Assembly: GCF_014652355.1 (NCBI RefSeq)
Contig: NZ_BMYQ01000002.1
Location: 248,001 to 312,000, forward strand
Origin: Gemmobacter lanyuensis
GTDB lineage: Bacteria; Pseudomonadota; Alphaproteobacteria; Rhodobacterales; Rhodobacteraceae
Direction of reading: 5' to 3'
DNA: 64,000 nucleotides
Shown one piece after another: positions 1-64,000 of the stretch. Positions within the stretch are counted from its first letter, which is position 1. Each line of letters starts with the position of its first letter. Under the pieces are notes generated by a model. It did no database searches. It saw only the letters and a list, made by a program, of their open reading frames with translations, and was not told the DNA's origin. The position numbers and the translations under genes were made by a program.

Positions 1-198
1 GGTCAGCGCACGGGTCGCAGGCGGCAGGGCCGGATCCCCCTTGAGGCCCAACCATTTGAACGGCCAGCCCAGCACCCGCGCGGCGGCGCGGATGCGCGGC
101 GGCGCCTGCATCGCCTCAAGCACCACGCCGATGGCGCCGGTACGCTCCATCGTGGCAAGGGTGCGGACGAGGCGGATGATATTGTGGGGGCCACGCAT
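1..198 (-). CDS. ubiB: 2-polyprenylphenol hydroxylase accessory kinase UbiB, N-terminal part (runs off the window)
   Basis: The frame opens with MRGPHNIIRLVRTLATMERT and stays open to base 1, giving 66 residues of the N-terminus; the rest lies outside the window. The N-terminal residues and the position directly behind ubiE fit UbiB, an atypical ADRC/ABC1-family kinase-like ATPase needed for ubiquinone synthesis. The kinase core is not visible, so the call rests on this N-terminus and on the neighbour. One base separates the ubiE stop from this ATG, so the two genes are probably co-transcribed and translationally coupled. Confidence 0.8.
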   Translation of the reverse strand, partial: MRGPHNIIRLVRTLATMERTGAIGVVLEAMQAPPRIRAAARVLGWPFKWLGLKGDPALPPATRALT

Positions 199-199
199 C

Positions 200-949
200 T
201 CAGATCTTCCAGCCGGAATGCAGTGCCGCGATACCGAGCGAGAGGTTGCGGTATTTCACCTGCCCGAAGCCCGCCTTGCGGATCATGCCGGCAAAGGTAT
301 CCTGATCCGGGAATTTACGAATGCTTTCAACAAGATACTGATAGCTGTCACGATCATTGGCGATGATCTGCCCCATGACCGGGATCACATTGAAACTGTA
401 GAGGTCATAGAGCTTTTGCATCATTTCGTTCGGCAACTGGCTGAATTCCAGCACCATGAGGCGCCCGCCGGGACGCAGCACGCGGTAGGCCTCATTCAGG
501 GCGTCCTGCACCCGGGTCACGTTCCGGATGCCGAAGCTGATGGTATAAACGTCAAAGCTGTTGGCGGCGAAGGGCAGGGCCATGGCGTCGCCCACCACCC
601 AATCAAGACTTTCGGCCATGCGGTCGGCCTCGGCCCGCTGGCGCCCCTCGATCAGCATGGATTCGGTCATGTCGCAGACCGTGGCATGGGCGCCCGGCGC
701 GCGCTTCAGATAGCGGAACGACACATCCCCCGTGCCGCCCGCCACATCGAGCAGCCGGGTGCCGGGGCGCGGGGCCAGCCAGTCCATCATCGCATCCTTC
801 CAGACGCGGTGGATGCCCATGCTCATGACATCGTTCATGATGTCGTACTTGCTGGCGACGCGGGTAAAGACGCCATGCACCATTCCGGCCTTTTCGGCCT
901 CGTTCACGGTCTGAAAGCCGAAATGCGTCGTTTGCTGGTCGTCGGTCAT
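200..949 (-). CDS. ubiE: Ubiquinone/menaquinone C-methyltransferase UbiE
   Basis: The 249-residue protein has the UbiE signature around residues 35-51 ([17 protein letters not shown]) and the class I methyltransferase SAM-binding motif LDVAGGTGD at 67-75. It methylates the C2 position of the ubiquinone precursor ring at the inner membrane. The start at [12 protein letters not shown] was chosen because it gives the normal family length; the frame stays open further upstream without family-like sequence. The gene is transcribed away from mutM, from which it is separated by a short divergent gap, and leads into ubiB. Confidence 0.95.
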
Positions 950-1043
950 GGGATACTCGCCGGGGCTTGCCTTGTGGGCCTCGGCACTCCTTATAGGGCG
1001 ATGTGCGCGCGCTGCAATGCGCGGAACTGTCCGAAGGTGTGCG

Positions 1044-1895
1044 ATGCCCGAACTGCCAGAGGTGGAAACCGTCCGACGCGGCCTGTTGCCGGTGATGGAG
1101 GGGCGCGTGATTTTGCAGGCGCAGGTGAACCGCCCGGATCTGCGCTGGCCGCTGCCGCCGGGCATGGCCGAGCGGCTGACCGGCGCGCGGGTCGAGACGC
1201 TGCGGCGGCGGTCGAAATACATCCTCGCCGATCTCTCCACCGGCGAGACGCTGCTCGTGCATCTGGGCATGTCTGGGCGGATGCTGATTTCCGGCGCCAT
1301 GCTGGGCGATTTCCACCATGACCATCCGGCGCCCGCGAAACATGATCATGTCGTGCTGGATATGGAGGGGGGCGCCCGTGTCACCTTCAACGATGCGCGG
1401 CGGTTTGGCGCGATGGACCTGCTGCCCACGGCCACGGCGGCGGCGCATCCGCTTTTGGCCGTCATCGGGCCAGAGCCTTTGGGGAATGATTTCCACGAAG
1501 ATTACCTTGCCGGACGTCTGGCGGGGCGGAACACGCCGATCAAGGCCGCGCTGCTGGATCAGCATCTGGTGGCGGGTCTGGGCAATATCTACGTCTGTGA
1601 GGTGCTGTTCCGGGCGGGTATCCACCCTGCCCGCAAGGCGCGCGATGTGACCGGGTCCGAGGTCGCGCGGCTTGTCCCCCTGATCCGCGAGGTGCTGGCC
1701 GAGGCGATCGAGGCCGGGGGATCATCCTTGCGCGACTATCGGCAGGCCGATGGCGAGCTGGGCTATTTCCAGCACACCTTCCGCGTCTATGACCGCGAGG
1801 GGGCTGCCTGCCATCGTGCCGATTGTGCAGGCAGCATTGCCCGGATCGTGCAATCAGGGCGGTCGAGCTATTTCTGTCCGCAGTGTCAGCGGTAA
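1044..1895 (+). CDS. mutM: Formamidopyrimidine-DNA glycosylase
   Basis: The 283-residue protein starts with MPELPEVET, so the catalytic N-terminal proline (P2) and E3 are exposed after Met removal. Lys58 (RRSKY) is the expected conserved lysine. A helix-two-turn-helix region ([20 protein letters not shown]) follows, and a C-terminal Cys4 zinc finger occupies the last 28 residues (CHRADC … FCPQCQ). It excises 8-oxoguanine and ring-opened purines. The start is fixed because P2 is catalytic. It is divergent from ubiE. Confidence 0.97.
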
Positions 1896-1967
1896 CGCGG
1901 GCCCCATGCCCTTGCGCTGTGCGGCAAGGCTGCTAGGACTCTGCCCAGACCAAAGGGGAGCCTCCGC

Positions 1968-2744
1968 ATGGCCTATGAGACGCTGATCGTCGAGATCGAG
2001 GACTATATCGCATTGATCCGGCTGAACCGGCCCGATGCGCTGAACGCGCTGAATTCCAAACTGCTGTCGGAGCTGTCCGAAGCCCTGCGCGCCGCGGATG
2101 CCGATGATTCCGTGCGCTGCATCATCATCACCGGGTCGGAAAAGGCCTTCGCCGCCGGGGCCGACATCAAGGAGATGTCGCAGAAATCGTTCGTCGAGAT
2201 GTTCGGCACCGATTTCTTCGCGGCCGATTCCGACTGCATCATGCGGACCCGCAAGCCGATCATCGCGGCGGTTTCGGGCTATGCTCTGGGCGGCGGCTGC
2301 GAGCTGGCCATGGCCTGCGATTTAATCATCGCCTCGGACACCGCCAAATTCGGCCAGCCCGAGATCAATCTGGGCGTCGTGGCAGGTCTGGGCGGCACCC
2401 AGCGTCTGACGCGCTTTGTGGGCAAGTCCAAGTCGATGGACATGCACCTGACCGGCCGCTTCATGGATGCCGCCGAGGCTGAACGCTGCGGCCTGGTTTC
2501 GCGCGTGGTGCCGGCCAAGGACCTGCTGGTCGAGGCGCGCAAGGCTGCCACCAAGATTGCCGAGAAATCCATGCTCACCGCCATGGCGGTCAAGGAATGC
2601 GTCAACCGCAGCTATGAAACCACGATGCGGGAAGGCATTCTTTATGAACGCCGCGTCTTCCATGCGCTGTTCGCGACGGAAGATCAGAAAGAGGGCATGG
2701 CCGCCTTCCTGGAAAAGCGCCAGCCGCAATTCCGCGACAAGTAA
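1968..2744 (+). CDS. Enoyl-CoA hydratase (crotonase family)
   Basis: A 258-residue crotonase-fold protein. The oxyanion-hole region [10 protein letters not shown] is at 61-70, and the two catalytic glutamates match E112 (GGGCELAM) and E132 (GQPEINLG). It should hydrate trans-2-enoyl-CoA in fatty-acid beta-oxidation as a stand-alone enzyme with no dehydrogenase fusion. The ATG follows a GGGGAG Shine-Dalgarno sequence. A strong terminator lies just after the stop, separating it from rpsT. Substrate chain length cannot be told from the sequence. Confidence 0.92.
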
Positions 2745-2745
2745 G

Positions 2746-2775
2746 ATGGGGGGCGTTTGCCCCCTTTCCTTTTAC
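2746..2775 (+). terminator. Rho-independent terminator after the enoyl-CoA hydratase gene
   Basis: A GC hairpin (GGGGGGC, loop GTTT, GCCCCCC at about 2746-2763) is followed by a T-rich stretch (TTTCCTTTT). It starts two bases after the stop codon. Confidence 0.7.
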
Positions 2776-2906
2776 GGCGATTTGCCCTAAGGACCCCGCT
2801 TACATGCGCGTGGGCCCGCTTAGGCAAGAATCATGTCCGACCCTTCGGGGGCGGAGCCGTGGGTCTTTGGCGCAACCGAAACCAAAGATCTACAGGAGCC
2901 AGACCC

Positions 2907-3179
2907 ATGGCCAATACCGTTCAGTCCAAAAAGCGCGCCCGCCAGTCGGAAACCCGCTACGCCATCAACAAAGCCCGCCGTTCGCGCATCCGCACCTTCC
3001 TGCGCAAAGTCGAGGAAGCCATCGCTTCGGGCGATCAGGCCGCTGCCGCCGAAGCCTTCAAGAATGCCCAGCCGGAGCTGGCCCGTGGCGTCTCGAAAGG
3101 CGTCCTGCACAAGAACACCGTGTCGCGCAAACTGTCGCGTCTGGCCTCGCGCGTGAAGGCGGTTGCCGCCAAGGCCTGA
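2907..3179 (+). CDS. rpsT: 30S ribosomal protein S20
   Basis: A 90-residue lysine/arginine-rich protein starting [15 protein letters not shown], with the S20 pattern of three long helices and the closing region [20 protein letters not shown]. It binds 16S rRNA in the small subunit. The start follows CAGGAG by six bases. It lies between two terminators, so it is probably a single-gene transcript. The order rpsT-dnaA is common in Rhodobacterales. Confidence 0.97.
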
Positions 3180-3211
3180 GGCCTTTTCGGACCCGAATCC
3201 GCGGAATTTGA

Positions 3212-3246
3212 AAGGCGCGCCAGACCGGCGCGCCTTTTGCTTTTTC
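3212..3246 (+). terminator. Rho-independent terminator of rpsT
   Basis: A perfect 10-bp stem (AAGGCGCGCC at 3212-3221 with GGCGCGCCTT at 3227-3236) has a 5-base loop and is followed by a T-rich run to 3246. Confidence 0.9.
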
Positions 3247-3708
3247 AAGCCCTTTTCAGGCGATTTTCACCGATTTTCCCGGCCTGCGTGGCGGTTTTGC
3301 ACGGTCTGGGGGATTCGCTGCGACAAAGCGGAGTCAACAGCGAAGTTCGGTTGCAGGCCCCTCCCGCGGCTTGCTAGCTTCACCCTGCGATTCACGGTGT
3401 CCTGGGGGACAAGCCGAGAAAGCGATCCAGATGGAAGGGCTGCCATCCTGCTGTTTTAACAGCGGGAATCCTGATTTCCGGGTCGCGTTCAAAAGCGAAG
3501 GGGTCTGCGCGAAAGCTGCGTCAGATTCGGAACAGAAGCAACATGTCGGGCTTTGCTCGACGTGACCTGTTTTTGCGTTCCTGACCCTCCCCCCGAACAT
3601 CAGCGAAGCGTCCGGCGGCTTGGGGGCTGTCCGGCTGGGTGTATCGGTGAAGAACGGGCAGTTGCCCCAATCAGGCCAAAGAATGGCGCGGGACGGGTTG
3701 TAAAAAAC
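3247..3708 (+). other. dnaA upstream region (no gene seen; GANTC cluster)
   Basis: This gene-free stretch of about 460 bases carries the dnaA control region. I find no exact DnaA box (TTATCCACA) and no convincing small gene. Four GANTC sites, the target of the CcrM cell-cycle methyltransferase, are at 3312, 3331, 3389 and 3524, with a fifth just inside dnaA at 3732. No clear sigma70 promoter could be fixed by eye. Nothing shows that this is the replication origin itself. Confidence 0.5.
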
Positions 3709-5109
3709 ATGACCAATGAAGCTTGGGGTGAGATTCGTGAGCAGCTGGAGAAACGCCTCGGAAAGAACAATTATACGACCTGGATCGAGCCTCTCAAACT
3801 CAACGGTCTGAAGAACGGCGTCGCCCGTTTCGAGGTGCCGACCTCTTTCTTTGGCGATTGGGTGTCGCGCAATTTTGCCGATCACATCCGCGCCCATTTG
3901 AACGCCAATGGCGCGCAGGTCGAACGTTTGGAATTTGCGGTGAAGGCCCCGGCGCGTCGTGCGCCTGCTGCGGCCACCGCCCCGGCCGCACCGCGCGCCG
4001 AATCTGCCGCACCGGCGCCGGTGGCCCGCCCGAAGGCCGCCGCCCGCGCCCGCGTGTCCGAGGAAGAGCTGCCGGGCGCGCCGCTTGATACGCGCTTCAC
4101 CTTTGACAGTTTCGTCGTGGGCAAGCCGAACGAGCTGGCCCATGCCGCCGCGCGCCGCGTGGCCGAGGGGGGGCCTGTCTCTTTCAACCCGCTGTTCCTT
4201 TATGGCGGCGTGGGGCTCGGCAAGACCCACCTGATGCATGCCATCGCGCATGAGCTTCAGACCCGGCGGCCCGAGCTGCGGGTGCTCTACCTTTCGGCCG
4301 AACAGTTCATGTATCGCTTTGTGCAGGCGCTGCGCGAACGTCAGATCATGGATTTCAAAGAGCTGTTCCGCTCGGTCGATGTGCTGATGGTCGATGATGT
4401 GCAATTCATCGCCGGCAAGGACAGCACGCAGGAAGAATTCTTCCACACCTTCAATGCGCTGGTGGACCAGAACAAGCAGATCGTGATTTCCGCCGATCGC
4501 GCGCCGGGCGAGATCAAGGATCTTGAGGAACGCATCAAGAGCCGTCTGCAATGCGGTCTGGTCGTGGACCTGCACCCGACGGACTACGAACTGCGGCTGG
4601 GCATCCTGCAGCAGAAGGTCGAATTCTACCGCGAGCAATACAAGGGTCTGAAGATCGCCGATGGCGTGCTGGAGTTTCTGGCCCATCGCATCTCGACCAA
4701 CGTGCGGGTGCTGGAAGGCGCGCTGACGCGGCTTTTCGCCTTTGCCTCGCTCGTGGGCCGGGAAATCACGCTGGATCTGACGCAGGACTGTCTGGCCGAT
4801 ATCCTGCGCGCCTCGGACCGCAAGGTCACGATCGAAGAGATCCAGCGCAAGGTGGCTGAACATTACAACATCCGCCTGTCCGACATGATCGGGCCGAAGC
4901 GTCTGCGCACCATCGCGCGTCCGCGCCAGATTGCCATGTATCTGTCCAAACAGCTGACGCCGCGGTCGCTGCCGGAAATCGGGCGGCGCTTTGGCGGGCG
5001 GGATCACACCACCATCATGCACGGCGTCCGCAAGATCGAAGAGCTGATGGCGACGGACAGCCAGTTGGCCGATGACCTGCAGCTTCTGAAGCGACTGCTT
5101 CAGGCGTAA
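3709..5109 (+). CDS. dnaA: Chromosomal replication initiator protein DnaA
   Basis: A 466-residue protein. Domain I spans residues 1 to about 80 (MTNEAWGEIREQLEKRLG), an Ala/Pro-rich linker about 81-115, the AAA+ domain has Walker A GGVGLGKT at 166-173 and Walker B VLMVDD at 225-230, and the C-terminal DNA-binding helix-turn-helix carries the signature GGRDHTTIMHGVRKIE. It opens the origin and loads helicase. The ATG gives the normal alphaproteobacterial N-terminus, although the frame stays open upstream. A strong terminator separates it from dnaN. Confidence 0.98.
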   Translation: MTNEAWGEIREQLEKRLGKNNYTTWIEPLKLNGLKNGVARFEVPTSFFGDWVSRNFADHIRAHLNANGAQVERLEFAVKAPARRAPAAATAPAAPRAESAAPAPVARPKAAARARVSEEELPGAPLDTRFTFDSFVVGKPNELAHAAARRVAEGGPVSFNPLFLYGGVGLGKTHLMHAIAHELQTRRPELRVLYLSAEQFMYRFVQALRERQIMDFKELFRSVDVLMVDDVQFIAGKDSTQEEFFHTFNALVDQNKQIVISADRAPGEIKDLEERIKSRLQCGLVVDLHPTDYELRLGILQQKVEFYREQYKGLKIADGVLEFLAHRISTNVRVLEGALTRLFAFASLVGREITLDLTQDCLADILRASDRKVTIEEIQRKVAEHYNIRLSDMIGPKRLRTIARPRQIAMYLSKQLTPRSLPEIGRRFGGRDHTTIMHGVRKIEELMATDSQLADDLQLLKRLLQA

Positions 5110-5113
5110 GGGA

Positions 5114-5145
5114 AAACAGGGGGCTTCGGCCCCCTGTTTCTTTTG
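5114..5145 (+). terminator. Rho-independent terminator of dnaA
   Basis: A perfect 11-bp stem (AAACAGGGGGC at 5114-5124 with GCCCCCTGTTT at 5129-5139) has a TTCG tetraloop and is followed by CTTTT. Confidence 0.93.
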
Positions 5146-5307
5146 GGGGAAGGCGCATTCCGGGATGACGTTTGTGCAACGCGGGCAGGGACTTGGGTCC
5201 AGGCTGGCTTGACGCCCCCGACAATCCGGCAGATTGTCGCCGAAATGGCTTGAGAACCGGCGGGAACCGGATAGATTTCTGTTCCCGCAATCCAAGGGGT
5301 GACAGGG

Positions 5308-6426
5308 ATGAAGATCAGCATCGAACGCGGCACGCTTCTGAAAGCCGTGGGTCAGGCGCAGTCGGTCGTGGAACGTCGCAATACGATTCCGATCCTCGCC
5401 AATGTGCTGATCGAAGCCGATGGCAATCAGGTGAGCTTCCGCGCCACCGACCTCGATATCGAGGTGGTGGACCGCGCCCCGGCGATGGTGGAGCGGTCGG
5501 GGGCAACCACCGTCTCGGCCGTGATGCTGCATGAGATCGTCCGCAAGCTGCCCGATGGTGCGCTGGTGACGCTGACCGAGGATGGCGCCGCCGGGCGTCT
5601 GACCGTGACGGCGGGCAAATCGACCTTCAATCTGGCGACGCTGCCGAAGGAAGATTTCCCGGTCATGGCTTCGTCCGAATATGCCACCAATTTCGCGGCG
5701 CCTGCGCCCGTGCTGCGGCGGCTGTTCGACAAGGCGAAATTCGCGATTTCCACCGAAGAGACGCGCTATTATCTGAACGGCGTCTATATGCATGTCGCGG
5801 CGGGCGAGGATGGCCCGGTGCTGCGCTGCGTGGCGACCGATGGCCACCGGCTGGCCCGCATCGACGCCCCCCTGCCCGAGGGCGCGCAGGGCATGCCCGG
5901 CGTCATCGTGCCGCGCAAGACGGTGAATGAGCTGCGCAAGCTGCTGGATGACGACGAGGCGCAGATCGCGGTTTCGGTCAGCGAGACCAAGGTGCGTTTT
6001 GCCACCCCGGCGCTGACCATGACCTCGAAGGTCATTGACGGTACCTTCCCCGATTACACCCGCGTCATTCCGATGAACAACACCCGCCGGCTTGAGGTGG
6101 ATGCCACGGATTTCGCCAAGGCGGTGGACCGTGTGGCGACCGTGTCGTCCGAGCGGAGCCGGGCGGTGAAGCTGAGCCTGGACGAGGATCGTCTGGTGCT
6201 GTCGGTCAATGCGCCCGACAGCGGCGCCGCCGAGGAAGAGCTGGCCGTGGCCTATGGCGACGAGCGGCTGGAGATCGGTTTCAACGCGAAATACCTGCTG
6301 GAAATCGCAAGCCAGGTGGACCGCGAGAATGCGGTGTTCCTGTTCAACTCCTCGGGCGATCCGACGCTGATGCGCGAAGGCAATGATACTTCCGCCGTCT
6401 ATGTTGTGATGCCGATGCGCGTGTGA
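5308..6426 (+). CDS. dnaN: DNA polymerase III beta subunit (sliding clamp)
   Basis: A 372-residue protein starting MKISIERGTLLKAVGQAQ, with the three repeated clamp domains implied by length, and ending YVVMPMRV, close to the family terminus MPMR. It encircles DNA and tethers the replicase. The ATG at 5308 is preferred over an in-frame GTG nine bases upstream because it matches the conserved N-terminus and has AGGG just before it. A dnaA terminator precedes it, so it has its own promoter within 5145-5307, which I could not place. Confidence 0.97.
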   Translation: MKISIERGTLLKAVGQAQSVVERRNTIPILANVLIEADGNQVSFRATDLDIEVVDRAPAMVERSGATTVSAVMLHEIVRKLPDGALVTLTEDGAAGRLTVTAGKSTFNLATLPKEDFPVMASSEYATNFAAPAPVLRRLFDKAKFAISTEETRYYLNGVYMHVAAGEDGPVLRCVATDGHRLARIDAPLPEGAQGMPGVIVPRKTVNELRKLLDDDEAQIAVSVSETKVRFATPALTMTSKVIDGTFPDYTRVIPMNNTRRLEVDATDFAKAVDRVATVSSERSRAVKLSLDEDRLVLSVNAPDSGAAEEELAVAYGDERLEIGFNAKYLLEIASQVDRENAVFLFNSSGDPTLMREGNDTSAVYVVMPMRV

Positions 6427-6481
6427 CCGGCGCCGGGGGGTTCACACCCCCGGACCCCCGTGGGATATTTTCAGACAGAAA
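6427..6481 (+). repeat. Extragenic palindromic repeat, copy 1 (dnaN-recF gap)
   Basis: The whole dnaN-recF gap is a GC-rich palindromic segment (GGGGG … CCCCC hairpin near 6437-6453). It is followed by CCCCCGTGGGATATTTT and GACAGAAAAT. The second half recurs in inverted orientation at 59008-59085. It looks like a member of a dispersed REP-like family. Confidence 0.6.
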
Positions 6482-6493
6482 ATGGAGGGCAGG

Positions 6494-7585
6494 GTGAGCG
6501 GCTTGGCGATCCTTGCGCTGCATCTTTCGCATTTTCGTAGCCATCGCGCGGCACGGCTGGTGTTTGACGGGCGTCCTGTGGCGCTTGTGGGCGCGAATGG
6601 GGCGGGCAAGACCAATATTCTGGAGGCGGTGTCGCTGTTGTCGCCCGGGCGCGGGTTGCGCCGGGCGGCGGCGGAGGATTTTGCACGGCGGCCCGAGGCT
6701 TTGGGCTGGAAGGTCGCGGCGCAGGTTGCGGGGCTGACGGCGGCGCATGAGGTGGAAACCTGGGCCGAGGCCGGGGCGGCGCGGCAGGTGCGGATTGATG
6801 GGAAGGCTGCGCCCCAGGTGGCGCTGGCGCGGATCCTGCGGCTGGTTTGGCTCGTGCCCAGCATGGACCGGCTTTGGACCGAGGCGGCTGAGGGGCGGCG
6901 GCGGTTTCTGGATCGGCTGACGCTGAGCTTTTCGCCCGATCATGCCGAGGCGGTGCTGGCCTATGAAAAGGCGATGCGGGATCGCAACCGGCTGTTGAAG
7001 GATAAGGTTGCGGACCCGCATTGGTATGCGGCGCTTGAGGCGCAGATGGCGGCTTCGGCTGCGGTGATCGAGGGGAACCGGGCGGCGGCGGTGGCGCGGC
7101 TGATGGCGGCGCAGGAGGGGGCCGAGACGGCCTTTCCACAGGCGGCGCTGGAGATTTTGCAGCCTGAAGGACCGGTTGACGATCTGGCACGCGCTTTGGC
7201 CGAGACGCGGCGGCGCGACATGGCGGCGGGGCGGACGCTGATCGGGCCGCACCGGGCCGATCTGGGGGCCGTGTTTGCGGCCAAGGGCGTGCCAGCCGAT
7301 CAGTGTTCCACCGGTGAACAGAAGGCGCTGCTGATCAGTCTGGTTCTGGCCAATGCGCGGGCCTTGGCGGCCGATCTGGGGCGCCCGCCGATCCTGCTTC
7401 TGGATGAGGTGGCGGCGCATCTGGATGCCGGGCGGCGTGCGGCGCTTTACGATGAAATCTGTGCCCTTGGGGCGCAGGCGATCATGACGGGGACGGAGCC
7501 GGGGCTGTTTGACAGCCTGGGCGCGCGGGGGCAAAGCTTTCTGGTGGCCGATGAGGCTGGCCAATCCATCCTTGAGGAGATGTGA
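6494..7585 (+). CDS. recF: DNA replication and repair protein RecF
   Basis: A 363-residue SMC-like ATPase. Walker A GANGAGKT is at about 33-40, and Walker B with the D-loop (PPILLLDEVAAHLD) lies near the C-terminus, preceded by the signature region STGEQKALLISLVLA. It loads RecA at gaps. I chose GTG 6494 because GGAGGG at 6484-6489 is a good Shine-Dalgarno for it. An in-frame ATG at 6482 would sit inside the repeat and lacks a ribosome site. A VOC gene follows after one base. Confidence 0.93.
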   Translation: MSGLAILALHLSHFRSHRAARLVFDGRPVALVGANGAGKTNILEAVSLLSPGRGLRRAAAEDFARRPEALGWKVAAQVAGLTAAHEVETWAEAGAARQVRIDGKAAPQVALARILRLVWLVPSMDRLWTEAAEGRRRFLDRLTLSFSPDHAEAVLAYEKAMRDRNRLLKDKVADPHWYAALEAQMAASAAVIEGNRAAAVARLMAAQEGAETAFPQAALEILQPEGPVDDLARALAETRRRDMAAGRTLIGPHRADLGAVFAAKGVPADQCSTGEQKALLISLVLANARALAADLGRPPILLLDEVAAHLDAGRRAALYDEICALGAQAIMTGTEPGLFDSLGARGQSFLVADEAGQSILEEM

Positions 7586-7586
7586 C

Positions 7587-8012
7587 ATGACCCCCCAGCG
7601 TGTGACGCTGATCACCCTTGGTGTGGCCGATCTGGTAGCGGCAAAGGCATTTTACGGGCGTCTGGGCTGGCAGGAGCATGGCGCGCAGGAGGGCGTGGCC
7701 TTTTACCAGATGAACAGGTTGGCGCTGGCGTTGTTCGGCCTGCGTGATCTGGCGGCGGATCAGGGGCAGCCGGAGGCGGTGCTGGGCACGGGGGCTGTGA
7801 CGCTTGCCCAGAATTTTGCGACCGAGGCGGAGGTCGATGCCGCCTTTGCGGCGGCGCTCGCAGCCGGGGGGCGGGCATTGAAGGCGCCGGAAACGGTGTT
7901 CTGGGGGGGCTATTCGGGCTATTGGGCCGATCCGGACGGGCATGTCTGGGAGGTGGCGATGAACCCCTTCTGGCCGCTTGAGGCCGATGGATCGCTGAGG
8001 TTGCCGGCATGA
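7587..8012 (+). CDS. VOC-superfamily (glyoxalase-like) protein
   Basis: A 141-residue protein with two beta-alpha-beta-beta-beta units (VTLITLGVADLVAAKAFYGRLGW … GYSGYWADPDGHVWEVAMNP), the vicinal oxygen chelate fold. Such proteins bind a metal and act as lyases, dioxygenases or drug-binding proteins; the substrate is not known here. It starts one base after recF and its stop overlaps the next gene by four bases (ATGA), so the three genes appear to be translationally coupled. Confidence 0.8.
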   Translation: MTPQRVTLITLGVADLVAAKAFYGRLGWQEHGAQEGVAFYQMNRLALALFGLRDLAADQGQPEAVLGTGAVTLAQNFATEAEVDAAFAAALAAGGRALKAPETVFWGGYSGYWADPDGHVWEVAMNPFWPLEADGSLRLPA

Positions 8013-8629
8013 GCATTTCGATCTGGCAGGTCCTGGCCTATGCCGGGGGAATGGCGGCGCTTTGGGCGGTGCCCGGCCCGGTCTGGGTCGCCCTGTTGGC
8101 GCGCGCGCTGTCGGGCGGGTTTGCCGCCGCCTGGCCTTTGGCAGTGGGGGTGGCGCTTGGTGATCTGCTTTGGCCGCTGGCGGCGATCCTGGGGCTGTCC
8201 TGGGTGCATACGCAATATGGCGATGTGCTGTCGCTGTTGCGTTGGGTGGCGGCCGGGGTCTTTCTGACCATGGGGGTCATGTTGCTGCGGAAAAAACCGC
8301 AGGCGCCGGGCACGGACAGCCGTCTGACGCGGCCGGGGCTTTGGGCCGGGTTCAGCGTGGGGGTGGCTGCGGTGGTCGGAAATCCCAAGGCAATCCTGTT
8401 CTACATGGGTGCGCTGCCGGGGTTCTTTGATCTGGGCCGCCTGACCGCGCTGGATACCGCCATCATCATCTGCATCTCGGCCTTTGTGCCGATGCTCGGC
8501 AACCTTGCGCTCGCGCTGTTTCTGGACCGCGCACGGGCTGTTCTGTCCAGCCCCGAGAATATCCATCGGCTCAACCTTGCGTCGGGGATCATGCTGATGG
8601 GCGTGGCGCTGGTGATCCCCTTCCTTTGA
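8009..8629 (+). CDS. LysE/RhtB-family amino-acid exporter
   Basis: A 206-residue membrane protein with about six hydrophobic segments and the typical family opening (ALWAVPGPVWVALLARALSGGF) and central GVAAVVGNPKAILFYMGALPGFF. LysE/RhtB proteins export amino acids or similar solutes across the inner membrane; the substrate is unknown. It overlaps the VOC gene by ATGA, and a gyrB promoter lies downstream. Confidence 0.85.
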   Translation: MSISIWQVLAYAGGMAALWAVPGPVWVALLARALSGGFAAAWPLAVGVALGDLLWPLAAILGLSWVHTQYGDVLSLLRWVAAGVFLTMGVMLLRKKPQAPGTDSRLTRPGLWAGFSVGVAAVVGNPKAILFYMGALPGFFDLGRLTALDTAIIICISAFVPMLGNLALALFLDRARAVLSSPENIHRLNLASGIMLMGVALVIPFL

Positions 8630-8651
8630 CCGCCTATTTCCGGCCCGAGGG

Positions 8652-11160
<2,509 letters not shown>

Positions 11161-11191
11161 TTTTGTGGCCCGGCGGGTCCGGGCTGCCCCC

Positions 11192-11217
11192 GCGCGGAGG
11201 TGGGCCTCCGCGCTTTT
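11192..11217 (+). terminator. Rho-independent terminator of gyrB
   Basis: A perfect 9-bp stem (GCGCGGAGG at 11192-11200, CCTCCGCGC at 11205-11213) has loop TGGG and is followed by TTTT. It ends about 20 bases before the serB start. Confidence 0.8.
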
Positions 11218-11236
11218 CCATGCCGAAGGACGCGCC

Positions 11237-12112
11237 ATGTTCACCGTCACGCTTCTGACCAACCCCGAAACCCCGGTGCTGGATCGCGCCACGGTGGAAA
11301 GCCTGCGCAACGCCTGGGGCGGGGGGGATGCGGTCTGGCTGGAGCCGGGGGTGGCGGCGGAGTTCGCGCTGCCCGTGGTGCCGGAGAACCGCTGGCAGGT
11401 CTGGGAAGATTTACAGGTCCTGCGCGTCGATCTGATCGTGCAAAAGACCGAAGGCCGCCGCAAGCGGATGCTGATCGCCGATATGGATTCGACGATGATC
11501 CAGCAGGAATGCATTGACGAGCTGGCGGATGAGGCCGGGGTGGGCGCCTATGTCGCCGATATCACCAAGCGCGCCATGAACGGCGAGCTGGATTTCGAGG
11601 CCGCGCTGCGCGAACGGGTCGGCCTGCTGAAAGGTCTGCCCGAGGCGGTGATCGAGCGGGTCTACCGTGACCGCATCACCTTCATGCCCGGGGGCAAGGC
11701 GCTGCTTGCGACGATGAAGGCCAATGGTGGTTACGCCGCGCTGGTGTCGGGCGGCTTCACCGCCTTCACCGCCCGCGTGGCAGCCGCGCTGGGGTTTGAC
11801 GAAAACCGTGCCAATACGCTCCATGCGGCCGATGGGCTGCTGACCGGCACGGTGGGCGAGCCGATCCTGGGCAAGCAGGCCAAACTGGATGCGCTGCTGG
11901 AGATATCCGCCCGTCTGGGCATCGACCCGGCCGAGGCCATGGCCGTGGGTGATGGTGCGAATGACCTGGCGATGCTGAACCGCGCAGGGGCAGGGGTGGC
12001 GCTGCATGCCAAGCCCTCGGTCGCGGCGCAATGCGACATCCGGGTGAACCACGGCGATCTGACGGCGCTTCTGTTCTTGCAGGGCTATGCCCGCGAAGAT
12101 TTCGCCGCCTGA
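11237..12112 (+). CDS. serB: Phosphoserine phosphatase
   Basis: A 291-residue HAD-family phosphatase with the nucleophile motif DMDSTM at 82-87, motif II VSGGFTAFT and the metal motif VGDGANDLAML. An N-terminal region of about 75 residues (VTLLTNPETPVLD…) corresponds to the ACT-like part of long SerB proteins. It catalyses the last step of serine synthesis. The ATG is preceded by AAGGA. The TSUP gene starts six bases after its stop. Confidence 0.95.
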   Translation: MFTVTLLTNPETPVLDRATVESLRNAWGGGDAVWLEPGVAAEFALPVVPENRWQVWEDLQVLRVDLIVQKTEGRRKRMLIADMDSTMIQQECIDELADEAGVGAYVADITKRAMNGELDFEAALRERVGLLKGLPEAVIERVYRDRITFMPGGKALLATMKANGGYAALVSGGFTAFTARVAAALGFDENRANTLHAADGLLTGTVGEPILGKQAKLDALLEISARLGIDPAEAMAVGDGANDLAMLNRAGAGVALHAKPSVAAQCDIRVNHGDLTALLFLQGYAREDFAA

Positions 12113-12118
12113 TCCGCC

Positions 12119-12877
12119 ATGTTTGAAATCGCCAATGATCTGGCCGCGATGCTGATCTGTGCGGCCTTCGTTGCGGGCTTTGTGGACAGTATTGCCGGCG
12201 GTGGCGGGCTGATTACCCTGCCTGCCCTGCTTCTTGCGGGGGCCAGCCCGGTTCAGGCGCTCTCGACCAACAAGGTGCAGGGGGCCTTTGGTGCGGCGAC
12301 GGCGGCGATTTCCTATGCCCGCGCGGGGCATGTGGATGTGCGGCGGCAGCTGGGCGCGGGGGCGGTGGCTTGCGGCGCCAGTTGCGCGGGGGCGCTGCTG
12401 GTCAGCTGGATCCCGACCGAGGGGCTGCGCCTTGCCCTGCCGGTGGTGCTGATCGCCATCGCGCTGTTCTTTGCGCTGAAACCGGGGCTGACGGATGATG
12501 ACCGTCTGGCGCGCGTGACCCCTACCGTCTTTGCCGCGACCGTGGTGCCGCTGGTGGGGTTCTATGACGGGCTGATCGGGCCGGGCGCCGGGGCCTTTTA
12601 CATGATCGGCTTTGTCCTATTGGGCGGCTATGGCGTGCTGCGTGCGACGGCCCATACAAAATTTCTGAACTTCGCTTCGAACATCGGAAGCCTTGTCGTG
12701 TTTGCAGCACAGGGGGCGCCGTGGTGGGCGATGGGGCTTGCCATGGGGGCTGCACAGATTGCAGGCGCCCAGATCGGTTCGCGGGTGGCAATGCGGATCG
12801 GTGCGCGGGTGATCAAGCCGCTTTTGGTCGTCACCTCGACCGCGCTGGCGCTGCGCCTGATCTGGCAAATGCTGTGA
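12119..12877 (+). CDS. TSUP/TauE-SafE-family membrane permease
   Basis: A 252-residue integral membrane protein with the TSUP opening FVAGFVDSIAGGGGLITLPAL followed by ALSTNKVQGAFG, repeated in degenerate form in the second half (GFYDGLIGPGAGAFYM). Members move sulfite, sulfoacetate or similar anions; the substrate here is unknown. It is probably co-transcribed with serB. A short palindrome and the L,D-transpeptidase gene follow. Confidence 0.85.
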   Translation: MFEIANDLAAMLICAAFVAGFVDSIAGGGGLITLPALLLAGASPVQALSTNKVQGAFGAATAAISYARAGHVDVRRQLGAGAVACGASCAGALLVSWIPTEGLRLALPVVLIAIALFFALKPGLTDDDRLARVTPTVFAATVVPLVGFYDGLIGPGAGAFYMIGFVLLGGYGVLRATAHTKFLNFASNIGSLVVFAAQGAPWWAMGLAMGAAQIAGAQIGSRVAMRIGARVIKPLLVVTSTALALRLIWQML

Positions 12878-12899
12878 TCCAGCCCACCATGGCCAGTCT

Positions 12900-12933
12900 T
12901 TTTGTTGCAAAAGTTTCAACAAAAGTATTGACG
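12900..12933 (+). promoter_or_regulatory. Inverted repeat next to a possible -35 element
   Basis: TTTTGTTG (12900-12907) and CAACAAAA (12917-12924) are 8-bp arms around a 9-base spacer. A TTGACG hexamer follows at 12928-12933. It could be an operator for the L,D-transpeptidase promoter, but no good -10 is visible 17 bases on. Confidence 0.35.
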
Positions 12934-12991
12934 CTGTCGTCGCCCGGGCCTTTTGTGCAAGAAAATTCCTGTCCAGAGACATGAGTCCATC

Positions 12992-13831
12992 TTGAAAAAA
13001 CGTCTTCAATCCCTAGCCGCGTTGCTTGCTCTTGTTGCCCTGTCGGCCTGCGCGGCCCCACCCAAGGCTGACGCGCCACCTGCGACGGTGCCGGGCTATG
13101 AGGGCGTGCAGGACGGCGAATTCTTTATCGAGCCGGTGCAACCCCATCACCTGCGGGACGGCGTGCCCCGCACCGAGGTGGAGTACAAGGGCGATGAAAA
13201 GCCCGGCACCATCGTGGTGGACCCCTATTTCCGCAAGCTGTACTACGTCCTCGAAGGCGGGCGGGCGATGCGCTATTCCATCGCCGTGGGCCGCGCGGGT
13301 CTGGGTTTCCGCGGCAATGCCGTGATCAGCCGGAAAGAGAAATGGCCCGCCTGGACGCCGACGGCGAACATGATCCGCACCATGCCCGAAATGTATTCGG
13401 AATATGCGGGCGGTCTGCCGGGGGGCTTGGAAAACCCGCTGGGCGCACGGGCGCTTTACCTCTACCGCAATGGCAAAGACACCTATTTCCGTATCCATGG
13501 CACGATCGACAACCGTTCGATTGGCCGTGCAACATCGGCCGGGTGCATCCGTCTGTTCAATCAGGATGCGATCGACCTGTTTGACCGCGTGGACTATGGG
13601 ACGCGCGTCCGCGTTCGCTCGCGCGAGGAATCGGAACAGATCGAAGGCAAGTGGATGGACAATGAATATGGTCTGCTCGTACCCTATGATGAAACGCAGA
13701 TCCCGCTGATCGCACAGCGCAAGGCCGAGCTTGAAGCCAAGGAAGCGGCTGAAGCTGCTGCCGCAGAAGCAGCTGCTGCCGCAGAAGCAGCCGCGGCGGA
13801 ACCCGCAACCGAAGAGGCCGCGCAGGGCTGA
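12992..13831 (+). CDS. Lipoprotein L,D-transpeptidase (YkuD domain)
   Basis: A 279-residue protein. A lipoprotein signal ends in the lipobox LSAC (Cys20), and the YkuD domain has catalytic His169 (HGT) and Cys185 in SAGCIRLF. An Ala/Glu-rich tail from about 243 is probably a flexible or coiled segment. It should make 3-3 peptidoglycan crosslinks or attach proteins to peptidoglycan in the periplasm. The start is TTG 12992, chosen because it gives a perfect signal peptide; an upstream in-frame TTG at 12953 is less likely. Confidence 0.88.
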   Translation: MKKRLQSLAALLALVALSACAAPPKADAPPATVPGYEGVQDGEFFIEPVQPHHLRDGVPRTEVEYKGDEKPGTIVVDPYFRKLYYVLEGGRAMRYSIAVGRAGLGFRGNAVISRKEKWPAWTPTANMIRTMPEMYSEYAGGLPGGLENPLGARALYLYRNGKDTYFRIHGTIDNRSIGRATSAGCIRLFNQDAIDLFDRVDYGTRVRVRSREESEQIEGKWMDNEYGLLVPYDETQIPLIAQRKAELEAKEAAEAAAAEAAAAAEAAAAEPATEEAAQG

Positions 13832-13860
13832 TCGGCGCTGGCAGCTTGTCCGATCTGACA

Positions 13861-13890
13861 AACGCCCCGGCCTGACCGGGGCGTTTTGCT
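13861..13890. terminator. Terminator between convergent L,D-transpeptidase and YbjN-like genes
   Basis: A perfect 10-bp stem (AACGCCCCGG at 13861-13870, CCGGGGCGTT at 13876-13885) has a 5-base loop and is followed by TTGC on the plus strand. It ends a few bases before the convergent gene's stop. Confidence 0.8.
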
Positions 13891-13895
13891 GTGGC

Positions 13896-14381
13896 TCACC
13901 AGCCGATGTGCCTTTGGAAATCCGAGAGGACCTGCGTCCAGATCCCGACCGTATTGGCAAAGTTTTCCGGCGTCAGCATCCCGGTGGTGTTCACGTCCAG
14001 TTCGACATGGGGGTCGCCGGTGGTGTCGGCATAGGCCTTGCCAAAGCGGGTGCTGTGGTTCCATTCGTTCAGCACGGCCACGTCAACCCCATCCGGCGTA
14101 TCGAACCCGGCAGAAAATTGAATTGAGCCACAGTCCTTGCCATTGGTGCAGCCATAGAACCAGATCGAGAAGTTGGCACCATCCGCGGCTGAATCGATGC
14201 GGGGATCGCCCTTGTCGTCAGTGGCCAGTTGCGCCTTGTAACCCAGCCCCTGCAGCGCATCGGCAAGACCCTGTGGATCGGCGGCCGAAAGCAGCCCGGT
14301 GGCTGGTCCTGTCTGGGTTTGCGCAAGAAGCGGGCCTGCCAGAAACGGCAGCGCAAGTGCTGTGGCCAATAGTGTCTTCAT
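13896..14381 (-). CDS. Secreted YbjN-domain protein
   Basis: A 161-residue protein with a cleavable signal peptide (MKTLLATALALPFLAGPLLAQ). The mature region resembles YbjN, a type III secretion chaperone-like fold, with the segment FSIWFYGCTNGKDCGSIQFSAGF. Two cysteines (GCTNGKDC) could form a periplasmic disulfide. The function is unknown. It is convergent with the L,D-transpeptidase and follows the cupin gene on the same strand after about 60 bases. Confidence 0.7.
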   Translation of the reverse strand: MKTLLATALALPFLAGPLLAQTQTGPATGLLSAADPQGLADALQGLGYKAQLATDDKGDPRIDSAADGANFSIWFYGCTNGKDCGSIQFSAGFDTPDGVDVAVLNEWNHSTRFGKAYADTTGDPHVELDVNTTGMLTPENFANTVGIWTQVLSDFQRHIGW

Positions 14382-14444
14382 TCTGAAAATCCCTTATCTG
14401 AAGCCATTTGGGAAGCCGCGCCGGATCAATCCGCCCGGTCGGCA

Positions 14445-14786
14445 TCAGGAAAGGATGACATAATCTTTCAGCGTCGTCTCCAGACATTCCCAGGTGCCCG
14501 CAAAGCCGGGACGGATCACCCAGCTGTCCCCTGCGCGCAGCGTGGTGGCCCGGCCCTCCACATCGGTCAGCACCGAAACACCTTCCAGGATATGCACATA
14601 TTCCCATTCCGTATAGCTGACGCGCCACTTGCCGGGGGTGGATTGCCAGATGCCGCAGTACAGGCCATCGCGGTCCTCCAGGTTCCAGGTGGTGTGAACC
14701 GGGTCGCCCGACAGCACCTTTTCGGGCGCGGGTCGCGTGATTTCGGGGGCGCATGCCCTGCGGTCAATCCGTTGCAAGAGGTCCAT
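14445..14786 (-). CDS. Small cupin-domain protein
   Basis: A 113-residue single cupin barrel with the pattern WEYVHILEGVSVLTD … LRAGDSWVIRPGFAGTWE, close to the DUF861 (ureidoglycine aminohydrolase-like) cupins. The metal-binding histidines of classical cupins are partly replaced, so enzymatic activity is uncertain. It is divergent from panB across 160 bases. Confidence 0.75.
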   Translation of the reverse strand: MDLLQRIDRRACAPEITRPAPEKVLSGDPVHTTWNLEDRDGLYCGIWQSTPGKWRVSYTEWEYVHILEGVSVLTDVEGRATTLRAGDSWVIRPGFAGTWECLETTLKDYVILS

Positions 14787-14947
14787 TCTGCTATCCTTTT
14801 CCTTGTTAGCGCCATCATTCGTGCTGGTCTGAAACCCTCCGTCAAGTTCCTCGCCGCCGCGACGCGGCGGGCAAGTTTCGCTGGTGCGGCACCGGACCGG
14901 GGGCTATACAAAGCCAACCGTTCCTCTTGAGGGAGTGCAAGAGCGAC

Positions 14948-15787
14948 ATGAGCGCCTCGAGTACCATCCGGCCTCTGCTGCCTGTCGATATCCAAGCCCG
15001 CAAAGGTGCTGACCCGCTGGTGGTGCTGACCGCCTATACCACGCCGATGGCGCGGGTGGTGGACCGGCATTGCGATATTGTGCTGGTCGGGGACTCGGTC
15101 GGCATGGTGCTGCATGGCCTGCCCTCGACGCTGGGCGTCACGATGGAGATGATGATCCTGCATGGCCGCGCCGTGATGCGGGGGTTGCAGCGGGCCATGG
15201 CGGTGATCGACATGCCCTTCGGATCGTATGAGGAAAGCCCCCAGCAGGCCTTCCGCAATGCCGCGCGGCTGATTGCGGAAACCGGGGCGCCGTCGGTCAA
15301 GCTGGAGGGCGGTCAGCATATGGCCGAAACCATCGCGTTCCTGACCAGCCGGGGCATCCCGGTGATGGCGCATGTCGGGCTGACCCCGCAGGCGGTGAAC
15401 ACGCTGGGCGGCTACAAGGTGGTGGGCCGCGACCATGAGGCCGAAAAGGTCATGGCCGACGCCCGCGCGGTGGAAGCGGCCGGGGCGTTCTCGGTCGTCC
15501 TGGAAAAGGTGCCCGAGGGGCTGGCCGGCCGGGTGTCGCAGGCGCTGTCTATCCCGACCATCGGGATCGGGGCGGGCGTCAATTGCGACGGGCAGGTGCT
15601 GGTGCTGGATGACATGCTGGGCCTTTTCACCGATTTCCGCCCCAAATTCGTCAAACGTTATGCGGAGCTGGGCCTGACCGCCGACGAGGCCGTGGCCGCC
15701 TATGCCGCGGATGTCCGCGCGCGCCGCTTTCCGGCAGCTGAACATTCCTTCGCGGATGTCCTGCCGTCCAAGGGACAGAAGAACTGA
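14948..15787 (+). CDS. panB: 3-methyl-2-oxobutanoate hydroxymethyltransferase
   Basis: A 279-residue TIM barrel with the PanB motifs [30 protein letters not shown] (Mg-binding Asp), [15 protein letters not shown] and [17 protein letters not shown]. It makes ketopantoate for pantothenate and coenzyme A. The ATG after GAGCGAC gives the family length. Its stop overlaps the panC start by one base (TGATG). Confidence 0.97.
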
Positions 15788-16623
15788 TGCAAATCCTCCG
15801 GACTGTTGCGGAATTGCGCACCCGTGTGCGCGGCTGGAAATCCGATGGCCGTCAGGTCGGCGTCGTGCCCACGATGGGCGCCCTGCATGAGGGGCATCTG
15901 AGCCTTGTGCGCGCCGCCAAGCGTGGCTGTGACCGGGTGATCGTCACGATTTTCGTGAACCCCAAGCAGTTCAACAACCCCGACGATCTGCAGAAATACC
16001 CGCGGACCGAGGATTCGGACGCGGCGCTTCTGGCTGCCGAGGGGGTGGACGTGATCTTCGCGCCCGGCCCGGATGAGGTTTACCCCGAAGGCTTTGCCAC
16101 GCAGGTCGCTGTCTCGGGTGTGTCCGAACCGCTGGAAGGCACCATGCGCCCCGGCCATTTCGAAGGTGTGGCCACGGTGGTGGCCAAGCTCTTTGGCATG
16201 ACGCAGGCCGACCGCGCCTATTTCGGCCAGAAGGATTGGCAGCAGCTTCAGGTCGTCAAGCGGCTGGTCGCAGACCTGAACATCCCGATTGAGATCGTGG
16301 GCGCCGAAACCGTGCGCGAACATGACGGTCTGGCGATGTCCTCGCGCAATCTGCGGTTGGACCCTCTGTCGCGCGCGCAGGCACCTGCGCTTTACCGCAT
16401 CATGACCCGCGTCGCGGGCCAGCTGCGTGACGGGGCACCGGTCGATCAGACCTTGGCGCAGGGGCGCGAGGATCTGCTGCAAGCGGGCTTTAGCGCCGTC
16501 GAATATCTGGAACTGCGCGCGGCCAGCACGCTGGCACCGATCGCTACGCTTGACGCCCCGGCCCGGCTTTTGGCGGCGGCGACGATTGGCGATGTGCGGC
16601 TGATCGACAATATCCCCGTGTGA
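15787..16623 (+). CDS. panC: Pantothenate synthetase
   Basis: A 278-residue nucleotidyltransferase-superfamily protein with the HIGH-like motif [12 protein letters not shown], the [12 protein letters not shown] segment, [15 protein letters not shown] and the KMSKS-like [10 protein letters not shown]. It joins pantoate and beta-alanine with ATP. It is translationally coupled to panB. No aspartate decarboxylase (panD) gene is adjacent. Confidence 0.97.
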
Positions 16624-16659
16624 CTTGCCGCAGACGGGGCAGGCCGTTAGCCTGCCCTC

Positions 16660-17265
16660 ATGACCTGGATTGACCTGACCCGGCCGCTCGACCGTCATCT
16701 GGCGATCTATGCCGAGGCCGATTACCGCGACCCGCCCTTTGCCGTGCATCCCTGGTGCAGCATTGCCGATCAGGGCTATGCCGTGCAGCGGCTCGACCTC
16801 GGCACCCAGACCGGCACCCATATCGATGCCCCCGCCCATATGCACCCCGGCGGCGCCACGCTGGAGGCGCTGCCCCCTGATGCCTTGATCGGTCCCTATG
16901 TCACCCTGTGGCCCGGACAGGACGTGCCCCAGCGGGCGGGGGCGGTGCTGCTGTTCGTCAATGCACCCGATGGTGGCGCGATCAGCCGCGCGCAGTTCGA
17001 CCGGGCGTTGGATCTGGGTTTTGCCGTCTGGGTCATCGCCGGGTCTTTGCAAGTGCAGGGGGAGGAACCGCTCTTCCTGCACCGTGCACTGGCCCGCGCC
17101 GGGGTCTTTCTGGTTGAGGATCTGGCCGAAGACCCCGCGCGCCCTTTGCCCGACCGGGGCGAGATGATCGCCGCCCCCCTGCGGCTGATCGGCACCTCGG
17201 GCGCACCCTGCCGTGTTCTCGCACGCGGGATGGTGGCGGAGCGGGGGCAAAGTGATTATCTCTGA
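16660..17265 (+). CDS. Cyclase-family (kynurenine formamidase-like) hydrolase
   Basis: A 201-residue protein with the metal-binding signature GTQTGTHIDAPAHMHPGG at 48-65 (HxGTHxDxPxH type). This family includes bacterial kynurenine formamidases and other amide or lactone hydrolases. No tryptophan-degradation genes are nearby, so the substrate is open. It stands 37 bases after panC in the same direction. Confidence 0.8.
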   Translation: MTWIDLTRPLDRHLAIYAEADYRDPPFAVHPWCSIADQGYAVQRLDLGTQTGTHIDAPAHMHPGGATLEALPPDALIGPYVTLWPGQDVPQRAGAVLLFVNAPDGGAISRAQFDRALDLGFAVWVIAGSLQVQGEEPLFLHRALARAGVFLVEDLAEDPARPLPDRGEMIAAPLRLIGTSGAPCRVLARGMVAERGQSDYL

Positions 17266-17295
17266 TCCCGTGGCAGGCAAGCGCAGGGGGCGCTG

Positions 17296-17562
17296 ATGTT
17301 CGCGATACTTCGGGCCTGGGTCGCGGCCTTCGTGGTGCTGACCATCCTTTACTGGATGCTGCGGGTCTATTTCCGCTCGACCCGGCGTGAGGCGCTGGAA
17401 CAGCAGTTCGAGGCCGAAGGCCAGACCGGCGACCGCGACGCCTGGGTTGACGCCCGGCTTCGCGATTATGGCCGCAGCCTGAAGATCACGCTCTTGTGGC
17501 TGGTCTATATCGTGCCGATGGTGGCCATCGGATTGATCGTTTACTTCGTGAATTACGACTGA
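17296..17562 (+). CDS. Small two-helix membrane protein
   Basis: An 88-residue protein with a transmembrane helix at about 7-25 and another at about 64-84, joined by a charged stretch with many Arg and Glu residues. I do not recognise a function. It lies 16 bases upstream of the DUF1523 gene and is probably in the same transcript. Confidence 0.75.
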   Translation: MFAILRAWVAAFVVLTILYWMLRVYFRSTRREALEQQFEAEGQTGDRDAWVDARLRDYGRSLKITLLWLVYIVPMVAIGLIVYFVNYD

Positions 17563-17577
17563 AGGAGTGCCCTGGGC

Positions 17578-18231
17578 ATGTGGACAAAGATCAAATGGGG
17601 CATTCGGCTGGTGCTGATCGCCATCGTGGCGGCCTTCCTGCACTATACCCTGCCGCAGCGCGATGTGGTGCGCCTGACCGGCACCTATAACCGCATGACC
17701 GAGGTCGGCGCGAATTCCATCTTCTACGCCTCGCCCGACAGCGGCACCACCACCGCCACGGTCGATCGCCGCGATATCCGTTTCATCGAAGCGGTCTTTC
17801 CCGATGGGGGCGTGATGGTCTACCGGAACGAGGATACCGGCTGGGTCTGGCCGCCCTACTTCAAATACGACAGTTCGAACCTGCAGGCCGAGGCGACGAA
17901 TTACGTCTCGACCAAGGAAAAGCCGGAATGGGTGGCGGTCACCCATTATGGCTGGCGGATGCCGATCTTCTCGATCTACCCCAATGCGGTGAAGATCCGC
18001 CCGGTCGATGGCCCGGATGTGCAGCTGATCCCCTGGGTCAATATCATCGTGCTCGGGCTTCTGGCACTGGGATTCGGGATGCTGTGGCGCATGTGGCAGC
18101 AGTTCAAGGAACGCATGATCGAACCGGCGGTGGACGATCTGAACAACACGCTGGATGCGATGGACGCCGGGGCCGATGCCGCCAAGGCCAAGGCGCGCGG
18201 CTTCTGGGGGCGGATGTTCCGCCGCAAATAA
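17578..18231 (+). CDS. DUF1523-family membrane protein
   Basis: A 217-residue protein with an N-terminal transmembrane helix (about 8-24), a periplasmic domain of about 120 residues and a second helix near 155-175. The cytoplasmic tail is Ala/Lys-rich. This matches the layout of DUF1523 proteins of Rhodobacterales, whose role is unknown. It forms a probable pair with the small membrane protein before it. A bidirectional terminator follows. Confidence 0.75.
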   Translation: MWTKIKWGIRLVLIAIVAAFLHYTLPQRDVVRLTGTYNRMTEVGANSIFYASPDSGTTTATVDRRDIRFIEAVFPDGGVMVYRNEDTGWVWPPYFKYDSSNLQAEATNYVSTKEKPEWVAVTHYGWRMPIFSIYPNAVKIRPVDGPDVQLIPWVNIIVLGLLALGFGMLWRMWQQFKERMIEPAVDDLNNTLDAMDAGADAAKAKARGFWGRMFRRK

Positions 18232-18245
18232 CCCCCGGCCAACAA

Positions 18246-18276
18246 AAAACCGCCCGGATTGCCGGGCGGTTTTTCT
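18246..18276. terminator. Bidirectional terminator between DUF1523 and pheT
   Basis: A 12-bp stem (AAAACCGCCCGG at 18246-18257, CCGGGCGGTTTT at 18262-18273) has a 4-base loop. A-rich and T-rich flanks make it work on both strands. Confidence 0.92.
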
Positions 18277-18289
18277 TTCTGTCGGCTGC

Positions 18290-20707
18290 TTACTTCCGCA
18301 GCGTGCCGCCGGTGGCCTTGCTGACCTTCTCGACGATCTTGGCGGACACGGCTTCAATGTCCTTGTCGGTCAGGGTGCTGTCCTGCGGTTGCAGGCGCAC
18401 GGTGATCGCCACCGATTTCTTGCCCGCACCCATCTGCGCCTCGGCCTTTTCGCCGGTGAACTGGTCAAAGACGCGGACGCTTTCGATCAGCGCCTTGTCC
18501 GACCCGGCGGCAGCGTTGACAAGGGTCAGCGCCTCGACCTGCGCGTCCACGACAAAGGCAAAGTCCCGCTCCACCGCCTGCAGATCCGAGATCGCAAGTG
18601 CGGGCTTCGTGGGCGTCTTGGTCTTGGGCAGCGGCACATTGGCAATCTGCACGGTGAAGGCGACAGCGGGGCCCTTGATGTCGAACAGCTGCAGGATGCG
18701 CGGATGCACCTCGCCGAAGGTGGCAAGCGCATTCGGCCCCAGCCCGATCACGCCCGACCGGCCGGGATGCCACCAGCCCGCAACCTTGCGGCCGATCTGC
18801 ACCTTGGCGGGGGCGCCCAGCGTGGCCAGCACGGCCTCGGCATCGGCCTTGGCGTCGAACACATCCACCGGACGGCGCGAGCCGTAGGGATCGCGCGCGG
18901 CCGAGGCACCGACCAGAAGGCCGGTGGCCACGGTGGTCTGTTCCCCCGGCTCACCGCCCGCAAAGACGGGGCCAACCTCGAACAGCGCCAGATCCATGAA
19001 GCCGCGCGCCTGATTGTGCCCTGCGGCCCGCAGCAGGCCCGGCAGCAGATCGGGGCGCAGATGGGTCATTTCCGACGAAATCGGGTTGTCGACCTTCACT
19101 GCATCGGCGCCGCCGCCAAAAGCCTCGGCCGCGGTCTTGTCGATGAAGCTGTAGGTCACGCATTCATTATACCCCAGCGCCGCGATCTGCCGGCGCGCGG
19201 CTTTTTCGCGGATCTGCAGCGGCGTCAGGATCGGCTTTGGCACCCCGGCGGTGCGGCGCACCATCGGCTTGCCCACCAGCTTGGTCAGCGAAGCGACGCG
19301 GGCCACTTCCTCGACCAGATCGGCCTCGCCCTGCACATCGGGGCGCCAGCTGGGCGGGGCGGCCTGATCGCCGGTCAGGGTAAAGCCAAGCGCGGTCAGC
19401 GTGGCGCGCTGATCGGCCTCGGGGATGTCCATCCCGACCAGACTGACCACGCGGGCCGGATCAAAGCGGTAGCTGCGGCCGGTATCGGGCACGGCGCCAT
19501 CGACCACCATCTCGGACGCCTCACCCCCGCAGAGATCAAGGATCATCTGGGTGGCCAGGTCCAGCCCTGCCAGGGTGAAGGCCGGGTCCACCCCGCGTTC
19601 AAAGCGGTAGCGGGCATCCGAGTTGATCTTCAGCGCACGGCCCGTGGTGGCAATGGTGATCGGGTCCCAGAAGGCGCTTTCGAGGAAGACATCGACCGTC
19701 TCCTCGGTGCAGCCCGAATGTTCGCCGCCCATGATGCCCGCAAGGCTTTCGGGCCCCTGATCATCGGAAATCACCATCATGCCGGGGCGCAGGGTATAGG
19801 TCTTGCCATCCAGCGCCAGCAACTCTTCCCCGCCCGCAGCGGCGTGGATCCGCAGATCGCCCTTGACCTTGGCCACGTCAAAGACATGCAGCGGGCGGTT
19901 TAGCCCGAAGGTGAAATAGTTGGTAATATCCACCAGCGCCGAGATCGGCCGCAGGCCGATGGCGCGCAGGCGGGCCTGCATCCATTCCGGCGCGGGGCCG
20001 TTCTTCACGCCGCGGATGGTGCGGCCGGCAAAGACCGGGCAGCCCTTGGCCTTCAGCGCATCGTCAATCCGAACGCCGACGGGCGAGGCGAAGCTGCCGT
20101 TGATCGCAGGCACCTCAAGCGGTTTCAGCACGCCCAGGCCGCGCGCCGCCAGATCGCGCGCAATGCCGCGCACGCCCAGGGCATCGGGGCGGTTCGGGGT
20201 GATCTTCACATAGATCATCGGGTCATTGATGCCGCGATAATCGATGAACTTCACACCGACGGGCGCATCGGCGGGCAGCTCGATAATGCCGTTGTGATCG
20301 TCCGAAAGCTCGAGCTCGCGTTCCGAACATAGCATGCCGTTGCTGTCCACGCCGCGGATATTGCCGGGTTTCAGGTCCACGCCGGTGCCGGGCACATAGG
20401 TGCCGGTGGGGGCGAAAACGCCGACAAGGCCGGTCTTCGCGTTGGGGGCGCCACAGACGACCTGCACCTCCTCCATCGCGCCTTCGGGGCCATTGGGCCA
20501 GGTGGCCACGCGGCAAACGCGCAGGCGGTCGGCATTGGGGTGCTGCACAGCCTCGATCACGCGGCAGATGCGGAAGGCGCCCAGCTTGTCATCCGGGTTC
20601 ACCACCTCCTCGACCTCATGGCCGAGATCGGTGAGCGCATAGAGGATCTCGTCGAGCGTCGCGCTCGTTTCGAGGTGATCCTTGAGCCAGGACAAGGTGA
20701 ATTTCAT
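18290..20707 (-). CDS. pheT: Phenylalanyl-tRNA synthetase beta subunit
   Basis: An 805-residue protein of bacterial PheT length. It has an N-terminal start (MKFTLSWLKDHLETSATLDE), an EMAP-like tRNA-binding domain at about 40-150, central B3/B4 and B5 domains, and a C-terminal FDX-ACB anticodon-binding domain ending near KIVEKVSKATGGTLRK. It acts with PheS as an alpha2beta2 enzyme. The gene upstream on this strand is an acetyltransferase, not pheS. Confidence 0.96.
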   Translation of the reverse strand: MKFTLSWLKDHLETSATLDEILYALTDLGHEVEEVVNPDDKLGAFRICRVIEAVQHPNADRLRVCRVATWPNGPEGAMEEVQVVCGAPNAKTGLVGVFAPTGTYVPGTGVDLKPGNIRGVDSNGMLCSERELELSDDHNGIIELPADAPVGVKFIDYRGINDPMIYVKITPNRPDALGVRGIARDLAARGLGVLKPLEVPAINGSFASPVGVRIDDALKAKGCPVFAGRTIRGVKNGPAPEWMQARLRAIGLRPISALVDITNYFTFGLNRPLHVFDVAKVKGDLRIHAAAGGEELLALDGKTYTLRPGMMVISDDQGPESLAGIMGGEHSGCTEETVDVFLESAFWDPITIATTGRALKINSDARYRFERGVDPAFTLAGLDLATQMILDLCGGEASEMVVDGAVPDTGRSYRFDPARVVSLVGMDIPEADQRATLTALGFTLTGDQAAPPSWRPDVQGEADLVEEVARVASLTKLVGKPMVRRTAGVPKPILTPLQIREKAARRQIAALGYNECVTYSFIDKTAAEAFGGGADAVKVDNPISSEMTHLRPDLLPGLLRAAGHNQARGFMDLALFEVGPVFAGGEPGEQTTVATGLLVGASAARDPYGSRRPVDVFDAKADAEAVLATLGAPAKVQIGRKVAGWWHPGRSGVIGLGPNALATFGEVHPRILQLFDIKGPAVAFTVQIANVPLPKTKTPTKPALAISDLQAVERDFAFVVDAQVEALTLVNAAAGSDKALIESVRVFDQFTGEKAEAQMGAGKKSVAITVRLQPQDSTLTDKDIEAVSAKIVEKVSKATGGTLRK

Positions 20708-20797
20708 GGCACGCCCTCTGCGGAATTTCTTGCCTTGGCCTTAGCGCATCATGGGGCCGAGGGGAAGGCGGCGCGGCAGAAATGCAGCTGCCGCAGG

Positions 20798-21403
20798 TCA
20801 GGGGCGTGGCGCGTTGTGTTCGGCCAGCTCGCAGACCATGGTTGCCGCGCTTTCAAAGCCGAAGGCATGGCGCAGCAGGCCCAGCCGATCATGCTTGATC
20901 ACCCGAAACCCCAGCCGTTCATAGAGCGCGCGGGCGCGGATATTGGTGTCGATCACCTCAAGGCGGATGGCGTCATGGCCGCGGGCTTCGGCCTCGGCGC
21001 AGAGCATCTCGACCAGCGCGCGACCGATGCCCCGCCCGCGATGGTCGCGCGCCACGCAGATGCCATCGACCAGAAAGCGCTGGTTGTCGACCTCATGGCT
21101 CAGCGCGGCCAGAAGCGCCATGCGCCAGCCCGCGCCGATCAGGCCATAGGTGGCGCGCATGTCCGGCCAGCCACCTTCGGCAAAGGCACCTTTGGCGGTC
21201 TTGAACCCCGCAAGCCCCACAAGTTCGCCCCCGTCGACCGCAGTAATCGCATGGTCCGACCGCATGACGCGCGCCAGATAGGCCATGGCGCGGGGTTCGG
21301 GGCCCATGACGCGGCCCAGCTTGCTGCCGAATGCCTCCCAATAGATGCGGGCGGCGACGGGGCGATGTTCGGGGGCAAGGCCAAGGCGGATTTGCAGGGT
21401 CAT
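20798..21403 (-). CDS. GNAT-family N-acetyltransferase
   Basis: A 201-residue protein with the acetyl-CoA-binding motif A (ICVARDHRGRGIGRALVEML) and motif B (NIRARALYERLGFRVIKHDRLG). The acceptor substrate is unknown. Its start overlaps the stop of the mobA-linked gene by four bases (ATGA), so the order mobA – unknown – GNAT is one operon. Confidence 0.85.
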   Translation of the reverse strand: MTLQIRLGLAPEHRPVAARIYWEAFGSKLGRVMGPEPRAMAYLARVMRSDHAITAVDGGELVGLAGFKTAKGAFAEGGWPDMRATYGLIGAGWRMALLAALSHEVDNQRFLVDGICVARDHRGRGIGRALVEMLCAEAEARGHDAIRLEVIDTNIRARALYERLGFRVIKHDRLGLLRHAFGFESAATMVCELAEHNAPRP

Positions 21404-22242
21404 TGGCAGGCCTCGGACAGGGTGGTGCTATGGCCTGCGCCCAGAATCCAGCCCTCATCGGCCGGGGTGTCGCCGGGGGGCGGGGCCAGCAGCGGGTCAA
21501 GCCGCCCCTCGGCCCCCAGACGCCACAGCGCGCGCGAAAGCAGCGCCACCTGCGCCGCGTCCCGGATGCCACCAAAGGCGGGCAGCTGCCGCGCGACAGC
21601 CGCCGCTAGAAGCGAGGGCCAGACCTCGGCCAAAGTCACCCGCGCCGGTGGCTGAAACGGCCAGACCGAAACGCCGGGCTGCCGCGCCAGACGTGCGATC
21701 ATCGGCAGGCCCATCATCACCTGCGACCCGACGGCCCCGGTGGTGTAGAGCTTCCACACCGGATGGGTGCCGCGCAGATCGCGTTCGACGCGCCGCCGCT
21801 CGGCCAGGCCCAGATCCGCATAGCGCGTGGGCTTGCGCGGTGGCAGGTCGGGCAGGTCAAGCCCGGCGGGGCGGCCCCAGAACAGCGGCCCCAGCCGACG
21901 GTTGATGCCCGCAGCCACGGCAAAGCGGTTGTTGGCATTGGCGGGGCTGTCGGTGATTTCACGTTCGAACCACTGCCAGACGGCGGGCGCCTCTGGCGTG
22001 CCGGTCAGGCGTTCGGCAAAGCCTGTGGGATAGCCGAAGGCGAAATCGCAGCCGACCAGCCAGTCGCCCGTGGCGATCAGGTCCTGTAGTGCAGTTTCGG
22101 CGGCCTGCCGGGTGCGGAAATAGCGGGTTGCCACCGTGCCATCCACGCAGGTGCCAATCCAGATCGCATCGGCGCTGGGGCGGGCGGGGCTGGGCGTGGA
22201 TGCGGCCGACCAGTCGACAATGGCAACATTCAATCGGCGCAT
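21400..22242 (-). CDS. Conserved protein coupled to mobA (DUF429-like, tentative)
   Basis: A 280-residue protein opening MRRLNVAIVDWSAASTPSP and containing DWLVGCDFAFGYPTGFAERL. These acidic motifs at strand ends recall the RNase H-like DUF429 family. Homologues next to mobA in Rhodobacterales are, as I recall, labelled as molybdopterin guanine dinucleotide synthesis proteins, but no catalytic role is shown. It overlaps the end of mobA by 13 bases and the GNAT gene by four. Product assignment is weak; the gene itself is clear. Confidence 0.7.
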   Translation of the reverse strand: MRRLNVAIVDWSAASTPSPARPSADAIWIGTCVDGTVATRYFRTRQAAETALQDLIATGDWLVGCDFAFGYPTGFAERLTGTPEAPAVWQWFEREITDSPANANNRFAVAAGINRRLGPLFWGRPAGLDLPDLPPRKPTRYADLGLAERRRVERDLRGTHPVWKLYTTGAVGSQVMMGLPMIARLARQPGVSVWPFQPPARVTLAEVWPSLLAAAVARQLPAFGGIRDAAQVALLSRALWRLGAEGRLDPLLAPPPGDTPADEGWILGAGHSTTLSEACQ

Positions 22243-22811
22243 CGCAGCAGGGTCTCGGCGCGGGCAAGGTCTGCGGGGGTGTTGAGATTGGTGAAAGGGT
22301 CGGGGTCGCTGGCGGGGAAGGGAGCCTCCACGGCGCCCTGCGCCTCGCAAAAGGCCATGACCCGCGCGCCGCCCGTGGCCAGATAGTCGCGCAACGCCCC
22401 GCGCAGGCCGCGGGGCCAGAGCGCGAAGGTCGGATGCCAGCGCCCGGCGCTGCTCGCCACGGCAAGGCGCCCCTCGCCCGCAAGCCACAGGCGCGGCACC
22501 AGATCGCCGGGGAAGAAGGGCGTATCCACCGCGACCGAGACTACGGCGTCCGCGCCCTCGGCCCAATCCAGCGCCGCCAGCACGCCCGAAAGCGGTCCCT
22601 GAGATTGCGCGTCGGGCAGGATCGGCAGCCCGGTAAAGGCCAGGCGCGTCGCATCCCCATTGGCGGAAATCGCCAACCGTTCCACCTGCGGTTCAAAACG
22701 GTCCTGCACATGCTGCACCATGGGGGTGCCGTTCAAGCCCAGCAGGGCCTTGTCCACGCCCCCCATGCGGCGGCCCGTGCCGCCCGCCAGGATCACCCCG
22801 AATATCCGCAT
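22230..22811 (-). CDS. mobA: Molybdenum cofactor guanylyltransferase
   Basis: A 193-residue nucleotidyltransferase with the signature ILAGGTGRRMGGVDKALL at the N-terminus and VSVAVDTPFFP as the metal-binding region. It attaches GMP to molybdopterin to form the MGD cofactor. The ATG at MRIFGVILAGG was chosen because the preceding in-frame residues have no family match. It is divergent from azlC. Confidence 0.92.
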   Translation of the reverse strand: MRIFGVILAGGTGRRMGGVDKALLGLNGTPMVQHVQDRFEPQVERLAISANGDATRLAFTGLPILPDAQSQGPLSGVLAALDWAEGADAVVSVAVDTPFFPGDLVPRLWLAGEGRLAVASSAGRWHPTFALWPRGLRGALRDYLATGGARVMAFCEAQGAVEAPFPASDPDPFTNLNTPADLARAETLLRCAD

Positions 22812-22882
22812 CCCGACCCCGGTTGCATGTGCCTGATCCAAGCCCTAAGCCTTCACTGCTCAGCCGTAAAGCCGGAACCATC

Positions 22883-23590
22883 ATGCTGTCTCCCTCGGTC
22901 CGATCGACATTCCTGCGCGGGTTGCGCGCCTCATTGCCCTTTACGGCGATGATCGTGCCGTTCGGTGCGCTCTTCGGCATCGTGGCGCGGGCGCATGGGC
23001 TTTCGATCCTCGAGGCAATGGCCTTTTCCATCGTCGTCATCGCTGGCGCGTCGCAGTTCGCGGCGCTGCAACTGATGCAGGAAGGGGCGCCCTTGCTGAT
23101 CGTGATCCTGACGGCCACGGCGGTGAACCTGCGCATGGCGATGTATTCGGTGGCGATGGCGCCGCATCTGGGCCGGGCGCCGTTGTGGCAGCGCGCGCTG
23201 GTGGCCTATGTGCTGATCGACCAGAGCTATCTGCTCGGCGCTGCCGCCTTTGAGCGGGAGCGTGGGTGGTCGCTGGCGGAAAAGCTGGGCTATTACTTCG
23301 GCTCGGTCGTGCTGCTCTGTGGGCTGTGGTATCTGGCGACATGGGTCGGGGCGGCCTTCGGGGCGCTGCTGCCGCAGGGGCTTGCGATCGATTTCATCGT
23401 GCCGGTGACCTTCCTTGCGATGATTTCGCCGATGCTTCTGACCCGTGCCCAGATGGCGGCGGCGCTGGTGTCGATCGGCCTGTCACTTGCGTTGTGGTGG
23501 ATGCCCTACTCCTCGGGGCTGCTGGTGGCGGCGCTTTGTGCCATGGCGACAGGGGCTGCCGTCGAAACCTGGGAGGGCCGCAATGCCTGA
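22883..23590 (+). CDS. azlC: AzlC-family branched-chain amino acid exporter, large subunit
   Basis: A 235-residue polytopic protein with the AzlC features LPFTAMIVPFGALFGIVA, IVVIAGASQFAALQLM and TAVNLRMAMYSVAMAPHL. With AzlD it should export branched-chain or related amino acids across the inner membrane. The start is ATG 22883; an in-frame TTG at 22823 is unlikely. It overlaps azlD by eight bases. Confidence 0.9.
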   Translation: MLSPSVRSTFLRGLRASLPFTAMIVPFGALFGIVARAHGLSILEAMAFSIVVIAGASQFAALQLMQEGAPLLIVILTATAVNLRMAMYSVAMAPHLGRAPLWQRALVAYVLIDQSYLLGAAAFERERGWSLAEKLGYYFGSVVLLCGLWYLATWVGAAFGALLPQGLAIDFIVPVTFLAMISPMLLTRAQMAAALVSIGLSLALWWMPYSSGLLVAALCAMATGAAVETWEGRNA

Positions 23591-23921
23591 GATGATCGCC
23601 GACAAGTGGCAGCTTTGGACCGTGATCCTTGGGCTGGGCCTGACGACCTTCGTGCTGCGCTTTTCGTTTCTGGGGCTTATCGGCAACCGGCAATTGCCGC
23701 CGCTGGTGCTGCGGCTTCTGCGCTACACGCCGATGGCGGTCATTCCGGGGCTGGTGGCCCCGGCGGCGGTCTGGCCTGCGGCAACGGGGGGCGAAACCGA
23801 CCCGGCCCGTCTCTGCGCTGCGCTGGCGACCGTGGCGGCGGGGCTTTTGTGGCGCAATACCCTGGCCGCCGTGGCGGTCGGGGTGGTCACGCTTGTGGCG
23901 GGATTGCAGATCTTCGGCTGA
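23583..23921 (+). CDS. azlD: AzlD-family branched-chain amino acid exporter, small subunit
   Basis: A 112-residue membrane protein with about three helices and the AzlD pattern TTFVLRFSFLGLIG … LLRYTPMAVIPGLVAPA … AGLLWRNTLAAVAVGV. It is the partner of the preceding AzlC, with overlapping reading frames. It is convergent with the lipoprotein gene at 23954. Confidence 0.88.
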   Translation: MPEMIADKWQLWTVILGLGLTTFVLRFSFLGLIGNRQLPPLVLRLLRYTPMAVIPGLVAPAAVWPAATGGETDPARLCAALATVAAGLLWRNTLAAVAVGVVTLVAGLQIFG

Positions 23922-23953
23922 GCGCCCCGAAACCGGGCGCCCAGCCGATCTGA

Positions 23954-24571
23954 TCAGTCGTGCAGGCGCGGATCGCCCGCCTGCAGCAGCAGGATGCCGT
24001 GATTGTCGTCGGCATCATCATCGGTGATGGTGCGTTCGGTCACGCCCGGCAGTTCCGCAAAGGCCTTCATCAGCTTTTTCGGGAACATGGTCTGCGGCAG
24101 GGTTTCGAACCCCGGAACCCCGGCCAGAATCTCGGTGATCGAATCAGTGCAATGGGCCTTGGCCACGGCACCGTGCGCCATGGCGCGCTGCATCACCAGC
24201 TCGGCCACCTCGGGCGGGACGACCTTGGTCTGTTCCACCACGTAGTAGGTTTCGCGGGCATGATAGTCGATGTAGAAATTGACCATCTTGTCGGTGATGC
24301 CGAAATGCACGTCATTGCGTTCGGCCAGACGCGGCAGGGTCCAGCTGCCCGCCGGATCGAACATGATCCGCTGCGAGCCGTTGATCATCAGCCCCGAATG
24401 CGCCCCAGCCCCGTTCGAGGTGCTGACCACCGTGAACAGCGTGATGGCGGGCGGGCCGTCATGCACGTAGCGGGCCTTCGCGACGGCCTCGTCCGGGGCC
24501 CATGTCGGTTCGGCCGCACCACAGGCGGCCAGCGCCGCGACCAGCGCGAGCGACAGGAAATGGCGGCGCAT
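23954..24571 (-). CDS. Lipoprotein, possibly a permuted NlpC/P60-like hydrolase
   Basis: A 205-residue protein with a lipoprotein signal (MRRHFLSLALVAALAAC, Cys17). The mature part has His58 in NGAGAHSGLMING and Cys141 in KAHCTDSITEIL. A histidine strand followed later by a helix-starting cysteine is the order seen in circularly permuted NlpC/P60 enzymes (YiiX/YaeF group). That fold is my inference only. It follows the cytochrome oxidase subunit gene by 29 bases. Confidence 0.6.
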   Translation of the reverse strand: MRRHFLSLALVAALAACGAAEPTWAPDEAVAKARYVHDGPPAITLFTVVSTSNGAGAHSGLMINGSQRIMFDPAGSWTLPRLAERNDVHFGITDKMVNFYIDYHARETYYVVEQTKVVPPEVAELVMQRAMAHGAVAKAHCTDSITEILAGVPGFETLPQTMFPKKLMKAFAELPGVTERTITDDDADDNHGILLLQAGDPRLHD

Positions 24572-24600
24572 GCTGCGCTCCTATGCAGGGGCGGTCAGGC

Positions 24601-24735
24601 TCAGGCGTTGGCCAGCGCGAGGAAGATCAGCACGCCGATCGAAATAGCGGCGCCCCAGGTGACCATTTTCACGAAACCGGCAAAGGTTTTCTCTTGGTTG
24701 CGGATGTCCATGCTGCCGATCTTGTGCTCGCCCAT
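24601..24735 (-). CDS. aa3-type cytochrome c oxidase subunit IV (44 residues)
   Basis: A very short gene of 45 codons whose product begins [20 protein letters not shown], has one transmembrane helix (about 28-42) and ends LFLALANA-like ([10 protein letters not shown] region). This matches the single-helix subunit IV of the alphaproteobacterial aa3 oxidase, a non-catalytic inner-membrane subunit. The ATG is preceded by GGGAGAC. The main oxidase genes are not in this window. Confidence 0.88.
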
Positions 24736-24793
24736 GATGCGTCTCCCGTTGATGCGCGTTTGCAATGCCTGTTAGCCGATTCACCGGCCTCTG

Positions 24794-25291
24794 TCACGCC
24801 CCAGTGACGGGCGGCGGCGTTTCGGGGGGCGGCGGCGCGTCCCAGTCCTTCGCGAGGCGAAAGCCGATGCGGCGGGCGGGTTCCTCGGGTTCGGCGCGCG
24901 GCACGGCGCGCAGCAACACGTTCAGCTGCGTGACATGCTGCACCAGCTGGGTTTTCACCCCATCCTCATCCCGGCCGTAAAAGGTGATCAGATCGGGGTC
25001 GAAATAGCCCAGACCTTCGATCCGCAAGACCCCGGCATCGCCCCCGGCAAAGCCCATGGCGACCTCATCCTCGGCCTCAAGCTGGGATTCGAAGTTGCGG
25101 ATATAGAGGATCAGCCGCTCATAGGCCCATTGCGCCTCGGACTTTTCCTCGATGGGCTGGCGGCTTAGGGCCGCGGGCAGCGGTTCCTGTTCGGCGGTCG
25201 GCATGGCGGTCGGATCGGCATGCACCACCCCGGCGCAGGGCAGGGCGGTGGCTTCATGCAATTCTGCGCTGGTGCGGATTTCGTCGGTCAT
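24794..25291 (-). CDS. DUF6173-like protein of unknown function
   Basis: A 165-residue soluble protein starting MTDEIRTSAELHEAT. A conserved-looking core covers EAQWAYERLILYIRNFESQL, GFAGGDAGVLRIEGLGYFDPDLITFYGRD and TQLVQHVTQLNVLL. The family assignment is from memory and not firm. ATG 25291 overlaps the stop of the MBL-fold gene (ATGA) and has GGAGAGGG before it, so it was preferred to an in-frame ATG at 25309. Confidence 0.65.
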   Translation of the reverse strand: MTDEIRTSAELHEATALPCAGVVHADPTAMPTAEQEPLPAALSRQPIEEKSEAQWAYERLILYIRNFESQLEAEDEVAMGFAGGDAGVLRIEGLGYFDPDLITFYGRDEDGVKTQLVQHVTQLNVLLRAVPRAEPEEPARRIGFRLAKDWDAPPPPETPPPVTGA

Positions 25292-26307
25292 GCCCTCTCC
25301 CATAGCCAAAGTCCCTGCGGGCTGAGGGAACGCCGCGCCTCGCCCCGATGCAAGAGATAGTTGAGATGGGCGACCGCCTCGACCAGTGCAAGGCCATAGG
25401 AGCCGCCGTCAATCTCGCGCTTGAACAGCACGGGAAAGCAGCCCGCCGCGGTTTGTGGCTGCGACAGGTGTTCGCGCAGCCGGTCCAGCGCCGAAAGGTG
25501 GTTTTCCATCATCTGCCGCAGGCGCAGCGGCAGGCCCGTGAAGGGCAGCTTGTGCCCCGGCAGGACAAGGTGCCGCTCTTCGGCGCAGGTGGCAAACCGC
25601 GCGCAGGAGGCAAGCCAGTCCGCCAGAGGGTCAGCCAGTGGTTCGGTCGCATAGACCCCGATATTGGCCGAGATCGAGGGCAGCAGCTGATCCCCGCCCA
25701 GCACCAGATCGTCCGACAGGCTCCAGAACGTCGCGTGTTCGGGGGCATGGCCGTCGCCCATGCGAACCAGCCAGTCACGCCCGCCCATCCGTAGCGTCGC
25801 CCCATCGGTCAGTCGCGTAAAGCCGAGCGGCAGCGGATGTACCACATCGCAAAAGTTGAAGGGCCGTTCCGCCGCTCGCTGCGCCAGCAGGCCCGGCTCC
25901 ATCCCCGCGCCCTGCCAGAAGGCGATCTGTTCGGCGCTGGCCTGCGGCTGTTCATCCAGTGTCAGCATCCGGGCATAGATCCACCCGGTGCGCGGCATCA
26001 GGAGCTCGGCCCCGCGGGCCTGAAACCAGCCTGCCAGCCCAATGTGATCGGGGTGATGATGCGTGACCAACACCCGCCGCAGGGGCCGCCCGGCCAGCGG
26101 GCCTGCCAGCCAATCTTCCCAGATCGCGCGGCTCTTGTGGCTGTTCAGGCCGGTGTCGATCACCGTCCAGCCATCGTCATCGGCCAGCGCATAGAGGTTC
26201 ACATGATCCAGCGCCATCGGCAGCGGCATCCGCAGCCAAAGGATGCCGGGCGCAATTTCGGACCACGCGCCGGGGGCGGGCGCGTCCTGCGGGTAGCGGA
26301 TGGTCAC
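25288..26307 (-). CDS. MBL-fold metallo-hydrolase
   Basis: A 339-residue metallo-beta-lactamase-fold protein with the metal site THHHPDHIGLAG, a third ligand region GDGHAPEHATFW and the bridging Asp in LGGDQLLPSIS. A C-terminal extension of about 100 residues (LRQMMENHLSALDRLREHL…) is helical. It overlaps the acyl-CoA dehydrogenase gene by ATGA and the next gene by four bases, which suggests a thioester or acyl-CoA hydrolase role in the same pathway; this is inference. Confidence 0.85.
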   Translation of the reverse strand: MTIRYPQDAPAPGAWSEIAPGILWLRMPLPMALDHVNLYALADDDGWTVIDTGLNSHKSRAIWEDWLAGPLAGRPLRRVLVTHHHPDHIGLAGWFQARGAELLMPRTGWIYARMLTLDEQPQASAEQIAFWQGAGMEPGLLAQRAAERPFNFCDVVHPLPLGFTRLTDGATLRMGGRDWLVRMGDGHAPEHATFWSLSDDLVLGGDQLLPSISANIGVYATEPLADPLADWLASCARFATCAEERHLVLPGHKLPFTGLPLRLRQMMENHLSALDRLREHLSQPQTAAGCFPVLFKREIDGGSYGLALVEAVAHLNYLLHRGEARRSLSPQGLWLWERA

Positions 26308-28004
26308 GAGGCCAGTGCCTCGGGCGTCAGGGCGTAAAGATCGGCGGCGCCTTCGCGCAGCTGCGCCAGCAGGGCGGCATGTTCCGGCAGCAGGCGGCGG
26401 ATCGCGATGCGCGCCAGCGGCAGGCGTGCGGCATCGGCCAGCGCGGCCTTCAGGTGGTAATGCCCGCCCAGCACCCGTGCAAAGGCCCGCAGATAGGCCA
26501 CCGCCCCGGCGTTCCGGTCATCGGCCGATTGTGCGACCAGCCATTCCGTCGCCTCGCGCAGCGCTTCGGCCGCGGCCCAGACATCGCCCGCCAGATCGGG
26601 CAGATTGGCGCGGCTGTTGCGGGCGTGATCCTCGATTTCCTGCAGCAGGCGATAGGCGGCCTCGCCGCCGTCCATCATCTTGCGGCCCACCAGATCCATC
26701 GCCTGAATGCCGTTAGTGCCTTCATAGATCGAGGTCACGCGGACATCGCGGCTGAATTGCGCGGCGCCGGTTTCCTCGATGAAGCCCATGCCGCCATGCA
26801 CCTGCACGCCCAGATGGGCGACCTCATGGCCGATGTCGGTGCCAAAGGCCTTGGCGATGGGCGTCAGCAGCGCGGCGCGGGCCTGCCAATCGGTGCTGCC
26901 GGTCGCGCGGGCCATGTCGATCGCCACGGCACAGGCCAGCGCAATGGCGCGGGCGCTGAAGGTTTCGGCCTTCATCACCCCCAACATCCGCCGCACATCC
27001 GCATGGTCGATGATCGATGTGGCGCCCAGCGGGGTCTTGCCCTGCTTGCGGTCCTGCGCATAGGCCAGCGCCTGCTGCAGCGCAGCTTCCGCCACCGAGA
27101 CGCCCTGCACCCCCACGCCAAGCCGGGCGTTGTTCATCATGGTGAACATCGCGGCCATGCCCTTGTGTTCCTCACCGATCAGCCAGCCCTTCGCCCCGTC
27201 GAACTGCATCACTGCGGTGGGCGAGCCGTGTAGGCCCATCTTGTGCTCCAGGCTGACGACGCTCAGGCTGTTGCGGGCGCCGAGGCTGCCATCGGGGTTG
27301 GGCAGGAACTTCGGCACCATGAACAGGCTGATGCCCCGCGTGCCGGGGGCCGCATCGGGCAGCCGCGCCAGCACAAGGTGGCAGATGTTTTCGGCGAAAT
27401 CATTGTCGCCCCAGCTGATGTAGATCTTTTGCCCCGACACGGCATAGGTGCCATCGCCATTGGGTTCGGCCCGGCTGCGCAGCGCGCCGACATCGCTGCC
27501 CGCCTGGGGTTCGGTCAGGTTCATCGTACCGGTCCATTCGCCCGAAATCAGCCGCGGGATATAGAGCGCCTGAATCTCGGGGCTGGCGTGATGTTCCAGC
27601 GCCTCGATCTGGCCCTGCGTCAGCAGCGGGTTGAGCTGCAGTGCAAGGCAGGCCGACCCCATCATTTCATTCACCGCGGTGGTGACGGCCATGGGCAGGC
27701 CCATCCCGCCATGTTCGGGGTTGGCCGAAATCCCTACCCAGCCGCCTTCGGCAATGGCGCGGAACCCCTCGGCAAAGCCGGGCGAGGTGCGGACGACCCC
27801 GTTTTCCAGCCGCGCGGGAAATTTGTCGCCCGCACGGTTCAGCGGCGCCAGCACGGTTTCCGACAGCTTGCCTGCCTCGGACAGAATCGCCTCGACCGTG
27901 TCGGGCGTGGCTTCGGCGAAAAGCGCGGTCTCGGCCACCTGCTGCAGCCCCACGATCTGATCCAGAACGAAGCGGAATTCGGAAACCGGGGCGCGGTAGG
28001 GCAT
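26304..28004 (-). CDS. Acyl-CoA dehydrogenase (long, DmdC-like type)
   Basis: A 566-residue flavoprotein. The middle-domain motif MNLTEPQAGSDVG precedes GQKIYISWGDND, and the C-terminal FAD motif GGMGFIEETGAAQFSRDVRV is followed by SIYEGTNGIQAMDLVGRK. The length and the extra N- and C-terminal segments match the family that includes 3-methylmercaptopropionyl-CoA dehydrogenase (DmdC), but other acyl substrates are possible. It is first in an operon with the MBL hydrolase and is divergent from the threonylcarbamoyl-AMP synthase gene. Confidence 0.88.
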   Translation of the reverse strand: MPYRAPVSEFRFVLDQIVGLQQVAETALFAEATPDTVEAILSEAGKLSETVLAPLNRAGDKFPARLENGVVRTSPGFAEGFRAIAEGGWVGISANPEHGGMGLPMAVTTAVNEMMGSACLALQLNPLLTQGQIEALEHHASPEIQALYIPRLISGEWTGTMNLTEPQAGSDVGALRSRAEPNGDGTYAVSGQKIYISWGDNDFAENICHLVLARLPDAAPGTRGISLFMVPKFLPNPDGSLGARNSLSVVSLEHKMGLHGSPTAVMQFDGAKGWLIGEEHKGMAAMFTMMNNARLGVGVQGVSVAEAALQQALAYAQDRKQGKTPLGATSIIDHADVRRMLGVMKAETFSARAIALACAVAIDMARATGSTDWQARAALLTPIAKAFGTDIGHEVAHLGVQVHGGMGFIEETGAAQFSRDVRVTSIYEGTNGIQAMDLVGRKMMDGGEAAYRLLQEIEDHARNSRANLPDLAGDVWAAAEALREATEWLVAQSADDRNAGAVAYLRAFARVLGGHYHLKAALADAARLPLARIAIRRLLPEHAALLAQLREGAADLYALTPEALAS

Positions 28005-28121
28005 CTATCCTCCTTGCCGCGCTTGGCATTTCTTGGGCGCGGGCGTAATCAGGGTCACTGTGTCAGCGGCAAGACTAACGCAAGGTCAAACCGCCTCAAG
28101 TTCAACGCTGCGTCACGACCG

Positions 28122-29069
28122 ATGGAAACCCGCCTGATCACCGCCACGCCCGAGGGAATCGCCGAGGCTGCCGCCATTTTGCGCGCGGGCGGCCTTGTCG
28201 CCATGCCAACCGAGACGGTCTATGGCCTTGCGGGGGATGCGCGCGATGGCCGGTCGGTTGCGCGGATCTATGCGGCGAAGAACCGCCCTTCGTTCAACCC
28301 GCTGATCGTGCATCTGCCGGATGTCGAATCGGTGTCGCGCTATGCCCATCTGACGCCCGAGGCGGAACGGCTGGCCGCCGCCTTCTGGCCCGGCCCGCTG
28401 ACCATGGTCCTGCCCCTGCGCGACGGCGCGGGGCTGTCGCCCTTGGTGACGGCGGGTCTGACGACCGTGGCGATCCGGGTTCCGGCGCATCCGGTGGCAC
28501 GGGCGCTGCTGCGCGCGGCGGACCTGCCGCTTGCCGCGCCGTCGGCCAACCCCTCGGGTCGGGTGTCGCCCACGCGGGCGGCGCATGTCATGGCCGGGCT
28601 GTCGGGCCGGATCGAGGCGGTGCTGGACGGTGGCGCCTGTGCCGTGGGGGTGGAAAGCACCATTCTGGCGCTGGATGGCCCTGCCGCCCTGCTGCGCCCC
28701 GGCGGGGTCTCGGTCGAAGAGATCGAGGCCGTTCTGGGCCACTCCCTGCTGATGCCGGGGGATCCGACCACGCCCAAGGCGCCGGGGCAGCTTGCATCAC
28801 ATTACGCACCCGAGGCGCGGGTCCGTCTGAACGCGACCGCCGCCGCGCCGGGGGAGGTGCTGGTGGGCTTTGGCGCTGTGCGGGGGCAGATTTCCTTGTC
28901 AGATCAAGGTGATCTGATCGAAGCCGCCGCCAATCTGTTTCATATCCTGCGTGAGGCTGACAGCCTTGCCGGCCCGCTGGGCGCCATCGCCTTTGCCCCG
29001 GTGCCCGAAAGCGGGCTGGGCCGCGCGATCAATGATCGTCTGCGTCGCGCGGCGGCACCGCGCCCCTGA
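28122..29069 (+). CDS. L-threonylcarbamoyladenylate synthase (Sua5 type)
   Basis: A 315-residue protein with a YrdC domain ([56 protein letters not shown]) and a C-terminal Sua5 domain ([14 protein letters not shown] onward). It makes threonylcarbamoyl-AMP for the t6A modification of tRNAs that read ANN codons. The ATG gives the family length. Its last 41 bases overlap the convergent yidD gene. Confidence 0.93.
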
Positions 29070-29316
29070 GACAATCCGCATCATGCCCCGGATCGGCGCC
29101 GGGAACCGGATCATAGCCTGATCCGCCCCAGGGGTGGCAGCGGCAGATGCGATGCACCATCAGATAGCCGCCCTTCACCCCGCCGTGGCGGTGCAGCGCG
29201 TCAAGCGCATAGGCCGAACAGGTGGGCTGAAACCGGCAGCCATGCCCAACCCAGGCCGACAAAAACAGCCGATAGGCGCGGACGGGCAGGGCGATGACAT
29301 GGGCCAGCGGGGTCAT
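29029..29316 (-). CDS. yidD: Membrane protein insertion efficiency factor YidD
   Basis: A 95-residue protein with the YidD core [22 protein letters not shown] followed by [18 protein letters not shown], including the conserved cysteines, and an amphipathic N-terminal helix ([18 protein letters not shown]). It helps YidC-dependent membrane insertion. An alternative ATG at 29352, directly behind the rnpA stop, would add 12 residues. The 3' end lies inside the convergent gene. Confidence 0.9.
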
Positions 29317-29352
29317 GCGGGGTTTTCCCGTTGGATGGCCCGACGCAGCCAT

Positions 29353-29802
29353 TCAGGCGGGCTTTCCAGTCGGGGCGCGCGGCGGCCGGGGGGCGTGGAT
29401 CTGGCGCAGGGCGCCTTCCAGATCGGCCTGCAGCAGGGCAAAATCGCGGTCGATGGTCACGCCGGGGCGGCCGACCAGCACATAATCCCAGCCGGGACGC
29501 GCCAGGGTGGGCAGCACCATCCGCACCACCTCGCGCAGGCGGCGCTTGGCGCGATTGCGCGCCACGGCATTGCCAATCTTCTTGGAGCAGGTGAACCCCA
29601 CGCGGATCGCATCTGATCCGTCATCGCGGCGTCGGGCCTGCAACAAAAATCCCCCCGCGCCCTGACGACGGGCCGAGGCGGCGCGCAGGAAATCGGCGCG
29701 CTTGGCAAGAATGGCATAGGCCGGATATGACGAAACCGCCGCAAGGCCATCGGGGCTTGCCGCAAGGTTGCGGTCAGTCTCCGGGGCCAGCGGCGGTGTC
29801 AT
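29353..29802 (-). CDS. rnpA: Ribonuclease P protein component
   Basis: A 149-residue basic protein with the family signature FTCSKKIGNAVARNRAKRRLREVVR. It is the protein cofactor of the tRNA 5'-processing ribozyme. The N-terminal ~35 residues before LAKRADFLRAASARRQ are not conserved, so a shorter start is possible. It lies in the usual order rpmH-rnpA-yidD. Confidence 0.92.
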   Translation of the reverse strand: MTPPLAPETDRNLAASPDGLAAVSSYPAYAILAKRADFLRAASARRQGAGGFLLQARRRDDGSDAIRVGFTCSKKIGNAVARNRAKRRLREVVRMVLPTLARPGWDYVLVGRPGVTIDRDFALLQADLEGALRQIHAPRPPRAPTGKPA

Positions 29803-29845
29803 TTGCGTCACCTCGAATGGCCCCATTGCTGGGGCCAGCCAAAGA

Positions 29846-29980
29846 TCAGGCCGACAACTTCTTGCGGCCCACGCGGCGGCGGGCGGCCAGCACCAGACGA
29901 CCACCTTTGGTGGCCATGCGGGCGCGGAACCCGTGGCGACGCTTGCGAACCAGGTTCGACGGTTGGTAAGTGCGCTTCAT
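29846..29980 (-). CDS. rpmH: 50S ribosomal protein L34
   Basis: A 44-residue protein starting [20 protein letters not shown] and ending RVGRKKLSA, an essentially complete L34. It binds 23S rRNA. It is first in the rpmH-rnpA-yidD unit and is preceded by a predicted promoter at 30050-30078. Confidence 0.97.
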
Positions 29981-30049
29981 CGCGGCTCTCCGTATGACAT
30001 GCAGCCCGAACCCCGAGAGGATTCGAGGGCCGCGGCATCTGAAGCCCGT

Positions 30050-30078
30050 CCTTTAGGGATGGTTTCTCCACAAGTCAA
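30050..30078 (-). promoter_or_regulatory. Predicted rpmH promoter
   Basis: On the minus strand, TTGACT (30078-30073) and TAAAGG (30055-30050) are spaced by 17 bases, about 70 bases before the rpmH start. The spacer holds a near DnaA box on the plus strand (TTCTCCACA, 30064-30072, one mismatch to TTATCCACA). Confidence 0.5.
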
Positions 30079-30238
30079 TTCGGCTTCGGCGCCATCCCTT
30101 CGTTTTTCCTGCCCATTTGCGCCGCGATCTGGCCGGAATGTTACAGATCCCTCGCCACGGGGGCCGTTTTCGGTGCTTTCCATCAACCCGGCGTGAGGGG
30201 TCTTTCCCCGCGCCGCCAGAATCGCAGATGGTTGGCGC

Positions 30239-30967
30239 ATGACCGATGAAACATCTTCTCAGCGTGCCTCCGGCCGCCTTGCGCGCCTGCCCATCCTGAT
30301 CATCCTGCTGGCGGCGGGGATCGGTGCGGTGGCGCTGCGCGATCAGCTGTCCTTTGCTCAATTGGCGCAGCACCATGACACGCTGCTGATGTGGCGGGAT
30401 TCGTATTATGCGCTGACGGTTGCGGGGTTTTTGCTGGCCTATGTTGCGGTGGTTGGGCTGTCACTGCCGGGGGCTACGGTTTTCACACTTGCAGGCGGGT
30501 TTATGTTCGGTGTCTTTCCCGGCGTGGTCTTCAATGTCGTCGCGGCGACGACGGGGGCCTGCCTGATCTTCCTTGCGGCGCGGTCGGGCTTTGGCGCGCG
30601 GCTTTCGGCACGATTGGCGCAGGGGGGCGGGGCTGCGGCCCGGTTGCAGGCCGCATTGCAACGGAATGAACTGTCGGTCCTGCTGATCATGCGACTTGTG
30701 CCGGTGGTGCCCTTCGTGCTGGCCAATCTGATTCCCGCCTGTCTGGGCGTGCGGCTGGGGCGTTTTGCCCTGACCACGGCGGTTGGCATCCTGCCCGCCA
30801 CGCTGATCTTTACCTCGGTCGGGGCGGGGCTTGCGGATGTCTTTGCCGCAGGCACCCAGCCTGACCTTGCGGTCCTGCTGAAACCGCAGGTTCTGTTGCC
30901 GCTTCTGGGTCTTGCGCTGCTCGCGGCGCTGCCGCTGTTCGTGGCGCCGCTGCGGAGGGTGCGATGA
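30239..30967 (+). CDS. TVP38/TMEM64-family (DedA-superfamily) membrane protein
   Basis: A 242-residue polytopic protein with the SNARE-associated/VTT core: GLSLPGATVFTLAGGFMFG, ATTGACLIFLAARSGFG and LLIMRLVPVVPFVLANLIPACLGV. Family members are thought to scramble or transport lipids or small solutes. It overlaps the flavoprotein gene by ATGA, a pairing that I recall as recurrent in Proteobacteria. Confidence 0.88.
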   Translation: MTDETSSQRASGRLARLPILIILLAAGIGAVALRDQLSFAQLAQHHDTLLMWRDSYYALTVAGFLLAYVAVVGLSLPGATVFTLAGGFMFGVFPGVVFNVVAATTGACLIFLAARSGFGARLSARLAQGGGAAARLQAALQRNELSVLLIMRLVPVVPFVLANLIPACLGVRLGRFALTTAVGILPATLIFTSVGAGLADVFAAGTQPDLAVLLKPQVLLPLLGLALLAALPLFVAPLRRVR

Positions 30968-32376
30968 TCCGCGCCGATCTGTGCATCATCGGGGCCGGGG
31001 CCGGGGGGCTGTCGCTGGCGGCGGGGGCGACGCAGATGGGCGCGCGGGTCGTGCTGGTTGAAGGGGCCGAGATGGGGGGCGATTGCCTCAATCACGGCTG
31101 CGTCCCGTCCAAGGCGCTGATCGAGGCCGCGCGGGCCGCGCATACCATGGCCACGGCCGGGCGTTTCGGATTGGCGCCGGTGCGGCCCGTCGTCGATTAT
31201 GCGGCGGTCATGGATCACGTGGCCCGTACCATCGCCGCCATCGCGCCCATGGATAGTCAGGAACGGTTCGAGGGGCTGGGCGTCCACGTCATCCGCGGCT
31301 GGGGCCGCTTTGCCGGCCCCGATACGCTGGAGGCTGCGGGCCAGCAGATCCGGGCGCGCCGCTTTGTCATCGCCACCGGGTCACGCCCCGCGCTTCCGCC
31401 GCTGCCGGGGTTGGACGAGACGCCCTATCTGACCAACGAAACGCTATTTTCCCTGCGCGCGGCACCGGCGCATCTGCTGGTGCTGGGGGGTGGCCCCATC
31501 GGGGTGGAAATGGCGCAGGCGCATCTGCGGCTGGGCGTGGCCGTCACGCTGATCGAATCGGGAAGGCTGATGGGGCGTGAAGATCCCGAATTGGCCGCCC
31601 AGATCACCGCCACACTGCGCGCCGAAGGGGCCACTGTGCTGGACCAGACCGCCGCGCTGCGGGTGGAACCGGCCGGAGAGGGCGTGCGGCTGCATCTGGC
31701 CGACGGGCGGCAGATCCTCGGCAGCCATCTTCTGGTGGCAACGGGGCGGCGCGTGGCGCTTGAGGCGCTGAACCTTTCGGCGGCGGGGGTTGAGGCTTCG
31801 GCCACCGGCGTCCGGGTGGGCGATGATCTGCGGTCGGTCAGCAATCGCCGCGTCTATGCTATTGGTGACGCCGCGGGACGGGGGCAGTTCACCCATGCGG
31901 CGGGGTATCACGCAGGGATCGTGCTGCGGCAGGTGCTGCTCGGCCTGCCCGCCCGCATCGGGGCGCCCATTCCCCGCGTCACCTATAGTGACCCGGAACT
32001 GGCGCAAGTCGGCTTGACCGAGCCCGAGGCCCGCGCCGCCCATGGCGACCGGCTGCAGGTGCTGCACTGGGGATTTGACCACAACGACCGCGCGCAGGCC
32101 ATGGCCGAAACCACGGGCCGGATCAAGCTGATGGTGGTGCGGGGCCGTGCGGTTGGCGTGTCGATCTGCGGCCCCCATGCGGGTGAGCTGATCGGTCTTT
32201 GGGCGCTCATGCTGGGAGCGCGTCTCCGCCTTTCGGCGCTTGCCGGTGCCGTTCTGCCCTATCCCACGCTGTCCGAAGTTTCGAAACGCGCGGCAGGAGC
32301 CTATTTTTCCCCGAAACTGTTTGATAATCCTGTGATCAGGCTGGTGGTCCGGTCGGTGCAGCGCCTGCTGCCCTGA
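30964..32376 (+). CDS. Pyridine nucleotide-disulfide oxidoreductase (mercuric reductase-like)
   Basis: A 470-residue flavoprotein with the FAD motif IIGAGAGGLSLAAGA, the redox-active cysteines C41 and C46 in GGDCLNHGCVPSKAL, an NAD(P) motif LGGGPIGVEMAQAHLRLG and the second FAD motif AIGDAAG. The C-terminal dimerisation domain lacks the paired cysteines of true MerA and the HxxxxE of lipoamide dehydrogenase, so the electron acceptor is unknown. It is coupled to the TVP38 gene. Confidence 0.85.
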   Translation: MIRADLCIIGAGAGGLSLAAGATQMGARVVLVEGAEMGGDCLNHGCVPSKALIEAARAAHTMATAGRFGLAPVRPVVDYAAVMDHVARTIAAIAPMDSQERFEGLGVHVIRGWGRFAGPDTLEAAGQQIRARRFVIATGSRPALPPLPGLDETPYLTNETLFSLRAAPAHLLVLGGGPIGVEMAQAHLRLGVAVTLIESGRLMGREDPELAAQITATLRAEGATVLDQTAALRVEPAGEGVRLHLADGRQILGSHLLVATGRRVALEALNLSAAGVEASATGVRVGDDLRSVSNRRVYAIGDAAGRGQFTHAAGYHAGIVLRQVLLGLPARIGAPIPRVTYSDPELAQVGLTEPEARAAHGDRLQVLHWGFDHNDRAQAMAETTGRIKLMVVRGRAVGVSICGPHAGELIGLWALMLGARLRLSALAGAVLPYPTLSEVSKRAAGAYFSPKLFDNPVIRLVVRSVQRLLP

Positions 32377-32379
32377 CGG

Positions 32380-33852
32380 GTGTGCCCGCTGGACAGGACA
32401 GATCGGGGGCTGCGAAAGCGATTGAGACATCTGGCCGCGCGCATCCTGAATACGCTTTCAGGGCGGTTCCTGCTGCTGACCGTGGCCTTTGTCATGCTGG
32501 CCGAGGTGCTGATCTTTGTCCCCTCGATCGCGCGGTTCCGGCTGGATTACCTGCAACTGCGGCTGGAAAAGGCGCAGATCGCCTCGCTGTCTCTCGATGC
32601 CAATGCCGGGATGATTCCGGCCGAGCTGGAACAGGAACTGCTGGCCAATGCCGGGGTGTTCAACGTCGTGCTGCGGCGCGATGAGGTGCGCCAGCTTGTG
32701 CTGTCTTCGGCCATTCCCGAACCCGTTTCGGCCACCTATGACCTGCGTATGGCGGGTCCGTATGAGTTGATCCGCGATGCGATGGTCACGCTGTTTGATC
32801 CGAAGGAACAGATCATCCGAATCATCGGCCAGCCGGTCCAGGATGCGGGTCTGTTGATCGAAATCACGCTGAAGCAAAGCCCGCTGCGGCGCGAGATGCT
32901 GGATTACGGGCTGCGGATCCTGATTCTGTCGGCGCTGATTTCGGTCATCACGGCGGCGATGCTGTTCTTTGCGGTGCGCGGTCTGATGGTGGTGCCGATC
33001 CGCCGCGTCGTGCGCCACATGCAGGCCTATGCCGCAGCGCCCGAAGATGCGCGGCTGGTCATCACCCCCACGGCGCGGGTGGTCGAACTGCGCGATGCCG
33101 AAGCGGCGCTGGCGCAGATGCAGACCGAACTGATCGCGGCGCTGCGACAGAAGGAACGTCTGGCACAGCTGGGCGGTGCGGTGGCCAAGATCTCGCATGA
33201 CCTGCGGAATATCCTGACTTCGGCGCAGCTTTTTGCGGATCGGATCGAACAAAGCGCCGATCCCGGTGTGGCCCGCGCAGTGCCCAAGCTTGTGACCTCG
33301 ATCAGCCGGGCGGTGAACCTCTGCGAGGCAACGCTGGCCTTCGGCAAGGCCGAAGAACACCCCCCGCGCCTGTCACGCTTTGCGCTGCGCCCGCTGCTTG
33401 AGGAAGTGGCCGAGGGCGAAGGCCTGTCTCCTGGCAGCGAACCCAGCTGCCTGATCGATGCCGCGCCTGGCCTGATGATCCGCGCCGACGACGAACAGTT
33501 GCACCGCGTGCTGGCCAACCTGGTCCGCAATGCCCGTCAGGCGATCGAGGCCACGGGCCGTTCCGGCACCATCGAGCTTTCGGCGGGCGAGGGCGAACAG
33601 GATTGGTGGATCCGCGTGGGTGACACCGGCCCCGGCCTGCCCCCCAAGGCGCGCGAGCATCTGTTCATGGCGTTTCAGGGCGCGGCGCGCAAAGGCGGCT
33701 CGGGACTGGGTCTTGCCATTTCGGCCGAGCTGATCCGCGGCCACGGCGGGCGGCTTGATCTGCTGCGCTCGGATGAGGACGGCACCGAATTCCTGATCCA
33801 CCTGCCGAAATCGGGGGGGCTCGATCTCTCCGCGCCCGAGGCGGCGGTCTGA
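32380..33852 (+). CDS. Membrane sensor histidine kinase (no adjacent response regulator)
   Basis: A 490-residue protein with a transmembrane helix at about 28-50, a periplasmic domain of about 120 residues, a second helix at 178-200 and a HAMP-like segment at 200-255. The H-box KISHDLRN has phospho-acceptor His273, followed by an N-box (VLANLVRNARQAIE) and G-boxes (VGDTGPGLPP, GGSGLGLAIS). The start is GTG 32380, three bases after the flavoprotein stop. Neither neighbour is a response regulator. Confidence 0.88.
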   Translation: MCPLDRTDRGLRKRLRHLAARILNTLSGRFLLLTVAFVMLAEVLIFVPSIARFRLDYLQLRLEKAQIASLSLDANAGMIPAELEQELLANAGVFNVVLRRDEVRQLVLSSAIPEPVSATYDLRMAGPYELIRDAMVTLFDPKEQIIRIIGQPVQDAGLLIEITLKQSPLRREMLDYGLRILILSALISVITAAMLFFAVRGLMVVPIRRVVRHMQAYAAAPEDARLVITPTARVVELRDAEAALAQMQTELIAALRQKERLAQLGGAVAKISHDLRNILTSAQLFADRIEQSADPGVARAVPKLVTSISRAVNLCEATLAFGKAEEHPPRLSRFALRPLLEEVAEGEGLSPGSEPSCLIDAAPGLMIRADDEQLHRVLANLVRNARQAIEATGRSGTIELSAGEGEQDWWIRVGDTGPGLPPKAREHLFMAFQGAARKGGSGLGLAISAELIRGHGGRLDLLRSDEDGTEFLIHLPKSGGLDLSAPEAAV

Positions 33853-33991
33853 TCGGGCGCCTGCGCCTTCGGCAATATCCTGATCCCCCTGCGAAAATCG
33901 GCGGCTGAGCCAAGCTGGCCGCCGGAAAGGCCCTTTGGTGCAGAAAATTAGCTACCAGCAATAAAGTTTTCAGAAATCTGCGTTTTCGCTC

Positions 33992-34019
33992 TTGCGCTGG
34001 TCCGGCGATGGGGCTAATT
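33992..34019 (+). promoter_or_regulatory. Possible promoter of tRNA-Arg
   Basis: TTGCGC (33992-33997) and CTAATT (34014-34019) are 16 bases apart and end 14 bases before the tRNA. The -10 match is weak. Confidence 0.4.
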
Positions 34020-34033
34020 CCCTGCCTCAAGAC

Positions 34034-34110
34034 GGACCCGTAGCTCAGCTGGATAGAGCATCAGACTACGAATCTGAGGGTCGGGCGTTCGAATCGCTCC
34101 GGGTCCGCCA
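34034..34110 (+). tRNA. tRNA-Arg (anticodon ACG)
   Basis: A 77-base cloverleaf. The acceptor stem GGACCCG pairs with CGGGTCC, then a discriminator G and encoded CCA. The D arm has AGCTCAGCTGGATAGAGC, the anticodon stem is TCAGA/TCTGA with loop CTACGAA (anticodon ACG at 34068-34070), and the T loop is TTCGAAT. It decodes CGN arginine codons after A34-to-inosine editing. It sits at the edge of the phosphorus island, with a GT2 gene convergent to it. Confidence 0.96.
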
Positions 34111-34121
34111 CTTCCCCTCAA

Positions 34122-34787
34122 TCAACCGCACATTCGACGCATGGAGCTGATTTGCTTCAGCATTTCCTGCGGCGGGATCGTGCGGCAGATGTCCCGCATC
34201 ATGCGGACATCCGCCCCGAGGCCCGGCCAGAACCCCATTTTTTGTGATTTCAGCGGGCTGCGGACTTCGGGCCAGCGGACGACCGTGAGGGGCAGGCCTT
34301 CGGCAATCAGGCGGCGGTTCATCGCAACCTCAAGACCGAATCGCGCAGGCGGCTCAAGCCCTTGCAGGATCTGCCGGGGCAGCAGGCGTTCGCCCGAAAT
34401 GTAATCCAGCCCGATCCAGCGCCAGGGGGCGGGGGCATTGCCGCGCAGCGAGATCGTGGTTGCGGCCCGCCCCGCCAGAACCGGGCTGATCAGTTCGGTC
34501 AGGTGCCGGGGGGCGAGCCCCACCAGATCGGCATCCAGCAGCAGGATCAGATCCCCGCGCGCCGCGGCAAGACCACGGGCCACGGCACGCGTCTTGCCGG
34601 TGTTCCGTTCCTGCCGGATCAGGGTCACGCCGAACGCCTGCGCTGCGATTTCGGCCGTTGTGTCGCGGCTGGCGTCATCAACGACGATCAGTTCGTCGAT
34701 CAGCGGATGCCCCGAGACGGCCGCCAGCACCCCACCCAGCCGGGCGGCTTCATTATGGGCCGGGATGATGCAGCTCAGGCGCGTCAT
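34122..34787 (-). CDS. GT2-family glycosyltransferase (last gene of the lipid cassette)
   Basis: A 221-residue GT-A fold enzyme with LSCIIPAHNEAARLGGVLAA, the nucleotide-binding ELIVVDDASRDTT and the DXD-like LLLDADLVG. No transmembrane helix is obvious, so it probably works at the cytoplasmic membrane face. The start overlaps the stop of the DedA-like gene by four bases. Acceptor and sugar are unknown; the context suggests a glycolipid or lipid-linked sugar. Confidence 0.85.
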   Translation of the reverse strand: MTRLSCIIPAHNEAARLGGVLAAVSGHPLIDELIVVDDASRDTTAEIAAQAFGVTLIRQERNTGKTRAVARGLAAARGDLILLLDADLVGLAPRHLTELISPVLAGRAATTISLRGNAPAPWRWIGLDYISGERLLPRQILQGLEPPARFGLEVAMNRRLIAEGLPLTVVRWPEVRSPLKSQKMGFWPGLGADVRMMRDICRTIPPQEMLKQISSMRRMCG

Positions 34788-35335
34788 ACCCGTGCCTCGC
34801 GCCGCAGGTGCAGGGCCAGCGCAGCCAGACCCAGCAGCCCGAGGCCCGTCCAAACCAGCGCGGGCGGCGGCTCTGCGCCCAGACTGTAGCCCAGTGCCAT
34901 GAGCGCGGCGGTTTTGATGGCTCCGGCAGCCAGATTGGCCCCGAGGAAGGGACCCAGGCGCATTCCCGCCGCGCCCGCCGCCGCCAAAACCGGGGCGCCC
35001 GCGCCCTGGGTCAGTTTGGCGAGGATCAACCATCGCGTGCCGTTGCGCGCAAACCCTGCGCTGAGCGCGGCAATGCGGTGCCGATCAAGGCCCAGCCGCG
35101 CCTGCCAGCGGGCAGGGATGCGCCGCGCCCCCTGATGCCCCAAAGCGTAGAACATGAGATCTCCGATCAGGTCCCCGACCAGACAGACCACAAAAGTCAC
35201 GCCCGGGGGCAGCGCCGCCAGCCGCACCAGCCATCCGGCAATGATGGTGGCGACCGGGCCTTCGAGAATGGTCACGGGCAGCAGGATCAGCAGGCCCCAG
35301 TCCGAAATCAGCCGCAAAAGGGTGGCCGTCTCCAT
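34784..35335 (-). CDS. DedA-like (SNARE-associated) membrane protein
   Basis: A 183-residue polytopic protein with the DedA-type opening ILLPVTILEGPVATIIAGWL, VGDLIGDLMFYALGHQG and a later KLTQGAGAPVLAAAGAAGM. DedA proteins are implicated in lipid carrier or phospholipid translocation across the inner membrane. METATLLRLI was taken as the start. Lying between two glycosyltransferase genes, it is a candidate lipid translocase. Confidence 0.78.
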   Translation of the reverse strand: METATLLRLISDWGLLILLPVTILEGPVATIIAGWLVRLAALPPGVTFVVCLVGDLIGDLMFYALGHQGARRIPARWQARLGLDRHRIAALSAGFARNGTRWLILAKLTQGAGAPVLAAAGAAGMRLGPFLGANLAAGAIKTAALMALGYSLGAEPPPALVWTGLGLLGLAALALHLRREARV

Positions 35336-35339
35336 CCGC

Positions 35340-36458
35340 TTATTCCGCGGGCACCTGCATCGGGATGGCGCCCCCCTGGGTGGGTGCCATCGGCGTGCCG
35401 CGCCAGTCGAATCCGCGCCCCGCAAAAGTGAAGAGCCAGAGCACCGGCATCATCACGTCGCGGAGCATTGCGGCCAGCAAATCGATGGGCGCAAAGCGCC
35501 ACCCGGCCTGCCGCGCCAGAAGCCCCTCGGGCAGATACCACGCAAAGGCGAACAGCAGCGGCGCCAATGCCGACGGGGCAAAGCCAAGCGTCAGAACCAG
35601 CGGGATCAGGGGGCCGTTCAGCGGCTCCAGCAGGAAGAGCGCGGGAAAGCCAGCGCGGCGCACACGTGACCAACGCAGCTGCCGCCCCCAGACCTGCCCA
35701 AGGCGGCGCTGCCCGATCGGTTGGGCAAAGGGGTCCTGCGTCAGCCTGACCTGTAGCCCCATGCCCCGCACCACCTTGGTCGCGGCGACATCCTCGGCCA
35801 GATCCTGCCCCAGCAGGGCAAGCCCGCCGGCATCATCCAGATCGGCCTTGCGCCACATCAGGGTCTTGCCCTGCGCAAAGCCGAAACCCAGCTCGTCTGC
35901 GGCCAGCTGCAGGCGTGCCTGGTTGCCGTTCAGGAAGGCCGCTTCGACCGCCCCCCACAGGCCCTTGGCCCGAACCCCGACAGGCGGCGCGCTGACCAGC
36001 CCGGTATCTGCCTGCCACGCCGCCAGCACCTGATGCAGGTAATCGGGTGGCAGCAGGACGTTGCAATCGCTCAGGACCACGAATTCGCCCTCGGCGGCAT
36101 TCCAGCCTTGCCACAGATTGTTAAGCTTGGGGTTCCGCGTGATGGGGTGATCCCCGATCATCAGCCGGGCTTCGACCTGCGGATGGGCGGCGATCAGTCG
36201 GCGCAGCACCGGAATGGCCGGATCATCGGCGCGCGCAACGCAGAAGACCAGTTCCCAATCGGGATAGATCTGGTCAAAGCTGGTGGCAAAGGTTTCGGGA
36301 TCATGTGTATCCAGCCCGCAGACTGGGCGGATCAGGCTGATCCGCGGCAGGGGCCCTGCGGGCAGATCGGCTGCGGGGCGGTCAAACCGGCGGATGACCA
36401 GCAGGGCCGAAATCCAGTGCAGGCCCAGAAGGGTCAGAACGATCAGTGCGGCGATCAT
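35340..36458 (-). CDS. GT21-family lipid glycosyltransferase (Agt/ceramide glucosyltransferase-like)
   Basis: A 372-residue membrane glycosyltransferase. An N-terminal helix at about 3-22 is followed by a GT21 catalytic domain with D78/D79, the D2 motif SDCNV (131-), D3 in AEDVAATKVV (223) and the closing QLRW at 260-263. Two or three C-terminal hydrophobic segments follow from about 275. GT21 proteins of rhizobia and marine Rhodobacterales glycosylate diacylglycerol. It overlaps the upstream phosphoesterase gene by ATGA, the plcP-agt order. The sugar donor is unknown. Confidence 0.82.
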   Translation of the reverse strand: MIAALIVLTLLGLHWISALLVIRRFDRPAADLPAGPLPRISLIRPVCGLDTHDPETFATSFDQIYPDWELVFCVARADDPAIPVLRRLIAAHPQVEARLMIGDHPITRNPKLNNLWQGWNAAEGEFVVLSDCNVLLPPDYLHQVLAAWQADTGLVSAPPVGVRAKGLWGAVEAAFLNGNQARLQLAADELGFGFAQGKTLMWRKADLDDAGGLALLGQDLAEDVAATKVVRGMGLQVRLTQDPFAQPIGQRRLGQVWGRQLRWSRVRRAGFPALFLLEPLNGPLIPLVLTLGFAPSALAPLLFAFAWYLPEGLLARQAGWRFAPIDLLAAMLRDVMMPVLWLFTFAGRGFDWRGTPMAPTQGGAIPMQVPAE

Positions 36459-37252
36459 GGCAGCACCTCCTCAAGTTTTGCAGAGTTGCAGGGGATCGGA
36501 GCAGAGGCCGGCGCCGCCCACCCGATAAGCCGCAGGTGGCCGTCGGCATCTTCTGCCAGTGCGGTGAAGCTATCGACCCAGTCGCCGCAATTGGCGTAGG
36601 TCAGGCCGTGGCGGCGGTGCAGCATGGGCTTGTGAAAATGGCCGCAGATCACGCCGTCCTGATCCATGGCCCGGGCAAGCGCGGTCAGCTTGCGTTCATG
36701 CCGCGATCCCAGCGCCATCAGGGCATTCACCCCCGCCAACGCGGCCTCGATCAGGCTGCGACGGTCGCGGTCCATTTCCCGGCGCAGGCGCGACAGGCGC
36801 CGGTCGAGCACGCGCAGGCCGTTGTCCAGGCGACTGCCGATCCGCGTCGCAACATGGCTGCGCAGCCACCGGCCGTCGGCCACGTCGCCATGAATCACCA
36901 GATAGGACCGGCCATCCCCGCTGACGTGGATGGCCTGTGTCACGATGGCGATGCCCGGCGGCAGGTGATGGGGTTCGGCCAGCGCCTCGGCGTCGTGGTT
37001 GCCGATCAGATAGACAACCCGCGTTCCGCTGGCTGCCCGCGCTGCCAGCAGGCCCAGAACCGCATCCTGTTGCGGCCCCCAATGCGGGCGGCGCGGATGC
37101 CAGATATCCAGCACGTCACCAACGAGGTAGATCGTGTCGGCCGAACAATTCTGAAGAAAATCCAGCAGCCGGTCCGCCCGGCAGCCCAGCGCGCCCAGAT
37201 GCAGATCTGAAAGGAACAGCGCGCGGTGGTGGTGGCGGGGGGCGGGGTGCAT
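36455..37252 (-). CDS. COG2908 metallophosphoesterase, PlcP-type phospholipase C candidate
   Basis: A 265-residue calcineurin-like phosphoesterase with SDLHLG (D16, H18), VGDVLDIW (45-49), IGNHDAE (84-89), VIHGD (121-123) and CGHFHKP (204-207). This family contains both LpxH and PlcP. PlcP, which splits phosphatidylcholine/PE head groups from diacylglycerol under phosphate limitation, fits better because a GT21 gene follows directly and a four-repeat Pho-box-like array precedes it. It would often be labelled UDP-2,3-diacylglucosamine diphosphatase. Shine-Dalgarno GGAGG precedes the ATG. Confidence 0.75.
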   Translation of the reverse strand: MHPAPRHHHRALFLSDLHLGALGCRADRLLDFLQNCSADTIYLVGDVLDIWHPRRPHWGPQQDAVLGLLAARAASGTRVVYLIGNHDAEALAEPHHLPPGIAIVTQAIHVSGDGRSYLVIHGDVADGRWLRSHVATRIGSRLDNGLRVLDRRLSRLRREMDRDRRSLIEAALAGVNALMALGSRHERKLTALARAMDQDGVICGHFHKPMLHRRHGLTYANCGDWVDSFTALAEDADGHLRLIGWAAPASAPIPCNSAKLEEVLP

Positions 37253-37295
37253 GGCGGCCTCCGGTTCGGTTTGCCCCCAAGCATCGCCGCCCCGC

Positions 37296-37335
37296 GCGTC
37301 AGCCGCGTGACGGCTTCATCACAGTTGCATGACGG
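37296..37335 (-). promoter_or_regulatory. Four-repeat Pho-box-like array upstream of the plcP-like operon
   Basis: On the minus strand the heptamers CCGTCAT (37335-37329), CTGTGAT (37324-37318), CCGTCAC (37313-37307) and CTGACGC (37302-37296) are each separated by exactly four bases, an 11-base period. Matches to the Pho consensus CTGTCAY are 6, 6, 6 and 5 of 7. The array lies between the phnM stop and the phosphoesterase start. Confidence 0.75.
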
Positions 37336-37344
37336 TCGGGCAGA

Positions 37345-38487
37345 TCAACCGACGCGACGACCCTGCACCCAGACCCCGCGCACCGCGCCTGCGTTTCCGA
37401 TCCGGGCCACGCGGATCACGTCGGCCCGCCCGCCGGGCACCAGATGCCCCCGGTCGGTCAGACCCGTCGCCTCGGCCGGGGCGGCAGTGACGGTCGCAAT
37501 GCCGCGCGCCATGTCACCCCACAGATCCCCCAGCATCAGCGCCGCCGAGAGCAGCGATGAGGGCACATAATCAGACGACAGGATATCGAGCAGCCCCGCC
37601 TCGGCCAGCACGGCGGCTGCCACATTGCCGGAATGCGATCCGCCGCGGATCAGGTTCGGCGCCCCCATCATCACGCGAATACCATGGGTGTGGCAGGCGC
37701 GGGCGGCCTCGACCGTCGTGGGGAATTCGGCGAAATGCACACCATGCGCGGCCGATTGCGCGACCTGTGCCTCGGTCGTGTCATCATGGCTGGCCAGCAC
37801 AGCGCCGTAGCGCCGCGCCTCGGCCACGGCGGTGGCTTCGTGCTGGGCGCCCAGCCGGTCGCGCAGGGCACGCTGGCTTGTGACATGGTCGTCGAACTGG
37901 GCGTCGTTCAGGCCATGCTTGCCGCAGACGTAATCGCGCAGCTTGCTGAGATCGCGGAACTGCCGCTCTCCGGGGGTGTGGTCCATCAGACTGACGATAC
38001 CGATCCGGTCATCGGGGCCGAATTTGGCCATTTCCTCGACCAGCGTTTCGGAACAGACCTCGGCCCGCAGATGCAGAAAATGGCTGATCCGCAGCGCCCC
38101 GGCGGCGCGCAGGTCCAGAATTTCGGTTGCAAGCGCCCGTGCATATTCGCCGTAATTCGCCTTGCCCTGCGTGACGACCGATCCCACCCGCAGCGCATCG
38201 AACACCGTCGTGATCCCGACCGAGGCGAGTTCGGCATCATGCGCCACGATGGCCGCCTGATGCGGCCAATCGACCCGCGGGCGGGGTTGGATATGGCGTT
38301 CCAGATTGTCGGTGTGCAGTTCGATCAGGCCGGGCATTACCAGATCACCGCCGCAGTCGATGGCGCCCTTGGGCAGCGCGCTGCCGGATGTGATATCGGT
38401 GATCCGGCCATCTTCCATCCGCAGCGTGCCGCGAAGGGTGGCATCGGGCAGGACCAGCGTGGCATTTGCAAGGAGGGTCTGGGTCAT
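37345..38487 (-). CDS. phnM: Alpha-D-ribose 1-methylphosphonate 5-triphosphate diphosphatase (PhnM)
   Basis: A 380-residue amidohydrolase-fold protein with metal ligands in LIELHTDNLERHIQPRPRV, the later VLASHDDTTEAQV and the C-terminal SSDYVPSSLL. PhnM removes pyrophosphate from the ribose methylphosphonate triphosphate made by PhnGHIL, giving the PhnJ substrate. It is transcribed alone on the minus strand behind its own Pho-box-like site, with the DUF1045 gene divergent. Confidence 0.93.
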   Translation of the reverse strand: MTQTLLANATLVLPDATLRGTLRMEDGRITDITSGSALPKGAIDCGGDLVMPGLIELHTDNLERHIQPRPRVDWPHQAAIVAHDAELASVGITTVFDALRVGSVVTQGKANYGEYARALATEILDLRAAGALRISHFLHLRAEVCSETLVEEMAKFGPDDRIGIVSLMDHTPGERQFRDLSKLRDYVCGKHGLNDAQFDDHVTSQRALRDRLGAQHEATAVAEARRYGAVLASHDDTTEAQVAQSAAHGVHFAEFPTTVEAARACHTHGIRVMMGAPNLIRGGSHSGNVAAAVLAEAGLLDILSSDYVPSSLLSAALMLGDLWGDMARGIATVTAAPAEATGLTDRGHLVPGGRADVIRVARIGNAGAVRGVWVQGRRVG

Positions 38488-38543
38488 TCTGAAGGTTCCT
38501 GTCTTGCGATCCGGCGCGCGAAAGGCCCCAATGGCATGGGGGC

Positions 38544-38561
38544 GTCACAGCGGTGTGACAT
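38544..38561. promoter_or_regulatory. Nearly palindromic Pho-box-like site between phnM and DUF1045
   Basis: On the minus strand ATGTCAC (38561-38555), spacer ACCG, CTGTGAC (38550-38544): each heptamer matches CTGTCAY at six of seven. The core GTCACA-N4-TGTGAC is a palindrome, so the plus strand also has a 5+5 of 7 match toward the DUF1045 gene. Confidence 0.65.
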
Positions 38562-38582
38562 TGGCCCGCTAAGGCAGCGCGC

Positions 38583-39263
38583 ATGGATCAGATCAAACGT
38601 TTTGCCGTGTATTACGCCCCGCCGGCCGGGGATTTTGCCGATGTCGCGGCCGCCTGGCTGGGCTGGGATGCCGCGCTGGGCTGTGCGGTGCAGCAGCCCG
38701 ACCTGGGCCTGCCCGCCGCGGAAATCACCACGGAGCCGCGCAAATACGGGTTCCATGGCACGATCAAGCCGCCCTTCCGACTGGCAGAAGGCCAGAGCGA
38801 GGCGGATCTGCGGGCGGGCCTTGCCGCATTGGCGCGGCAACTCGCGCCGGTGGTTCTGCCGGGGTTGCGGTTGAAGAACCTTGACGGTTTCCTTGCGCTG
38901 GTGCCGCAAGGTGACGCCGCCGCGCTGGGCGCGCTGGCTGAGGCCGTGGTCAAGGGGTTGGAGCCGTTTCGCGCCCCCCTCAATGCCGCCGAGATGGCCA
39001 AGCGCCGCCCCGAACGGCTGACGCCGCGCCAGCTGCATCTGTTGCAGGCCTATGGCTACCCCTTCGTGATGGAGGAGTTCCGCTTTCACCTGACGCTGAC
39101 GAACCGGCTGTCCGAGCCGCTGGCCAGCTTGGCGGCGGAACGTCTGATGGCGCATTTCGCCCCGGTGATCCCGCAGCCCTTTGTCATCGGCGACCTCTGC
39201 CTGTTTGGTGAGGCTGCGGATGGACGCTTTCATCTGCTGCACCGCTATACCCTTTCCGGCTGA
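38583..39263 (+). CDS. DUF1045 phosphonate-linked 2H-phosphoesterase-like protein
   Basis: A 226-residue protein with two HxT motifs, HGT at 58-60 (KYGFHGTIKPPF) and HLT at 169-171 (FRFHLTLTNRL), the hallmark of 2H phosphoesterases, which act on cyclic phosphodiesters. This family occurs in alphaproteobacterial C-P lyase operons. Because no PhnP is encoded here, it may open the phosphoribosyl 1,2-cyclic phosphate released by PhnJ; that is inference. Its 3' end overlaps the convergent phnN by 19 bases. Confidence 0.82.
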   Translation: MDQIKRFAVYYAPPAGDFADVAAAWLGWDAALGCAVQQPDLGLPAAEITTEPRKYGFHGTIKPPFRLAEGQSEADLRAGLAALARQLAPVVLPGLRLKNLDGFLALVPQGDAAALGALAEAVVKGLEPFRAPLNAAEMAKRRPERLTPRQLHLLQAYGYPFVMEEFRFHLTLTNRLSEPLASLAAERLMAHFAPVIPQPFVIGDLCLFGEAADGRFHLLHRYTLSG

Positions 39264-39778
39264 AGCGCTGCGAGGAACCGGACCAGACCCAGCGCCGGGG
39301 TGCCGTCATTCAGCACCTGCCGCACGGCCAATCCGTCCGGCAGGGCGAAATCGGCGCGCGCCAGCCGCCGGACCTGATCGTCGCCGCTTTCCCGCCCCCG
39401 CCCCGCAAGGCGCGCGGCCAGCACAGCGGGGGGGGCCGTCACCAGCACCACGGTCAGATCGGGAAACCGCCGTGCCGCATCGGGCAACACCGCGCGCGAA
39501 AGGTTGAGCAAGACCGTCCCCGTCCCCGCCAACTGCGCCACCGGGATGGCATAGCGCAACCCATGCGCCCGCCAGTGCAGGGCGAAGGCTCCGCTGGCGG
39601 CCAGGGCGTCGAACTCGGCCTCTGTCACGGAGTGGAAATCCTCGCCCCCCGCTTCGGCAGGGCGGGTGATCCAGCGGCGCACCCGGCGCAGATCGGGCCG
39701 GGCGGCGCAGGCCGCATCCATCAGCGTGTCCTTGCCCGCGCCCGACGGGCCGACGACGGCAACGATCCGCGCCGTCAT
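39245..39778 (-). CDS. phnN: Ribose 1,5-bisphosphate phosphokinase
   Basis: A 177-residue P-loop kinase of guanylate-kinase type with Walker A GPSGAGKDT at 10-18 and the lid region RGRESGDDQVRRLARAD. It converts ribose 1,5-bisphosphate, the end product of C-P lyase, to PRPP. It is last in the phnG-H-I-J-K-L-N operon and overlaps phnL by four bases. Confidence 0.92.
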   Translation of the reverse strand: MTARIVAVVGPSGAGKDTLMDAACAARPDLRRVRRWITRPAEAGGEDFHSVTEAEFDALAASGAFALHWRAHGLRYAIPVAQLAGTGTVLLNLSRAVLPDAARRFPDLTVVLVTAPPAVLAARLAGRGRESGDDQVRRLARADFALPDGLAVRQVLNDGTPALGLVRFLAALQPERV

Positions 39779-40458
39779 GCGGCCAAACCCGGGGTAAAGG
39801 CGGTGACATCGACCAGCCGGTCACAGACCCGCGCCCGCGCGCCTTCATCGTGGAAGATACCCAGAAGCGCCGCACCCCGCGCCTTGGCTTGCATGATCAG
39901 ATCCAGCACCACCTCGCGGTTCCGGGCATCAAGGCTGGCCGTTGGCTCATCCAGCAGCAGGACCGGATAGTCATGCACGAACCCCCGGGCGATGTTCACG
40001 CGCTGCTGTTCGCCCCCCGAAAAGGTGGTGGGCGACAGCGACCAGAGCCGTTCGGGGATGTTCAGCTGCGCCAGCAGACGGGCGGCGCGGGCCTCGGCCT
40101 CATCCCGCGGGACGGAAAGGCGCAGCAGTGGTTCCGCCACCACCTGCAAGGTCGGCACGCGGGGCACCACACGCAGGAACTGACTGACATGGCCCATGAC
40201 CTGCCGGCGCAGACGGATGATGTCACGCGGGGCGGCGCGGGCCACATCGAGGCCCGCCACCAGGATCTGCCCGCCTTCGGTGCGGTAATTGCCCTGCACC
40301 ATCCGCATCAGGGTGGATTTCCCCGCCCCCGACTGGCCTACAAGGCCAACACATTCTCCCGGCGCCACCGTCAGCGCCGCGCCCGCCATCACGGGAATGA
40401 CCGCCCCACCCTGATTGTGCAGGGTAAAGGATTTGGACAGGTTTGAAATCTGGATCAT
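39775..40458 (-). CDS. phnL: C-P lyase subunit PhnL (ABC-type ATPase)
   Basis: A 227-residue ABC-type protein with Walker A GQSGAGKST, signature FSGGEQQRVNIARG and Walker B PVLLLDEPTASLD. PhnL takes part in the attachment of phosphonate to ribose with PhnGHI rather than in transport. ATG 40458 was used; in-frame TTG and GTG codons lie directly upstream. It follows phnK by 48 bases. Confidence 0.92.
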   Translation of the reverse strand: MIQISNLSKSFTLHNQGGAVIPVMAGAALTVAPGECVGLVGQSGAGKSTLMRMVQGNYRTEGGQILVAGLDVARAAPRDIIRLRRQVMGHVSQFLRVVPRVPTLQVVAEPLLRLSVPRDEAEARAARLLAQLNIPERLWSLSPTTFSGGEQQRVNIARGFVHDYPVLLLDEPTASLDARNREVVLDLIMQAKARGAALLGIFHDEGARARVCDRLVDVTAFTPGLAA

Positions 40459-40506
40459 CACCAAGGCTTTCGCTGAAAGGTCTGTCTTGTGCCGGTTCCC
40501 TGCATG

Positions 40507-41304
40507 TCACACCTGCAGAACCGAACTGACGAGAAGCTGGGTATAGGCATGCTGCGGATCATCGAGCACCTGATCGGTCAGGCCCGCTTCGACGACATGG
40601 CCCGATTTCATCACCATCAGCCGGTCGGCCAAGAGCCGCACCACCGCCAGATCATGCGTCACGATGATGACCGACAGGCCCATTTCCCGCACCAGCCCGC
40701 GCAGCAGATCCAGAAGCCGGGCCTGCACGCTGACATCCAGCCCCCCGGTTGGCTCATCCATGAACACAAGCCGCGGGCCGGTCACGAGATTTCGGGCAAT
40801 CTGCAGGCGTTGCTGCATCCCGCCCGAAAAGGCCGAGGGGCGGTCATCGATGCGTTCGGCGGCAATCTCGACCCGGCCCAGCCAGTCGGTCGCGGTGTCG
40901 CGGATGCGGCCGTAATGACGTCCGCCCACGCCCATCAGCCGTTCGCCCACATTGCCCCCGGCGCTGACACCCATCCGCAGCCCGTCGCGCGGGTTCTGGT
41001 GGACATAGGCCCAGTCACCGCGCAGCAGGCGCCGCCGGTCGGCCTCGGACAGGGCCAGAACATCGGTGCCGTCAAACAGGATCTGCCCGGCGTCAGGGCG
41101 CTGGTGGCCCGCAAGGCAGGACAGCAGCGTCGATTTCCCCGACCCGCTTTCGCCGACGATCCCCAGGACCTCGCCGGGCCAGAGATCAAAGCTGACATCC
41201 GCGCAGCCGATCCGGGCGCCATAAAGCCGGGTCAGACCGGTGACTTGCAGCAGCGGGGTGTCCGTCGTGCTGGGCACCAGCAGGGCGTTTTGCGTACCAT
41301 CCAT
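40507..41304 (-). CDS. phnK: C-P lyase subunit PhnK (ABC-type ATPase)
   Basis: A 265-residue ABC-type protein with Walker A GESGSGKST, signature FSGGMQQRLQIARN and Walker B RLVFMDEPTGGLD. In the C-P lyase complex PhnK binds the PhnGHIJ core. Its ATG overlaps the phnJ stop by one base (TGATG). Confidence 0.93.
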   Translation of the reverse strand: MDGTQNALLVPSTTDTPLLQVTGLTRLYGARIGCADVSFDLWPGEVLGIVGESGSGKSTLLSCLAGHQRPDAGQILFDGTDVLALSEADRRRLLRGDWAYVHQNPRDGLRMGVSAGGNVGERLMGVGGRHYGRIRDTATDWLGRVEIAAERIDDRPSAFSGGMQQRLQIARNLVTGPRLVFMDEPTGGLDVSVQARLLDLLRGLVREMGLSVIIVTHDLAVVRLLADRLMVMKSGHVVEAGLTDQVLDDPQHAYTQLLVSSVLQV

Positions 41305-42179
41305 CAGGCAATCTCCTTGCTCAGCGGGGACAGCCGCCCGCGATGCCCGGCCGCCTGACGGCCGGTGCAGAAATCGGTGTCGGAACAGACGAACATCCGG
41401 CTGCCCGCATCATCGGTGATAACCTCGTCCAGATAACTTTCCGCCGCGCCGCACAGGTCGCAGGCGTGGTCTGCTTTGCTGGCGCGGAAGGGATGGTCCT
41501 CAAAATCAAGGCTGACGACCTGCGTATAGGGCGGCAGCGCATAAATGCGGCTTTCCCGCCCCGCGCCGAACAGCTGGATCGCCGGATTGTCCGAGAGTTT
41601 GGGGTTGTCGAATTTCGGAATGGGCGAGGGGTCCATGACATAGCGCCCCTCGACCTTCACCGGATAGGCATAGGCGGTGGCAATCTCGCCATGGCGGGCG
41701 ATGTCCTCGTACAGCTTCACATGCATGAGGCCGTATTCCTCAAGCTCGTGCATCTTGCGCGTCTCGGTTTCGCGCGGTTCCAGAAAGCGCAGCGGCTCGG
41801 GGATCGGCACCTGATAGACAAGGATCTGCCCCTCGGTCAGCGGCGTTTCCGGGATACGGTGGCGCGTCTGGATCACCGTCGCCTCGGCCGTGGACTCAGT
41901 GGTGGCCACGCCTGCGGTGCGCTGAAAGAAGCGGCGGATCGACACGGCGTTTGTCGTGTCATCGGCGCCCTGGTCGATCACCTTCAGCACGTCATCCGGC
42001 GTCAGGCACGCGGCCGTCACCTGCACGCCGCCCGTGCCCCAGCCATAGGGCATGGGCATTTCACGGCTGGCAAAGGGCACCTGATAGCCGGGGATCGCCA
42101 GCGCCTTGAGCAGCGCGCGGCGGATCATGCGTTTGGTCTGTTCATCCAGATAGGCAAAATTATAGGCGTCGTCAGACAT
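41304..42179 (-). CDS. phnJ: Carbon-phosphorus lyase PhnJ (radical SAM)
   Basis: A 291-residue protein with the [4Fe-4S]-binding cysteine pattern C-X2-C-X21-C-X5-C (CDLC … FVCSDTDFC), exactly the PhnJ spacing. It splits the C-P bond of alpha-D-ribose 1-methylphosphonate 5-phosphate, releasing methane or another alkane. The start MSDDAYNFAYLDEQTKR is the family N-terminus. It follows phnI by 39 bases. Confidence 0.97.
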   Translation of the reverse strand: MSDDAYNFAYLDEQTKRMIRRALLKALAIPGYQVPFASREMPMPYGWGTGGVQVTAACLTPDDVLKVIDQGADDTTNAVSIRRFFQRTAGVATTESTAEATVIQTRHRIPETPLTEGQILVYQVPIPEPLRFLEPRETETRKMHELEEYGLMHVKLYEDIARHGEIATAYAYPVKVEGRYVMDPSPIPKFDNPKLSDNPAIQLFGAGRESRIYALPPYTQVVSLDFEDHPFRASKADHACDLCGAAESYLDEVITDDAGSRMFVCSDTDFCTGRQAAGHRGRLSPLSKEIA

Positions 42180-42218
42180 GGGAAACCTGCGCGGCAAGGG
42201 GGGCTATGCGATGCGGCG

Positions 42219-43319
42219 TCATTCGGCGGCCGCGCGCGGGGAAGGTTGGGTCTGGGCCAAGGCCTCGGCGCGCAGGCGGCGCACCAGTTCCAGCTCGGCC
42301 TGGAAATCGACGTAATGGGGCAGCTTGATATGTTCGAGGAACCCGGTCGCCTGCACATTGTCGGCATGAGAGAGAACGAATTCCTCATCCTGCGCGGGGG
42401 CTCCGGTGAAATCCTCGCCCAGTTCTTTCCAGCGCAGGGCGCGGTCCACCAGGCTCATGGCGATCGACTTGCGCTCGCACTGGCCCAGAACCAGCCCGTA
42501 GCCGCGGGTGAATTGCGGCGGCTCGGTGCGGGATCCCTTGAACTGGTTGACGGTTTCACATTCCGTCAGGGTCATTTCCCCGATGGTGATGGCAAAGCCC
42601 AGCTCGGGGATCTCCAGTTCCACCGCGACGGCGCCGATGCGCAGCTCGCCCACGAAGGCATGGGTGCGGCCGTAGCCCCGCTGGGTCGAATAGGCGAGCG
42701 AGAGGATGAACCCCTCATCCGCGCGGGCCAGTGCCTGCAGGCGCAGGGCGCGGTTGGCGGGCAGTTCCAGCGGCTGGCGTGTCAGATCGGGCGGGGCTTC
42801 GCCTGTGTCGGGCGTGGCTTCGATCAGCTCGTCGCGGTCCAGAAGCGCGGTCACATGCGGCACGGGGGCCATGTCGGGCGCGGCCTGCGGCGTGGGGGCA
42901 AGGGGCGCGCCTTCGGCCGCCAGTTTGAAATCCAGCAGGCGGTGGGTGTAATCGAAGGTCGGGCCCAGGATCTGCCCGCCGGGCAAGTCCTTGAACGTGG
43001 CCGAGATGCGCCGATCGACCCGCATCCGCGCGGTATCCACCGGGATCGAGGTGCCAAAGCGCGGCAGGGTGGTGCGATAGGCGCGGATCAGGAAGACCGC
43101 CTCGATCAGATCGCCCCGCGCCTGCTTGATCGCCAGCGCGGCAAGATCAGGGTCATAGAGCGACCCTTCCGCCATTACGCGATTGACCGCCAGCGCCAGC
43201 TGTTCGCGGATCTGCGGCACCGAAAGCTCGGCCACCGTGGTGTCGCCACGGCGGTCTTCGGCCAGCCAGGCATGGGCATTGTCGATGGCGCGTTCGCCCC
43301 CTTTGACGGCGACATACAT
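42219..43319 (-). CDS. phnI: C-P lyase core subunit PhnI
   Basis: A 366-residue protein starting MYVAVKGGERAIDNAHAWLA, the conserved PhnI N-terminus, with RGYGRTHAFVGELR and LPHYVDFQAELELVRRLR later. With PhnG, PhnH and PhnL it transfers the phosphonate to ATP, displacing adenine. The start overlaps the phnH stop (TGATG). Confidence 0.96.
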   Translation of the reverse strand: MYVAVKGGERAIDNAHAWLAEDRRGDTTVAELSVPQIREQLALAVNRVMAEGSLYDPDLAALAIKQARGDLIEAVFLIRAYRTTLPRFGTSIPVDTARMRVDRRISATFKDLPGGQILGPTFDYTHRLLDFKLAAEGAPLAPTPQAAPDMAPVPHVTALLDRDELIEATPDTGEAPPDLTRQPLELPANRALRLQALARADEGFILSLAYSTQRGYGRTHAFVGELRIGAVAVELEIPELGFAITIGEMTLTECETVNQFKGSRTEPPQFTRGYGLVLGQCERKSIAMSLVDRALRWKELGEDFTGAPAQDEEFVLSHADNVQATGFLEHIKLPHYVDFQAELELVRRLRAEALAQTQPSPRAAAE

Positions 43320-43900
43320 CAGGCATTCTCCACGATGGTGCTGCGGGGCAGGGCGGCAAGGGTGCTGCCGCTGGTGAACAGGCAATCAAAGCCCAGCGGG
43401 AAACGCGCCCGGTTGGCGATGAAGGCCGCCGTTTCGGGCAGGGACAGTTCCGCCCGGTCGCGGATGCCGGGACCGCGCAAATGCGCGCCGCTGGCGGTCA
43501 GGGCGGGCAGCTCCACGATCAGCGTGGCGGAACGGTCAGGGTAATCCGGCAGGCCCATGGAAAAGCGGCTGACGGGTTGCAGCGCGTCCCAGGTGCCAAG
43601 TGCGATGGCCGCACTTTCGGCCGCGACCAGCGGCGCCCCGCAATGGAAGGCGATCCAGGCGCGCACGGCTTCGGTATCCGCTGCGCCCGCCAGATGTACC
43701 GGCACCGTCGGGTCGGCCAGCGTCAGAAGTGCCACACCCGCCGCCACCGAAAGCGGCGCGGGGGGCTGGGCGCCGGTTACGGTTTGCATCGTGCCGGGGC
43801 GGGCCATTGCGGCCAGAAGCGCCCGGAAGGCATGGGCCGATTGCACTGCCGGCTCGACAAATCCGCCAGACAGGACGCTGGCATCTTGGGGGGCGGTCAT
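43319..43900 (-). CDS. phnH: C-P lyase core subunit PhnH
   Basis: A 193-residue protein with PhnH features SAHAFRALLAAMARPGTMQTV, LSVAAGVALLTLADPTVPV and the C-terminal FPLGFDCLFTSG. It is a core component of the PhnGHIJ complex. It overlaps phnG by four bases. Confidence 0.93.
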   Translation of the reverse strand: MTAPQDASVLSGGFVEPAVQSAHAFRALLAAMARPGTMQTVTGAQPPAPLSVAAGVALLTLADPTVPVHLAGAADTEAVRAWIAFHCGAPLVAAESAAIALGTWDALQPVSRFSMGLPDYPDRSATLIVELPALTASGAHLRGPGIRDRAELSLPETAAFIANRARFPLGFDCLFTSGSTLAALPRSTIVENA

Positions 43901-44331
43901 GCGTCTTCTCCGCGGACGAGGGTGAAGAAATCGACCTTGGTGGCCTGCGCGCGTCCGGCGCGGGCAGCGCGGGCATCGGTTTCAATCCGGGCAAGGGGCG
44001 CCAGGATGCGGGCCTGAAGGTCTGCGGCGGCGCCGGTCTGCATCAGCGCATCCACAAGGGCGGCGCGGTGGGCATGGTCACGGTCGCGGCCCTGCACATG
44101 GGCATGGCCCACGGTGCCGCAGGTCAGCTGCAGGCTGCAGCGCGTGACGGTGATTTCCCCTAGATGGAAGGGCGCGCCGCTGCCGCCCGTGCGACCCTGC
44201 ACCATGACCGCTCCCACCTCGGGCGGGCGGAGCCATTGGCTTTGCGGCAGGTCCGGCAGCAGGGCGGCCAGATCGGCGGGCCGGGCGCGTGCGAGCAGGC
44301 CCATCCAGTTCTGTCTGTCCATGATCGACAT
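43897..44331 (-). CDS. phnG: C-P lyase core subunit PhnG
   Basis: A 144-residue protein with RQNWMGLLARARPADL near the start and FHLGEITVTRCSLQLTCGTVGHAHVQGRD in the centre, as in PhnG. First gene of the C-P lyase operon. Two starts are possible, ATG 44331 and ATG 44322, neither with a clear ribosome site; the longer is given. Upstream lie a PhnF-like palindrome, a promoter and Pho-box-like repeats. Confidence 0.92.
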   Translation of the reverse strand: MSIMDRQNWMGLLARARPADLAALLPDLPQSQWLRPPEVGAVMVQGRTGGSGAPFHLGEITVTRCSLQLTCGTVGHAHVQGRDRDHAHRAALVDALMQTGAAADLQARILAPLARIETDARAARAGRAQATKVDFFTLVRGEDA

Positions 44332-44338
44332 CTTGCGA

Positions 44339-44370
44339 ATTTGTCCAGATTAATATACAACTAGACAAAT
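44339..44370. promoter_or_regulatory. PhnF-operator-like inverted repeat in the phnG/phnF gap
   Basis: The arms ATTTGTCCAG (44339-44348) and CTAGACAAAT (44361-44370) are inverted repeats with nine of ten matches and a 12-base AT-rich spacer. The site lies just downstream of the predicted phnG -10, where binding of a GntR/HutC-type regulator such as PhnF would block transcription. Confidence 0.6.
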
Positions 44371-44398
44371 CATAGGTCATGCAGGGCCTCGGGCTCAA
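44369..44398 (-). promoter_or_regulatory. Predicted phnG promoter
   Basis: On the minus strand, TTGAGC (44398-44393) and TATGAT (44374-44369, five of six to TATAAT) are spaced by 18 bases. Pho-box-like repeats lie directly upstream and the inverted repeat overlaps its downstream end. Confidence 0.55.
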
Positions 44399-44408
44399 GA
44401 AAAGTCCT

Positions 44409-44437
44409 GTGAATTTTCCATGACGTTCGGATGAACG
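44409..44437 (-). promoter_or_regulatory. Three-repeat Pho-box-like site upstream of phnG
   Basis: On the minus strand CGTTCAT (44437-44431), ACGTCAT (44426-44420) and AATTCAC (44415-44409) are spaced by four bases each. Matches to CTGTCAY are 5, 5 and 4 of 7, with the TCAY core kept in all three. Confidence 0.55.
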
Positions 44438-44447
44438 GGGGGCGGCC

Positions 44448-45191
44448 TTGGCCACGCGCAGCGCAATCTGGAAATCCATTGCCGACACGCTGGCGGCCGA
44501 AATCGCTGAGGGCCATTACGCCCCCGGCGACCGCCTGCCGACCGAGGCGCAGCTTTCAGCCCGCTTTGGCGTGAACCGCCATACCGTGCGCCATGCGTTG
44601 CAGACGTTGGCCGATCTGGGCACCGTCCACGCAAGGCGCGGATCGGGCGTCTATGTCACGGCGCGGCCCACGGACTATCCGCTGTCGCGGCGGACGCGGT
44701 TCCATGAAAACGTCCTCGCCTCGGGGCGGACGCCTTCGCGCCGGCTGAACCGGCTGGAAACCCGCGCCTGCGACGGGGAGGAGGCCGCAGCCATGCGCCT
44801 GAACCCCGGCGATCCGGTGCATGTGGTGGAGGGGATTTCGCTGGTCGATGATCAGCCCATCGCGGTTTTCCGGTCGCTGTTTCCCGCCAGCCGCCTGCCC
44901 GGTTTGCTGGAACATCTGAACGCCGTGCCTTCGGTCACGGCGGCGCTCGCGGCCGTTGGCGTGGGGGATTACACCCGCGCGGAAACCCGGCTGACGGCGG
45001 TGGCGGCGACGCCGACGCTGGCGCTGCATCTGCGGCTGGCCGAAGGGGCACCGCTGCTGCGCAGCCGCGCGCTGAACCATGATCCGGCAGGGCAGGTGGT
45101 GGAATTCGGCACGACCTGGTGGGCTGGGGATCGGGTGACGCTGACCGTGTCACCAGATCCGCATCTGCCTGTCACAGACCCGTCGCCTTGA
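44448..45191 (+). CDS. phnF: GntR/HutC-family regulator PhnF
   Basis: A 247-residue protein with an N-terminal winged helix (LPTEAQLSARFGVNRHTVRHALQTL region) and a C-terminal UTRA ligand domain (PVHVVEGISLVDDQPIAVFRS). PhnF proteins regulate C-P lyase operons. The start is TTG 44448 behind GGGGGGCGG; no in-frame ATG or GTG fits. It is divergent from phnG with the palindrome between them, and is followed by the second phnM-like gene. Confidence 0.9.
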   Translation: MATRSAIWKSIADTLAAEIAEGHYAPGDRLPTEAQLSARFGVNRHTVRHALQTLADLGTVHARRGSGVYVTARPTDYPLSRRTRFHENVLASGRTPSRRLNRLETRACDGEEAAAMRLNPGDPVHVVEGISLVDDQPIAVFRSLFPASRLPGLLEHLNAVPSVTAALAAVGVGDYTRAETRLTAVAATPTLALHLRLAEGAPLLRSRALNHDPAGQVVEFGTTWWAGDRVTLTVSPDPHLPVTDPSP

Positions 45192-45234
45192 GCGCCTATT
45201 GTCACGGTCAAACCGCTGCAAGGCCGAGATCGTG

Positions 45235-46416
45235 ATGCCCTCCTTTCTGCCCCCGCTGCGCCTGACCGGCGCCGAAATCCTGCGCGACGGCGAATTGCAG
45301 CGCCGGTCCATCGGCATTGCCGAAGGGCGCATTACCCGCGGCCCGCTGCCCGAGGTGAATCTGTCGGGCTATTTGATCCTGCCGGGTATCATCGACCTGC
45401 ATGGCGACAGTTTCGAACGGCAGGTTGCGCCGCGCCCCTCGGCCCCGTTTCCGCTGCGGGCGGGGCTGGCCGCCACCGACCGCGAGGCTGCGGCCCACGG
45501 TCTGACCACCGCCTATCTGGCCCAGGGCTGGAGCTGGGAGGGCGGCCATCGCAGCCCTGACCATGCCGAGGCGCTGGCCGAGGCGCTGGCCGCCTATCGG
45601 CCGGACTCGCTCATTGACCTGCGTCTGCAAATCCGGGCCGAAACGCGGCTGGTGTCGGAAGGCGACCGCCTGATTGAGGCCGTGCGCCGCCACCGCATTG
45701 ATTATGTGGTCTTCAACGACCATGCCGAAGAGGGTCTGACAATGGCGCGCGGCGATCCGGCGGCCTTCGCCTATTGGGCGCGCAAGCTGGGCGTGAAACC
45801 CGAACAGCTGCGCGAGCGGCTGGAGGCCGTCCGCACCCAGGCCCGCGCCGTGCCCCGGCACCTGTGTTCTCTGGCCGAGGCCTTTGACCGCATGGGCGTG
45901 ATCTATGGCAGCCACGATGACCCTGATGGCGAAACCCGCGAATTCTATTCGATGATCGGGGCGCGGATCGCGGAATTCCCCACCTCGCGCCGTGCCGCCG
46001 TGGCCGCCCATGCAATGATGAGCCCGGTCCTGTTGGGGGCGCCCAATGTGGTGCGGGGCGGCAGTCAGGCGGGCAATGTCTCGGCGCGGGAGCTGATTGC
46101 CGAAGGGGTTTGCGATGCGCTGGTGTCGGATTACCACCTGCCTGCGCTGGCCATGGCCGCGTGGGCGCTGGTGGACCGCGGGCTTCTGCCGCTGCCCAAG
46201 GCCTGGGCGATGATTTCCTCAACCCCGGCCGAGATCCTGCGCATGACCGACCGGGGACGGCTTGATCCCGGGATGCGCGCCGATCTGGTGGTGGTGAATG
46301 CCGAAACCCGCGTGGTCGAGGCGACCATCGCGGGCGGGCGTCTGGCCTATCTGGCCGGAGAGGCCGCGCGCCGCTTTCTGGCGCAGCCGGTGCCGCTGCG
46401 CCTTGCGGCGGAATGA
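45235..46416 (+). CDS. Second PhnM-like amidohydrolase
   Basis: A 393-residue amidohydrolase of the PhnM family with LPGIIDLHGDSFERQVAPRP, VIYGSHDDPDGETREF, GAPNVVRGGSQAGNVSA and LVSDYHLP, which align with the same motifs in PhnM at 37345-38487. It probably hydrolyses a related ribosyl phosphonate triphosphate or adjusts substrate range. It is co-oriented with phnF. Its TGA abuts the TCA (reverse stop) of the convergent acetyltransferase with no base between. Confidence 0.85.
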   Translation: MPSFLPPLRLTGAEILRDGELQRRSIGIAEGRITRGPLPEVNLSGYLILPGIIDLHGDSFERQVAPRPSAPFPLRAGLAATDREAAAHGLTTAYLAQGWSWEGGHRSPDHAEALAEALAAYRPDSLIDLRLQIRAETRLVSEGDRLIEAVRRHRIDYVVFNDHAEEGLTMARGDPAAFAYWARKLGVKPEQLRERLEAVRTQARAVPRHLCSLAEAFDRMGVIYGSHDDPDGETREFYSMIGARIAEFPTSRRAAVAAHAMMSPVLLGAPNVVRGGSQAGNVSARELIAEGVCDALVSDYHLPALAMAAWALVDRGLLPLPKAWAMISSTPAEILRMTDRGRLDPGMRADLVVVNAETRVVEATIAGGRLAYLAGEAARRFLAQPVPLRLAAE

Positions 46417-47034
46417 TCAGCCGCCGTATTTTTCCAGAAACGCCTCGGCAGGAAGGGCGCGGAAATCGGCCAGCGCGTCGCGCAGCCGGTCGTGCGGCCA
46501 ATCCCACCAGGCCAGTGCCATCAGCCGGTCGGCAATCCCCGCGCTGAACCGCGCGCGCAGCGGCACGGCGGGCACCCCCGCCACGATCATGTAGGGCGCG
46601 ACATCCTTCGTCACCACCGCCCCGGCGGCGACAATGGCCCCCGCACCCACCGTCACCTCGGGCTTGACGATCACGCCATGGCCCAGCCAGGTATCCGGCC
46701 CGATCACCGTGCGGCGGCCTTCGCGATGGGCGAAAAAGTCGGGATCATCGGCCACATCCTCCCAATAATAGGACGACCGATACAGAAAATGGTGGAGCGA
46801 AGCGGTATGCATCGGGTGATCCGTCGGCCCGATCCGCGTCATGGCTGCCACATTGGCGAATTTGCCCAGCGTGGTATTGGCGATGTCAGCCAGCCGGTCG
46901 CAATAGGCGTAATCCTCGAACCAGGTGTTGAGGATGCGGCTTCCGGCGCCGACCTCGCACCAGGCGCCGAAACTGCTGTTCACGATCTGGCAATCGGGGC
47001 CGATCACCGGGGTGGTGGCGGAAAGTTTGGGCAT
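46417..47034 (-). CDS. Phosphonate-operon hexapeptide acetyltransferase
   Basis: A 205-residue left-handed beta-helix protein with hexapeptide repeats ([36 protein letters not shown]) and the acetyltransferase motif [11 protein letters not shown]. This matches the DapH/GlmU-like transferase linked to phosphonate operons, which may acetylate aminoalkylphosphonates as PhnO does. ATG 47034 was used; an in-frame TTG lies at 47049. Last gene of the phnCDE operon. Confidence 0.82.
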
Positions 47035-47060
47035 ATCAAAAACCTGCAACGGAAGGGGCG

Positions 47061-48377
47061 TCAGCCGCGGATCAACCTGCGCCGCAGCCAGCCGGATATC
47101 GTGTCCATCAGCATGACCATCAGCACGATCAGGACCATGTAATAGGCAACCTCCTCCCAGTCCTTCTGGGTGATGATCGCCTGGGTCAGCATCAGGCCGA
47201 TACCGCCGCCCACGATGGCCCCGATCACCGTGGCGCTGCGGGTATTGCTTTCGAGGTAATAGAGCACCTGGCTGAGCAGCACCGGCGTCACCTGCGGGAT
47301 CACGCCAAAGCGCGCGCGCAGCAGCGCCCCGGCCCCGGTGGAGCGCACGCCCTCGACCTGCTTTTCGTCGATGTTTTCCAGCGCCTCGGAAAAAAGTTTG
47401 CCGAAACTGCCGGTATCGGTGATCAGGATGGCCAGCGCCCCCGTCATCGGGCCAGGGCCAAAGGCACGCGACAAGATGATGGTCCAGATCAGCCCATCCA
47501 CCCCGCGGATGAAATCGAAGACCCGGCGCAGGGCAAAGCGCAGGGCGCGCAGGGGCATCATGTTCGATGCGGCCAGAAAGCCCAGCGGCAGGGCCACAAG
47601 GGCGGCGCCAAAGCTGCCCAGGAAGGCCATCAGCATGGTTTCAAAGATTGCCCAGGCCACATCGGCATGACGCCACATCTTGTTGGTCCAGACATCGTGC
47701 AGCATGGCCAGGATGTTCGGGCGGGCCGAATCGACGCGATCGCCCCAAAGCGCCAGCGCCGCAAGTTCACCCCAGCTGCGGTCATGGAAGGGGCTGTCGA
47801 GCGTGAAGAAGAACAGCTCCCACCCCGGCTGGTAGCGGAAGGTTTCGACCTTGGACCGTGTATAGTTGAAGCGCCCCGCATCGGTCTTGACGCTGATCCG
47901 TGTGTCGGAAACGCTGAGCCAGTCGGGCAAAGGTTCCGGCGCGGTCAGCGCCAGCCGGTCGCCTTCGGGGCGGATGTCGATGGTGCCATAGCCCGGCACC
48001 ACATAGCGCGCGCCTGCATCATCATAAGTCACAATATGCCCGCGCCCAAGGTCGATGGTCGTGACCGCGCCCTGCACCGTGACCCAATCGGGAAGCTTTC
48101 CTGCGGGGTAGGTGCCCTTTGCCTCGCCCTCGACCGCGACGGTCAGGGCGCCGCTGCGGTTGTTGCGGGTGACATGGGTCTTGTAGTTCCAGAAATCCGA
48201 CAGAAGGATCGCGGCATTGTCGAGCCGCGCGCGCGCCGCCAGACCCGCCACATCAAAGGACAGCGCGGCATAGACCAGATAGGCCAGCACCAGCGCGGGC
48301 AGGGCCAGCGCGACAAGGCGGCGGCGGATAAAGCGGGACGAGATATCATCGATCAGCGCGGCATCAAGCGAGGCCAT
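47061..48377 (-). CDS. phnE: Phosphonate ABC transporter permease, long form (PhnE2)
   Basis: A 438-residue permease. One transmembrane helix at about 22-42 is followed by a region of about 190 residues predicted to be periplasmic, then the usual permease helices and the coupling loop ([29 protein letters not shown]). It imports phosphonates with PhnC, PhnD and PhnE1. It follows phnE1 by three bases. Confidence 0.9.
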
Positions 48378-48380
48378 AGG

Positions 48381-49256
48381 TCAACCTTTCACCATGCGGG
48401 TGCGGAAACGATCGGACAGGCGGTCGATCAGGGCGATGGTCAGGAACAGCATGAGGAAGATCGCCACCACCTGATCGTAGCGGCCCTGTCCCCATTGCAT
48501 TGCAAGCTTCAGCTCGTGACCGATGCCGCCCTCGCCCACGAAGCCCAGAATGGCCGAGGCGCGGACGTTGATTTCAAAGCGCAGCAGGGCATAGCTGATC
48601 CAGTTCGGCGCGACCTGCGGCAGAACGCCCAGCCACATCCGCTGCGTCCAGCCCGCGCCGACCGATGTCAGCCCTTCGACCGGTTTCAGATCGGCGTTTT
48701 CGGCCACTTCGGAAAACAGCTTTCCCAACGCGCCCGCGGTATGCAGCGCGATGGCGATGACGGCCGGGATCGGCCCGCCGCCCAAGATGAAGATCAGCAC
48801 CAGCGCCACGACGATTTCCGGCACCGCCCGCAGCGCATCCATCAGGCGGCGAAAGATGCCCGTCGCCCGCGGCCAGCGCGCCAGCCCCCGGGTGGACAGC
48901 AGCGCCAGCGCCATGGCGGCCAGCGCCCCCAGCAGCGTGGCCACCGCCGCGATGTTCAGCGTCTCGATCAGCGAGGGCAGATAGCTGATCGCAAGGGCCG
49001 GAACTTCGGCCCGCTTTTCCCAGGCTTCGGACAGGACCTCTGCCGGGAAGGCGCCCAGCATGGGCAGGCCGTCCAGAAAGCCGCCCGCGTTCCGGTCTTC
49101 CGCCATGCGAAAGCCCGAAGCCATGAGAACGACGAACAGCAGCAGCAAAAGCCCGCCATAGAGACGGCGGCGCTGTACCTGTTGCAGATAGCTGTCGCGG
49201 AGCGTGCCGGGTTCGGGCTTGGGGCCGCGGTCCGGGCCAAAGGCGATGTCAACCAT
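48381..49256 (-). CDS. phnE: Phosphonate ABC transporter permease (PhnE1)
   Basis: A 291-residue permease with about five helices and the coupling loop EVAENADLKPVEGLTSVGAGWTQ followed by GVLPQVAPNW. It pairs with the long permease. It lies 87 bases after phnD, and an intercistronic hairpin lies between them. Confidence 0.93.
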   Translation of the reverse strand: MVDIAFGPDRGPKPEPGTLRDSYLQQVQRRRLYGGLLLLLFVVLMASGFRMAEDRNAGGFLDGLPMLGAFPAEVLSEAWEKRAEVPALAISYLPSLIETLNIAAVATLLGALAAMALALLSTRGLARWPRATGIFRRLMDALRAVPEIVVALVLIFILGGGPIPAVIAIALHTAGALGKLFSEVAENADLKPVEGLTSVGAGWTQRMWLGVLPQVAPNWISYALLRFEINVRASAILGFVGEGGIGHELKLAMQWGQGRYDQVVAIFLMLFLTIALIDRLSDRFRTRMVKG

Positions 49257-49302
49257 GGGCAGTCCCCCAGGGCCCGCGGCAGTCCGGGGCCGGAAATGAA
49301 AT

Positions 49303-49330
49303 TGCCGGACCCCCTTTCAGGGGCCCGGCA
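49303..49330 (-). other. Intercistronic stem-loop after phnD
   Basis: On the minus strand TGCCGGGCCCC pairs with GGGGTCCGGCA over 11 positions (one G-T) around a short loop. There is no U run, so it is probably a 3'-stabilising hairpin that lets phnD mRNA exceed permease mRNA, as is common after binding-protein genes. Confidence 0.6.
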
Positions 49331-49343
49331 GAGCGTTCTGAAA

Positions 49344-50240
49344 TTACTGTGCGTCCTGCAGCTTGCGTGCTTCCAGGATGCCTGCGTAAGCGTCGAGCGT
49401 GACCGGCACAAAATCCTTCGCCTCGCCCGCAGCCACACCATAGGCGCAGTCCTTGTCGGTTTCATGAAGGTCGGCGGTCAGTTTGGTGACCTTGTCCTTC
49501 ACGTCCTGCGGCAGGGCTTTGCGCACGACCATCGGGCCTTCCGGGATCAGCTTGGATTTCCAGATCTCGACCAGATCATTCATCTCGACCAGACCGGCAT
49601 CGGCGGCCTTGCGGAAGGCGCCCGAATTGTAGCCGTCTTCCCAGTTGCCCAGACCGTCAGCCCAGCTGACGCCCGCGGCGAAATCGCCGTTCGCCACGCC
49701 CACGATGGTTTGTTCGTGCCCGCCCGAGAATTTCACTTCGCCAAAGTAATCCTCAAGCTTGCCGTAGGTGGCCATCAGTTCGGCGGCCGGCACCAGGTAG
49801 CCCGAGGTCGAGTTCGGTTCCCCGAAGGCAAAGACCTTGCCCTTAGCATCTTCGATCTTGGTGATGCCGCTGTCCTTGCGGGCAAAGGCAATCGAATAGT
49901 AACCGGTCGACCCATCGGCGTTCTGCTTGGTCAGGGCCAGGTCCACGGCATTCGGGTCGGTCAGGTGGATCTTCGCAAAGGCCGAGGCGCCCAGCCAGGC
50001 CATGTCCAGCGTCCCGCCCAGCAGGCCCTGAATCACGCCATCATAATCGGCCGGGGTGAAAACCTTGACCGGCACGCCCAGCTCGGCCTCGATCGCGGCG
50101 CGGTAGCATTCGTTCGAGGTCATGCGGTCCTGCGCGTTTTCGCCGCCGAGGATGCCGATGTTGAATTCCTTGATCTCTTGCGCGGCAGCGGCGCCCGACA
50201 GGGTGGTCGTCGCAGCAAGGGCGAGAAGGAGGTATTTCAT
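49344..50240 (-). CDS. phnD: Phosphonate ABC transporter substrate-binding protein
   Basis: A 298-residue periplasmic protein with a signal peptide (MKYLLLALAATTTLSGAAAA, cut near residue 20). It has the PhnD features GILGGENAQDRM, LLGGTLDMAWLGASAFAKI and FGEPNSTSGYLVPA (phosphonate contacts). It delivers phosphonates to the PhnE permeases. It is second in the operon, 45 bases after phnC. Confidence 0.95.
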   Translation of the reverse strand: MKYLLLALAATTTLSGAAAAQEIKEFNIGILGGENAQDRMTSNECYRAAIEAELGVPVKVFTPADYDGVIQGLLGGTLDMAWLGASAFAKIHLTDPNAVDLALTKQNADGSTGYYSIAFARKDSGITKIEDAKGKVFAFGEPNSTSGYLVPAAELMATYGKLEDYFGEVKFSGGHEQTIVGVANGDFAAGVSWADGLGNWEDGYNSGAFRKAADAGLVEMNDLVEIWKSKLIPEGPMVVRKALPQDVKDKVTKLTADLHETDKDCAYGVAAGEAKDFVPVTLDAYAGILEARKLQDAQ

Positions 50241-50285
50241 GGTCGTCTCCGTAACGGCCCCCGTCCGTCGGGGGCGGGGTGAAAC

Positions 50286-51104
50286 TCAGGCCAGCATCTG
50301 CTCGGCCCAGGCGGCATCGGCCTCGGTATCCGTGGGGATCGCGGTCGAGGTCGCGGCTTCGTTGAAGGTGTCGTCGGCGCCATAGATGTCGCGGGCGACG
50401 CCGGTCGAAAGCTGTTCGGGGCTGCCGTCAAAGACGATGCGCCCGTCGCGCATGCCGATAACGCGGTCGCAATAGCGGCGCGCGGTATCGAGCGTATGGA
50501 GGTTCGCGATCACCATCCGCCCGTCTTCGACATTGATGCGGCGCAGGGTATCCATCACGACCTGCGCATTCATCGGGTCGAGGCTGGCGATGGGTTCATC
50601 GGCCAGAATGATCCGGGGGTCCTGCATCAGGGCGCGGGCAATGGCCACGCGCTGCTGCTGACCACCTGACAGGGCCTCGGCCCGTTTGGGGGCCTGTTCG
50701 GCGATGCCCAGCCGGTCGAGAATATCCAGCGCGCGCAGGATATCGGCGCGGGGCCAGAGGTTGAACATCGCGGTCAGGGTCGAGCGGCGGTTAAGCAGAC
50801 CGTGCAGCACGTTCGAGGCCACATCCATGCGCGGCACAAGATTGAACTGCTGGAAGATCATCGCGCATTGGCTCTGCCATTCCCGGCGGGCGGCGCCGCG
50901 CAGCGACAGGATCTCGCGCCCGTCCACGTGGATTTCGCCGGCGCTGGCATCGGTCAGGCGGTTCATCATGCGCAGGAAGGTGGATTTCCCTGCGCCCGAC
51001 CGCCCTATGATGCCGACAAAGGCAGGGCGATCGACCGAAAAGCTGATATTGTCCACCGCGGCCTTCTGGCCAAAGAGACGCGAGACGTTGCGAACCTGCA
51101 GCAT
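50286..51104 (-). CDS. phnC: Phosphonate ABC transporter ATP-binding protein
   Basis: A 272-residue ABC ATPase with Walker [10 protein letters not shown]-loop [12 protein letters not shown], signature [14 protein letters not shown], Walker [13 protein letters not shown] and H-loop NLHTLDTA. It energises phosphonate import. It is first in phnC-D-E1-E2-acetyltransferase. A weak Pho-box-like region is upstream. Confidence 0.95.
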
Positions 51105-51146
51105 GGTATCCCCCTGAACCTGTTGCCAGCGGGATAGGCAGGCTGT

Positions 51147-51175
51147 GTGACAGCCGCGTCGCGCCGCCGTGAAAG
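51147..51175 (-). promoter_or_regulatory. Weak Pho-box-like region upstream of phnC
   Basis: On the minus strand CTTTCAC (51175-51169) and CTGTCAC (51153-51147) match CTGTCAY at six and seven of seven, two 11-base periods apart. The heptamer between them (GCGCGAC) matches only three of seven. Confidence 0.4.
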
Positions 51176-51221
51176 TTTCACGACGAAGGGGGCCGGGGGC
51201 GGACGGGCCGCCCCCTGCGGG

Positions 51222-52262
51222 TCAGTGCGCGCGGGCCGGTGCTGCGGTCAGCAGATCACGCACCATCGGGATGACACGGGTGCCGTAAAGTTCGACCGAG
51301 CGCATCAGGTCAGCATGGGGGGTGGTGCCGGCCGAATACTTCATGCTGAAGCGTTGCAGACCCAGCGCCTGCACCGTCGAGGCGATCTTGCGCGCGACGG
51401 TTTCGGGGCTGCCGACATATTGGCTGCCACGCTCCACCTCATGCAGGAAGGCGTCCTTGGTGATGGGCGGCCAGCCGCGTTCGCGGCCGATACGGTCATG
51501 CAGCGCCTTGTAGCCCACATAGGCGGCCTCGCGCGCGGCCTCGTCCGTGTCGGCGATCAGGCCGGGGGAATGCACGCCCAGCGGTTTCGGCGCCGTGCCG
51601 ATCTGGCGATGTGCGTCGTGGTAAAGCTGCACGAAGGGTTTGAAGCGCCGCGGATCGCCCCCGATGATTGCCAGCATCATCGGCATGTCATAGCGCACCG
51701 CCCGCACGACGGATTCCGGGCTGCCGCCCACCCCGATCCAGGCCGAAATCCCGCCCGGTCCGGCGGGGGGATAGACCGCATCCACCTTGACCGGGTCGCG
51801 GTGCTGGCCTTTCCAGCTGACCTTGCCGCCACGGTTCACCGTGGCAAAGAGATCCAGCTTTTCCTCGAACAGCGTCTCGTAATTCCGCATGTCATGGCCA
51901 AACAGCGGATAGCTTTCGGTGAAGGACCCCCGGCCCAGGATCACCTCGCCCCGCCCGCCGGAAATCGCGTTCAGGGTCGAAAACCGCTGATAGAGCCGGA
52001 TCGGATCATCGGTGGACAGCACCGTCACCCCGGTGGCCAGCCGGATGCGCTGCGTGCGCGCCGCGATATTGGCCAGCAGGATTTCGGGCGCGGAAATCGC
52101 GAAATCGTCGCGGTGATGTTCCCCCAGCGCGATGACATCCACGCCGACCTGATCGGCCAGCACCGCCTCGGCCACCACATTACGCAGCACCTGATCCTGC
52201 GACAGCAACCGCCCCGCGGCATCGCGCGTCACATCGCCGAATGTATCAAGACCGAAGTCCAT
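51222..52262 (-). CDS. LLM-class flavin-dependent oxidoreductase
   Basis: A 346-residue luciferase-like TIM barrel with MDFGLDTFGDV, VDVIALGEHHRDDF, TQRIRLATGVTVLSTDDPIRL and SGGRGEVILGRGSFTESYPLFG. These enzymes use FMNH2 or F420 and often oxygen to oxidise organosulfur, amine or similar compounds. Substrate unknown. It is upstream of phnC on the same strand with a 117-base gap holding a separate candidate promoter. Confidence 0.85.
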   Translation of the reverse strand: MDFGLDTFGDVTRDAAGRLLSQDQVLRNVVAEAVLADQVGVDVIALGEHHRDDFAISAPEILLANIAARTQRIRLATGVTVLSTDDPIRLYQRFSTLNAISGGRGEVILGRGSFTESYPLFGHDMRNYETLFEEKLDLFATVNRGGKVSWKGQHRDPVKVDAVYPPAGPGGISAWIGVGGSPESVVRAVRYDMPMMLAIIGGDPRRFKPFVQLYHDAHRQIGTAPKPLGVHSPGLIADTDEAAREAAYVGYKALHDRIGRERGWPPITKDAFLHEVERGSQYVGSPETVARKIASTVQALGLQRFSMKYSAGTTPHADLMRSVELYGTRVIPMVRDLLTAAPARAH

Positions 52263-52468
52263 GATCTGTCTCCTGTTCGTCCGTTGTGGCTAAGCTAAGT
52301 GCAGCAAGGCTCGCTGTCGCCCTGCGTCATCGCACAGCCAGATGATTGTTTTGGCCATTTTGCACGAATTCGCCGAAATCCGCTGGTTTTGTCACATCCC
52401 TTGCACCCGGGGGGCATAGGGCATATGTAGCGCCGCTATTGTCCCTTTTGGCCCCGGGGGGGATTCTC

Positions 52469-53563
52469 ATGATCCAGACACCGTACTACCTGATCGACCG
52501 GGCGAAGCTTTCCCGCAATCTTGCGATCATCGACCAACTCCGTCAGGGGTCGGGTGCGAAGGCCCTGCTTGCGCTGAAGTGCTTTGCCACCTGGCCGGTC
52601 TTTGACCAGATGCGCGAACAGATGGATGGCACCACGTCGTCCAGTCTTTATGAACTGCGCCTCGGCCGCGAGAAATTCGGCAAGGAAACCCACGCCTATT
52701 CGGTGGGCTGGTCCGATCACGAGATCGCCGAGGCGGTCAGCTATGCCGACAAGATCATCTTCAATTCGATCGGTCAGCTGGAGCAGTTCGACAACCAGTC
52801 GGCCAGCATCTCGCGCGGGCTGCGGCTCAATCCGCGGTTCTCGACCAGCGGCTTCGATCTGGCCGATCCGGCCCGGCCCTTCTCGCGCCTGGGCGAATGG
52901 GACCAGACCAAGATCGAAACCGTGATGGACCGCATCTCGGGCTTCATGATCCATTACAACTGCGAAAACGCCGATTTCGACCTGTTCGACCGGCAGCTTT
53001 CGCGGATCGAGGATGAGTTCGGCGGCCTGCTGAAGCGCCTGAAATGGGTCAGCCTTGGCGGCGGGATCCATTTCACCGGCGAAGGCTATCCGGTGGACAA
53101 ACTGGCCCGGCGGCTGCGCGAATTCGCCGACCGTTTCGAGGTGCAGGTCTATCTGGAACCCGGCGAGGCCGCGATCACCAATTCGGCCAGCCTTGAGGTG
53201 ACGGTGATCGACATCCTCAACAACGGCAAGGATCTGGCCGTGGTGGACAGCTCGGTCGAGGCGCATATGCTCGATCTGCTGATCTACCGCCAGTCGGGCA
53301 AGATGGAGGTCAGCGGCGATCATCCCTATATGATCTGCGGCAAATCCTGTCTGGCCGGGGATATCTTCGGGGAATTCAACTTCCCCGCCCCGCTGAACGT
53401 GGGGGACCGCCTGTCGATCGCGGATGCGGCGGGTTATACCATGGTCAAGAAGAACTGGTTCAACGGCGTGAAGATGCCCAGCATCGTCGTGCGCGAACTC
53501 GATGGCTCGCTGAGCCTCAAGCGTGAATTCGGCTATGCCGATTACGAGAGCAGCCTCGGCTGA
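52469..53563 (+). CDS. nspC: Carboxynorspermidine/carboxyspermidine decarboxylase
   Basis: A 364-residue fold III PLP enzyme. The PLP lysine lies in AKALLALKCFATW near residue 34, and the family motifs GLRLNPRFS, KWVSLGGGIHFT, VYLEPGEAA and CGKSCLAGD (active-site Cys region) follow. It decarboxylates carboxyspermidine to spermidine (or the nor-form). The start is MIQTPYYLIDRAKL. The synthase partner follows 48 bases later. Confidence 0.93.
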   Translation: MIQTPYYLIDRAKLSRNLAIIDQLRQGSGAKALLALKCFATWPVFDQMREQMDGTTSSSLYELRLGREKFGKETHAYSVGWSDHEIAEAVSYADKIIFNSIGQLEQFDNQSASISRGLRLNPRFSTSGFDLADPARPFSRLGEWDQTKIETVMDRISGFMIHYNCENADFDLFDRQLSRIEDEFGGLLKRLKWVSLGGGIHFTGEGYPVDKLARRLREFADRFEVQVYLEPGEAAITNSASLEVTVIDILNNGKDLAVVDSSVEAHMLDLLIYRQSGKMEVSGDHPYMICGKSCLAGDIFGEFNFPAPLNVGDRLSIADAAGYTMVKKNWFNGVKMPSIVVRELDGSLSLKREFGYADYESSLG

Positions 53564-53611
53564 TTGCCGGGGTGCCTCCCTTCCCTCTGTCCTTAAAGGA
53601 GACGGTTCGAA

Positions 53612-54847
53612 GTGAAACGGAACGTTCTGATCATCGGCGCCGGTGGCGTGGCTCAGGTCGTCGCGCATAAATGCGCGCAGTATAATGACCGGCTGGGCGA
53701 TCTGCATATCGCAAGTCGCACCAAGGCCAAATGCGAGGCCGTCGTCGCCAGCGTTCACGAAAAGAACGCGATGAAGGTGCCGGGCGTGTTCGAGGCCCAT
53801 GCCGTCAACGCCATGGACAGCGCGGAAGTGGCAGCCCTGATCCGCAAGACGGGCTGCCAGATCGTCATCAACGTGGGTTCGTCCTTCGTGAACATGACGG
53901 TGCTGGAGGCCTGCATCGAAACCGGCGCCGCCTATATGGACACCGCCATTCACGAAGACCCGGCCAAGATCTGCGAAACGCCGCCGTGGTACGGGAACTA
54001 CGAATGGCAGCGCCGCGACCGCTGCAAGGCGGCGGGCGTGACCGCGATCCTCGGCATCGGCTTTGACCCCGGCGTGGTGAACGCCTGGGCGCGCGTGGCC
54101 GAAGGCATGATGGACAAGATCACCTCGATCGACATCGTCGACATCAACGCAGGCAGCCATGGCAAATGGTTCGCCACGAACTTCGACCCGGAAATCAACT
54201 TCCGTGAATTCACCGGCACGGTCTATTCTTGGCAGCAGGGGGCCTGGCAATCGAACAAGATGTTCGAGGTGGGCCAGACCTGGACCTTGCCCGTCGTCGG
54301 TGACCAGAAGGCCTATCTGACCGGCCATGATGAGGTGCACAGCCTCTCGAACCGCTACAAGGATGCCGATGTCCGCTTCTGGATGGGCTTTGGCGACCAT
54401 TACATCAACGTTTTCACCGTGCTGAAGAATCTGGGCCTGCTGTCCGAAAAGCCGGTGAAAACCGCTGAGGGGCAGGAAGTCGTGCCGCTGAAGGTGGTCA
54501 AGGCCGTGCTGCCCGATCCGGCCAGCCTTGCGCCGAACTACACCGGCAAGACCTGCATCGGGGATGTGGTGAAGGGCGTGAAGGACGGTCAGCCGGTCGA
54601 GGTGCTGATCTACAACGTCGCCGACCACAAGGAAGCCTATGAGGAAGTGGGCAGCCAGGGCATCAGCTATACCGCAGGTGTGCCGCCGGTTACCGCGGCG
54701 CTGCTTATTGCCGATGGCACCTGGGATGTCGGCACCATGGTCAATGTCGAAGAGCTGGACCCCAAGCCCTTCATCAACCTGCTGAACACGATGGGGCTGC
54801 CGAGCCGCATCAAGGATGCCGCAGGCGACCGCCTGCTGACGTTCTGA
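53612..54847 (+). CDS. Carboxynorspermidine/carboxyspermidine synthase (saccharopine dehydrogenase family)
   Basis: A 411-residue NAD(P)-dependent reductase with Rossmann motif VLIIGAGGVAQVVAHKCA, INVGSSFVNMTVLEACI and AILGIGFDPGVVNAWAR. It couples putrescine or diaminopropane with aspartate semialdehyde. The GTG start has GGAG before it. With nspC it forms the S-adenosylmethionine-independent polyamine route. A shared terminator follows. Confidence 0.93.
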   Translation: MKRNVLIIGAGGVAQVVAHKCAQYNDRLGDLHIASRTKAKCEAVVASVHEKNAMKVPGVFEAHAVNAMDSAEVAALIRKTGCQIVINVGSSFVNMTVLEACIETGAAYMDTAIHEDPAKICETPPWYGNYEWQRRDRCKAAGVTAILGIGFDPGVVNAWARVAEGMMDKITSIDIVDINAGSHGKWFATNFDPEINFREFTGTVYSWQQGAWQSNKMFEVGQTWTLPVVGDQKAYLTGHDEVHSLSNRYKDADVRFWMGFGDHYINVFTVLKNLGLLSEKPVKTAEGQEVVPLKVVKAVLPDPASLAPNYTGKTCIGDVVKGVKDGQPVEVLIYNVADHKEAYEEVGSQGISYTAGVPPVTAALLIADGTWDVGTMVNVEELDPKPFINLLNTMGLPSRIKDAAGDRLLTF

Positions 54848-54852
54848 GATGA

Positions 54853-54880
54853 AAAGGCGGCCTGCGGGCCGCCTTTTTCG
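54853..54880. terminator. Bidirectional terminator between the polyamine operon and holA
   Basis: A perfect 10-bp stem (AAAGGCGGCC at 54853-54862, GGCCGCCTTT at 54867-54876) with a 4-base loop is flanked by A and T runs. Confidence 0.92.
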
Positions 54881-54889
54881 TTCCGGGGA

Positions 54890-55891
54890 TCAGCGTTTCA
54901 TCATCGCAAGGCGGATCAGCGCGCGTTCCATCACCGCCATTGCCGGCGCCTTCGAGGCCGACCGCAGCGTCAGGTCCGTCTCCACGATCAGCGCCAACGC
55001 ATCCTCGATCCGCTTGACGCCCCAATCCTTGGATTGCCGCAGGATGCGGTCCTTGCGCGGCCCGCGCACCCGGTAATGGGCCTGCCCGCTGGTATCGGTC
55101 GCCAGAGCATGCAGCGTGCGGAAGTGGCGCAGCGCCATGATGCAGATGGCCACCGGCTGCGTGCCCTGGCCTTCCAGTCGCCGCACCATCGGGCCGATGG
55201 CCCCGCTGCGCCCCTCGGCCACGGCGTCTATCAGGTCATCGACCTCGGCCTCGATGGTGGCGGGGGCCATGGCGGCCACATCGGCGGGCGACAGCGGCGT
55301 CCGGTCCTGCCATTTGTAGAGCGCGATCTTTTCCACCGTCTGGCGGAAATCACCGGGGTCGAGCTCGCGCGCGAGCGTTTGCAGATCGGCCATGGCGGCG
55401 CGGTCAATCTCGGTCAGACCGGCTTTCCGCAGCGTGGCCTCGATCTCTTCCCGGCTGGGCGGGTCGTCGTATATGCCGATGCAGCGGGCAGTGGGATGGG
55501 CCTCGAACAGCTTGACCATCGCGGATTTGGTGGTCAGCCCGCCTGCCGTCACCACGATCTGGGCATCGCCCGGCCGCCATTCCTTGAGCGCGGCGGTAAT
55601 GGTCGGCGTCAGCGTATCGGTTGCATCTTCGACAAAGGCCACGCGGGGGCCGGGAAAGAACCCCTGCGCCTTGATGGCATCCATCAGCAGCGCCGGATCT
55701 TTCCGCAGTTCGGCGGCCTGCATCCGGCTCAGGCGCATTTCGCCCTCGCCTTCTGGGCCGATCAGCGCAAGGATCACCTCCTGCCGCCGCAGGGCAACCC
55801 GCATCGCATCCTGCCCAAAGATCAAAATCCCCGCCGAGGCCGGGTCCGGCTTGCCGAAATAGGCAACCGCCGCCGCACCGGTCAGCTTCAT
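54890..55891 (-). CDS. holA: DNA polymerase III delta subunit
   Basis: A 333-residue clamp-loader subunit with [40 protein letters not shown] and the C-terminal collar region (KDWGVKRIEDALALIVETDLTLR). It opens the DnaN clamp. The ATG overlaps the lptE stop (ATGA). Third in leuS-lptE-holA. Confidence 0.92.
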   Translation of the reverse strand: MKLTGAAAVAYFGKPDPASAGILIFGQDAMRVALRRQEVILALIGPEGEGEMRLSRMQAAELRKDPALLMDAIKAQGFFPGPRVAFVEDATDTLTPTITAALKEWRPGDAQIVVTAGGLTTKSAMVKLFEAHPTARCIGIYDDPPSREEIEATLRKAGLTEIDRAAMADLQTLARELDPGDFRQTVEKIALYKWQDRTPLSPADVAAMAPATIEAEVDDLIDAVAEGRSGAIGPMVRRLEGQGTQPVAICIMALRHFRTLHALATDTSGQAHYRVRGPRKDRILRQSKDWGVKRIEDALALIVETDLTLRSASKAPAMAVMERALIRLAMMKR

Positions 55892-56373
55892 GGCAAGGTG
55901 CCGGCCGTGGCCACCAGCCGCGTGACGATCTGGTCCGCCAGAATCCGCATCAGCCGATAGGCGGCGTCTTCTTCCGCCGCGAGGCCCGAAACCGTCGATC
56001 CCGTCGCCGACCACGAGGTAAAGCTCTGCGCGACCCCTTCGGTCACGCTGGCGCCGCCCTGATCCTTCAGCTGCCATTCGACCCGACCGCGCAGGTGATA
56101 GCGGCTGATCGCGTTTTCCGGCGTGACGCCCACACCGATTCGCTCGGTGCTGATCTGATAGCTCAGCGCATAGCGCGGGGTCTGCGGACGGCCCAGACGC
56201 TCTTCCAGCCGCTCGACCAGATCGAATCCGTTCTTGCTGTCGGGGCTGTCCACCCGCACCGCGCCCTGCAGCGCGGCGGCAGGCCCGCCCGGCGCATAGG
56301 CCGGTGTGAAGGTGCAGCCCGAAAGGGCCGCACCCGCCATGACCATGAAATTACGGCGTTTATACCACGACAT
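55888..56373 (-). CDS. lptE: LPS-assembly lipoprotein LptE
   Basis: A 161-residue lipoprotein with a signal ending in the lipobox LSGC (Cys20), then [10 protein letters not shown], as in the LptE N-terminus. It plugs the LptD barrel that inserts lipopolysaccharide in the outer membrane. It overlaps leuS by 14 bases and holA by four. Confidence 0.9.
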
Positions 56374-58915
56374 TGATGATGCGCCCCGGAACGACGATGA
56401 TCTTCTTCACCGGCTGACCGGCGAGGAACTTGATCACATCCTCATTCGCAAGCGCGATCTTTTCAACCTCGGGTGCGGGCATGTCCTTGGGTACGCTGAT
56501 TTCCGCCCGCCGCTTGCCATTGATCTGGATGGGCAGCGTCACCGTGTCATCGATCAGCAGCGCCGGATCAGCCTTGGGCCAGGGCGCCTGCGCGCAAAGC
56601 CCCTCACCGCCCTGATAGGTCCAGATCGATTCCGCGATATGCGGCGTCATGGGCGACATCAGCTGCGCCAGCGTGCGGATCGCTTCCTTCATCACCGGGG
56701 TCGAGGCATCGGCCTTGGCCAACGTATTGGTGAATTCGTAAAGTTTGGCGATGGCCTTGTTGAAGGCAAAGCCGTCGATCCCGCGCGTGACTTCGTCCAC
56801 CGCCTTGGCCGTGGCTTTCCGCAGCGCCAGATCATCGGTGCCCGCGTGATCGGCGGGCATTTCGCCGATGCGGCTGCACAGGTTCCAGACGCGCGACAGG
56901 TGCTTGTAGGCCGCCTCGGCGCCCGAGGCGGTCCATTCCACATCGCGTTCGGGCGGGCTGTCCGACATCACGAACCAGCGCGCGGTATCGGCACCGAATT
57001 GCGCGATGATGTTCATCGGATCGACGACATTCTTCTTCGACTTCGACATCTTCGCCGAAGGGATGACCTCGACTGCCGTGCCGTCCTTCAGCGTGGCGCC
57101 GCCCTCGCTGCGCAGGATGTCCTCCGGCAGGTGATAGACCGGCCGCCCATTGGCATCCCGCGTCAGGTAAATCTCATGCGTCACCATGCCTTGGGTGAAC
57201 AGGGCATTGAACGGCTCGCGTGCCTTGGCGGGCAGATGGCCCGTCTCGTTCATCGCGCGGGCGAAGAACCGGCTATAGAGCAGGTGGAGAATCGCATGTT
57301 CAATCCCGCCGATATACTGGTCGACGTTCATCCAGTAATCGGCATCCTCGGCCACGGTCGGCGTGGTCGCGCGCGGCGCGGTGAAGCGCGCGTAATACCA
57401 GGACGAATCGACGAAGGTATCCATCGTGTCGGTTTCGCGCTTCGCCGCCGCACCACATTTCGGGCAGCTGCAATCACGCCAGGTCGGGTGACGGTCCAGC
57501 GGGTTGCCGGGCTTGTCGAAGGCCACGTCATAGGGCAGCTCGACCGGCAGGTTTTCCTTCCGTTCGGGCACCACACCGCAGCTCGCACAATGCACCACCG
57601 GGATCGGGCACCCCCAATAACGCTGCCGCGAAATGCCCCAGTCACGCAGACGGAACTTGGTGACGCCCTGACCAAAGCCGCGGGATTCGGCCAGCGCAAT
57701 CGCCTGCGCCACGCCTTCTTCCCCGGTCATCACGCTCTCGCCCGCAATGCCGCGGACATAGCGTACGCGCTCGGATTTCAGCGGCGTATAGGCTTCGGTC
57801 AGCGCGGCGTCCTCGGCACCCTCAGCCACAAAGACCTGGGTGATCGGCAGGCCATATTTGCTGGCAAATTCGAAATCGCGCTGGTCGTGCGCCGGGCAGC
57901 CGAAAATCGCGCCGGTGCCGTAATCCATGAGGATGAAGTTTGCGATCCAGACCGGCAGCTCCCAATCCGGGTTCAGCGGATGCTTCACACGGATGCCCGT
58001 ATCGAACCCGATCTTCTCGGCCGTCTCCAGCGCCTCGGCCGTGGTGCCGCCCAGACGGCACTGCGCGAGGAACGCTTCGACCTTCGGATCGCCCGCCAGC
58101 GCCTTGGCCATCGGGTGATCCGGGCTGATCCCGGCGAATGAGGCCCCCATCAGCGTATCGGGCCGCGTGGTATAGACCTCCAGCCGGTCAAAGCCGTCCG
58201 GCGCGCCCACGGTATCAAAGGCAAATTGCAGCCCGCGCGACTTGCCGATCCAGTTCGCCTGCATCAGACGCACCTTCTCGGGCCAGTCCTTCAACCCGTC
58301 CAGCGCCTCCAGCAGATCCTCGGCCATGTCGGAAATCTTGAAGAACCACTGCGTCAGCTCGCGCCGCTCCACCGCCGCGCCCGACCGCCAGCCCTTGCCG
58401 TCGATCACCTGCTCATTGGCCAGCACGGTCATGTCGACCGGGTCCCAGTTCACCATCGCCGCCTTGCGATAGACCAGGCCCTTTTCCATCATGTCGATGA
58501 ACATGGCCTGCTGCTGCCCGTAGTATTCCGGGTCACAAGTGGCGAACTCGCGGCTCCAGTCGATCGACAGACCCAGCGGCTTCATCTGCCCGCGCATGTC
58601 GGCGATATTGCCATAGGTCCAGTCCTTGGGGTGGCCGCCCCGCTCCATCGCCGCATTCTCGGCCGGCATCCCGAAGGCATCCCACCCCATGGGATGCAAA
58701 ACCGAAAACCCGCAGGACGATTTGTAGCGCGCCACCACGTCGCCCATGGTGTAGTTGCGCACATGGCCCATGTGGATACGCCCCGACGGATAGGGGAACA
58801 TCTCCAGCACATAGTATTTCTGCTTCGCCGGGTCGCGCTTGGCGGTGAAGACTCCGGCCTTGTCCCAGGCCTCTTGCCATTTCGCCTCGATCACGGCGGG
58901 TTCGTAGCGCGACAT
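56360..58915 (-). CDS. leuS: Leucyl-tRNA synthetase
   Basis: An 851-residue class Ia synthetase with the HIGH motif as HMGH ([18 protein letters not shown]), an editing domain, a zinc-finger region (CPKC) and the KMSKS loop ([10 protein letters not shown]). ATG 58915 was chosen because GAGG stands a few bases before it; an in-frame ATG lies at 58930. First of leuS-lptE-holA. Confidence 0.97.
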
Positions 58916-59007
58916 GCTTGCCTCATTCATCCAGCGGATTGCCGCGCGGAATTAACCCGACCCGGCCCCAAAGGTCCAGCCCAAGCCCGGTTTCCCCGCA
59001 ACTTTCC

Positions 59008-59085
59008 CTGATGGATTTTCTGTCCCCAAATATCCCGGGGGACGCTGCGCCGCAGGCGCAGCGGGGGGCAGAGCCCCCATCTTCC
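59008..59085 (-). repeat. Extragenic palindromic repeat, copy 2 (upstream of leuS)
   Basis: On the minus strand a hairpin (GGGGGC/GCCCCC), a perfect 9-bp hairpin (CGCTGCGCC/GGCGCAGCG at 59043-59063) and then CCCCCGGGATATTTGG and GACAGAAAAT. This tail matches copy 1 at 6460-6483. It fills the gap between the DUF3576 stop and leuS. Confidence 0.6.
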
Positions 59086-59631
59086 TTACAGCTTGCTGTC
59101 GCGCACGCGCAGCTGGCGGGCGCGGGTCAGGATCGCATCCTCGACCGCGCGCTGCGTCTCGGGCGCCACGGCGCTGCCGCCGCTCCCTTGCAGCGCAACC
59201 TTCAGCGAGCGCGCATCCAGCGCCGGGTCGCTGACATAAATCGTCGCGCGATAGGACCGACCGCCCCCGGGCGGGGTGCCATAGCCGGTGACGATCACAC
59301 CCGTGAAGGGATCGACCGATTCGACCGGCAGGAAGTTGAGAACCTCCAGCGACGCCTGCCAGAGATACTTGTTCACCTCGACAGTGGTGTTCGGGTCGCG
59401 GCTTTTCGAGAACAGATCCCAGACTGTGCCGCGGTCTTTCTCGTAATCCGCGCGGGCGCGCTCGATCGCGGCTTCCTGTGCCTCACGGGCCTGCTGGTTT
59501 TCAAAGCTGGTCGCGGTCGGTGCAGCGCTTCGGCCGCTGAACGGACCCGATCCGATGCTGCCGCCACAGGCCGAAAGCGCAAGAACCACGCATCCGGCGG
59601 ATGCTGCTGCTGCAAGGCTCTTCACGTTCAT
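59086..59631 (-). CDS. DUF3576 lipoprotein
   Basis: A 181-residue lipoprotein with signal MNVKSLAAAASAGCVVLALSAC (lipobox LSAC, Cys22) and a C-terminal DUF3576 domain (TTVEVNKYLWQASLEVLNFLPVE …). The function is unknown. The next gene on the same strand is leuS, beyond the palindromic repeat. It is divergent from the porin gene across 276 bases. Confidence 0.82.
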   Translation of the reverse strand: MNVKSLAAAASAGCVVLALSACGGSIGSGPFSGRSAAPTATSFENQQAREAQEAAIERARADYEKDRGTVWDLFSKSRDPNTTVEVNKYLWQASLEVLNFLPVESVDPFTGVIVTGYGTPPGGGRSYRATIYVSDPALDARSLKVALQGSGGSAVAPETQRAVEDAILTRARQLRVRDSKL

Positions 59632-59853
59632 TCCCGCCCCCGTGTGGTCATTCCTGCTGTCTATACCGAGGGGGCAGAGCCGAACAAGGCTTTTCGGTTT
59701 CAGCTGTTACCGCGCCTGCGCGAGGGGCGCCTCTTTGCCGATCCTTGGGGCTTCGTGGCACTGTGACATTGCTGCACCACGCATCGCCCGTTTGGCTGAT
59801 GCCGCGCCGCAATGATTGCAATCAGGCGGATGAGAGCGGAAAAGATACCCATA

Positions 59854-59879
59854 CCCAATTCGGACTGGACCGAGTTGGG
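59854..59879 (+). other. 5'-leader stem-loop of the porin gene
   Basis: CCCAATTCGG (59854-59863) and CCGAGTTGGG (59870-59879) form a 10-bp stem with one G-U pair and a 6-base loop, ending 28 bases before the porin ATG. It may stabilise the leader mRNA. Confidence 0.5.
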
Positions 59880-59907
59880 CCGCACCTTTGAGTCAACGAG
59901 GGAAAAC

Positions 59908-60756
59908 ATGAAAAAGATTCTCCTGGCGACCAGCATTCTCGCTGCGACCACCGGCTTCGCCGCTGCTGAAGTGGCCGTTTCGGGCGCCGCCCGTATGGGT
60001 CTGGTTTACGACGGCAACGACACCGAATTCTCGTCGCGTATCCGCGTCACCTTCTCGATGTCGGGCGAAACCGACTCGGGTCTGTCGTTCGGCGCTTCGA
60101 TCCGCGCTGACCAAGCCGGCACCGGCAACGCTGGCGCTGATGGCGCTGGTGGCGCGTTCGGCGGCGACGACATGGACGCTGGCACCGTGTACATCTCGGG
60201 CGCCTTCGGCAAGCTGACCTTCGGCGACAACGACTCGGCTGCTAACGTTCTCGTTGGCAACGTTTCGGGCGTTGGCTTCACCGGCCTCGGCGACTTCAAC
60301 GAACTGGGCTACCTGGGCCAAGTCGACACCTCGGCTCTGTACGAATACTCGACCGGCGCTCTGTCGTTCGCTCTGTCGTCGTCGCAGCTGAACACCGACG
60401 ACGCCGTTTCGGTCGCCGTGAAGTACTCGACCGACGCGTTCTCGGTGGCTCTGGGCTACGAAGACGACGCTGCTGACTCGCAAATCTCGCTGGGCGGCTC
60501 GGCCACCTTCGGCGCTGCGACCGTCAAAGCCGTCGTTGCTGACGTTGACTCGGCCGCTGACACCGCTTTCGCTCTGTCGGTTGACTACGCGATGGACGCC
60601 ACCACCGTCACCGCTTTCTACGCGGACCACGGCGCTGTTGACGGCTTCGGCCTCGGCGCTTCCTACGACCTGGGCGGCGGCGCTGCTCTGGTCGGCGGTG
60701 TGGTTGACAACGGCGTCGACACCGTTGCCGACCTCGGCGTGACCATGAAGTTCTGA
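59908..60756 (+). CDS. Outer-membrane porin (Rhodobacter type)
   Basis: A 282-residue protein with signal MKKILLATSILAATTGFAAA, amphipathic beta strands rich in Asp and Ala (VSGAARMGLVYDGNDTEFSS) and a C-terminal phenylalanine (VTMKF) as expected for BAM-dependent insertion. The protein is acidic and lacks cysteines. Codon use leans on GCT for Ala and TCG for Ser more than neighbouring genes do, typical of a highly expressed gene. The start has GAGGG before it. A strong terminator follows. Confidence 0.9.
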   Translation: MKKILLATSILAATTGFAAAEVAVSGAARMGLVYDGNDTEFSSRIRVTFSMSGETDSGLSFGASIRADQAGTGNAGADGAGGAFGGDDMDAGTVYISGAFGKLTFGDNDSAANVLVGNVSGVGFTGLGDFNELGYLGQVDTSALYEYSTGALSFALSSSQLNTDDAVSVAVKYSTDAFSVALGYEDDAADSQISLGGSATFGAATVKAVVADVDSAADTAFALSVDYAMDATTVTAFYADHGAVDGFGLGASYDLGGGAALVGGVVDNGVDTVADLGVTMKF

Positions 60757-60776
60757 TCCTAACGGATCTGAACAGG

Positions 60777-60809
60777 AAAGAGCGGGCTTTGCCCGCTCTT
60801 TTCTTTTTT
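60777..60809 (+). terminator. Rho-independent terminator of the porin gene
   Basis: A perfect 11-bp stem (AAAGAGCGGGC at 60777-60787, GCCCGCTCTTT at 60791-60801) has a 3-base loop and is followed by a T-rich run. Confidence 0.95.
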
Positions 60810-60849
60810 GCGGTGCCGTGTCTATGTCGGGCAAACGACGGAGGCAGAT

Positions 60850-61503
60850 ATGGCATTGGCAGACATCAAGGCGCGGATCGCAGCCGCCGAACGGGCCGCA
60901 GGTCGACCCGAGGGATCGGTCGCGCTGATTGCGGTGTCGAAGATCCAGCCGCTGGACCGCGTGGTCAGCGTGCTTGAGGCCGGGCATAGCGTGTTCGGTG
61001 AAAACTATGTGCAGGAAGCGGCCGGAAAATGGCCCGACCTGCGGGCGCGGTTCCCCGGCACCAAGGTGCATATGATCGGGCCATTGCAGACCAACAAGGC
61101 CAAGACCGCGCTGGAGCTGTTTGACGCGATCCACACGCTCGACCGCCCATCGCTGGCAGAGAAACTCTCGCGTCTGGTGCAGGCGCGCGGCGTCGCGCCC
61201 GAGCTTTTCGTGCAGGTCAACACCGGGTCAGAGCCGCAAAAGGCCGGTGTTTTGCCCGAAGATGCCGACGGTTTCATTGCAGCGTGCCGGCTGCTGGACC
61301 TGCCAGTCACGGGCCTGATGTGCATCCCCCCCGATGGGGAAGACAGCGCCCCCCACTTCCGCATGCTGGCCGAAATTGCCGAACGCAACGGCGTCAGCGC
61401 CCTGTCGATGGGGATGAGCAGCGATTTTGAAGTCGCCATCGCCCATGGCGCCACCCATGTGCGGGTGGGCAGCGCCATCTTCGGGGCGCGCGTCACGGCC
61501 TAA
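60850..61503 (+). CDS. YggS-family PLP-homeostasis protein
   Basis: A 217-residue TIM-barrel PLP-binding protein with the lysine at AVSKIQPLD (K31), FGENYVQEA, HMIGPLQTNKAK and LSMGMSSDFEVAIAHGATHVRVGSAIFG. The family buffers pyridoxal phosphate. ATG 60850 has GGAGG just before it. The last four bases overlap the convergent amylosucrase-like gene. Confidence 0.9.
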   Translation: MALADIKARIAAAERAAGRPEGSVALIAVSKIQPLDRVVSVLEAGHSVFGENYVQEAAGKWPDLRARFPGTKVHMIGPLQTNKAKTALELFDAIHTLDRPSLAEKLSRLVQARGVAPELFVQVNTGSEPQKAGVLPEDADGFIAACRLLDLPVTGLMCIPPDGEDSAPHFRMLAEIAERNGVSALSMGMSSDFEVAIAHGATHVRVGSAIFGARVTA

Positions 61504-63386
61504 ACCAGCCAGACCCGCGCCTGCGGGGGCAGCGCGATATGCCCGTCATAGACGGGCACCTGCCCTTCGGACAGTTCGTCGCGGAGGTGGCTGGCCCCCT
61601 GCGCGCGGACCCAGGTCTCTGACAGGTGGACCCAGCCATCAGTAAAGTTGAACAGGCACAGAACCGTACCTGTCGGGGCCCGTCGCGCAAAGGCAAAGAG
61701 GCCGGGAATCGGTGCCTCCAGAACCTCGGTCGGGGTGGCGCCGTGCAGCGCCGTCACCGCCCTGCGCCGCGCTAGGATATGCTGAATACCCCGAAAGGCG
61801 CGCGCCGAATGCCCCGCGCTGTCATGGCGCAGTGCCGCCAGATCCCAGTTCATGCGCGGGCGGTGCAGCCAGCGGCTGTCGTGGGCATGCTCGGGCACGG
61901 ACAGATAGCTGTAGTCGTTGAGCAGCGCGAGTTCGTCCCCCATGTAGATGAGAGGAATCCCGCCAAAGCTTGCGATCAGGGCGTGACCCATCAGGAGCCG
62001 CTGCAAGGCTGTGTCGGCAGACGCCTCATCCCCCTCGGCCAGCGCCTTTTCTAGCCCCGCCAAGGCGGCGAAAGACCCCGAAATCCGCTTGTCCCCCGTC
62101 AGCGGATTGGCCTGGAACAGCGCGCCGCGGGCGAAGCTGCCGGGAAAGCTGCCATCGTAGAAATCCGACAGATAGGCCCGATGCGCGGGACCAGAGAGGC
62201 CGAGCGCCGCCGCATCCTCATCCGTCACCGCCCAGCCGATGTCATCGTGGCAGCGGATATAGGTGGCATAGGTCGCATTGGTCAGCCGGTCGGGAAAATG
62301 GCTGCGCAGGACATGGGTCATCATCCGCGTGTCGCGCGTGGCAAGCGCCCCCCAGAACTGCACCATCAGGCTGTTGTGATAGGCAAGGTTTCCTTCCTTG
62401 CCGTCATGCCGCCCCCGGCCCAGATAGGGCAGCATCTCCGCGGGCGCGACGATGGCCTCTTCCAGATGGATCACCGCCGGGGCCGCAATGCGACAGCAGG
62501 CCCGCAGCGCCTGCAGGATCATGTGGACCTCCGGCTCTGACTGGCAGCGGGTGCCCATGCGTTTCCACATGAAGGCCACCGCATCCAGCCGCAGCACATC
62601 CACCCCCTGATTGGCGAGGAAGAGCATGATCTGGGTGATTTCCAGAAACACCTCTGGGTTGGCCCAGTTCAGATCCCACTGATGTTCGTTGAAGGTGGTC
62701 CAGACCCATTTCCCGAAATCGGGGTAATGGGTGAAGTTGCCCGGCGCATGTTCGGGAAAGACCTCGACCAGCGTTTCCTCAAATCGCTTTGGCACTTCGG
62801 GCGAATCGAACATCAGGTAGTAGTCCTGATAGCGACGGTCGCCCGCGCGGGCGGCCTCGGCCCAGGCATGTTCCTTGGCGGTATGGTTCAGAACCAGATC
62901 GACGCAAAGGTTGATCCCCCGTTCGCGCAGCGCGGTCGCGACGGTCGCCAGATCCTCCATCGTGCCATAGGCCGGGTTGATCTGGCGGTAATCCATCACC
63001 GAATAGCCACCATCGCTATCGCCTGGGCGCGGCTTCAGACAGGGCATGAGATGGACATAGCTGATGCCCAGATCCTGTAGGTAATCAAGTTTATCAACCA
63101 CTTGGGGTAACGTTCCCGCAAAGCGGTCGATGTAGAACACATAGCCCGCGCGGTCGGACCGTTGGAACCAGTCCGGCTCCAGATCGCGCTGCAGGTCAAG
63201 GCGGCGAAGATCGGCAGGTCGGGCCTTCCATCCGGTCCGCAGCGCGTCGAGCAGCCGGGCGCGAAAATCCGCATACCCCGGCAGATGACCATAGAGCGTC
63301 TCAAGCATGGGCCAGAGATCGGGCGCACTGCGGTTCAGCCGCAGGGTAAAGATCTCATCATCCTTGATGCTAGCCTTGCGTGCCAT
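61500..63386 (-). CDS. Amylosucrase-type GH13 alpha-glucanotransferase
   Basis: A 628-residue GH13 enzyme. DSDGGYSVMDYR lies at about 123-134, CVDLVLNHTAKEHAWA at 161-176, the nucleophile is Asp268 in VLRLDAVAFMWK, the acid/base is Glu310 in HLEEAIV, and CHDDIGWAV closes the site. The N-terminal domain and motif set match amylosucrase subfamily enzymes, which build alpha-glucan from sucrose; specificity is not proved. ATG 63386 follows GGGAGG; an in-frame ATG lies at 63413. Confidence 0.82.
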   Translation of the reverse strand: MARKASIKDDEIFTLRLNRSAPDLWPMLETLYGHLPGYADFRARLLDALRTGWKARPADLRRLDLQRDLEPDWFQRSDRAGYVFYIDRFAGTLPQVVDKLDYLQDLGISYVHLMPCLKPRPGDSDGGYSVMDYRQINPAYGTMEDLATVATALRERGINLCVDLVLNHTAKEHAWAEAARAGDRRYQDYYLMFDSPEVPKRFEETLVEVFPEHAPGNFTHYPDFGKWVWTTFNEHQWDLNWANPEVFLEITQIMLFLANQGVDVLRLDAVAFMWKRMGTRCQSEPEVHMILQALRACCRIAAPAVIHLEEAIVAPAEMLPYLGRGRHDGKEGNLAYHNSLMVQFWGALATRDTRMMTHVLRSHFPDRLTNATYATYIRCHDDIGWAVTDEDAAALGLSGPAHRAYLSDFYDGSFPGSFARGALFQANPLTGDKRISGSFAALAGLEKALAEGDEASADTALQRLLMGHALIASFGGIPLIYMGDELALLNDYSYLSVPEHAHDSRWLHRPRMNWDLAALRHDSAGHSARAFRGIQHILARRRAVTALHGATPTEVLEAPIPGLFAFARRAPTGTVLCLFNFTDGWVHLSETWVRAQGASHLRDELSEGQVPVYDGHIALPPQARVWLV

Positions 63387-63440
63387 CTCTGCCTCCCTGA
63401 ATGGGGGCAGCATATGGGTTTGAAAGCGGTTTGGAAAGCC

Positions 63441-63941
63441 TCAGCCGATGATCAGCCGGGTCTGCAGTTCAATTCGCTCGGCGATCCAGCGCAGGTCTGC
63501 CGGGTCAAAGGCGACGCAGCCCGCCGTGGGGTAGTGCGGCCTGCGCCAACGGTGCAGGAAGATCGCCGAACCCCGGCCGGGCGTGGCATTGGGCCAGTTC
63601 CAATCGGTGATCAGCACAAGGTCATAGAGCGGATCGGCGCGGCGCATCTTTTCATGGCCAAAGGGGTGGGGCGCGCGGACCAGATGGTTGTAATCCGGGT
63701 CGGTGCCATCATCGGACCAGAGGTCACAAGGCCCGATCGGCACCGCCCAATCCGGCAGGCCCGACAGGCGGTCGGGGCGATACATCATGCCGACGATGCG
63801 ATGCACCCCGGCCGGGGTCGCGCCATCGCCTTCCCGCTTTTGCGCGGCGGGCACGATACCACCCCGGCCGACGACCGAAGGGAAGCGCCGCCCGCGAAAC
63901 CGCGTGCCCCAGCGGGTGACGACAAGGTCCAGCGCGTTCAT
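63441..63941 (-). CDS. Cytoplasmic-looking L,D-transpeptidase-fold protein
   Basis: A 166-residue YkuD-domain protein with His130 in GSAIFLHRW and Cys142 in YPTAGCVAF. No signal peptide is apparent at MNALDLVVTRWGTRFRG, unlike the lipoprotein at 12992. Its ATG overlaps the ribA stop by two bases. Such proteins are widespread next to ribA-like genes, and the substrate is not known. Confidence 0.82.
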   Translation of the reverse strand: MNALDLVVTRWGTRFRGRRFPSVVGRGGIVPAAQKREGDGATPAGVHRIVGMMYRPDRLSGLPDWAVPIGPCDLWSDDGTDPDYNHLVRAPHPFGHEKMRRADPLYDLVLITDWNWPNATPGRGSAIFLHRWRRPHYPTAGCVAFDPADLRWIAERIELQTRLIIG

Positions 63942-64000
63942 AGCAGGTGGCCCGACTTGCGCGCCTTAGTGGCCAGATAGGCACGGTTCTGCGGGGTTTC
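63938..64000 (-). CDS. ribA: GTP cyclohydrolase II, C-terminal fragment (5' end outside window)
   Basis: The last 20 residues are ETPQNRAYLATKARKSGHLL. The pattern NxxYLxTKxxKxGHLL is the closing signature of RibA, first enzyme of riboflavin synthesis. Only this tail is visible, so domain content is unknown. Confidence 0.7.
   Translation of the reverse strand, partial: ETPQNRAYLATKARKSGHLL

Follow-up and report, generated by a model that had tools for sequence, protein, structure and literature searches.

A predicted PlcP lipid-remodelling operon beside C-P lyase genes in Gemmobacter lanyuensis: a recurrent neighbourhood with shared predicted Pho boxes

In a 64,000-nucleotide stretch of the Gemmobacter lanyuensis genome (the window), genes for phosphonate use lie directly beside a four-gene operon that appears equipped to remodel membrane lipids. 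This raises the question of whether the two gene sets form one co-evolved phosphate-starvation module, as an earlier note had proposed, or are neighbours for another reason. All genes named in that note (phnGHIJKLN, phnF, two phnM-like genes, DUF1045, phnCDE1E2, an acetyltransferase and the four-gene operon) were found within 17 kb and without inner stops, and profile matches confirmed their identities. The phosphonate genes are as follows.

37345..38487, minus strand: phnM (PhnM1), triphosphate diphosphatase (NF011984, 541.6 bits, cut-off 260)
38583..39263, plus strand: DUF1045/TIGR03223, 2H phosphoesterase (E 1.2e-73; 247.5 bits, just below the cut-off of 248.95)
39245..39778, minus strand: phnN (TIGR02322)
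39775..40464, minus strand: phnL (TIGR02324)
40507..41304, minus strand: phnK (TIGR02323)
41304..42197, minus strand: phnJ, C-P lyase subunit (Pfam PF06007, E 3.9e-147, and cysteine pattern)
42219..43319, minus strand: phnI (start taken from the sequence as ATG at 43319; the longer frame 42219-43385 matches PF05861 with E 1.8e-161)
43319..43900, minus strand: phnH (TIGR03292)
43897..44331, minus strand: phnG (TIGR03293)
44448..45191, plus strand: phnF, GntR-type regulator (TIGR02325)
45199..46416, plus strand: PhnM2, second PhnM-like amidohydrolase (NF011987, 369.6 bits, cut-off 253)
46417..47049, minus strand: hexapeptide-repeat acetyltransferase of phn operons (TIGR03308, 287.4 bits, cut-off 201.65)
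47061..48377, minus strand: phnE2 (TIGR01097)
48381..49256, minus strand: phnE1 (TIGR01097)
49344..50240, minus strand: phnD (TIGR03431)
50286..51104, minus strand: phnC (TIGR02315)

PhnG, PhnH, PhnK, PhnL, PhnN, PhnF, PhnC, PhnD, both PhnE proteins and PhnM1 scored above their NCBIfam cut-offs, and the C-P lyase core phnGHIJKLM is complete and intact in the window. PhnJ, whose true start is probably an inner ATG, carries four cysteines at positions 246, 249, 271 and 277 (CX2CX21CX5C), which we take to be the spacing in E. coli PhnJ. PhnM2 is 33% identical to PhnM1. PhnP is present in some C-P lyase clusters, although we do not treat it as essential; a profile search of this genome detected no PhnP above cut-off (best match, 51.7 of 272 bits). 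The DUF1045 protein, which has two HxTx motifs, probably stands in its place, and DUF1045 has been proposed to be a cyclic ribose phosphodiesterase (PMC8235418).

The lipid operon lies at the phnM1 end of these genes.

36455..37252, minus strand: PlcP, calcineurin-like metallophosphoesterase of the phospholipase C type (PF12850/PF00149)
35340..36458, minus strand: GT21 lipid glycosyltransferase, family of Pgt (PF13506, E 5.2e-52)
34784..35335, minus strand: DedA/VTT-domain membrane protein (PF09335, 45.5 bits, cut-off 33.9)
34122..34787, minus strand: GT2, GT-A glycosyltransferase, GpgS (GT81)-like (PF00535, E 1.3e-24)

In a 28-row alignment, residues D16, H18, D46, N85, H86, D87, H121, H205 and H207 of PlcP were invariant. 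The protein fell below both LpxH cut-offs (44.3 of 134 and 36.8 of 190 bits) and is thus not LpxH, and its gene has a predicted Pho box and an adjoining lipid-synthesis gene. In the GT21 protein, Pfam identified GT21 (PF13506) and GT2-type domains and no GT4 domain. Its best NCBIfam match was HpnI (191.4 bits), which would suit an enzyme that glycosylates hopanoids or sphingolipids (HpnI or ceramide type) in an operon that remodels those lipids and not diacylglycerol (DAG). We consider this highly improbable, since the score lies below the HpnI cut-off of 310, and the GT21 gene was found on the same strand as plcP and within 5 kb of it in 113 PlcP loci, with DAG being the reported product of PlcP (PMC8231724).

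The cassette is conserved across many genera; beyond the family, it is present in Pleomorphomonas and in a record labelled Brenneria. Both the DedA and the GT2 gene were present in 100 of the 113 PlcP loci with GT21 nearby (duplicates counted), and three loci had GT21 with neither. Of 109 loci that combine GT21 and GT2, 9 lack DedA, including two R. capsulatus records, indicating that it is dispensable for the core reaction. Extension had suggested single GT21-DedA frames of 565 aa (L012) and 554 aa (L009); translation revealed that a stop codon separates the two genes, and no such fusion turned up when stop-free frames were searched. The structure model of the DedA/VTT protein (pLDDT 87.6) had no match with E <0.001 among PDB folds, and a sequence comparison admitting E values up to 1 gave none either; the protein scored 27.3 of 250 bits against the UptA model, short of its cut-off.

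The GT2 protein was conserved in a 26-row alignment and, judged by eye, has no membrane helix. Its structure model (pLDDT 94.5) was closest to GpgS, which accounted for all 16 of the best PDB folds (TM up to 0.77). Mycobacterium tuberculosis GpgS mostly gave TM 0.72-0.77 and DPMS, ArnC and GtrB gave 0.58-0.67, with the ranges overlapping (M. hassiacum GpgS, 0.63-0.72; ArnC, up to 0.67). By sequence, DPM synthase (E about 5e-13) and GpgS (about 8e-13) matched it similarly, and it scored far below the GpgS cut-off (67 of 262 bits, on a longer frame). The protein is therefore not a GpgS by equivalog score, but it may function like one. Alternatively, the GT2 protein could be a DPM/GtrB-like synthase that, with DedA as an undecaprenyl-phosphate flippase, serves a polyprenyl-phosphate-linked sugar modifying the envelope at low phosphate, leaving GT21 alone to make the glycolipid. 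The profile matches to DPM synthase and GtrB fit this alternative, as do reports of DedA proteins as undecaprenyl-phosphate flippases in other bacteria (PMC12893004). We nevertheless regard it as unlikely, given that the GT2 fold is closer to M. tuberculosis GpgS (though other GpgS structures overlap the DPMS/ArnC/GtrB range), that the nine loci without DedA retain GT2, and that no membrane helix was seen.

Possible Pho control was assessed with a Pho-box matrix, for which 35 plcP promoters from other genomes served as training set and with which 127,966 positions in the window were scored. The sites discussed here are as follows.

37307..37335, minus strand: Pho box of plcP, three half-sites with an 11-base period (ranks 1 and 5, scores 17.1 and 13.6; 55-83 bases before the start codon)
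51169..51186, minus strand: Pho box of phnC (rank 2, score 16.5; 65-82 bases before the start codon)
38544..38561, minus strand: Pho box upstream of phnM1, next to the start of the divergent DUF1045 gene (rank 3, score 16.2)
45169..45186, plus strand: Pho-box-like site in the end of phnF, before phnM2 (rank 4, score 14.7; 0.45 expected by chance)
44409..44426, minus strand: possible Pho box of phnG (score 8.6, weak; place conserved)

The three top sites in the window thus precede plcP, phnC and phnM1/DUF1045, so that the lipid operon and the phn units carry the same type of predicted Pho box. The earlier note had described such repeats at three of four transcription units and a weaker one at phnC. 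The plcP and phnM1/DUF1045 sites stand, whereas phnC ranks second and is not weak, and the phnG site is at chance level by score, since a random 64 kb would be expected to hold 25.9 sites as good. Higher-scoring sites precede phnG in L098, L111, L121, L128, L130, L141 and L145. Although only 0.14 sites of at least 16.2 are expected in a random sequence of that length, the top score in such sequences had a mean of 14.3 and a maximum of 19.96 over 100 draws, and the placement of the top sites is therefore more telling than their scores. In several relatives, some of the highest scores given by the plcP-trained matrix also fell on phn promoters; the four leading sites of G. caeni (L111) were those of phnM1, phnG, phnC and plcP, of which the plcP promoter was in the training set and the phn promoters were not. 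Eight of the 35 plcP promoters failed to beat the 95% level of their own shuffles. No strong site was found near phoB (3.7 kb; none above 7.7) or in locus L159 (none above 10.9). PhoB itself is present in the genome (343 bits, cut-off 296). A histidine kinase at 32380-33852, considered as PhoR, scored 76.3 bits against a cut-off of 334 and is not PhoR.

To determine whether the adjacency is peculiar to this strain, we compared plcP-GT21 loci in other genomes. It is not: at least two phn genes lay within 10 kb in 10 of 90 other distinct loci, and the remaining 80 were without linkage. The linked loci showed at least five arrangements (phnM1>plcP; GT2>phnC; phnE2>plcP..GT2>AcT; <phnC plcP>; GT2>..<phnM1). 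They were scattered over a quick cassette tree (LG+G4, SH-aLRT support only; 8 of 84 loci omitted for a missing gene): of its 77 rows, 11 were linked, which took 10 changes to explain, and the well supported branches alone required at least 8. In L128 and L141, the cassette sits within the phn block on the same strand, and GT2 overlaps the acetyltransferase gene (predicted starts). An unsupervised neighbour count gave 10 loci for the close PhnC family, 9 for the acetyltransferase and 8 each for phnD, phnE1, phnF and phnG, alongside 9 for an aminotransferase-like family and 8 for another non-phn family. This count covered the 80 named loci that were best by PlcP similarity among the matches listed (560 of 596 stretches confirmed), including a seven-locus Thioclava-type clade. 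In G242 (L020), acetyltransferase and PhnM-like genes beyond GT2 (35-47% identity) were treated as paralogues and not as linked.

Close linkage is nevertheless the exception. In an evenly drawn sample, 28 of 31 plcP-GT21 genomes, the window's own counted, were without it, with some stretches ending at contig ends. Within the genus, seven genomes carry both gene sets; three of them have the sets side by side, and the assembly of one is too fragmented for a firm call. In favour of a tie between the two systems, PhnJ was found in 48 of 60 PlcP-positive versus 131 of 285 other family-sample genomes (kinship uncorrected). For the PhnJ and linkage statistics, the genomes with the three weakest PlcP matches (G006, G128 and G333; E 5.8e-10 to 5.5e-4) were treated as lacking PlcP. 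A second PlcP match in G269 (E 9e-4) was omitted, that in G152 is L064 and was not counted as a genome, and 9 of the 60 family-sample stretches were shorter than 19.9 kb owing to contig ends.

The adjacency could then reflect ordinary rearrangement in this strain and mean nothing. Among 30 other plcP-GT21 genomes of the family sample, a full phn cluster lay within 10 kb only in G211 and the transporter in G084, and G. aquaticus, which the cassette tree places as the window's sister, has phn on another contig. With a chance rate of 0.88% per genome, taken from genome length rather than from an anchor-gene control, two or more linkages among 59 loci had a P of 0.066. We consider mere chance quite improbable, however, because the 10 linked loci among 90 compare with about 0.6 expected from length, four or more linkages among 59 loci had a P of 0.0009 when all PlcP types were included, and the varied arrangements, the forced changes on the tree and the same-strand insertions in L128 and L141 all argue against it. 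Transfer of the 17 kb as a mobile phosphorus island, with the tRNA-Arg at 34034-34110 as attachment site, would account for the position of that tRNA 11 bases beyond GT2 and for the cassettes outside the family. It is very unlikely, as cassette and phn genes are apart in most loci and joined at different ends, the G+C content of the island equals that of its surroundings, and no integrase was seen among the flanking genes annotated (part of the window). None of the 22 loci scanned, of the 80 named, had a tRNA-Arg, and we rejected such a site as a general mechanism.

Because linkage recurs in varied arrangements yet is absent from most loci, the locus is a recurrent neighbourhood with shared Pho boxes and not one obligate module. 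Of the earlier claim, the tie between lipid recycling and phosphonate use survives as a common Pho-box type and recurrent linkage in other species, while the single co-evolved module is not supported, given how often the gene sets lie apart. Repeated clustering of co-regulated genes explains the linkage best, rather than a mechanism needing both parts. We think it likely that two phosphate-starvation systems, scavenging and lipid swap, stand side by side, each with its own Pho boxes. The C-P lyase and phosphonate importer, of ordinary make-up, would supply phosphate from phosphonates. PlcP would remove the phosphate head group of membrane phospholipids to leave DAG, so that the operon would spare phosphate; GT21 would attach a beta-sugar, probably galactose, to DAG; the GpgS-like GT2 would then attach alpha-glucose; and the DedA/VTT protein, where present, would shift lipid from one leaflet to the other. 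These steps would yield the rhodobacterial glycolipid alpha-Glc(1-4)-beta-Gal-DAG or something closely related. From sequence, we infer low-phosphate induction in this strain, the enzyme activities, the product and the role of DedA.

At low phosphate, R. sphaeroides makes alpha-Glc(1-4)-beta-Gal-DAG (PMC3972451). Genome G046, which we identify as this species (probably strain 2.4.1), has all four cassette genes and a site scoring 19.1 before plcP, a promoter in the training set. We propose that GT21 and GT2 make this lipid, because the cassette is present in that genome, the species makes the lipid and GT2 folds most like GpgS. Tentatively, and short of an even chance, the cassette may be the alpha-Glc(1-4)-beta-Gal-DAG operon, in which GT2 would be a retaining alpha-glucosyltransferase of the GpgS kind acting on lipid and DedA a glycolipid/DAG flippase, and selection for joint PhoB control may repeatedly draw the cassette towards the C-P lyase genes and, in certain lineages, right into their block. 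No gene for this glycolipid, described in 1995, was found in the literature searched. If true, this reading would provide candidate genes for it in a tractable model, R. sphaeroides, a natural series of gene orders in which to study how phosphorus sparing and scavenging come under one control, and a concrete lipid context for a DedA-family protein.

Compared with known systems, the window shares phnGHIJKLMN, phnCDE1E2, phnF and DUF1045 with a C-P lyase cluster that has DUF1045 beside phnM, and adds a second PhnM-like gene beside phnF and the attached lipid operon (PMC8235418). In Phaeobacter MED193, phosphorus limitation is reported to induce PlcP, BtaA and C-P lyase proteins including DUF1045, and a phoB mutant assigned most induced proteins to the Pho regulon (PMC10132767). 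There plcP is followed by btaA and, by locus tags, lies apart from phn (plcP, 17359; phnI-phnM, 17614-17649; some 50 genes), whereas the plcP cassette of the window adjoins phn and this genome has no BtaA match. Co-induction without adjacency is therefore possible, which also speaks against a single module. The plcP neighbourhood types 1-6 of Sebastian et al. (PMC4796936) likewise combine plcP and Pho boxes with a lipid glycosyltransferase; the plcP genes of types 3 and 5 precede glycosyltransferases, one of which was shown to make di-/triglycosyl-DAG (Devers 2011; PMC4796936). DedA and phn, both present in the window, are absent from the main text of that paper. Agt/GTcp is also a DAG glycosyltransferase adjoining plcP, but it is a GT4 enzyme with a GT-B fold (PMC8231724), and the name Agt used in the earlier note does not suit the GT21 enzyme of the window. 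Closer is Pgt of Agrobacterium and Mesorhizobium, likewise GT21 with a predicted Pho box, which makes glycosyl-DAG at low phosphate (PMC3972451, PMC8231724). According to the same sources, Pgt adds successive beta-linked sugars itself (1-6 in M. loti), whereas in the window the second sugar would fall to a separate GpgS-like enzyme, in keeping with an alpha linkage at that step.

The phosphorus island is real, and its parts had been read correctly: the genes listed in the earlier note are all present in the window, which comes from a 4.03-Mb genome assembled in 51 contigs. They are arranged as follows.

51104 to 46417, minus strand: phnC-phnD-phnE1-phnE2-acetyltransferase
44448 to 46416, plus strand: phnF and a second PhnM-like gene (phnM2)
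44331 to 39245, minus strand: phnGHIJKLN
38583-39263, plus strand: DUF1045
38487-37345, minus strand: phnM (phnM1)
37252 to 34122, minus strand: plcP, GT21, VTT/DedA gene, GT2 (the cassette)
beyond GT2, leftward: tRNA-Arg, then a histidine kinase

The identity of this histidine kinase as PhoR was rejected. The name Agt, previously used for the first glycosyltransferase, was wrong: the window enzyme belongs to GT21, the same family as Pgt, whereas Agt is a GT4 enzyme (excerpts of PMC8231724). No PhnP above the cut-off was found in the G. lanyuensis genome; DUF1045 has been proposed as a PhnP substitute (excerpts of PMC8235418), and a role for DUF1045 in place of PhnP would be consistent with this gene complement. 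By eye, the phnG/phnF intergenic region (44331-44448) contains an inverted repeat, TTGTC...GACAA, which may be a PhnF operator. The right flank (51222-54847) encodes a luciferase-like monooxygenase (TIGR03858) and a carboxynorspermidine decarboxylase (TIGR01047); a further product there resembles carboxynorspermidine synthase but scored below its cut-off. Left of the island, the gene for another protein with a VTT domain (30239-30967; PF09335, E 2.5e-18) overlaps one for a MerA-like FAD oxidoreductase (30964-32376), both on the plus strand, and we saw no tie between this pair and the cassette.

The neighbourhood search proposed in the earlier note revealed that adjacency of phn genes and the cassette is not unique to this strain. 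In a family sample of 345 genomes from 344 genera, PlcP was matched in 63 genomes (60 once three weak matches were dropped) and PhnJ in 179. PhnJ was present in 48 of the 60 PlcP-positive genomes versus 131 of the 285 others (Fisher P 1.6e-6, uncorrected for kinship). We inspected the neighbourhoods of 60 PlcP matches from 59 other genomes of this sample and found that the order plcP-GT21-DedA-GT2 was constant wherever PlcP resembled that of the window. One genome (G211) carried a full phn cluster beside the cassette, another (G084) transporter genes, and a third (G242) more distant phn-like genes. Among 11 genomes of the genus, PlcP occurred in 8, PhnJ in 8 and both in 7; the two were adjacent in the window genome, G. 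caeni (G347) and G. lutimaris (G349), and not adjacent in the genus-mates G345, G346 and G318. In the fragmentary assembly G351, phnM1 was not found in the 5 kb upstream of plcP.

For a wider count, we reduced 146 PlcP loci among the matches listed to 125 distinct ones by removing 21 duplicates, leaving out the window. At least two phn genes lay within 10 kb in 10 of the 90 distinct loci with GT21, against about 0.6 expected from length alone at a rate that we estimated ourselves, and in 2 of the 35 without GT21 (L064 in G152 and L048 in G112); phn linkage is thus not confined to GT21-type loci. Some linkages may have been missed, since 8 kb of contig flanked both sides at 73 of the GT21 loci and at 26 of those lacking GT21. 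An unsupervised count of neighbours around the 80 named loci with the best PlcP similarity among the matches listed was headed by the cassette, shadow frames of its genes and matches to the ABC superfamily; next came the close PhnC family (10 loci), the acetyltransferase (9) and phnD, phnE1, phnF and phnG (8 each), together with two non-phn families, one aminotransferase-like (9) and one further (8).

The linked loci are built in several ways. In the window, L098, L111 (G. caeni) and L115, phnM1 precedes plcP on one strand with 92 to 112 bases between them, while in L130 and L145 GT2 is followed by phnC after 31 and 194 bases. In L128 and L141 the cassette sits inside a phn block, all on one strand (phnE2-plcP-GT21-DedA-GT2-acetyltransferase), and the 723 and 748 bases between phnE2 and plcP make a separate plcP promoter likely. 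Elsewhere, plcP and phnC are divergent and 1.1 kb apart (L121), phnM1 and GT2 are convergent and 2 kb apart (L159), or 4.3 kb separate GT2 from phnC, with transporter genes only (L092). In a cassette tree with 77 rows, which is not a species tree and on which gain and loss of linkage are indistinguishable, the 11 linked rows required 10 changes, at least 8 of them by well-supported branches; shuffled linkage labels gave a mean of 10.4, and 227 of 500 shuffles were as low as observed. In G. aquaticus (L079, L089), sister to the window in this tree, DUF1045 adjoins plcP and was not found in the species' own phn cluster; the simplest reading is that the stranded gene is likely a relic of a former plcP-phn linkage that broke. 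With linkage at 10 of 90 GT21 loci, the earlier description of one co-evolved module was overstated, and the data fit co-regulated neighbours that have met repeatedly. By our estimates, the association nevertheless exceeds what chance would give.

The tree also placed cassettes in records outside Rhodobacterales, namely L161 and L168 (Pleomorphomonas, both nested among rhodobacterial rows) and L163 (a record named Brenneria), reflecting either horizontal transfer or mislabelled records. L091, a metagenome-assembled genome named as the Bacillota species Exiguobacterium profundum, carries a rhodobacterial cassette and is probably misnamed. Cereibacter ovatus has two plcP loci in one genome (L090 and L097), the second with GT21 and without DedA or GT2.

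Co-induction of PlcP and C-P lyase has been described in Phaeobacter (excerpts of PMC10132767). We trained an 18-base Pho-box matrix, seeded with a half-site, on the 250 bases upstream of plcP at 35 loci from other genomes; 27 of the 35 left-out promoters scored above the 95% level set by shuffling each of them, and 8 did not. Among 127,966 scored positions, the top three in the window lay upstream of plcP (17.1), phnC (16.5) and phnM1/DUF1045 (16.2), followed by a site upstream of phnM2 (14.7). In random sequence with the window's dinucleotides, sites of at least 16.2 occurred 0.14 times per 64 kb, and the best site per 64 kb averaged 14.3, with a maximum of 19.96 over 100 draws. The phnG promoter site reached 8.6, a chance-level score; phnG upstream sites scored higher in seven linked relatives, and the four top sites in L111 were the phnM1, phnG, phnC and plcP promoters. 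As counter-evidence, no matrix site exceeded 10.9 in L159 or 7.7 in the 3.7 kb around phoB; PhoB itself is present above its cut-off in the G. lanyuensis genome.

PlcP retains the metal-binding residues of its superfamily. GT2 is well conserved, with a mean column identity of 62%. Its confident predicted model matched glucosyl-3-phosphoglycerate synthases (GpgS) in all 16 best PDB hits (TM up to 0.77), followed by DPMS, ArnC and GtrB at 0.58-0.67, a range that also includes some GpgS structures; by sequence profile, GpgS and DPM synthase matched equally. GpgS retains anomeric configuration. Of the 109 loci carrying both GT21 and GT2 among the matches listed, 9 have no DedA gene, and in those the two transferase genes are separated by 3 to 64 bases or share a single base.

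That plcP lies beside lipid transferases is already known (excerpts of PMC4796936). In the titles, abstract openings and passages surveyed, from a collection with few subscription journals, we found no mention of a link between plcP and phn genes, of DedA within a plcP operon or of genes for the R. sphaeroides glycolipid. GT21 enzymes named Pgt glycosylate DAG (excerpts of PMC3972451 and PMC8231724). BtaA had no match in the G. lanyuensis genome; G046, identified as Cereibacter (Rhodobacter) sphaeroides and probably strain 2.4.1, encodes BtaA and all four cassette genes. Under phosphate starvation, R. sphaeroides makes a lipid with alpha-glucose (1-4) linked to beta-galactose-DAG (review, excerpts of PMC3972451). 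Its synthesis would need one inverting and one retaining transferase, and the cassette likely supplies one of each. As the strongest lead, we propose that the cassette may comprise the biosynthetic genes of the R. sphaeroides glycolipid.
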